Source of the DNA: Boothiomyces macroporosus
Taxonomy: Eukaryota > Chytridiomycota > Chytridiomycetes > Rhizophydiales > Terramycetaceae
NCBI GenBank assembly: GCA_027604185.1
Contig: JADGKB010000132.1
Location: forward strand, 1-33,441
Reading direction: 5' to 3'
DNA: 33,441 nucleotides
The notes beneath the pieces are model-generated. The model was not told the DNA's origin. It searched no databases and saw only the letters and a program-made list of their open reading frames with translations. The translations under genes and the position numbers were made by a program. Shown here one piece after another: positions 1 to 33,441 of the stretch; position 1 is the first letter of the stretch; every line of letters begins with the position of its first letter.

Positions 1-30
1 GAAAAGTTTATTGAAATCTATGAAAAGGAT

Positions 31-1062
31 CTATTGGCAGTATTGCAAGCCATATTGGTCACCAGGTAGTCCTAAGGCAGACAGAGCAGTGTGGTAGTAG
101 TTTAATCTGGTCTGTCCAGCTTGCAGGTTGGAACCAGAGCCGCATTCGAATCCTCCATTTTGGATCTGGACGGATTTTCCGAAATAACCTTGTTGAACCA
201 AAGGATCAGAAACACTCCAGCTCCATACAAACATGGAACTGACCCAGTTGAGATTGATATCAGTTGCCACTTTATCGCAAGCACCCCAGTTGAGACCGCA
301 GCTTGAAGTAACATCAACCCCAGAGAATTGCTGAAGTTTGTTGTAGTTGTCCTGGCCAGTAAGCTGCATGAACCCTCTCCCAACCCATGGCTGGTAAGCC
401 GAGGCAGGGTAGTTGTAGCAAGTACCGTCTTGCACACAGTACTCTCTAGTGGCGGTAAAAGACGTTTCTTGCATGATATGAGCAAGCAACATGGCGATAT
501 GCAATGGCTTTGGGAACAAATTGGTGTGCGATTGAACCTGGTCGTAGAAAGCCTGGGCGACACTGCGATCAACTCCTCCGTTCAAAGACTTGATTGCACT
601 CCAGTAGCTGTCGACTGAATAACCATAAAGCCCGCTGCCTTGCGGTGGTGGTGGGGTGGTGCCAAAGCATGCACCGCATTTACATCCGTTTCCGCAATAA
701 TCAGCTGTAGTACCGCAGTATCCCCATTGAGACAGACATTCTCCAGGGCTGCATTGGCAGCTGCCGCCAGTATTTCCAGGTGGGTTGTTAATACCACAGA
801 TCACACCTTGCTTGTAGACCGCATTGTTTCTTCCCAGACCACCAGACTTGGCATAGCAAACACCCTGGTAGTAGGCATATTGAGTACAGCCTGACACAGA
901 TCGGCAGAATGCAGAGCAAGACGGCCCATCAGTTTGTTTGTTTGCAATGTCGTTTCCAGGAAAGTCACAGTCAGCAGCCCAGTCGCCGTTTTGGTCGCGA
1001 TTCCAGTCAATTGCTGCAACCAAAGTGACGATGGTGGCAATTAGAGCGTATCCAACGAGCAT
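31..1062 (-). CDS. Secreted GH19 chitinase with PAN-like and chitin-binding modules
   Basis: A 343-residue intronless secreted enzyme predicted to hydrolyse chitin outside the cell. Residues 1-17 are a signal peptide. Residues 18-92 form a six-cysteine PAN/apple-like module, nearly identical to that of the divergent neighbour at 1484. Residues 100-133 are a hevein-type (CBM18) chitin-binding domain rich in Cys and Gly. A Pro linker follows, then a GH19 catalytic domain (about 145-343). The GH19 signature appears as HIMQETSF with Glu199 as likely proton donor, and WVGRGFMQLT in place of the usual YYGRGPIQLT. The second catalytic acid is less clear: where many plant enzymes have Glu a few residues after YC, this protein has Asp212. 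A TATAAATA lies 30 nt upstream of the start, and AATAAA lies 18 nt after the TAG stop. GH19 enzymes are uncommon in fungi but known in microsporidia. Family assignment is secure; activity is inferred. Confidence 0.88.
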   Translation of the reverse strand: MLVGYALIATIVTLVAAIDWNRDQNGDWAADCDFPGNDIANKQTDGPSCSAFCRSVSGCTQYAYYQGVCYAKSGGLGRNNAVYKQGVICGINNPPGNTGGSCQCSPGECLSQWGYCGTTADYCGNGCKCGACFGTTPPPPQGSGLYGYSVDSYWSAIKSLNGGVDRSVAQAFYDQVQSHTNLFPKPLHIAMLLAHIMQETSFTATREYCVQDGTCYNYPASAYQPWVGRGFMQLTGQDNYNKLQQFSGVDVTSSCGLNWGACDKVATDINLNWVSSMFVWSWSVSDPLVQQGYFGKSVQIQNGGFECGSGSNLQAGQTRLNYYHTALSALGLPGDQYGLQYCQ

Positions 1063-1483
1063 GATTGTATGTATCCTTGATGTATTGCCTGTATTTATAT
1101 TTCAGCACCCTTTAACACCCTTGAAATAGCTCCCTTTGGCATGTTTTGAATAGGGTCCAGCCGCAGCTAGATGTGGGCACAAATCCAACTGTCTTTGCCA
1201 GAACAACTACAGAGAATGGTTCCATGGCATATACACCAGCAGTGGGGCCTTTTTAACACCAGTAAATGAAAGCAGCTGAACAATTTTTTGAAATGTTAGG
1301 GTCCAGTATAGAACTTTCCAACAAATTTGGGAAGCCTCGCAACTACAGTAAACCCTTGAGAATACAGGGAACCTCTTTCCTCTATGAACTGTTTTAAAGG
1401 GTTTAATAGCGAATTCGGAAGGGTCAATCACAGACACTTCCAATATAAATAGCTCACTATTCTTTCATCTAGCCACAATCAAA
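1063..1483. promoter_or_regulatory. Shared divergent promoter of the GH19 and CAP genes
   Basis: This 421-bp spacer separates the two start codons. It carries the same TATA octamer for both genes: TATAAATA at 1444-1451 (+), 33 nt before the CAP ATG, and its reverse complement at 1092-1099 (-), 30 nt before the chitinase ATG. The motif AGGGTCCAG occurs twice on the + strand at 1152-1160 and 1298-1306, with a related AGGGTCA near 1419. Co-regulation is inferred from this symmetry and from the shared protein module. Confidence 0.6.
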
Positions 1484-2164
1484 ATGTTCTCTACTGCTTT
1501 AATCTTTGCTTCAATCGCTTCTGCTCAAATCCAATGGAACAGAGACCAAAACGGAGACTGGGCTTCCGACTGTGATTTCCCTGGAAACGACATTTCTTGG
1601 CAGCAAACTCAAGGGCCAGACTGCTCTGCTTATTGCCGCTCTGTTTCCGGCTGTACCCAATACGCTTACTACCAAGGATGGTGCTATGCAAAGTCTGGCG
1701 GATTAGGAAGAGGAAATGCCGTCTACAAACAAGGTGTTACCTGTGGAATCAACAACCCGCCATCCAGCCCACCCCCATCAGGACCAAATGGAGACATTGG
1801 GAATGCAGTCAACTTGATGAACAACCTCAGAGGAAGTCTCGGTGTCAGCCCTCTTTCATACGACAATGGACTCCAATCTGGTGCACAAAACCAAGCCAAT
1901 TCATTGGCGAGCCAAAACTGCAAATTGGACCATCAAGGGCAAGTGTCAAACCTGTTTGCAATCTACGGTATCGATGGAATTCCAGGGGACATGTTTACTT
2001 CCTCTGCTAATGGTTGGATTGGCGAAGGGCCAGGTCCTTATCCTGACCATGGTCACTACAACCTCATTGCAAACCAAGCTGGATGGAATGTCAACAGGGT
2101 TGGGTGTGCCGCCGCTTACAATTCCAACCAGCGCTGCGCAGTTGTCTCCTGTTTCTATGCTTAA
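1484..2164 (+). CDS. Secreted CAP/SCP-domain protein with N-terminal PAN-like module
   Basis: A 226-residue intronless secreted protein. Signal peptide about 1-14 (cleavage after ASA). A Cys-rich PAN/apple-like module spans about 16-90 and matches the chitinase module at 31-1062 at roughly 85 percent of positions by eye. After a Pro/Ser linker, a CAP (SCP/Tpx-1, cysteine-rich secretory) domain covers about 104-226; His150, Glu181 and His191 (in HGHYNLIAN) are at positions expected for the CAP cavity residues. CAP proteins are extracellular, often lipid- or sterol-binding; the ligand here is unknown. The TAA stop overlaps AATAAA at 2163-2168, and the next gene begins only 64 nt downstream. An A-rich start context (AAAATG) supports this ATG. 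Confidence 0.85.
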   Translation: MFSTALIFASIASAQIQWNRDQNGDWASDCDFPGNDISWQQTQGPDCSAYCRSVSGCTQYAYYQGWCYAKSGGLGRGNAVYKQGVTCGINNPPSSPPPSGPNGDIGNAVNLMNNLRGSLGVSPLSYDNGLQSGAQNQANSLASQNCKLDHQGQVSNLFAIYGIDGIPGDMFTSSANGWIGEGPGPYPDHGHYNLIANQAGWNVNRVGCAAAYNSNQRCAVVSCFYA

Positions 2165-2228
2165 TAAATTCATATAGATGAAAATATTTCCTATTGGTGT
2201 GATTTGCTTTTCAAAAAAGTTTACAAAA

Positions 2229-5200
2229 ATGTCTTGGTTTGACCCCAACCAAATCAAATCCAGCATCGGATCAATCGCACAGAATTTGGGGAATATGATT
2301 GACGACCCGGATATCAAACAGCTTTCTGATAATTTATCCGCCAAAGAGAAAGAATTGGAAGAAACACAAAAAGAGCTGGAGCATTATAAAGCACGAGAGG
2401 AAGAGCTGAATAATTTACTCACAAAGCTAAAGACCCACGCTGCTCAAAAGATCAAGAAACTGGTTCAAGCAAACGAAGAACTCAGTAAGCAAATAAACCC
2501 AGATACCAACTATGGAGAAATTATACATGAAAACACTATTCTGAAGGAACAGAATCAAGAGTTGAAGGAGAAGCTAGCTTACTCTCATAATGAGTATTCT
2601 GAAGTGGAGCAGTTGAAGATTCGAGTTCAAAAACTGGAAAGAGAGAATCAAGATTTGGAAGACGAATCAGTACGATTGCAACAAATGCTGCAGAATCAAA
2701 ATAACCAGGAGTCAGCGGTTCACTATGAAGAGCTTTCCGAGCAAGTGAAATTATTGAAGCAGGAACTTGCTAGTTTGCATGAAGAGCATGAACGAGTTGT
2801 TGAGCAATTTGTAGAGAAATCAACACTGGTGGAACAACAAGAGGGAATCATTGAAGAGCGCACTAGGCAGATGGAAGAGTTACTTGCCAACAATGAACAC
2901 AACGAATCGCTTAAAACAGAACAGCTGGAATTGCAATCAACAGTAGATAAACTAACTGATTTATGCGAAAAATTAAAGGCAAAGAATGCCAAAGACGCAG
3001 AGGAATATTCAAGTACAATTGAAACGTTGAATAACGAACAGAAAAAGTTTGAAGGTTTAGCTAATGAAAACGAAATATTGAAAACAAAAATCAGTACCTT
3101 AGAATCAGAGTTGCAGGGATCCACTACCCAAAGTTTGGATAACAAACAGTCCGAGATTGACCAACTACACGCGAATATATCGGAATTAAACGAAACTATA
3201 ATCTTGCTTGAAGCAGAAGTACAAGAATTGCAGAAACCAAAAGATAATAGCGAACAAATAGGGAATCATGAATTGGAAGAGTTGAAGCGGGAATTAAAAG
3301 TAAAGGTTGATGAATTGAAACAGCAAAAATTGATTAATGATAAAACAAATTCGGAAATGAACCATCTACGGGATGAATTACAAACCACACAAGGAGTCCT
3401 TGACACTTTTGAAGTAGAAACCAATAATCTACAGGATGAGCTGGATAAGGCAAATCGAGATTTATTGGAATTGAACAAGAAGTTGCAAAGAAAAGAAGCT
3501 AATACTTTTGCTGAAAATGAAGAATTGAAAAAATTGAAAGTGTCTTATTCGGAACTTGAAACTAAATACAATAATACGATAAAAAGCCTTGAGAAGGCTG
3601 AACAAAAATTATCGAGTTTTGTGGAATTGACAAACTTGAACGATGTGTTGCAATTTGAAATTCAGGAGCTTCAAGCACAAATCCAAACACTTAATGAGAA
3701 CTTGTCTCAATCTCAAGATGAGATTCATCAACTGAAGACTGCCCTATCTCAATCCCAGGAAGAAATCCAGACCCTTAGAGATGGAGTAAGCATTCAAGAC
3801 AAAACTTCAGAGGAGGTTACAGCATTGACAGCGCAATTAGAAGATTTGCAAATTTCAAGTCAACTAGCTGCCCAAGAAAAGTCAAATGCCGAAGCCCAAG
3901 CTGCAAATTTGGAAGAAAAGCTACACAACGCTATGTTGGAAATCGATCATATCAAAGAGTCTTCTAGAGAGGAAGTTCTTGCAATTACCCAAATGCTTGA
4001 CCAGGTTCAACAAGAATTGGATTATGCCAGACAATCTGCAGACAAACAAATACATCAGTTAAGTTCAGTTCAAGCTCAAGAAACATTGGATTTGAAAGCG
4101 AAATGTGAAAGCCTGGAAGCTGAAATTCATAGATTATCCGAATTTGAAAACATGGCAACTGATTTTAAACTCCAAATCAGTACTTTGGAGGAAAATATTT
4201 CTCAATATGTGAGTGAACTCACAAAGCTTAATGAAGAAAATGCCGCACTTGACCATGCTAGGTTTGAATTGGAAAATAAGATTCATTTATTGAATCAGAA
4301 TAATGGTAATTTCATAAGTAACTTAGACAAAATCCAAAAATTGGTCGCCGAGGTGGAAACATACAGATTGGAAAACGAAAAATTGAAACTGGAATTGGAA
4401 AATTCAAAGGGTAAATAATATTAAAATAGAAATGGAACAACAATTAATAAGTTTACAATCTCAGGTGGAAGACTATAAATTGCAGTGTGCTGAGCTCGCT
4501 GGCAAAGTGGCTACCCACAGTGAAGGACTGAATGAAAGTCTTCAATTACAAGCTGATGAATATCAAAAGGAAATTCAACATTTGAAAGAGCAGCTCGATA
4601 ATAAGAAAGCCACCAATGATTTCGATCCCAACTCCTTCACAGAATTACAAACCGAATTGCAAGAGTACAAGCTGCAATGCCAACAACTGTCAAATTCACT
4701 ATCTGAATTAAACTCTTTGGTTGAAAACTTGCACCAAGAGAATGCTGCCCTCGATCAAGAACGAACTGCTCTTGCTGATAAATTATCCCAATTCAAAGTT
4801 GCAGTTGGTGCTAAAGTGAAAGCAGAGATGGAAGAATCAGAGCGGTTGAGAAATTTGCTGAATCATGTCAGTCAAGAAAAGGATACCCTAGAATTACAAA
4901 CAAGAGAACTGACAGAAGCACTTGCTTCAAGACAGGCAAATACCGACGAAGTGCTGGAAATAGCAAGGCTGAATCAATATATTGCAACATTGACAGAAAA
5001 AGCCCAGAAAGATGCAAATGAGGTAGCCAGGCTGCGTGAATTTTTGATTGAAGTTGAAGATAATTCCACTAGAGAAGCGCTACAAATGCAAGCCACGATT
5101 GATGAATACCGACAACAAATTGATAGTTTGGAAAAGGAACGAGAGCAATGGGAATCTGTTGTCGCACAAGACCAGGAAATCCGTGAATCTGAAAATGAAT

Positions 5201-6026
5201 TGTTAATTGATACTAAGCGCCAACTTGTTGAAGCGTTTGCTCAGATCACCAGTTTGCAACAGAAAGCTGAGCAAGATTCTAAATCTATTGAAAAGCTTCA
5301 ACTTGTATTGGAACAATTTGAAAAAAGTGATCGAGATTTAATCCTAGCTAAAGAATCTGAAATTGAAGAAGCAATTCGAACATTGAAAAACTCTGTTACA
5401 GTATTGGAGGTATCTTGTAAACAATTTGAAGAAAGAGCGCTTTTTGCAGAGGTAAATGCTGACCTTATTACAGAGCGAACTTGAGCACTTGCAATCAAGC
5501 ATAAAAGAAACCCAAAAGTTGAAGCAGGATCTAGAACAAAAAACTCTGCTTGTGGGACAATTGAGACATGATGTAGTGCAGTTACAGACCCACTTGTCCG
5601 AGGCTATGAGAAGAATGAAAAATGGCTCTGATGAAGACTCTGTGGATCGGTAGTCTCTTGATTGATTATAGAAAACTAGTGTCAAACTTGATTATCGGGT
5701 TCATGACTGCTCCACACGGCGACAGAAAGAGATACGAAATCTTGTCTTTAATGTCATCTATTCTGAAGCTGAATGACGAAGAAAAGGCAAAAGTTGGGCT
5801 AATAAGGCCAGTCGGTGTACCAAGCCCTAGACAATCTCAACCTGGTCAGGCAGAAAACTTTATGGATATGTGGATTACATTCCTGGTCTCTGAAACAAAT
5901 AAAGATGGCCCACCTGCTACCCCTACATCCAACAACATAGCCTCTCTCCCAAGTCCTGTAGCACCAAATGCCAAGGATGACACTACAAATGGAAACAGTG
6001 AAGGCAAGAAGGGCTGGTTGTGGTAG
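2229..6026 (+). CDS. Coiled-coil golgin with C-terminal GRAB domain (Rud3/GMAP-210 type)
   Basis: A Golgi tether of about 1,244 residues. Exons: 2229-4410, 4430-5451, 5474-5649, 5672-6026; introns of 19, 22 and 22 nt. All junctions restore frame, and total length is divisible by three. The N-terminus (MSWFDPNQIKSSIGSIAQNL) looks like the amphipathic membrane-curvature helix of GMAP-210 relatives, so I start at 2229 rather than at the in-frame ATG 2178. About 1,000 residues of uninterrupted Glu/Gln/Leu-rich coiled coil follow. Residues about 1124-1171 (VDRKLVSNLIIGFM, then HGDRKRYEILSLM and EEKAKVGL) match the GRAB (GRIP-related Arf-binding) domain of Rud3 and GMAP-210, which binds Arf1-GTP at the cis-Golgi. 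The third intron lies inside this domain, and removing it restores the family's VDR(K/Q)LV sequence. The tail is Pro/Ser/Thr rich. AATAAA lies 9 nt after the stop. Confidence 0.85.
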
Positions 6027-6207
6027 ATTCAAAACAATAAACATATAATTATTTGATCCACGTTCGAGATCACATCCTCTGGTGATCAGTAATCACGTAA
6101 TCTCTGCAATTGCTGTTTTTTCTTTACCCATGTGAAATTGATCGAAATAGGACTACGCCACTGGCAACTGTCCCATTACCACGAGGATCACTGAAAAAAA
6201 AGTTTGA

Positions 6208-8601
6208 ATGTTACGAGCTTTAGCTTCAAAAAAAATCGTAGCAGCTACGGGATTAATAGGTGTAACCTCATATTTATACTTTAATGAAAATGACAGCAAA
6301 GAAATTGCTTCAGCGCTGGCAACATCACGACTTTCAGCAGAGGCGTTAGCGAAAACAGTTGAAAACACTTCTTGGCTGCCTCCAAGTCGGCTAGAAATGA
6401 TTCAGAAACTTAAAGGACTCTCGTCCGATGGAAAGAAATTGGCCGATGAAGATCAAGAATTCGATCTTTTAATTATTGGTGGTGGTGCTACTGGAGCTGG
6501 TTGCACACTAGATGCCGCAACTAGAGGACTTAAAACCGCCTTGGTCGAACGAGACGATTTTGCGTCGGGTATATTTTTACTAATCCAGGAACATCATCTC
6601 GAAGTACTAAATTGATTCACGGTGGTGTGAGATACCTGGAAAAGGCTTTTTTGGAACTGGATTATGAGCAATACAAGTTGGTTAGAGAAGCTTTACATGA
6701 AAGAGGTATTTTTGTCGATTTATATCAGGATCCTTCATGCACATCGCGCCTTATCTGGCACACGAATTACCAATCATGTTGCCACTAACAATTTGGTGGA
6801 AGATTCCATATTACTGGGTTGGAGCCAAAGTATATGACTTGCTTGCAGGAAGCAAGGGTCTTACTCATTCATACTTTTTGACAAAAGCTAGAGCTTTGGA
6901 AGCGTTCCCAATGTTACAAAAAGACAAGATCAAAGGCGCTATTATTTATTACGATGGTAAGTCTATTTAATTTGTAGGAGCTCATAATGATTCCAGAATG
7001 AACGTCGCGCTAGCATTAACTGCTGTCCAACATGGAGCAACTGTTGCCAATCACGTAGAAGTCGTGCAGCTCCACAAAAAACCTAGAGTCACATTAAAAG
7101 GACAAAAGGGACTTGGAGATGAAGAGATTTGTGCAGCGACTGTCCGTGACACTTTGACTGGAGAAACTTGGACTGTCAAAACAAAGGGTGTTATCAATGC
7201 CACAGGGCCGTTTTGCGACGGAATCAGAAAATTAGATACTGGTATTGAGACAAAGGAAATTGTAGCTCCATCTGCTGGTGTTCATGTTGTTTTGCCTTCC
7301 TACTTTTCTCCAAGAAATATGGGGTTAATCGATCCAAACACTAGTGATGGTCGTGTAATTTTCTTTTTGCCATGGCAAGGATCAGTTATCGCTGGGACGA
7401 CCGACTCGCCAACAACTGTAGAGGCTAACCCAGTTCCAGGGGACGCAGATATTAACTGGATTTTGAAAGAAGTTGGAAACTATTTATCACCTGGTAATTT
7501 ACAACTAATTAGATATTAAACTCCGACGTGGTGACGTACAGGCAGCTTGGTCAGGCATTAGACCGCTAGTTCGTGATCCTGCCGCTAAAAACACTGAATC
7601 TTTGGTCAGAAATCATATGTTGAACGTTTCTCCATCTGGACTTGTCACAATGGCTGGAGGAAAATGGACTACCTATCGTGCCATGGCAGAAGAAACCATT
7701 GATAAAGCAATTGAAGTATTTGGTAAGGGTATTTTTAACCTTAGACCTCAAACCCACTGGACCATGTGTTACAACCGAAACCAAGCTTATTGGAAGCAAT
7801 CACTGGTCTCCAAACATGTTTATCAAACTTATTCAACACTTTGGCCTCGAAACGGAGGTTGCTCAGCATTTGGCAGAAAATTACGGCGACAGAGCATGGG
7901 CTGTTGCTGCATTGGCATCCCAAACTGGATCTCGATGGCCAATTTATGGCACAAGACTAGCAATGGGATATCCATATATCGAAGCTGAAGTGCGGTATGC
8001 TTGCCAGCGTGAATATGCCTGCACTGTAGAAGATGTAATTGCGAGAAGAACACGATTGAGTTTCTTGAACGCAAAAGCCGCTCAAGAAGCTATTCCTCGA
8101 ATTATTGAGATTATGGCATCTGAATTGGGATGGACTGCTGAAAGAAAGAAGAAGGAGTTTGCAGATGCTCAAAAGTTTCTTTTGTCAATGGGACTTTCCA
8201 TCAAGGATACTATTCAATTCCCTGCCGATGGAAAGAAGCCTGATACTCAAATTGATGAAGATCATGCAAGATTCTTTGCCAGAACACACTTTATGCCTCA
8301 TGAAATAGCAAAATACAAAGAAATCTTTAATTCGCTAGATTATGACAAGGATGGCTCGATTTCTCAGAAAGACTTTGGAAGAGCATTGTACAACCTTGGA
8401 GTCAAAATGAACGCAAAGGAATTGTCAAACATTATTTCCGAAGTGGATCTCAACAAATCTGGCTCTGTGGAGTTCAACGAATTTTTGGAAGTATTGGCGG
8501 CTGTGAAGGACATTCGCTCCAGATCAAAGTTTGCCAGAATCGTTGCTGAATACCAAGACAGAACCCAATTCCCTGCCGATCGCAGCGGAGGTGGCATTTA
8601 A
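6208..8601 (+). CDS. GUT2: Mitochondrial FAD-dependent glycerol-3-phosphate dehydrogenase with EF-hands
   Basis: Oxidises glycerol-3-phosphate to dihydroxyacetone phosphate at the inner mitochondrial membrane, passing electrons to ubiquinone. Six exons: 6208-6568, 6589-6705, 6729-6956, 6978-7493, 7513-7722, 7745-8601; introns of 20, 23, 21, 19 and 22 nt. The spliced product is 762 residues. The basic/hydrophobic N-terminus suits a mitochondrial presequence. The FAD-binding GGGATGAG is at 91-98, and removing intron 1 restores the family's [19 protein letters not shown]. The C-terminus carries two canonical EF-hands: [12 protein letters not shown] (about 676-687) and [12 protein letters not shown] (about 712-723). 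Calcium-binding EF-hands are the rule in animal GPD2 and absent from budding-yeast Gut2, so calcium activation is inferred. AATAAA lies 7 nt after the TAA. Confidence 0.93.
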
Positions 8602-8680
8602 TATCACTAATAAATTCAAATTTTCATTTTGAGAATATCAATTGGATAGCTTATCCATTTTTTCTCTTGAATCTCGAAAA

Positions 8681-8989
8681 ATGTCATCAGTACCAGCATA
8701 TTTCATTGGGACCATTTGCGCAGTAGGCGGATCAATTGGTTACGCTAAAAGTCAATCAGTTGCTTCGCTCATTGCCGGAGTATCCTTTGGTCTGCTGTAC
8801 ACCTCTTCCGGATATCTATTATCAACAAACAGCGCTTTGGGATACAAGATAGCAACGATCACTTCAGTGCTACTGTTAGGAGCCATGGGTCCCAAAGCTT
8901 TGAAAACAGCAAAGCCGGTATCTGTAGTACTGTCTGTACTTGCAATTGTCGGACTAGTTTACTATGGAAAAACATGGGCATCAAAATAA
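8681..8989 (+). CDS. TMEM14 family membrane protein, copy A
   Basis: A 102-residue protein with about four short Gly/Ala/Ser-rich transmembrane helices, matching the TMEM14 (UPF0136) family, which in animals includes the mitochondrial inner-membrane protein TMEM14C implicated in porphyrin transport. Family features include IGYAKSQSVASLIAGVSFG and LLGAMGPKALKTAKPVSV. The start at 8681 is chosen over an upstream in-frame ATG (8642) because of its AAAAATG context and fit to family length. No intron is present. The stop codon is embedded in AATAAA (8985-8990). A paralogue lies tail to tail 20 bp away on the other strand. Confidence 0.85.
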   Translation: MSSVPAYFIGTICAVGGSIGYAKSQSVASLIAGVSFGLLYTSSGYLLSTNSALGYKIATITSVLLLGAMGPKALKTAKPVSVVLSVLAIVGLVYYGKTWASK

Positions 8990-9009
8990 ACTCGGATAAT
9001 TGTAATATA

Positions 9010-9376
9010 TTAAACTCCTTGCATTTGTTCTTGCAGTTTCTTTCCGTAGTAAGCAGTTCCGACTAGCCCAACAACAGCTAGAGTGATAGGTGGGATTTTT
9101 CTAGTTCTAATTGCTCTTGGTGCCATAGCTCCAAGTAATAACACAGATGTCCCAGCAGCTAATTCAACCCCGTAATCCTTGTTTTTGTCAAGTAAATAGC
9201 TCCATTAGTGAATGATTACCCAGAGGTAGCGTACAGCGTACCGAAAGCAAGTCCGGCAATCAGCGATGGTCTGGATTTTGCTCTAGCGAATCCGGCGATA
9301 CCTCCAAGAGTGCCTAGGTTAAATGACTGATACATATTCCAGAGAATGCAAAGGCCAAGTGCGAGATTCCAGGCAT
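9010..9376 (-). CDS. TMEM14 family membrane protein, copy B (spliced)
   Basis: A second TMEM14 gene, invisible as a long ORF because two 20-nt introns break it. Exons on the minus strand: 9376-9334, 9313-9220 and 9199-9010; introns 9314-9333 and 9200-9219. Frame is kept at both junctions, and the product is 108 residues. The spliced protein reads through MPGISHLAFAFSGIC, TLGGIAGFARAKSRPSLIAG and YLLDKNKDYGVELAAGTSV to YYGKKLQEQMQGV. It aligns end to end with copy A, including LLLGAM(A/G)P. Intron 2 contains ACTAAT near its 3' end. Copy A has no introns, so the two differ in gene structure. Unlike many neighbours, its TAA stop does not overlap AATAAA. Confidence 0.82.
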
Positions 9377-9544
9377 TTTTTTCAACTTTTACAACAGATG
9401 ATTCAAATATCTGCTAATTGTGATATATTCACTTATTGTTCCGAGTAATAGGGAAATATTTTGGCTTTGATTTTCAAGTAAATTGGCTGAATTGAAAACC
9501 AGATTTGGGAGGATTAAAGTATTCAATTTGAATAAAGATTTCAT

Positions 9545-10270
9545 TTATTCAACAGTTATTTTGAATATTTTATGAGTTCCCGTTGCCAGTAAACCACCTA
9601 TTATTGGACCAAACCAGAATATCCAGTGGTTGTCCCAATGGGAAGACAAAACTGCTGCCCCTAAACTTCTAGCAGGGTTAACTGAAGTACCATCAATTGC
9701 TATTCCAGACAAGTGAATAGCAAATACCGAGAATCCAATCAAAGTTGGCGCAAATCCTGGATCGACCTTTCCATCAATTGCAGTTGTGAAAACTGTCAAC
9801 ACCAACACAAAAGTTAATAGTATTTCTGCCAAGAATGCTGAACCAGAAGATGTTCCTGGAGCAACCTGATTATAAGCTACCAAAGAGCCTTGAGTTACTG
9901 CATGTGCCAGAGCTGCTCCAGCTGTAGCACCAATACATTGAGCAACTACATATATGGCGGCTTTAGTCACTGAAACTAATCCAGCGGAAGCCAAAGCAAT
10001 TGTAACAGCTGGGTTCAAGTGTCCTCCTGATACTCTGGCAACCATCATAATAGAAACCATCAATGATAACCCAAAACTAGTGGCAATCATAAGAATAGTC
10101 GCTGAAGGATCTGCTCCAGTAGCAGCCTGAGCACCAGTCAACGCTAGAAATATGAAAAAGGTAGTTCCGATAAATTCCCCAAACGCAGCTGCCAAGATAC
10201 TTGAAATAGTTTCAGTTTTAACTTTGGTGCTAACTGGTTCTTGATCAATATCGATTGTTTTGCTGGACAT
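9545..10270 (-). CDS. Aquaporin (orthodox, water-type MIP channel)
   Basis: A 241-residue, six-helix major intrinsic protein. Both signature half-helices are present: SGGHLNPAVT (NPA at 86-88) and SVNPARSLG (NPA at 198-200). Selectivity-filter residues look water-type: His186 on helix 5 and Arg201 after the second NPA. Aquaglyceroporins usually have Gly and Asp-containing variants at these sites, so glycerol transport is less likely; this is inference. The N-terminal 20 residues are hydrophilic and cytosolic. A TATAAA lies about 27 nt upstream of the ATG (plus-strand 10297-10302). The stop is embedded in AATAAA (9544-9549). No introns. Confidence 0.93.
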   Translation of the reverse strand: MSSKTIDIDQEPVSTKVKTETISSILAAAFGEFIGTTFFIFLALTGAQAATGADPSATILMIATSFGLSLMVSIMMVARVSGGHLNPAVTIALASAGLVSVTKAAIYVVAQCIGATAGAALAHAVTQGSLVAYNQVAPGTSSGSAFLAEILLTFVLVLTVFTTAIDGKVDPGFAPTLIGFSVFAIHLSGIAIDGTSVNPARSLGAAVLSSHWDNHWIFWFGPIIGGLLATGTHKIFKITVE

Positions 10271-11133
10271 TTTGCTGAATATTAAAGCTGTTGGAATTTA
10301 TAGTCGCTGTTTGTCTTTGGTGGATCTTGCCGAAGTCTGGTGCCCAGAGAAAAGAATGAAAGTACCGAACTTAACATGTGAATGTATAAAGTCTTTTAAT
10401 TTCCCACCTACACTAGTATAGTACTAAAACTGCAAATTAGTAGTTCGTATCAATGTATATTTTAGAAAACCTATGACCAGTATGACAAAGAGCAAACCAA
10501 CTCTGAAAAATAAAGAACTCTCTATGATAGCCAGCAATATCCTCTGGTGCAAAATATATTGTCCAGTATGCTCAGACAGATGAGAGCATTGCAGAACCTA
10601 TCTGGAGTTTAATTGTTGAACTGCATGCTATGCTGAACTTGAACATATTTAGGCTAGTCAATTACTCAGCGATCTAGAAAAATCACACTGGTGTGAATCA
10701 CAGCATGCTAATTGATCACACCGCACAGACAATAGTCATAAATCACATGACAACAATAGCTCCAATACTATTCACTAATAGTGTAAACAAACTAATGAGC
10801 CTATAATTCTTTTTAAATCCAAGAGGTTGACAGTTAAAGCCGATTGCTTTTTTCTATTTTCAATGATGCAAACTTTCAGGTCCCTGGAACTCGCCTGGAC
10901 AAGGACCCGATGACAGTAACACAATAACCAAAGTCAGCCAATACATCTAAAAATATAACAAGCTATCGATACGATATGTAGCCACTCCAGCTTTATTTCA
11001 ATGTCTTTTTTTAGAGTAGTTTCAATGCAGCGCCATTATTAAATTTGCTTAGTAGGGGGTCCCGAGGCGTTGACGTGGATCCTGGAGTCATTCGAGAAAA
11101 AGTTTATAAAAGCGCTAGAACTTACTGCTGATC
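10271..11133. other. Gene-free spacer between aquaporin and small ORF
   Basis: I see no supportable gene here. The interval includes the aquaporin promoter, a cluster of ATCACA-like boxes with a 6-bp inverted repeat (TCACAC-TG-GTGTGA, 10683-10696), and a TATA box (TATAAAAG at 11105-11112) that belongs to the small ORF at 11134. Confidence 0.4.
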
Positions 11134-11277
11134 ATGCCATTCAATATTACCATTTCAAAAGGATCCAAAGAGAATATAAGAAAAGTTATCAGAGAGTTCC
11201 ATCGAGGCGAGGCAGTGCAGGAAATCAAGAGCGCTAAAGTTGGAAGGTTTGTGGTTTCTGTGCAGTCTTGCTGATAC
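11134..11277 (+). CDS. Small ORF, possibly a truncated I9-type proteinase inhibitor
   Basis: A 47-codon ORF (MPFNITISKGSKENIRKVIR, then a segment ending VGRFVVSVQSC). TATAAAAG lies 21 nt upstream of the ATG. The pattern of an N-terminal beta strand ending in a Lys-Gly turn, a charged helix and a second strand resembles inhibitor I9 or subtilisin-propeptide domains such as yeast Pbi2. It is shorter than the usual 70-80 residues, and the conserved C-terminal strand is missing. A possible 19-nt intron (GTTTGT...CAG) near the end gives an unconvincing tail and a donor unlike the GTA donors used elsewhere. Existence is moderately supported; function is a guess. Confidence 0.35.
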
Positions 11278-11442
11278 GATTAGCATTTATAACCATGTAG
11301 CATATGTATATAATAAATACCATTTCTGTTTTACTTTTATATTGAATAGGAAAGTTCAGAGTCTCCGAGCATAGAATTGATATCTATGTCCTCGTAATTT
11401 GGTGCACGATACCGTTATTCAATTTTTTAAATACGAGTTTTA

Positions 11443-12335
11443 TTAGTTTGATAATACAGGGCCAATCAGGAAATAGCCTGAAAATGTTGTTGGTGCACTT
11501 GGTAATTCTACAACATTGTTTCCAATCACCTGGACACCTGTGAGTTTAATTTTAACTTTTTGGTTTGCAAATGACGGATCAATAGTCCAGAGAGTATAAT
11601 TCAACGGATGATCTGGACCAAGCAAAGTATCATTTGCAAACGGTGTAGCAGCAGTCAACACTCTGGTAATCAAGTTCCCTTGTGCATTGTATACATCGAC
11701 ATGGAAATTGGTAGGTTGGAATCCAGTTGGTAATACTTCAAGTCTAATTCTATATTGCTTGTTTGGTAACCAGTACGATCCTTGCAGTGGTGAGTACAAT
11801 GTAATTTGCTGAATGTCTGGTAATGGCTGAGTATTCTTGAAAATCAACATTGGAGAAGAGCCTTTAACCAAGTTCCCGTCAGCATCAATTGCACTCATTG
11901 AAAGCGAGTAATACCCAGATTGGAAATTGGACAAATTGTCAATGGTGATTGAATGCGTAATGGCAACAAAATTACCGTCGTTCTTTGGGACTGAAGGCAA
12001 TAAATCCACTTTTTGCCCAGTAGCAAATCCATAGCTCATAAATAGAGTTTGCAAACCATTTGGAAATACTGCAGTCTTGTCCTTTGGCGGAAAAGTCTTT
12101 TGTCCATTGAACTGGCATTGTCCTCCCAAATTCACTGCTGGCACTCTATCACCGCCTCCATCAGTCTGTAAAGCACAAGAATCCCATTCCCAACGAAAAG
12201 TCTACATTAAAAATAGGTTACAATTGACTTTGTTGTAGTTACATCAATTTCAGAGAATGCGCTGTAAGTATCTGCACTGATATAGAAATTGGAGGTAGTA
12301 GCTAGTACGCTAGCTGCCAATGCAAGGAATTTCAT
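11443..12335 (-). CDS. Secreted Kre9/Knh1-like cell-surface protein, paralogue 1
   Basis: A 290-residue secreted protein. Exons: 12335-12222 and 12201-11443, with a 20-nt intron (12202-12221). Without splicing, the signal peptide (MKFLALAASVLA) is lost. After an N-terminal beta-rich region with a conserved Cys pair (WDSC...QCQF), a C-terminal domain (LYSPLQGSYWLPNKQYRIRL onward) has the Trp, polar turn and strand pattern of Kre9/Knh1 or Ser-Thr-rich GPI-anchored modules; this family call is tentative. It lacks an obvious GPI tail, ending GPVLSN. The stop overlaps AATAAA (11439-11444). The gene is one of a tandem pair with 12542-13475, same strand and collinear in sequence. Confidence 0.65.
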
Positions 12336-12398
12336 TTTAGTTTAGTTGAAAAGTTGTGAGGCACTTTGACCCAAAGAGGCTGAACGAGCCCACAAAAA

Positions 12399-12505
12399 GA
12401 AACAAAAACGACTCAACCTTTTAATTGGATAAAAGAGAAACAAAAACGACAACCTTTTAATTGGATAAAAGAGAAACAAAAACGAGTCAGACTTTTAATT
12501 CAATA
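12399..12505. repeat. Short tandem repeat, about 36-38 bp unit, three copies
   Basis: Copies begin at 12399, 12437 and 12473, each starting GAAACAAAAACGA and containing CTTTTAATT. The third copy is degenerate. The array lies between the start of Kre9-like paralogue 1 and the end of paralogue 2, so it sits in a promoter/3'-flank position. Confidence 0.8.
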
Positions 12506-12541
12506 GCATTGAAATCAAGATTAAATTCAACTTTTTATTCT

Positions 12542-13475
12542 TTATGGTTTTACAGGACCTTTAATTAATACTACTTACCAATAAAAAAGATTCCAGATGT
12601 GGTTGTTGGAGGATCAGGCAGTGTTACAACTTTACCGCCAATATCTTGTACACCTGTAATCTTTAATCTAAACTGTCTATTCGCCAAATCGCTCGTTATA
12701 TTCCATAGCGTGTAATTCAGCATATGATTTGACCCTAGTAAGTCATCGTTGGCCAACGGCTGTGCATTTTCTAGTATTCTAGTAATTAATTGACCAGCAG
12801 GTGTGAGTAAATCAACGTGAAAGTGGTCTGGCTGATAGCCGCCTGGCGCAATCTCAAATCTAATTCTGTACTCTGCATTTGCCAACCAATAAGAGCCACC
12901 TAATGGAGAGTATAGATTGATCTTTTGTACTGGCGGTAGTGGATCTTTGTTTTTGAATGCGTAGATGGGAGACTGCCCTTTAACTGGGTTCCCGTCCGAA
13001 TCCTGTGCTGCTAATTGCAGAGTATAATACCCAGAAGGATACTGTTGAAGATTTGTCAAAGTTAACGAATGTGTTAGTGCTATAAAGTCCCCATTATTAC
13101 TGGCAACTGATGGTAAAAGGTTGATCTGAGTGGAACCAGTGAATCCAGCTGTTAGCGAGAGTGTAGTAAACCCACTTGAAAATACAGCGTTATTTGAAGA
13201 TGGCGAATGTGTGTCAACGCCGTTATACTGGCATTTCCCGTCTGATCCAACTGTCGCACCAACAACGCGATTCCCGCTTCCATCTACTTGACCGGCACAA
13301 GTATCCCAAGACCATGTAAACTGCACTTGATTAGTGTTTAACACGTCGATAACTATGTAAATGAAAAAGTACTAGCATACGGTTGGTATCCAACTGCACT
13401 AACGTAGAAACTGAATACTGGATGGCTAGGATCGTTTAGCGCTTGTGCTAGTTGTATAAAATAGTATATTCTCAT
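12542..13475 (-). CDS. Secreted Kre9/Knh1-like cell-surface protein, paralogue 2
   Basis: A 297-residue paralogue of the neighbouring gene. Exons: 13475-13373, 13352-12579 and 12558-12542; both introns are 20 nt. The simple ORF appears to stop at 12571, but that stop lies inside an intron. Splicing 12559-12578 gives the C-terminus FFIGPVKP, matching FLIGPVLSN of paralogue 1. Intron 1 removal joins FYVSAVGYQPYA to IIDVLNTNQVQFTWSWDTC, again collinear with paralogue 1. The first 12 residues (MRIYYFIQLAQA) are a short, weak signal peptide, so the 5' end is uncertain. AATAAA lies 2 nt after the TAA. The Kre9-like family call is tentative; paralogy is clear. Confidence 0.68.
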
Positions 13476-13498
13476 TTAAAATTGAAAAAGACATTTTC

Positions 13499-13660
13499 TT
13501 ATTTAGTCTTAATTTCGAGTATTGTGGCTTTTGATCGGACTGTGTAAAGTTCCGCTAAATGACCATTGGGATCAGTATCAATTAAAAAGATAAATACATG
13601 TTCTGATTCTATAGAAAGCAGTAAATAAACATCAGCATTATTAATTACTAGTATTCACTG
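13499..13660 (-). other. Unassigned open frame, possible gene remnant
   Basis: A 53-codon open frame without a start Met, ending HLAELYTVRSKATILEIKTK. It has balanced composition and looks more protein-like than typical intergenic frames. It is preceded by stops, and no plausible 19-23-nt intron links it to an upstream exon before the Yop1 stop at 13750. I do not recognise it. Confidence 0.2.
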
Positions 13661-13749
13661 TCAGTGCCCAGGCGTAGCATTGTATACCAAATCAATCAAG
13701 ACAGGGTGGCTCCTTAAAAATACTCAGCGCGATTTGAAATCAATACTTT

Positions 13750-14216
13750 TTATTGCTTCTTTTTCTGGTCTCTAAACAGTAGATAGATATGAGGTCTTAA
13801 AGATGCGGACACTTGGTTCATTCCCTACGATTAGCATCATTTACCTTGCCAAAAATCAACCATCCAACAAGAACACTTTTCAAAACAAAATAGAATGGAA
13901 TAATCCCTAAAACTCCTCTGTTTTCAGTGATGGTCCATAACCCAAGCAACCCAAGATACAGTCCCCACTCTTTTAGCTCTTCTAAATCATCGGCACCATA
14001 AGCTGACAAGAATGCGTATACTGGGTAATAAAACGCAAGTATTCCTGTTGATACTGGAGCAAATATTTCAAAAAATATTGAAATTGAAAAGAAAAAGTAA
14101 GTAACCAAGCAAATATAAACCTTGTTAATCCTTGTAATTTGCTCAAGGTAGACCAGCAGGGAGAAGCGAGATAGGCGCATATTCGCTTGGTGAAGATAAG
14201 GCTGTAGTTGGTCCAT
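13750..14216 (-). CDS. YOP1: TB2/DP1/HVA22 ER-shaping protein (REEP/Yop1)
   Basis: A 148-residue reticulon-like membrane-curvature protein of tubular ER. Exons: 14216-13845 and 13824-13750; intron 13825-13844 is 20 nt. The unspliced frame ends falsely at 13818 inside the intron. Splicing supplies GMNQVSASLRPHIYLLFRDQ before the KKKQ end, corresponding to the family's (G)A..IY..FI.P tail. Hairpin hydrophobic segments lie at about 33-72 and 87-123, with the family's YP.Y motif (YYPVYAFLSA) and FYFVLKSVLVGWLIF. It is somewhat shorter than yeast Yop1 (180 residues). The stop is embedded in AATAAA (13749-13754). Confidence 0.82.
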
Positions 14217-14718
14217 TACGATTTTTTTGAAGAGAAATATTTGAAGTGGTGGTGTTTCAAATTCGGCAAACGACCAATCAAAATTCAGAGGTCAAGCAAA
14301 CAGGATAAACAGATGAAACGGTATACACACACCTAAACAGGAACTGATTTGAATTAATTGTCCGCATTCAAAGTAGGATAATATCCTTACCCTTGTATTT
14401 CATCCAATGATTGTGATTGTAATCGCCATTCTGGCATGTGATAACGACGGAAAAAGTTTGAATTTGAGATTTTTGATGATAAAGCAGCAGAGTTGGATCT
14501 CCATTTATAATAGTATTAGTTGCTGCTGCTGCCGTAGGCATTTGAACCAATGGAAAAAAACATATAGCGACTAACCGCAATATCAACTGGGCTTGCCCTA
14601 CAGTATACACATGTCCAGAATCAAGTTCAATACCGTGAGTCAATTTCAAAATTTCAAATTTTGCTTTTTCAAATCTACAATCCAAAATGGCCCAGTAATT
14701 AAAACTAAAGAAAGGGAA
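14217..14718. other. Spacer between YOP1 and EMC3 with weak minus-strand ORF
   Basis: This is the promoter space of two divergent ER-protein genes. A minus-strand ORF (14368-14736) ends KYKGKDIILL and contains a signal-like stretch (LILRLVAICFFPLVQMPTAA). It overlaps the EMC3 start by 18 nt and matches no family I know. I do not call it a gene, though a small secreted protein starting internally is possible. Confidence 0.3.
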
Positions 14719-15536
14719 ATGTATCTGGACCCGCAAATTAGAAACTGGGTATTTATACCAATCATGCTAGTGATGATTCTAGTCGGGATTTTAAGACATA
14801 ACGGGATGCAGCTTTTACAATCACCTCCAAAACCAGATATTAAGCAGCTGCGGGAATCCGCTTGTTTGCTTAGAGTGAGAACGTTTAGATCATTGGCAGG
14901 CGGTCTTGCTAAGCAAGCTTACGAAGGCCGCAAGGAATATTTTGTAAAAAACATGCACTCGTACTTAAAGAACCCTAATGCTGAAGCAACTAATCCAATG
15001 GCTGATCCTGGACAGATGGAAGGAACAATGGAAATGTAATTATTACTAATCAAGGATGAAAAAGAATATGATGATGATTGTTCCTCAAACATTAATCATG
15101 TCCTGGATTTCGTTCTTCTTTTCTGGTTTCATTCTAAGTACTTTATACTAATTCAAGCCAAATTACCATTCCCTCTGACACTCAGATTCAAAGCAATGTT
15201 GCAAAGCGGCATTGAAACTCAAGACATGGATGTAACTTGGGTGTCTTCCATTTCATGGTATTTCCTCAATTTGTTTGGTTTAAATTCTGTGTATACTCTA
15301 CTACTAGGCGATTCTTCAAGTATTCTAAACTGATATTAGCTGCCTCTGGGTCAATGGACATGATGCAGATGCAACAAATGAGTGGAAGCAATCCAATGGC
15401 GCAACCATCAGAAGCAATCAAGACTTTTAAAAGCGAAGCAGAATTTCTAGAATTACACAAGTATGTATTCAGATTTGAAGATATTGAAGACTTGGTGTTG
15501 GAAAAGTATGGCAAAAAAAACAAAAAGATGAAATAA
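14719..15536 (+). CDS. EMC3: ER membrane protein complex subunit 3
   Basis: A 252-residue subunit of the EMC insertase, homologous to Get1/YidC/Oxa1, that inserts transmembrane segments into the ER. Exons: 14719-15035, 15055-15137, 15158-15319, 15340-15536; introns of 19, 20 and 20 nt. The N-terminus YLDPQIRNWVFIPIMLVMIL, followed by VGILRH, matches family EMC3, so I start at 14719 rather than at the upstream in-frame ATGs. Splicing restores ETQDMDVTWVSSISWYFLN and FPLTLRFKAMLQ, both diagnostic. The Met-rich cytosolic loops (NPMADPGQMEG, MDMMQMQQMSG) are typical. The first and second introns contain ACTAAT. The stop is embedded in AATAAA (15532-15537). Confidence 0.92.
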
Positions 15537-16306
15537 AGCACCGTTAATATGGATAGTTTTACTTGGACCTTGACAACGTGCAGTGTTGATTACAATCTCT
15601 TTCCACATGCATTTAATAGTTTCACATGTCTCTTTGATTCACCTATTTTTGAATGTCCCATACAACGCAATCTATATCTCACTCTGCAATGTTGGTCTTG
15701 AATTCCGGTCCTTTTTGAACTGTCGTAATGAATCCAGATTGCTTTATCCTCTTTGTATCTTCCTGTTTCTTGGTGCTCCTAACTCACACCGTCCACCAAT
15801 ATCTTTGAAAAACGTTTTGGCACACTTGGTAATAAGAACTATTAAATCTCCACTCCATATGAAATCCCGTAGGATTTCAGTTGATGATGAACAACGCAAT
15901 ACACTGCCACGGTAATCACGCAATCACATACTAAAGAAATCTGCTTAACATGCAATATGAATAAAATATTGTATAGTCAGATGAGCATGTGCGATATGAA
16001 TATTTGCGATTCAATGTCAGTTTCACATTGCTTAAAAGGCTAAATAGGACTTTGACATATGATTACCTAATCTTGTACTACCATTCTAGTGCCAGCTCTG
16101 ATTACGTTAGCGGATCATTTAACTACGGTATTACCGCAAACGAATGATCCCAATCGCCTCAACGAACCTGGTTTAGTGATATACTAAACAAACCATTGAA
16201 TTCTACTTTGCGAAAGAGCTCATTGAGTAACGAAATTCCCCGCTCCTGTCTGTAATTACAGAAAAAGTCACGCACGAGGAAAATGATTGGCTGAAAATCC
16301 TCCAAT
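15537..16306. other. Intergenic region with inverted repeats upstream of BTA1
   Basis: No firm gene. A minus-strand open frame at 15590-15778 (62 codons, no Met) has a hydrophilic W/Y/C/H pattern reminiscent of a degenerate BED zinc finger. A hydrophobic plus-strand ORF over it is probably its shadow. Closer to BTA1 are three inverted repeats: GGATCATT/AATGATCC (16112-16150) enclosing CGGTA-T-TACCG (16126-16136), GTTTAGT-GATAT-ACTAAAC (16171-16189), and the perfect palindrome TCTGTAATTACAGA (16249-16262). A three-codon uORF (ATG ATT GGC TGA, 16283-16294) precedes the BTA1 start. Confidence 0.45.
15590..15778 (-). pseudogene. Possible relic of a BED-type zinc-finger (transposase-like) ORF
   Basis: A 62-codon open frame lacking a start codon. 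It contains IWIHYDSSKR, QDQHCRVRY and ESKRHVKLLNAC. The spacing of an aromatic/His start, a Cys, and an H-x5-C end is reminiscent of BED fingers at the N-terminus of hAT transposases. The second cysteine of the knuckle is missing. No transposase core follows within the spacer. This is a weak, pattern-based suggestion. Confidence 0.2.
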
Positions 16307-18958
16307 TTGGATGGTTATGATTGGTCACTTCCAAGCAAGATCTGGGTTAAATATTCTGGCCAGATTTCTTCTCTATTGATGAACGTCACTCCAAGAACAA
16401 AGATTGACGGTGCCCACCAGCAAGGTGTGTACGTCAAAGCCGGTGCCAAACTATCAAGTTCGAAATCAATCTTTTTATACAAGCGATTCTACTTTTTCAT
16501 TGCATTCTGCATTCCATTCCTTGCTTCTGACTGGATCCCATCCACTTCAAGCGTAGGAATGTTCAAACAACGCATTGTCAATTCATTCGCTGCATTGGCC
16601 TACCTCCCATCCGGTTTGCAATTCGTTTCCTTGTTGCTGATTGCATTCATTGGTTACACTATGTCTACCATTGGCCGCCCATATCTCAAGTTTGCTTACA
16701 ACTGTTTCATTAAACCATTTTTAAAGAAGAAGAGCACTGGAATTGATTCCGACGAGCACCAGAGCCGTCTTGAAGAGTTTTACGAAGGACAAGCTGACGT
16801 TTATGATGTTACTCGCAGAAGGTATTCCATTCATTGATTATAGATTGCTCCGTGGAAGAAGCACCATGTTAAAGTTGTGTGCTGCCCAATTGCGTCAGCT
16901 GTATCCATGTGATTTTACTTCTGTCTTCAAGGGAGATAGAAACGGTTTATACACTAATGAAAAGGGCGAGCCAATGTCTCCTCCACTCTCTCCTGCATTC
17001 TTGTCTTGCGCTGGAAAGAGATTTGCTTGGATCGATATCGGTGGAGGTACTGGTGAAAACATTGAAAGAATGAACCAATTCTTCCCAATCTCCAACTTTG
17101 ACAGAGTCTACCTTGTCGATATCACCCCTTCTTTGTGTGAAATTGCTCGCAAGAGATTCGAAAGACTTGGATGGACTAACGTTAAAGTATTGTGTATGGA
17201 TGCTTCCAAATTTGAAGTTCCTGCTGAAGACGGTGACGATCTAGATATTGCTTTAATTACCATGTCCTACTCTTTGACCATGATTGAAACTTACTACCCT
17301 ATTATTGACCGTATCGCCCAAGTACTGGCTCCAACTGGTATCTTTGGTGTTGCAGATTTCTATGTTTCCGCTAAGCGCTCCGCAGACCCTACTCGTCAAC
17401 TTGGATGGTTCATGAGATGGTTCTGGGCCATCTGGTTCGATTCAGATAATGTTTACTTGTCTCCTGGTCGTCGTGAATATCTTGAACACAAATTCAAAAC
17501 GGTTAAAACTCTCAACTCCCTCAATAACTTTATTAAACCATTTGTAAAAATCCCATACTATGTTTGGATCGGTGCTCAAAAAGGTAGTTTAAAAAGTAAT
17601 TCTAGCTGCTCTTCCATCCCTAGCAAACTTTTCTCTTGACGGAACTGGTAACCCAGAAGCTGTTCCTGAAATCCCTGATGATGTTTCTGTTGTATCTGAT
17701 GATATGGATGCAGAAACTACTGCTGTTGAAAAGCCTGAAGTAAGAGAAGAATTACACGTATCTAGCAATCATGTTCACGGACAAGGATTGAGATGGAGAC
17801 AGCCATTCGATCCCAAACTTATTGACAGATTCAGCACTTATATTTACGCTTTCGCTTGGGAAGATCCTAGAGTTGATTTGCAATTCTTGGACCTTAAACC
17901 TGAAGATCACATGTTTGTTATTACCTCTGGAGGTTGCAATGTTTTAGAATATGCCATCAAAGTTGGTCCAAAGAGAATCCACTCTGTTGATTTGAACCCT
18001 TGCCAAAACCACATGCTTGAATTGAAACTTGCCGCTCTTACCTCTTTGTGCTATGAAGATTACTGGAAACTTTTAGGTGAAGGTTACATTAAAGATTTCC
18101 AAATTCTGCTCGATACTCACTTGTCCCCTAACCTATCTCCTTACGCTTACGATTTCTGGAAAAAGACTGGCAACTTCAAGAATTTGTTCAAGACTGGATG
18201 CTCTGGTCTTGCAGTTCGTGTATTCAACTTTGTCATTAAGCTCCGCCGATTACAGCCAATTGTAGAGCGCATGTGTACCGCCGATACTATTGAAGAACAA
18301 AACAAGATCTGGACTGAAGAATTACGTCCACACTTGTTGAACAAATGGTTGATTCGTATTTTGAACAATGACAGATTCTTGTGGGGAGCTTTGGGTGTTC
18401 CACCAGCACAAATGCAAATGTTGTTGGAAGAAGGTAGATTTTTTGCTAATCATAGGCTCTGCTCATGAATACTGTGTAAACACTTTTGATCCTGTAATAG
18501 CCAACTCCCACTTGAGGGATGACAACTACTTTTTCTACATGCCACTTATGCTTAAATATAACAAGGAAGCTACCGGAAACCCTGCTTATCTTACTGAAGA
18601 AGGCTACAACTTGTTGCTTGCTGAACCACACCGTATCGATGCCATCAAGATCCACACTGACTACATTATCAATGTTTTGAAGACTATTAACGATGGAGAA
18701 CTTACCAAAGTTATTCTCATGGACCATCTCGATTGGTTCTCTGAAGAAGACGCTAAAGCCGAAATTGCTGCTGTTCACCAAAAGATGGCTGTTGGAGGTT
18801 GTGTCTTTTGGAGATCTGCTGGTAAGGCGCCTTGGTATAATGTATTGTTTGAACAACAAGGATTTAAGGTCAAGGTCTGCCAAGTTCGTGAAGGAGAAAC
18901 TATGTTTATTGACAGAGTCAATATGTACGCTAGCTTCTGGATGGGTATTAAACAATAA
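16307..18958 (+). CDS. BTA1: Betaine-lipid (DGTS) synthase, fungal Bta1 type
   Basis: A bifunctional enzyme of 861 residues making the phosphorus-free lipid diacylglyceryl-trimethylhomoserine. Exons: 16307-16821, 16844-17583, 17606-18433, 18456-18958; all three introns are 22 nt. The order is that of fungal Bta1: N-terminal membrane segments, then a BtaB-like SAM N-methyltransferase (FAWIDIGGGTGENIERM, motif I around 238-242). After an acidic linker (about 430-470) comes a BtaA/DUF3419 3-amino-3-carboxypropyl transferase (STYIYAFAWEDPRVD, TSGGCN about 525-530, SVDLNPCQ). Removing intron 1 joins VTRR to RLLRGRSTML, a conserved stretch. In other fungi it is induced by phosphate limitation; I see no obvious CACGTG Pho4-type site, but palindromes lie upstream. 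An alternative start is Met at 16379. Confidence 0.93.
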
Positions 18959-19226
18959 TATATTCCTGCAACATTACATTAGGCTTTTTTGGCATGCGAC
19001 CAATTTTTAGGTGCGGAGAAAAGGGATTTCGACACGACATGCAGCAAGTGCGCCATTCTCTAGTGTCTGGAAATAGGAAACCGAATCATTATATCTAAGC
19101 GATTAATGCTTTATTAGTGGTAAAGCCTGAGAATTTTTGATTGATTCTCATTTCGTCTGTCTGTGTCTTTCACATGATAAAACGGCGAATTATTTTTACT
19201 GTGACGTTGTCAGCTTTTTACTTTCA

Positions 19227-20679
19227 ATGAATTCACTGTTATCGCGAGTAAGACAAACTGCACCGGCAGAACCATGGCAATCCATCCCTCAGCCAGTTCC
19301 ACTTTTAAATGTAGTAGCGCAGCCAATAGCCCCTGGGTCTTCCACAATCAGATACGTTTCAACTGGAATCACTCAAGAAGCAGAAGCTCTATTATCTCAG
19401 ATTCCAGCACCTCTTTATATCTGCGCTTTTGCCGGCTTTGGTAGAAGTGGAAAGAGTTACACTGCTTCGTTGATGAGATATCACATCACTGGAAATAAAG
19501 ATTACAAGGTAGATTGGATTTAATGTAGTTTGTCTCTGCACCCGGAAATGTACCGATCACACACGGTATCGACATGATGGTTTTTGAAAATCCAAACGGG
19601 CCAGGACATGTTGTATTCTTGGATTGTGAAGGAGGAGCCAACCACAACCAAACCGCTTTGCCATTTGTTATCGGCCTTGCAGCCAGGTTGGCGGCTAGAA
19701 TCTATGTATTTGAAAGAGGATGTTTCACTACTGCTGGGTTGGACACTGTTATGCAAGTTATCAACATGGGTCACGCAACCACCACTGGAAAGTCAACCAA
19801 TATCACACAGTCGGTGGTTTTGGTTGAAAACATGACCATCAACCAAGAAATTCCAAATGAAGATTTATTGAACGATCTTTTGAACGAAGTCGACGGAGAC
19901 GAAACAACAAACCGAGTTAGGAGCCTCATCAAACAAAAATTCTCTCTTGAATTCAACAAGTTACCATTTGACATGGGTGAAAATCAGATAGTGCACGCCG
20001 AAATATGCAAGGAGATGTCCAACATTCTTTTGGAAAACTTGATTCCATTTGAAGTTGGTGGTCTTGATGGTGACGGCAACTTGGTTGTGCAAATGGTCAA
20101 TGAATTAATCTCTCAAATTCGTGGAGGCGGTAATAGGTGATTAAATTTTAATCTAGATTCAACATGATTACTGCTACTGAAGCTTTGGTGAGCAATATGG
20201 CTTCTGAAGCTGCCAACACCGTTTGGGTGGAATTTGTCGCCAAAGTTCGTAAAGCTGGTAACCATCCTGTTCAAGTTAATGGAAGAAAGCACCTTCGTAC
20301 GATCATGAGAGAAGTGGAAGGGATCGCAACCGCATCGCAGAATGAATTAGAAGGGTTTATAGCAAGATTAGAGCCTGCAGAAGCTGCTGTTATTGGAAGA
20401 CAGATTTGGGAGAGAAATTATCACAATTTCCAGGCAGATCTGCGCGCAGCTTACCAGAGAAAAGCAGACGAGTTGGCCAAATACTCTCAATGGACAGACA
20501 GAGTAAACAGATGGATGCGGGAAATTGTGATTCAAATCATGACAGCCATTAGACAGTTTATCAGATTTGCCAGATTTTCTGCGACACTTATCTTGATGAG
20601 TAATTACTATATGTGGAAGAATGGAATTAATCTTGTTACTTCAATGGCTTCAGGAGCTGTTCAAGGTGTTTTTGCATGA
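19227..20679 (+). CDS. GBP/atlastin-like large GTPase
   Basis: A 470-residue dynamin-superfamily-type GTPase. Exons: 19227-19508, 19529-20136, 20157-20679; both introns are 20 nt, and the second uses the only GTG donor seen in the window. The P-loop GFGRSGKS is at about 70-77. A switch Thr lies in PITHGI (about 103-108), and G3 is DCEG (126-129), like the DTEG of guanylate-binding proteins. VVLVENMTI may occupy the G4 region but lacks the classical RD or NKxD. A helical C-terminal half ends in a hydrophobic stretch (SATLILMSNYYMW) that may be membrane-associated, as in atlastin. It is much shorter than fungal Sey1. Function is inferred as membrane fusion or remodelling. Confidence 0.7.
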
Positions 20680-20735
20680 AAATAATAATAAAATGAGTCT
20701 CAGGTTAATTTTAAAGATGTACACCATGCCTTTTA

Positions 20736-21653
20736 TTAGAATGTTGCACCAAGAGCTTTGTCCAGCAATCCATCAATACTCTTGATGATTCGTTCATAGT
20801 TGTTGTCCTTTTCCAAGAATGAATTGCGCTTCAAGATAGACAAGTCAGGGCCAAATGAGGTGTCAGTCTTGTTTTCCAATTCAGGTGAGACCATTAAATG
20901 CACAAGAGTGTTTTCTGCAAAAGTTGTAGTTGTAGGATAGAAAGCCCCAATAACTGACTCGGTAATAAATGATAGCCATGAACCTTTACCTAGAGCGTTA
21001 TCACGAATTTCAGTTTTGATCAACCCAGGATTAAGGCCATACACGTTGGTATTTGGCAATGCTTTTGCAAAATACGTTACAAAGGCGTCATTAGCAACGA
21101 CTGTATTCATATGAGCATTCATCAATGAATACTTTTTTTCAGAGTTCATATCATCAACGTCTTCAACTGTAATGTCTTTACCTGGGAATCCCATCAAGAA
21201 CAACCTAGGCTTGACTTTTTTATCAAATCGATTTGCAGCAAACTTTTTGGAGACGAAGTGTTTGAGGATGGCAAATCTGGACAAGCAGGATACGGCCATA
21301 TCGATTTCAACACCTTCCTTGGTAAGAACGCGCTCATTCGATGCGATGATTCCATTGGTGAACACGGCGATATCGTACTTTGATAGATCTATATCATTCG
21401 GTAACTTTGAAGCATCTCGCATTAAGGTAAGATCTTTTTGAATAAATTTGGCTTTTTCCAGATCTTGGCCTGGGTTTCTTCTTCCCACAACAGTAACGTT
21501 AGATCCGCGGTTTAAACTTGCAATAGCAAGGGCTTTACCTATACCAGCAGTACCACCGACAATCAAGATGTTTTTGTTTTTAAACAGAGCTTCGAGTTGA
21601 TCCGAGGAAAGTTTGTTGATTTTTTCGACTGGAGGGCCAAACAAGTAGTTCAT
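20736..21653 (-). CDS. Short-chain dehydrogenase/reductase with atypical active site
   Basis: A 305-residue Rossmann-fold SDR. The nucleotide-binding GGTAGIG is at 33-39, the NG motif at 100-101, and NPGLIKTEI provides the downstream PG motif. Arg58-Arg59 after the second strand suggests NADP(H). The catalytic signature is unusual: Tyr175 is followed by SLMN, so the expected Lys of YxxxK is Asn179, and the usual catalytic Ser strand reads LFLMGFPG. It may be non-classical or catalytically impaired. The substrate is unknown. No introns. The TAA stop overlaps AATAAA (20732-20737). It converges on the GTPase gene with a 56-bp gap. Confidence 0.8.
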   Translation of the reverse strand: MNYLFGPPVEKINKLSSDQLEALFKNKNILIVGGTAGIGKALAIASLNRGSNVTVVGRRNPGQDLEKAKFIQKDLTLMRDASKLPNDIDLSKYDIAVFTNGIIASNERVLTKEGVEIDMAVSCLSRFAILKHFVSKKFAANRFDKKVKPRLFLMGFPGKDITVEDVDDMNSEKKYSLMNAHMNTVVANDAFVTYFAKALPNTNVYGLNPGLIKTEIRDNALGKGSWLSFITESVIGAFYPTTTTFAENTLVHLMVSPELENKTDTSFGPDLSILKRNSFLEKDNNYERIIKSIDGLLDKALGATF

Positions 21654-22798
21654 GGCTTAGTGGAAAATTGGCAGGAATTTTCCTGCATATTTAAATATTT
21701 TTCCGCAGCTCGGATATCCGACAGGACGGTAGTGTTAGGAATTGGCTTAATTAGCGGCGGAATTATACTGGCTTTGCCTTTGGTAGAATCTTGCAACTTA
21801 ATACTCATCTTAATGCATAAACCCTAACCCTGAGTCCAAGCCACACCAAATCAAAAGAAAAAAAACAGAGTGGAAAGTTCATGTTTTAATTACCATTGTT
21901 GTTTTTGCCGTGGTTGACCTTTCATAGCGTCCTCCTTCCTTCTAACAATGGAATATAAAATCAGGTATAATCGCGGCATAGTACATTGATGACTACTGAC
22001 CGTTTCATGAACCGGATACATTCTTTTAAATCTTGTCTTCATCTGAATATAGTAGGCACATTGGTAGTGCTTGAAAAGATAGCTCGTGAATCTTTGGTAG
22101 TGCTTGAAAAGATAGCTTGTGAATCTTTGGTAGTGCCATTTGAGTGCAACATATCTGGCATACCAGGAAACGCTTGATCTTGAGACTATAAAGTACTATT
22201 TCTAGAAACCTCAATCATAGCCAGTCATCGCTATCCCTTCAAATTTGAGGATGTGGGTTTCTTGATCAGACACTCGATCGTTTTTTCTCGACGGTATAGA
22301 CCGCTAGTTGTAGGATTTTAATATTAACGCCCCATTAAAGACTTCTTTGGATTCATTACAAATTGGAGACCACACTTGTTCATAACTGATTGGTGAAATG
22401 TGTCGTTGCTGTCATCAGAATGAATCTACTACCCCTATCAAATGACTCTCAAAGATTACACCGAAAATGTTCCTAAAGTGTCTGGATTCAGCCACGTTTC
22501 TGGAAGAAAAATAAGACTTGATCACAAAGGAAAATAGAATAAATTCAATTCAAGACTAAAGCAAATCTACTCAAATTTATTCCATTCGCCATCATTTTGC
22601 GATCATTTTAATCAATTTTTCATATTTTTCTGATCAGCACAAGCCAAGAAATTCTTGGTTTTCTCAACCACATGGTGCTCTTGCAAAATGATTCACCGCT
22701 AGTCACAGCCGTATTATTTCACACGACTATTGAAAAAAAAAGTATAAAAGGAAAGCCAAAACTTGAACGATCATTATTATTTAAATTATTTATTTATT
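21654..22798. other. Long gene-poor interval with telobox and tandem repeat
   Basis: No confident gene in about 1.1 kb. Contents: a telomere-like AAACCCTAACCCT at 21819-21831; a 50-codon minus-strand ORF at 21890-22042 (ends GQPRQKQQW, with a possible membrane segment LYLILYSIV) that I cannot assign; a 33-bp tandem repeat at 22061-22138; and the TATA box (TATAAAAG, 22743-22750) of the small ORF at 22799. Confidence 0.4.
22061..22138. repeat. 33-bp direct tandem repeat (2.4 copies)
   Basis: Copies at 22061-22093 and 22094-22126 differ by one base (AGCTCGTG versus AGCTTGTG), followed by a partial copy starting TTGGTAGTGCC. The 33-bp period is codon-compatible, and the array is open on both strands (LVVLEKIA on +, ALPKIHELS on -). 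No start, promoter or homology supports translation. Confidence 0.85.
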
Positions 22799-22903
22799 AT
22801 GGCTCCTGCAAAAGAATTTGTCTCTAACGACGCTGTCATGACCACTACCACTACTCCAGAACAATTTGATTTCGAACAGATGAATGATGGAATCATCTGC
22901 TGA
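22799..22903 (+). CDS. TATA-driven 34-residue peptide ending in Cys
   Basis: The ORF encodes 34 residues starting MAPAKEFVSNDAVMTTTTT and ending NDGIIC. A strong TATAAAAG lies 48 nt upstream of the ATG. Codons are biased to C/T-ending forms (GTC, TCT, AAC, GAC, GCT, ACC), as in strongly expressed genes. A canonical AATAAA occurs downstream near 22949. Size, acidic/Thr-rich composition and the terminal Cys recall fungal lipopeptide pheromone precursors, but a true CaaX box is absent because the Cys is the last residue. No intron that extends the frame fits. Gene existence is plausible; function is unknown. Confidence 0.45.
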   Translation: MAPAKEFVSNDAVMTTTTTPEQFDFEQMNDGIIC

Positions 22904-23128
22904 AAAGGGTTTGTTTAAACCGTAAAGAATCTATTTAACTTATTGTCAATAAACCCTATTTATTTGTACCCTTTAACTTGTTATTTATCCTGAATTACTT
23001 TAATCCAAGTATACCAGTGAAACCCAGATACTTGGAGTTTGTCCAGTCCCTTTATGTTGAACAGGGCTTATTAATTCAAATCTAGCTGATCATACTTTAA
23101 ATGTTACTATGGGTGATCTATTTTATTT

Positions 23129-23500
23129 CTAAAATCTGTCCGTACATGGCCCAACTGAAGTATAGTTATTTGCGTTAGTGACAAATCGAACATTGGAATA
23201 GCTAGGATCAATTGATATCAATGTGCCACCAGTTACTGCAACCATATATGAGAATCCAGCAGGATTATTCTGTTCTTTGAGATAAAGATTTACTACGGCA
23301 GAATTACTGTCTCCATCAACTTTATATCCAGTGCTATACATTTCAATCATAAACGAATGGTCATTGCTTCCTTTGGCCAGCTTATAATACAACTGTAATC
23401 AGAATTCATTTGTAATTGGCAAGGAACTTGGAATTCTTGGAAGAAAAGTTACTCCATTCAAAGCATTGACTGCAGCCAAAAGACCAAAAAGCAAATTCAT
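23129..23500 (-). pseudogene. Small secreted protein gene interrupted by an in-frame TGA
   Basis: TATAAATA lies 27 nt upstream (plus-strand 23527-23534) of a Met with a good signal peptide (MNLLFGLLAAVNA). The frame runs 33 codons to TPITNEF-type sequence (ending LPITNEF), meets TGA at 23399-23401, then continues open for about 90 codons (LQLYYKLAKG onward) to TAG. AATAAA lies 1 nt after that TAG. The downstream part is beta-strand-like and Asn/Ser rich, with SFMIEMYSTGYKVDGDSNS and a terminal CTDRF. No GT...AG intron can remove the TGA without breaking frame. Options are a recent pseudogene, stop readthrough, or a sequence error. I do not recognise the family. Confidence 0.5.
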
Positions 23501-23798
23501 TATGATAATGGGTGCGATCATATGGCTATTTATATTCGCACTTTTGCACCCAAAGGAATACAATTTAGGAAATTTCGGGAGTTCATTCGGGTTGTACAAT
23601 CTCCATTCAAAAAGTACAGCACAAAGAGCTCTGCCACTAAGCTGGTTACAATTAACCAATGAAACTATAAGTGCTGGCGGCAATTAAGGTCGAGAATACA
23701 CAGCGCACTAGATTCATGCCAGGTTAGAGTGGTCAACTCCTATTTCTGATAAGTATGCCAGTTAACGATAAATTTGCCAAGAAGCCAACAAGGCCTTT

Positions 23799-24010
23799 CT
23801 AATGAATTGTTATAATCCACCAACTTACACTTTTTCTTTCCAAATTTGTAATGTTTATAGAATGGATTCCTGTAGAACAAGAACCTGCACCTGTATAAGA
23901 TCCAACAGAACATGTAGAACAAGATGGAGTACTACAGCCTGAGCAAGTCCCAGCAGAGTAATAAGAAAACAAAGAACCAACAGCCGAGCAAGTTCCAGAA
24001 AACGACCTTT
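23799..24010 (-). pseudogene. Cysteine-rich repeat fragment
   Basis: An open frame of about 70 codons without a start. It contains GTCSGCSTPSCSTCSVGSYT followed by GAGSCS, resembling the Cys-rich GCC2/GCC3 or ephrin-receptor-like repeats common in secreted proteins. It begins directly after the Crinkler-like gene's stop and ends at TAG 23799. A GTAAGT...TTAG pair near its end would make a 30-nt intron, longer than all others here. It is best read as a remnant of a larger secreted Cys-rich gene. Confidence 0.35.
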
Positions 24011-26293
24011 TTATTCTAGTTCATTATTCTTCCTTTTCAAGTTCTTCACCAGTATAAAAATATCAAGAGCAAGACCATTACAAACTCCGCTTCCGTTCAG
24101 GAATGCTACATTTGGCTGCTTTTCCTCTTTTTGCAAACTTCCCAGATATAGCCAAATCAATTGCTTAACTCTCTCGCTTGATGTCTTGGAAACATACCAC
24201 TGTTCATCAATCTTCTTGCTACCATAAGTAAATGAGGCTTTGACAGAAACTGGAATATAGCCCAACTGGGTGGGCAAGATGATATCGTGATGGGCATTAT
24301 GACACACTCTATTGTGAATTACAGCCAAAGGCAGAGGCTGATCGACAAATGCCTCTGTTGAGGGATAGAATATTCCGCCAGATAAATCCAATCGAAACTT
24401 GTCCAGCAACAATTTAGATGAATCGCTATCTGCTCCACCAAAATCATAAAGGCGTGAGAAGGGTGCAAGAGTGTCGCCGGAGGTGGCCAAAAGTTTCCAT
24501 AAATAATACTTGACAGCCAGACTGGATGCAAACAAAGATTCATAGTAGATCCCAAGATTATACAGGTCCAACCTGCAAATATTATCAAACGAAAGAAACA
24601 AGTCCTTGATATCCAAGTTTTTGACAGCTTGATTGCAGTATTTTTTAACTTGTACTTTGATACTTTTCAATGTGTCCTTGGTAGTTGGTGTGGCATCAGG
24701 ATCTTCCCTCCAAACAAGTGTAAAAGGAAATAAATAGCAATTATCAAGATACGGGAAAATAAGAGACTGCTGAATAAGAAAGCTCCACTTGATTTTGGTT
24801 CCAGGTACACAGGAAGACTCATCTTTGATAGACCAGTGGACGCCGCAACATAATATGATATGAGAAAGATCTTCAACTGTAAAGTTTGTTAATGCCGTTG
24901 CCATTTCTTTGTAATATCCGATGGCTTCTGCTTCGTAATTTTGTATCAAATACTCTCTGTTTTGGCTATTAGTTTGACGTGTTACGAACCAAACTTGGTG
25001 GGCAATAAAGAGAAGTCGTGGTATTTGGTATGATGCGTAAACCAAGCAATTAATCAATTCTTCATCTCCAGCCATCCGAATAGGCTTTAACTTGCCCTGG
25101 TTATAATAATCGGTCATTTCAGTCCAGAATTTCCAGTAGTCATGCACCAATGGGGTTAAAGATAATACCTGAGGAATAATTGCCGACATTTCAGTGATTG
25201 AAATAATTTCTCCATTGTTGGTTCCAGTACAGATACAAATTGGTCGGTGTATGCCTGCGAGTTCCGTTAATAAAAGGGATAAGAAAGTGTGCATCTTTAC
25301 GCCATCTGCAGTATATTGTGATTGTATATTAGTCGATCGACAAAGGGTTTGAATCTCATCCAATAGAAACACTGGTGGAGTTTGGAAGCATTCTGACTTT
25401 TCATCAACCCCAAATGCGATATTCGTCAAACGGATATACTCGCCAATCATTCGATCCGTACTTGATATAATCCATTTGTTTTTCCACATTCTGAACTTTT
25501 CTTGTTTCCCAACAAAGGACTTCACATCCGGAAATTTCACGACACCTTCAAAATTGATACCATCAACTTGCTTCCCGTCAAATAACAAACACAGAAAGTA
25601 TATCATCAACCGAGGAAAGAATGACGTGATATCATCAATAGATTGGATAGCGGCGGATTGTTTTACAAAATCAAAAGAGAGTATGCGACCACAAGACCCG
25701 GCTTCTTCAATAAGCACATTCCTAAGCTCTTTCTTCATCTTTTGCATTCCCACCATTTTGAGTAAAAAAGTCTTTCCCATTCCCCGGCTTGTGCTGATAA
25801 TAATTGGCCAATACTTTTGACGCTTTGCTTGTCTGGTATTTGGATCAGGAAGAGTAATTCTGTTGATTTTTTTGACTAAATCGTCTCTTCCAAGAAGTGT
25901 CAAATATGATTCGCCGTTAGGTTCAAAGAACGGATATGATATTTTGTAACTTTTTGGATCAAAAGGAGGCAGCTCGATATCCATCAGGTCAGTTTCTGCT
26001 GTAGCAATACCTTGGGTTCTGCTTTTTTCAAATAGCAGGTTTCTCTGCTTTAGATTTTCTTGCTCCGTGAGCTGTTCTTCCTTCTTTCTGGCATGCCTTC
26101 TCTCTTCTATGAGCTCCTCTCTGAGCTGTTCTTCCTTCTTTCTGAGCCGGTCTTCCTTCTTTCTGAGATGTTCCTTATTTCCATACTCTTCCTTTTCTTC
26201 TTCGGACCAGTCCTTGAAAGGTTTTTTCAAGAGGAATTCAATTTCATCAATTTTGGAATTTATTTTGCTAATTTCAGCTGTTATTTCGTCCAT
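24011..26293 (-). CDS. Crinkler-like protein: P-loop NTPase fused to predicted REase-fold domain
   Basis: A 760-residue intronless protein. Residues 1-90 are a highly charged coiled-coil header (LRKKEDRLRKKEEQLREE). A STAND/AAA-like P-loop NTPase follows: Walker A as STSRGMGKT (167-175), Walker B as PVFLLDEIQ (307-315), and a sensor-like CTGTNNGE (355-362). The C-terminal about 120 residues fit a restriction-endonuclease fold: Glu585, Asp670 (HHDIILP) and a degenerate Ser683-x-Lys685 in VSVKAS. This architecture matches the eukaryotic Crinkler-RHS-type (CR) effectors described from oomycetes, chytrids and other fungi. Canonical LxLFLAK and secretion signals are absent, so effector versus intracellular role is open. 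The stop is embedded in AATAAA (24010-24015). Its start codon is only 55 bp from UBLCP1's, divergently. Confidence 0.68.
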   Translation of the reverse strand: MDEITAEISKINSKIDEIEFLLKKPFKDWSEEEKEEYGNKEHLRKKEDRLRKKEEQLREELIEERRHARKKEEQLTEQENLKQRNLLFEKSRTQGIATAETDLMDIELPPFDPKSYKISYPFFEPNGESYLTLLGRDDLVKKINRITLPDPNTRQAKRQKYWPIIISTSRGMGKTFLLKMVGMQKMKKELRNVLIEEAGSCGRILSFDFVKQSAAIQSIDDITSFFPRLMIYFLCLLFDGKQVDGINFEGVVKFPDVKSFVGKQEKFRMWKNKWIISSTDRMIGEYIRLTNIAFGVDEKSECFQTPPVFLLDEIQTLCRSTNIQSQYTADGVKMHTFLSLLLTELAGIHRPICICTGTNNGEIISITEMSAIIPQVLSLTPLVHDYWKFWTEMTDYYNQGKLKPIRMAGDEELINCLVYASYQIPRLLFIAHQVWFVTRQTNSQNREYLIQNYEAEAIGYYKEMATALTNFTVEDLSHIILCCGVHWSIKDESSCVPGTKIKWSFLIQQSLIFPYLDNCYLFPFTLVWREDPDATPTTKDTLKSIKVQVKKYCNQAVKNLDIKDLFLSFDNICRLDLYNLGIYYESLFASSLAVKYYLWKLLATSGDTLAPFSRLYDFGGADSDSSKLLLDKFRLDLSGGIFYPSTEAFVDQPLPLAVIHNRVCHNAHHDIILPTQLGYIPVSVKASFTYGSKKIDEQWYVSKTSSERVKQLIWLYLGSLQKEEKQPNVAFLNGSGVCNGLALDIFILVKNLKRKNNELE

Positions 26294-26348
26294 TTTTTGC
26301 AGAGTTTGAAAAAGGCGCCACAGTTTAAGGTTTTAAAGTTTTACCAAA

Positions 26349-27338
26349 ATGACTGAAGCAAATCTCATTGCAAAGTGGAATGGAAAGGAATACAAATTAG
26401 ACTTTCAAGTAGATCAATCAATCAAGCAGTTAAAAGAGTATCTGTATGAGATTACCCAAGTATCTCCTTCAAAGCAGAAGTTGATTGGACTAGTAAAAGG
26501 AAAACTACCACCAGACGAGACTCTCATAAAAGACTTGAAGTTAAAAGCTACCCATCAGTTTATAATGATGGGTACGGTGGACGAAGATATTATCAAAGAT
26601 CAGAGTGATTTGGATGTTGTCAACGATTTAGATATTGATTACAGAACCACAACCAGTCCAATAAAAGATCCCGCAAACCAATTAGCGCTCCATAAAACTA
26701 TATCACAAGTACAATGTGTTAATATAGGCCAATATTCACCTAATTAATCCGCCAAAGCAGGGAAAGAAACTTTTGGTTCTTGACTTGGATTATACTTTAT
26801 TTGATTGTAAAAGCACTGCGAATCATATCATGCAATTAGCCAGACCAGGTTTGCACGAAATGTTGACTGTCTTGGCTCCATATTATGAATATTGTATTTG
26901 GTCTCAAACAAGCTGGAGATGGCTGGAAGCTAAAATCACAGAGTTGGGAATGTTGACTCATCCCGAATATCAAATCAGTTTTGTACTGGATATAACGTTC
27001 ATGTTTTCAATTACAGGAAAGAAAAAGCGACACCAAGTATCTTTAGTTAATCCAGGTCAAAGCTCTAGAGATTATATGGAACAAACTACCGCAGTTTGGA
27101 CCTCACAATACCATTCATGTGGATGATTTATCCCGCAACTTTGCCTTCAATCCGCAATCTGTAAGTCTAACTAATTCAGGGATTGAAAATTACTCCATTC
27201 AAGAATGCGCTCAGTAATACGGGAGATAAAGAGTTGTGGAAGCTTTGCAAGTACCTTTTACAGTTGACTTTGGTGGACGATTTCAAAACGATGGATCATC
27301 GCAACTGGAAAGAGTTTGACGGACCCGCTCCTCAGTAA
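26349..27338 (+). CDS. UBLCP1: Ubiquitin-like domain-containing CTD phosphatase 1
   Basis: A 310-residue nuclear proteasome phosphatase homologue (human 318). Exons: 26349-26708, 26728-27036, 27056-27160, 27180-27338; all three introns are 19 nt. Residues about 4-78 are the ubiquitin-like domain that binds proteasome subunit Rpn1. A HAD/FCP1-type phosphatase domain has the nucleophile motif LDLDYTLFD (Asp139, Asp141). Splicing restores HLINPPKQGKKLLVLDLDYT, VKALEIIWNKLPQFGPHNTI and HVDDLSRNFAFNPQSGLKI, each matching conserved blocks. A tempting 20-nt GT...AG segment at 26997-27016 is not spliced, because the unspliced protein aligns at full length. AATAAA lies about 20 nt after the stop. Confidence 0.92.
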
Positions 27339-27434
27339 CTTGTCAAACCTTGTAAATAAATACTGATATTTGTTTCTAGAATCTCCTATTGCCTTTATGA
27401 CAAGCTTTGTGGCGGTGACAAGGGTTCACCAAAA

Positions 27435-28271
27435 ATGCTCGATATCGAAATATTTCATGAAAAACAAGAGGGCCAGCTGTGTGCCCAACATGCGATAAAT
27501 AATTTACTGCAGGGAAGTTATTTCACAGCTGTTGACTTGTCGTCCATAGCGCAACAACTCGATCAAGAGGAACTACAAACACTAGAAGCTCAAACTAATT
27601 TCCAGTCCAGTAATTATGATGACAGTGGATTCTTTTCAGTTCAAGTGGTAGCTAGAGCTCTCCAGGTATTCGGTCTAGAGCTCTTACCCTATGGCAGCTC
27701 TGATCCAATAGCGAAATACGCCAATACAAACCCAGAGTCACAATCAGCTTATATCTGTAACTTGGATCAGCACTGGTTTGCAATCAGGAAGTTTGGGAAT
27801 GTAAATACCAGATTCTACAACCTCAACAGTACATTTCCGGAGCCAAAACATATCACTGAGACTTATTTAGGAATGTTTTTGTTGCAAATCAAGACTGAAG
27901 GATACTCTATATTTATTGTTAATGGCGAATTACCTACTAGCGACGCTGATCAGCAAGCAATGTTGAATCCTATTCCTCAAAAAATACAGCAGTATGATAG
28001 TGAAGGTGATTTGGAAAAGGCGATTAAAATGAGTATGGGACAGACTGAAGAAGATGATGATTTGCAGCGTGCGATAAAGGAGAGTATGATGGATGTCGGG
28101 AACGATGAAGAATCACTCGCTCTGGCCATGTCAGCCAGTTTAAAAGACCAAGGAAATTATTCAAGTAACCCTCAATCTAGTAGTACAAATACCTCTGTAC
28201 CAATTGAAAGGCTTCCAGAACTACCAATGGATGAAATGAGAAGAAAGCGACTTGAAAGATTTGGTCAATAA
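27435..28271 (+). CDS. Ataxin-3-like Josephin deubiquitinase
   Basis: A 278-residue ubiquitin protease. The Josephin domain (1-170) has the complete triad: Cys16 in EGQLCAQHAINNLLQG, His113 in DQHWFAIR and Asn131 in FYNLNS. Two to three ubiquitin-interacting motifs follow: GDLEKAIKMSM (about 191-201), DDLQRAIKESM (about 209-218) and EESLALAMSAS (about 225-235). No polyglutamine tract is seen. The C-terminus ends MRRKRLERFGQ. No introns. The stop is embedded in AATAAA (28267-28272), and the convergent SNG1 stop is just 5 bp away. Neighbouring UBLCP1 also acts in the ubiquitin-proteasome system, which may be coincidental. Confidence 0.93.
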   Translation: MLDIEIFHEKQEGQLCAQHAINNLLQGSYFTAVDLSSIAQQLDQEELQTLEAQTNFQSSNYDDSGFFSVQVVARALQVFGLELLPYGSSDPIAKYANTNPESQSAYICNLDQHWFAIRKFGNVNTRFYNLNSTFPEPKHITETYLGMFLLQIKTEGYSIFIVNGELPTSDADQQAMLNPIPQKIQQYDSEGDLEKAIKMSMGQTEEDDDLQRAIKESMMDVGNDEESLALAMSASLKDQGNYSSNPQSSSTNTSVPIERLPELPMDEMRRKRLERFGQ

Positions 28272-28281
28272 AACATTTATT
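28267..28281. terminator. Back-to-back polyadenylation signals of ataxin-3 and SNG1
   Basis: AATAAA on the + strand (28267-28272) spans the ataxin-3 stop, and AATAAA on the - strand (28276-28281) spans the SNG1 stop. Cleavage normally occurs downstream of the signal, so each transcript must run antisense into the other gene's coding end. Confidence 0.8.
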
Positions 28282-29653
28282 TAGATTTTTCTAATCTACC
28301 TAGTATTTGGCGGTATAGTAACATATTGATAATCAACCATAGTCCAATTGCCCATGCAAACAATACACCAACGTCCCGTCCCATATAATTGCATTGAGAC
28401 CCCATCATAAGACATCGCAATCCTTTAACAGAGTGGTGCATAGGCAAGGCAAACGTGATGTCTGTAATACTATTCATTACAATCGGATCTAAAATTGCTG
28501 CTGAAGTAGCCAACTGCAAAATCAAGAATAGAGACATGATCATTCCAAAGTTATTGTACCCAACTAGCGTAGCAGTAAAACAATTAATTTGCAAGTATGC
28601 TATCGTACTAAGCCATATAAATAAAAAGATGTAGATTGGTTCGTGATTACCCGGAAAGTCTGTTCCACGATTCAAGATTGTAATTATGAGGAAAACGCTT
28701 CCAGATGCTACAAAAGTAAGAAAGAATGGGAATATGTTGCAGTAGAATTGGTATCGGAGGATAAAGCCTGCATCATTGTAAGATTTCTTGATATTGTTGA
28801 ATCCCATTTCAAAGTACTTGAAAGTGACAGAGGTGATAATCAAACAGCCAATCCACAGCACTACACCGGTGATGTATGTGCTAAAGTTTTGCCCATACAC
28901 GTTGATTGGATGGATATTGTTAATATATACTGTAACAAATGAATCCAAGATTTTTGGTGATACTAGCAGGTCATTGTATCCATTAGGAGACTTTTCAGCA
29001 AAAGCAATGAATTCATTTGCAAGGCCTTGCGAAATTGCTGTAAATGTTCCTACAACCAACTTTGCTAAAAGAGCAGTTACAGTCTGCTGTCTTGCTTGAT
29101 CGTATCCAAACATAACAGACATTGATCCATTGGAATTTGGGGATAAATGTGAAGTGCTATTAACAGTGTTCAACAAAAGCGTTTGACTAAAGTTTTGTGG
29201 AATGTAAACGTAGCCCCAATAGTCGCCATGATCCAACCGAGTGTTTAAATCATCCAACGTAATGAATGGGCTAATTGGCTGCCAATCCAGTAAACTGGAA
29301 GCTGGTGAATCTGGTGAAAAGAGGAAATATGACACTGTTTCGCCAAGAGTGTGGTTCTTTGTGAGTGCCAATATTTTATCCTTCTTGTCCATGTAGTTTG
29401 TAAAATCGAACCCTGTGTCTGCATTCAAGACAGCGACAGGAACTTTGGACATGTGTGATACTGGATCCCATAGACAGCCCAAATATAGAAAAGCGTATAG
29501 AAAGCATACTGCAGATACAAGAACTGCTACTGCGATTGTAATACTTAGTCTGAATATATTGGGTGTCACATATTTGATTGAGATTGGTGTTTCTGTAGCT
29601 ACACTAGTTTTCTCTGTTACTTGTGTATCATCTGATAGTACTGTTTCAGCCAT
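28277..29653 (-). CDS. SNG1/DUF3533 family multispanning membrane protein
   Basis: A 458-residue membrane protein of the SNG1 (nitrosoguanidine-resistance, DUF3533) family, related to ABC2-type permease/YhgE-Pip topologies. One N-terminal transmembrane helix (about 33-57) is followed by a large extracytosolic loop (about 60-260) with VPVAVLNADTGFDFT, the conserved block after TM1, and several N-glycosylation sequons. About five more helices follow (about 265-455). Yeast Sng1 affects drug resistance and phospholipid asymmetry; the function here is inferred only at family level. No introns. The stop is embedded in AATAAA. The promoter contains TATA-bearing repeats at 29659-29724. Confidence 0.82.
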   Translation of the reverse strand: MAETVLSDDTQVTEKTSVATETPISIKYVTPNIFRLSITIAVAVLVSAVCFLYAFLYLGCLWDPVSHMSKVPVAVLNADTGFDFTNYMDKKDKILALTKNHTLGETVSYFLFSPDSPASSLLDWQPISPFITLDDLNTRLDHGDYWGYVYIPQNFSQTLLLNTVNSTSHLSPNSNGSMSVMFGYDQARQQTVTALLAKLVVGTFTAISQGLANEFIAFAEKSPNGYNDLLVSPKILDSFVTVYINNIHPINVYGQNFSTYITGVVLWIGCLIITSVTFKYFEMGFNNIKKSYNDAGFILRYQFYCNIFPFFLTFVASGSVFLIITILNRGTDFPGNHEPIYIFLFIWLSTIAYLQINCFTATLVGYNNFGMIMSLFLILQLATSAAILDPIVMNSITDITFALPMHHSVKGLRCLMMGSQCNYMGRDVGVLFAWAIGLWLIINMLLYRQILGRLEKSK

Positions 29654-29658
29654 TAATC

Positions 29659-29724
29659 GTATTTATGAGTCCAATTTGTATTTATGAGTCCAATTTGTAT
29701 TTAGGATTCCGATTTGTATTTATA
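29659..29724 (-). repeat. 19-bp tandem repeats carrying TATA-like elements upstream of SNG1
   Basis: Two exact copies (29659-29677 and 29678-29696, unit GTATTTATGAGTCCAATTT), a diverged third (29697-29715), and a partial fourth whose GTATTTATA gives a perfect TATAAATA on the minus strand (29717-29724). The array begins 6 bp from the SNG1 ATG, so changes in copy number would change the spacing between TATA and start. Confidence 0.8.
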
Positions 29725-29747
29725 GTACCTTGGCCGAAGAGGTTTCA

Positions 29748-29933
29748 TCACTTCGGTCGAAAAAAGCCGATGAATTGATTAAGTTGAAAATCCGCACAAT
29801 TAAACCGTTGCGTCTTGCGGTCAATAATTAGAATCAGATTTAATACATATACCATAGCTCTGTTAATGATAATTTTTGTCCACTGGTCCTGGTCTTCAAA
29901 GTTCAAATAATTGTTCAAGAAAACCATCACCAA
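29748..29933 (-). other. Unassigned ORF in SNG1-Gemin7 spacer
   Basis: A 61-codon ORF (MVMVFLNNYLNFEDQDQWTK onward) that is open for a further 14 codons upstream of the Met. Composition is protein-like, but no family, intron, TATA or matching polyadenylation context supports it. It may be a remnant or chance. Confidence 0.2.
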
Positions 29934-30015
29934 TTCTGGGGTAATAGAGCCATAGAATTAATCCAGCGAGCATAATTCTTTTTAAAAAATCTTTTTTCCT
30001 CAGCATAGACTTTTA

Positions 30016-30249
30016 ATGGATTTGCAGAGTCTGCATCACACTACCTTGGAATTCTGGTTGACTAGGACGAAATCGGGCCAAAAGGTGGAATTCTGCATGC
30101 TTGATGGGAACAAAATAGAAGGTATTTTGAGGGAAATCAACCCTGATCAGTCCCTTATAAACGTATCTGAATTAAATACTCCAATGGGGCAATACCCAGA
30201 AGCTCAGCTGCGGATGTCGGATATAAAATACATTAAATTTATCGAATAA
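30016..30249 (+). CDS. Gemin7-like Sm-fold subunit of the SMN complex
   Basis: A 77-residue Sm-like protein. The block QKVEFCMLDGNKIEGILREI followed by LNTPMGQYPEAQLRMSDI aligns with human Gemin7 (HQVSFTLHEGV...; QTPIGVQAEALLRCSDI). Gemin7 pairs with Gemin6 within the SMN complex that loads Sm rings on spliceosomal snRNAs. Here it comprises essentially only the Sm fold and lacks the N-terminal extension of the animal protein. No intron. The stop is embedded in AATAAA (30245-30250). Budding yeasts have largely lost this complex, while fission yeast and early fungi retain parts of it. Confidence 0.78.
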   Translation: MDLQSLHHTTLEFWLTRTKSGQKVEFCMLDGNKIEGILREINPDQSLINVSELNTPMGQYPEAQLRMSDIKYIKFIE

Positions 30250-30474
30250 ACTTGTAAATTGTCTGATTTTGTTTCTTGCATGTTATCATACTTCAAGGCG
30301 GAGGCAAATATCCCATTACTGTTTTTCAAATCAGACGAACCCATTCATTGGGACAGACGGACTTTTCAAAATGGCCATTCCGAACCACCAAGAGTAATTG
30401 GTTATTAGGATAATAGCTGTCGCATATATGGCAAGTTGATCCAAGCGTATTGAAAAAGTTGTTGACGCGTAACA

Positions 30475-31450
30475 ATGATTAGAGACGAGGATGAACTGGA
30501 TGATTTCAGCAAGGATTTACTAGAACGTGAAAAGAGTTTTAGACTGAAAAATAAACAAATTACCAGCCAAGTAACTCAAGCATTACAGAATGTTGAAACA
30601 GTTGTGGTAAGAGCATCCTAACACCAGCAAGAAGGAAAACAAAACTTGGAACGACCGAAACCACCTCCAAAACTAGAAATAGAGTAATCGATACTAACGT
30701 AGCTATGAGCTAAAAAAAAGACCCAGTTCAACATCAGTAATGAGTAAACAACGGACACTTGTAGATTTGGGCTCAGAAATCCCAAACGCTTCTGAAGAAA
30801 CACTGGGAACAGAGGCAACTACAAGATTCCTAAAAGCAAAACTAATCGTACTCCAGCAAGAACTAGACCGTCTAACAACCGAAAAGCAAACAAGAGTAAT
30901 TTCAGCTTATATAGACTACTACAATCACCAATCTACAAGAAAAACTAAAATTCATTGAACTAGAAAGACAGAAAGATTTGAAAAAGATCACCAGCCTAGA
31001 AACTGCAAATGAGAAATTAGTTAAGCTGAATACAAGTTTGCAAGAAGAGTTGAACAGTTGTAAAGCAGAGATTGGCAGTTTGAACAAGACTGTGACACAG
31101 ACTAGTAGGCAAACAAAGAGCACTGAGCAGGATGTGCATGCAAAGGATATAAAGCTGAACAGGTTGATGGATGAGATTGAGAGGTTAAAGAATGGTATGA
31201 GCATGATGGAAGCAGATTTTAAAGAAAAGATTCAAGTAGGGAAGCAGACTGCTGAAGACTTGTTTTGCGATAATAAGCGGTTGCAAAAACAAAAGGCTGA
31301 TTTGATTCTTGGGCTAAAGAAACAGAACCAGCTGATTGAAGTCCTGAAAAGACAAAAGGTACTGGTTGCCTAACTTAGATGCACATTGAAGCAGCAAAGA
31401 TCTTGCAGTTTACTGAAGAAGAGTTTTTGAAATCCTTAAACACAGAATAA
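30475..31450 (+). CDS. TEX9-like coiled-coil protein (ciliary/centriolar family)
   Basis: A 298-residue coiled-coil protein. Exons: 30475-30606, 30628-30683, 30703-30895, 30915-31358, 31379-31450; introns of 21, 19, 19 and 20 nt. The start DLLEREKSFRLKNKQI matches the TEX9 N-terminal motif. TEATTRFLKAKLIVLQQELD matches its central signature. The last splice joins KRQK to MHIEAAKILQFTEEEFLKSL, nearly identical to human TEX9. In animals TEX9 is a basal-body/centriolar-satellite-associated protein whose distribution follows cilia, so its presence suggests an organism with motile flagellated cells (inference). The stop is embedded in AATAAA (31446-31451). Confidence 0.88.
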
Positions 31451-31502
31451 AAAGATACCAGTCTTTATTAAAACTACTTTTTTTATTCTAGTTTACATAT
31501 GC

Positions 31503-32531
31503 TTAAAGAGCAAGGACAACAGCAGCCATGACAGCAGCTACGGAGAATCCAGAGGCTAATCCGGAAGCAACCAATGGACCTTGGCCACCATAAGCAGCAC
31601 CACCTTGAGTTGCGGTAACTGGAATGTCACCAGCAGCAGCGGTGGTAGCAACTGGAATGTCTTGTTCACATGGAGTAGTAGTGACTTCAGGAGTGTCTTC
31701 TTCACAGTCTTCTTCGTCAGTTGGGGTTGGGACTGGAACCTTTGGAATGTCACCTCCACTTCCATATCCAGCTGGAGTAGTTGGGACAGGTGGGACAACT
31801 GGGAGGTTTCCTCCATAAGTTGGCTTTGGAGCTGGGACCTTTGGAATGTCTTGTGGTGGGTAGGATGGAGTCTTTGGAATGTTTTGTGATGGGTAGGATG
31901 GAGTTTCTGGAACTTCTTGGCAGTTAGCATCGTAAACCCAGTTGTGGTAGTTGTCTGGTGGGGATGGAATCTTTGGAATATCACCGCCAGATGGTTGAGT
32001 AGGATAGCCAGGGGTAGCTGGAGCAGATGGAGCAACAACTGGGTAGCCTGGGACGGTGGTGGTAGTGGTGTCCTTTGGAGAGTCAGTGGTAGTTACAGCA
32101 GCAGTGGTTTCACATGGAGTAGTGGTAGTTTGAGCTTTTGGTGAATCAGTGGTGGTTTCACAAGGAGTGGTAGTTGCCTTTGGTGAATCAGTGGTGGTTT
32201 CACAAGGAGTAGTGGTAGTTTGAGCTTTTGGTGAATCAGTGGTGGTTTCACATGGAGTAGTGGTTGGCTTTGGTTTTGGAGCATCAGTAGTGGTTTCACA
32301 TGGAGTAGTGGTTGGCTTTGGTTTTGGAGCATCGGTAGTGGTTTCTGGGCATGGAGTAGTAGTTGGTTGTACTTTTGGAGCATCAGTAGTGGTTTCTGGG
32401 CATGGAGTAGTAGTTGGTTGTGCTTCGTCTGGGCATGGAGTAGTAGTTTGAGAAGCACCAACATCACGGACGTTAATTCTCTTTGCTGCAAGAGCAAGTG
32501 AAGCAAGGAAAGCCAATTGAGTGAATTTCAT
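31503..32531 (-). CDS. GPI-anchored Thr/Pro-rich mucin-like cell-wall protein
   Basis: A 342-residue surface protein. The signal peptide is 1-16 (MKFTQLAFLASLALAA), immediately followed by a dibasic Lys-Arg. Residues about 28-160 hold eight imperfect repeats around TTTPCETTTDSPKAQ, each with one Cys and many O-glycosylation sites. Residues about 160-270 are Pro-rich with a second repeat family (DIPKxP, and PSYPxQ). Another TTTPCEQ lies near 285. The C-terminus ASGLASGFSVAAVMAAVVLAL is a GPI-attachment signal. It is probably a wall or adhesive coat protein. No introns. AATAAA follows about 20 nt after the stop. Long ORFs on the opposite strand here are shadows of the repeats. Confidence 0.82.
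   Translation of the reverse strand: MKFTQLAFLASLALAAKRINVRDVGASQTTTPCPDEAQPTTTPCPETTTDAPKVQPTTTPCPETTTDAPKPKPTTTPCETTTDAPKPKPTTTPCETTTDSPKAQTTTTPCETTTDSPKATTTPCETTTDSPKAQTTTTPCETTAAVTTTDSPKDTTTTTVPGYPVVAPSAPATPGYPTQPSGGDIPKIPSPPDNYHNWVYDANCQEVPETPSYPSQNIPKTPSYPPQDIPKVPAPKPTYGGNLPVVPPVPTTPAGYGSGGDIPKVPVPTPTDEEDCEEDTPEVTTTPCEQDIPVATTAAAGDIPVTATQGGAAYGGQGPLVASGLASGFSVAAVMAAVVLAL
32052..32450. repeat. Degenerate coding tandem repeat (about 42-48 bp units)
   Basis: The DNA underlying the TTTPCETTTDSPK repeats. Units differ by insertion or loss of AQ, KP, VQP and CP codons, consistent with copy-number change by slippage or unequal exchange in frame. Confidence 0.85.
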
Positions 32532-33441
32532 TTCTGTCTATTATGGATGAAGGTGAAAAGCGCTTTTCGTCTTTAAATATGAACGAGGCCTCGAATGTGG
32601 TGTCGATTTCTATTTTAGGCGCCATGCGGGTTCTGATGAAACACTGAAATTAAATTAAAACAGGCCAGTTGAATACAAGGCGAGCTTGATTTAAAATGAA
32701 AAGCAAAGTATTATCATTCAATTCATCTGCTTGCTTCTCTATATGAATATTCATCGTATTCCCTTCCTTTGGTTGCGACAAAGTGGTACGAGGACACAAA
32801 AGGCCGGGTCCCAGCCTGTGAGCCCAACCTAAAACGGCATCAATTAAAGTGGATAGATGGCTAAATCGAAATGTATTTCAATGCCTTTCAAGAACTAGAA
32901 TGGAAACACCTGTTTGAATGCAAATGAAAAGGAATCTTTTCCCTTCATGGGCGCCGTTTTTGGCTTGGGGTTACCACGGTCAAGACTCCCTGCTTTGTGC
33001 TACTTTGGCCTCATTGCAACTCTCGGCGCAGAGTAAATGAAGGTTTACAAGAGCAAATACATCTTTACCACATTGTGGGAATTGAATAATATAATGGACA
33101 ATTTGGACAGTATCGGCAGCCATAGGGATTAATTCGGATACCGTTATTTTAGTACAGCAAAGCATTCTAAATGGATATATAATTGCTTCCAATCTCTAAA
33201 TTGTTCTATCGCAAGACATATAATCTCAATTCTCCATAAGCATTCTCACATCTGATCATTGCTGACTAAAATGAATGGACTATTACATCAGTAATTAGAA
33301 TTACTATCTGGTTTTAATTAAACCCATAAAAAGTGTAATGAACCTATCGTATTGCTTACCGCAATTAATGCAATATGTTTTAAATTCAATATGTCGTAAA
33401 TTCAATTGTATCGTTTAATGCAATATGTCGTAAATTCAATT
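32532..33441. other. Gene-poor right end with weak minus-strand ORF
   Basis: Promoter of the mucin-like gene, then no confident gene. A 70-codon minus-strand ORF at 32980-33192 (with KITVSELIPMAADTVQIVHY and a Cys/Leu-rich end) vaguely recalls an F-box-like helix bundle but cannot be assigned. The last 75 bases are an AT-rich direct repeat. Confidence 0.35.
33371..33441. repeat. AT-rich direct repeats at window end
   Basis: CAATATGTCGTAAATTCAAT occurs at 33387-33406 and 33421-33440, with a variant (CAATATGTTTTAAATTCAA) at 33371-33389. The array probably continues past the window edge. Confidence 0.75.

What the first reader, a model, noticed from the sequence alone, without database searches (positions are those of the whole stretch)
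4411..31378. All 29 placeable introns are only 19-23 nt long
By requiring protein continuity with known families I placed 29 introns in 11 genes: golgin (3), GUT2 (5), TMEM14-B (2), the Kre9-like pair (3), YOP1 (1), EMC3 (3), BTA1 (3), GBP-like (2), UBLCP1 (3), TEX9 (4). Lengths: eight of 19, twelve of 20, two of 21, six of 22 and one of 23 nt. None is longer. Such lengths are near the minimum known for spliceosomal introns (chlorarachniophyte nucleomorphs and some ciliates; microsporidian introns are also short). In a genome of moderate gene density this is unexpected and suggests a specialised spliceosome.
Basis: partly seen in the sequence, partly recalled or inferred. Interest (0 to 1): 0.92.

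Follow-up and report, generated by a model that had tools for sequence, protein, structure and literature searches.

The report
Genome-wide twenty-base introns, ordinary splicing machinery
Introns found in this small fungus-like genome are nearly all only 19 to 23 bases long, with the branch site at a fixed place, and yet the splicing parts that were found look ordinary, so it shows how little an intron needs in order to be cut out.

Summary
Confirmed. They are not chance: with no length preference GT-AG gives 139 introns of 19-23 nt in 263,621 bases, against 14-20 for five decoy boundary pairs. Frames across motif matches of 19-23 nt shift as removal predicts in 48 of 52 non-3n cases, without a clear excess at longer lengths. 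A whole-genome pattern has 455 matches against 151 reversed; of the 100 listed, 78 are 19-20 nt. The same signals at 50-80 nt show no excess. Geometry is strict: GTA...YTRAY-NN(N)-AG, modelled branch A at base 14-15, 5-6 nt before the end. About 13,000 are extrapolated. The 'specialised spliceosome' is not supported: U1, U2 and U6 keep canonical pairing sequences; Prp8, U2AF35, U2AF65, SF1 and Slu7 are present and conserved. One possible adaptation: U2AF65 RRM1 has lost two RNP1 aromatics; RRM2 keeps them. No RNA evidence; organism not identified; Stentor already shows tiny introns with most core splicing proteins.

The parts
   Evidence: the frame stays open if it is retained
4411..4429 (+). 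golgin intron, 19 nt
5452..5473 (+). golgin intron, 22 nt, joins coiled coil to GRAB segment; placed by hand
5650..5671 (+). golgin intron, 22 nt, inside GRAB domain
6569..6588 (+). GUT2 intron, 20 nt, junction in the conserved [12 protein letters not shown]
6706..6728 (+). GUT2 intron, 23 nt
6957..6977 (+). GUT2 intron, 21 nt
7494..7512 (+). GUT2 intron, 19 nt
7723..7744 (+). GUT2 intron, 22 nt
9200..9219 (-). TMEM14 intron, 20 nt
9314..9333 (-). TMEM14 intron, 20 nt
12202..12221 (-). intron in secreted-protein gene (reader: Kre9-like), 20 nt
   Evidence: no Pfam support
12559..12578 (-). intron in second Kre9-like gene, 20 nt; splicing gives the ending IGPVKP, parallel to the neighbour's IGPVLSN
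13353..13372 (-). intron in second Kre9-like gene, 20 nt
   Evidence: no Pfam support
13825..13844 (-). YOP1 intron, 20 nt, after the (sub-threshold) Pfam match
15036..15054 (+). EMC3 intron, 19 nt
15138..15157 (+). EMC3 intron, 20 nt
15320..15339 (+). EMC3 intron, 20 nt
16822..16843 (+). BTA1 intron, 22 nt
   Evidence: outside Pfam matches
17584..17605 (+). BTA1 intron, 22 nt
   Evidence: outside Pfam matches
18434..18455 (+). BTA1 intron, 22 nt, inside DUF3419
19509..19528 (+). GBP-like intron, 20 nt
   Evidence: Pfam GBP only weak, E 0.005, below cut-off
20137..20156 (+). GBP-like intron, 20 nt, starts GTG
26709..26727 (+). UBLCP1 intron, 19 nt
27037..27055 (+). UBLCP1 intron, 19 nt
27161..27179 (+). 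UBLCP1 intron, 19 nt
30607..30627 (+). TEX9-like intron, 21 nt
   Evidence: no Pfam match
30684..30702 (+). TEX9-like intron, 19 nt
30896..30914 (+). TEX9-like intron, 19 nt
31359..31378 (+). TEX9-like intron, 20 nt

Best explanation
These are genuine U2-type spliceosomal introns that have shrunk across the whole genome to a near-minimal module: a GTAANT-like start, 4-6 filler bases, branch site YTRAY, two or three bases, AG. The branch adenosine, as modelled from the motif, sits at intron base 14-15 and the last base follows 5-6 bases later. Lariat formation and exon joining are inferred to proceed with a canonical spliceosome: U1 and U6 pair with the 5' end, SF1 and then U2 with the branch site, U2AF35 with the AG. 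There is too little room between branch site and AG for U2AF65's two RRMs to lie on a pyrimidine tract there, so recognition most likely rests on SF1 and U2AF35 side by side, with U2AF65 as their bridge. Shown here: the introns' anatomy, their genome-wide nature, and the presence and conservation of the named parts. Inferred: that they are spliced, where branching happens, and the recognition model.
For: Length peak without length preference and decoy control. Frame test: 48 restored, 4 contiguous, 0 other at 19-23 nt against 12/32/13 at 61-120. 225 introns of 18-24 nt in 76 of 104 called genes, 167 of 225 with YTRAY. Genome-wide pattern 455 against 151, and no excess for a 50-80 nt class, 97 against 189. 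15 of 29 window junctions lie inside protein-family or structure alignments. Genes not used in training show the same: U2AF65 four introns of 19-20 nt plus an uncertain one of 21 near its start, SF1 three of 21-24, U2AF35 four of 19-21 (two placed by hand), Slu7 one of 20. snRNAs canonical. Proteins conserved.
Against: No RNA evidence exists here. 19 of 244 introns in the final model run are longer than 25 nt. In held-out U2AF65, U2AF35 and Slu7 such long calls removed conserved stretches, so I take the rest as artefacts, but did not check each. The frame test leaves a small surplus at 31-60 nt (9 restored against 5 other; 4 against 0 at the strictest cut-off). 13 of 225 called introns are multiples of three without an in-frame stop and could be coding. 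14 of the 29 window introns have no homology support. Introns in untranslated regions were not examined.
Confidence: 0.95

Rival explanations
1. The tiny introns are real but only a short-end class; a second class of ordinary 50-200 nt introns exists and is missed.
For: 19 of 244 final calls are 40-294 nt, some with good motif scores. Frame test at 31-60 nt: 9 restored against 5 other.
Against: Genome pattern with the same signals at 50-80 nt: 97 forward against 189 control. Frame test at 61-120 nt: 12 restored against 13 other. Branch site 6-15 nt from AG gives no excess above 23 nt. Long GT-AG calls (3.5 per 5 nt) are fewer than for the decoys, 7.6-9.0. In three held-out genes long calls swallow conserved stretches.
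Confidence: 0.04
2. The spliceosome is specialised for tiny introns, with U2AF65 relieved of polypyrimidine binding.
For: U2AF65 RRM1 RNP1 reads KEHCHVEF where human has KNFAFLEF, while RRM2 RNP1 (KGFAFCEY) is intact. Branch motif to AG leaves 2-3 nt. U2AF35 has F where fission yeast and human have W.
Against: All other parts examined look canonical. A passage of PMC2483917 says that most fungi lack a polypyrimidine tract anyway, so the change need not be linked to tiny introns. No relatives could be compared.
Confidence: 0.25
3. The segments are not introns but assembly indels, internal eliminated DNA or translational bypass sites.
For: These too would need removal for protein continuity.
Against: Asymmetric GT...branch site...AG signal, U2-complementary branch motif, presence throughout the genome.
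Confidence: 0.01

Closest known systems
Stentor coeruleus (heterotrich ciliate) tiny introns, PMC9505925 (section 2.1 and passages seen)
   Same: 8,806 uniform tiny introns, mostly GT-AG; fixed branch position; 5 nt tail; canonical U1, U2 and U6 pairing sequences; U2AF1, U2AF2, SF1 and Prp8 listed as found.
   Different: There 15-16 nt, branch A at base 10, no strong branch consensus, Slu7 and Prp18 listed as not found. Here 19-23 nt, branch A at 14-15, clear YTRAY, Slu7 present (Prp18 not searched).
Mikrocytid introns, PMC10245619 (passages seen)
   Same: Very short, uniform length, conserved sequence.
   Different: There 16-17 nt, 224 introns in M. mackini, 17-19 spliceosomal proteins. Here 19-23 nt and about 13,000 extrapolated; the full protein inventory was not counted.
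Chlorarachniophyte nucleomorph introns (18-21 bp as stated in PMC10245619)
   Same: Almost the same length range.
   Different: A relict endosymbiont nucleus; here a 15.2 Mb genome.
Branch-to-AG anchoring in Yarrowia, Trichomonas and Giardia, PMC2483917 (abstract and passages seen)
   Same: Branch motif at a fixed 2 or 4 nt before AG and no polypyrimidine tract.
   Different: Reported in intron-poor lineages, with rather long introns in Yarrowia; here in an intron-rich genome.
Short type B introns of Trichomonas vaginalis, PMC12316389 (passages seen)
   Same: Down to 23 nt, branch site close to the 3' end.
   Different: 63 introns in all, most of a longer type (39 of 56-196 nt); here a longer type is not seen.

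Membership tests
U2-type spliceosomal introns | GT-AG (rarely GC-AG) boundaries | tested here: met
   one hand-placed GC-AG of 21 nt in U2AF35
U2-type spliceosomal introns | branch site pairing with the U2 GUAGUA segment | tested here: met
   YTRAY in 167 of 225; U2 segment intact in both copies
U2-type spliceosomal introns | U1, U2, U6 snRNAs and Prp8 present | tested here: met
   (U1 0.7 bits under its gathering score)
U2-type spliceosomal introns | U5 and U4 snRNAs present | tested here: inconclusive
   U5 model rang nowhere, controls included; U4 not searched
U2-type spliceosomal introns | removed from mRNA as lariat | not testable with these tools
   no RNA data
heterotrich-type tiny introns | 15-16 nt | tested here: not met
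   18-24 nt, mode 20
heterotrich-type tiny introns | no strong branch consensus | tested here: not met
   YTRAY in 167 of 225
mikrocytid-type tiny introns | 16-17 nt | tested here: not met
mikrocytid-type tiny introns | reduced spliceosome | tested here: inconclusive
   five of five proteins searched were found; total inventory not counted
intron-poor genomes with anchored branch site | branch motif at fixed short distance from AG | tested here: met
   2-3 nt in 202 of 225
intron-poor genomes with anchored branch site | few introns | tested here: not met
   1.39 introns per kb of CDS, 76 of 104 called genes with at least one

The most novel reading that the evidence does not exclude
A canonical, human-like spliceosome works only on one fixed module in which the branch site abuts the 3' splice site. 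The 3' splice site is read by SF1 and U2AF35 alone, and U2AF65 has become a protein bridge whose RRM1 no longer needs RNA. The genome would thus be a natural record of which contacts of the early spliceosome can be dropped without losing any subunit.
Probability: 0.25. Interest if true: 0.85.

Novelty: new variant of a known kind. Interest (0 to 1): 0.65.

Why it matters
In the reports whose passages I saw, tiny introns belong to ciliates, a relict nucleus, mikrocytids and, in part, Trichomonas. Stentor already shows that tiny introns can go with most core splicing proteins. Here the same holds with Slu7 present, with a clear branch motif held 2-3 nt from AG, and in an intron-rich genome, whereas such anchoring was reported for intron-poor genomes. 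It makes two questions testable: what the minimum distances are between 5' end, branch site and 3' end, and what U2AF65 does when there is no room for a tract. It also warns that gene finders with a minimum intron size above 20 would misread such a genome.

Tried and rejected
Plain GT...AG counts gave at most a faint excess. A stiff first gene model found one tiny intron in the window and five long gaps. Idea rejected: that second-step factors are lost because branch and AG are close; Slu7 is present. Closeness to one Prp8 structure (9r8v) as a lead to kinship came to nothing; over 606 aa it scores like human. Organism: 18S search did not complete; homologue search was off; no database of eukaryote genomes was on hand. 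U2AF35 aligns well with fission yeast U2AF23, which fits a fungal relative but proves nothing. Term searches in four papers on early fungi (PMC10608142, PMC8371127, PMC5701793, PMC10406608) found no text on intron length. Changed on checking: interest 0.70 to 0.65 and the two RRM1 readings by 0.05 each, because Stentor also keeps U2AF, SF1 and Prp8 and most fungi lack a pyrimidine tract.
Full report
Setting. The window is contig C132 of a eukaryote assembly of 15,203,306 bases in 216 contigs. I fetched 20 further pieces of 10 kb from contigs C1-C20; with the window and eight kinase loci this gives 263,621 bases for statistics. This is under 2% of the genome and not a random sample.

Observation. 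I wrote a gene finder that scores coding frame and allows GT-AG gaps of any length. With all lengths from 12 to 120 equally likely and no splice motif beyond GT and AG, 31 of 114 gaps fell at 19-23 nt while every other length got 0-3. Most of the tiny ones share a motif that was not put in: GTA at the start and a YTAAY-like pentamer 2-3 nt before AG. With motif learned and length still free (12-200), 102 of 170 fall at 19-23. With a length preference, 225 of 244 are 18-24 nt; these counts take genes scoring 12 or more. The remaining one, 5452-5473, follows from frame continuity and gives an unbroken golgin of 1,244 aa ending with the segment in which Pfam finds a GRAB domain.

More than chance. 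Decoys: replacing GT/AG by TG/GA, CA/TC, GA/TG, AG/GT or CT/AC gave 20, 14, 18, 18 and 16 gaps at 19-23 nt against 139 for GT/AG. The coding table in that call was trained on gene models that preferred short introns, which may favour GT/AG somewhat; one search does not have this weakness. Frame test: for every GTA...YTRAY-2/3-AG stretch with good coding on both sides (score at least 2 over 45 bases, same coding table) I asked whether the downstream frame is where removal would put it. For lengths not a multiple of three, restored, contiguous and other were 48, 4, 0 at 19-23 nt; 1, 3, 2 at 24-30; 9, 13, 5 at 31-60; 12, 32, 13 at 61-120. Cut-offs of 1 and 3 gave 76, 9, 2 and 20, 0, 0 at 19-23; at 31-60 they gave 14, 23, 12 and 4, 4, 0, so a small surplus there is not excluded. 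A branch motif 6-15 nt before AG gave 7, 12, 2 at 19-23 nt and no excess above that.

Genome-wide. The pattern GTAAKT-N0..30-CTAAY-NN-AG has 455 matches in the whole assembly; the reversed pattern has 151. The pattern fixes the last gap at 2 and so leaves out introns with 3. The tool listed 100 of the 455: 50 are 19 nt, 28 are 20, 3 are 21, 3 are 22 and the other 16 are spread from 15 to 45; a few of the listed ones are repeats in duplicated stretches. The same signals with a spacer of 35-65, total 50-80 nt, have 97 matches against 189 for the control, which also shows that the reversed pattern is a rough control. So no class of conventional length with these signals is visible. 225 introns in 263,621 bases extrapolate to about 13,000 in the genome. 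The pattern captures 5 of the 225, which with the excess gives a similar order.

Homology. In the spliced GUT2 all five junctions lie inside the alignment to a glycerol-3-phosphate dehydrogenase structure (3da1), one of them in the conserved [12 protein letters not shown]. EMC3's three and UBLCP1's three lie inside alignments to solved structures. Pfam covers both TMEM14 junctions and one of BTA1's three, and one golgin junction lies in GRAB. That is 15 of 29. Splicing raised the EMC3 family score from 52.7 for one open frame to 137.7 bits and the DUF3419 score from 250.9 to 419.8. Genes not used for training behave alike: U2AF65 has introns of 19, 20, 19, 19 nt and an uncertain one of 21 (GTT start) near its first codon, SF1 24, 22, 21, U2AF35 21 (GC-AG), 19, 19, 20 (the first two placed by hand), Slu7 one of 20 between two parts of its Pfam match; a 21 nt call in Slu7 is in frame without stop and so ambiguous. 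When length preference was removed for these genes the model chose some long gaps, and in U2AF65, U2AF35 and Slu7 these swallowed conserved stretches; in Slu7 a 78 nt gap did so even with the preference. This is why I regard the 19 long calls as artefacts, though I did not check each.

Anatomy. Of 225 introns, 196 have the modelled branch A at base 14 or 15 and 202 have it 5 or 6 nt before the last G. The position line printed is one too low; the spacing gives the true values. The donor is GTAANT-like with G at +5 in only 19%; the 3' end is TAG in about 69%. Bases between donor and branch site are 41% T against 27% in CDS, a weak T enrichment at most. 164 of 225 shift the frame if retained, 48 more carry an in-frame stop, 13 do neither.

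Machinery. U6, U1 and two U2 genes were found, with the U1 5' end AUACUUACCUG, U2 GUGUAGUAUCUGUUC and U6 UACAGAGA as in the family consensus. U5 gave nothing, but the model also rang in no control. Prp8 is conserved over the 1,196 aa read and matches human over 606 aa with about 1,214 bits. U2AF35 matches fission yeast U2AF23 over 190 aa with 294 bits (species recalled). SF1 keeps the tryptophan of its U2AF ligand motif, the helix-hairpin, the KH-QUA2 domain and zinc knuckles (some names recalled). U2AF65 keeps three RRMs. Slu7 is present. Two details stand out. RRM1 of U2AF65 has H-C-H where human has F-A-F in RNP1, while RRM2 is intact (that these phenylalanines stack on RNA is recalled). 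U2AF35 has F at the W that both human and fission yeast keep. Without relatives I cannot say whether these go with the introns, and PMC2483917 notes that most fungi lack a polypyrimidine tract.

How it most likely works. A gap of 2-3 nt between branch motif and AG puts SF1's and U2AF35's sites next to each other. The RRMs of U2AF65 cannot both lie between them; they may bind upstream or not at all. The rest of the pathway is inferred to be standard. The near-constant spacing suggests a ruler set by the minimum reach from the 5' end to the branch site and from there to AG; that is inference.

What is known. PMC9505925 (section 2.1 and passages) gives 15-16 nt for Stentor with branch A at base 10 and a 5 nt tail, and lists U2AF1, U2AF2, SF1 and Prp8 as found, Slu7 and Prp18 as not found. 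PMC10245619 (passages) gives 16-17 nt for mikrocytids, 18-21 for chlorarachniophyte nucleomorphs and 15-16 for heterotrichs. PMC2483917 (abstract and passages) reports branch motif anchored to AG in intron-poor lineages. PMC12316389 (passages) gives a 23 nt intron in Trichomonas. This genome differs from each in at least one point, so I call it a new variant of a known kind. Whether it is in print I could not settle, since most paper searches timed out.

Noticed in passing
G000 contigs C2, C10, C20, C65: Matches recur at constant offsets in one contig (about 42.6 kb in C2, 53.7 kb in C10, 45.1 kb in C20, 18.8 kb in C65), suggesting long direct duplications or haplotypes joined head to tail in assembly.
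   Followed up: no
L036 1481-1501: First intron of U2AF35 is a 21 nt GC-AG intron (GCAAGT start) after a 7-base first exon (hand-placed).
   Followed up: partly
L037 (U2AF65 gene): RRM1 RNP1 reads KEHCHVEF against human KNFAFLEF; RRM2 RNP1 intact. Possible relaxed RNA contact.
   Followed up: partly
window 29986-30249: Small protein with Gemin7 domain (Pfam E 1.3e-11), a part of the snRNP-assembly SMN complex (role recalled).
   Followed up: no
window 24011-26293: Open 760 aa frame without called introns; Pfam gives only a sub-threshold DnaA ATPase match.
   Followed up: no
window 31-1062 and 1484-2164: Two neighbouring proteins, one with sub-threshold chitin-binding and GH19 chitinase matches, one CAP, share a nearly identical cysteine-rich N-terminal domain (seen by eye).
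   Followed up: no
L030 and L031: Two diverged U2 snRNA genes that differ mostly in the 3' half.
   Followed up: no
window 8633-8989 and 9010-9376: Two TMEM14-like genes tail to tail; the minus one (Pfam match) has two tiny introns, the plus one (similar by eye, not tested) is an open frame.
   Followed up: no
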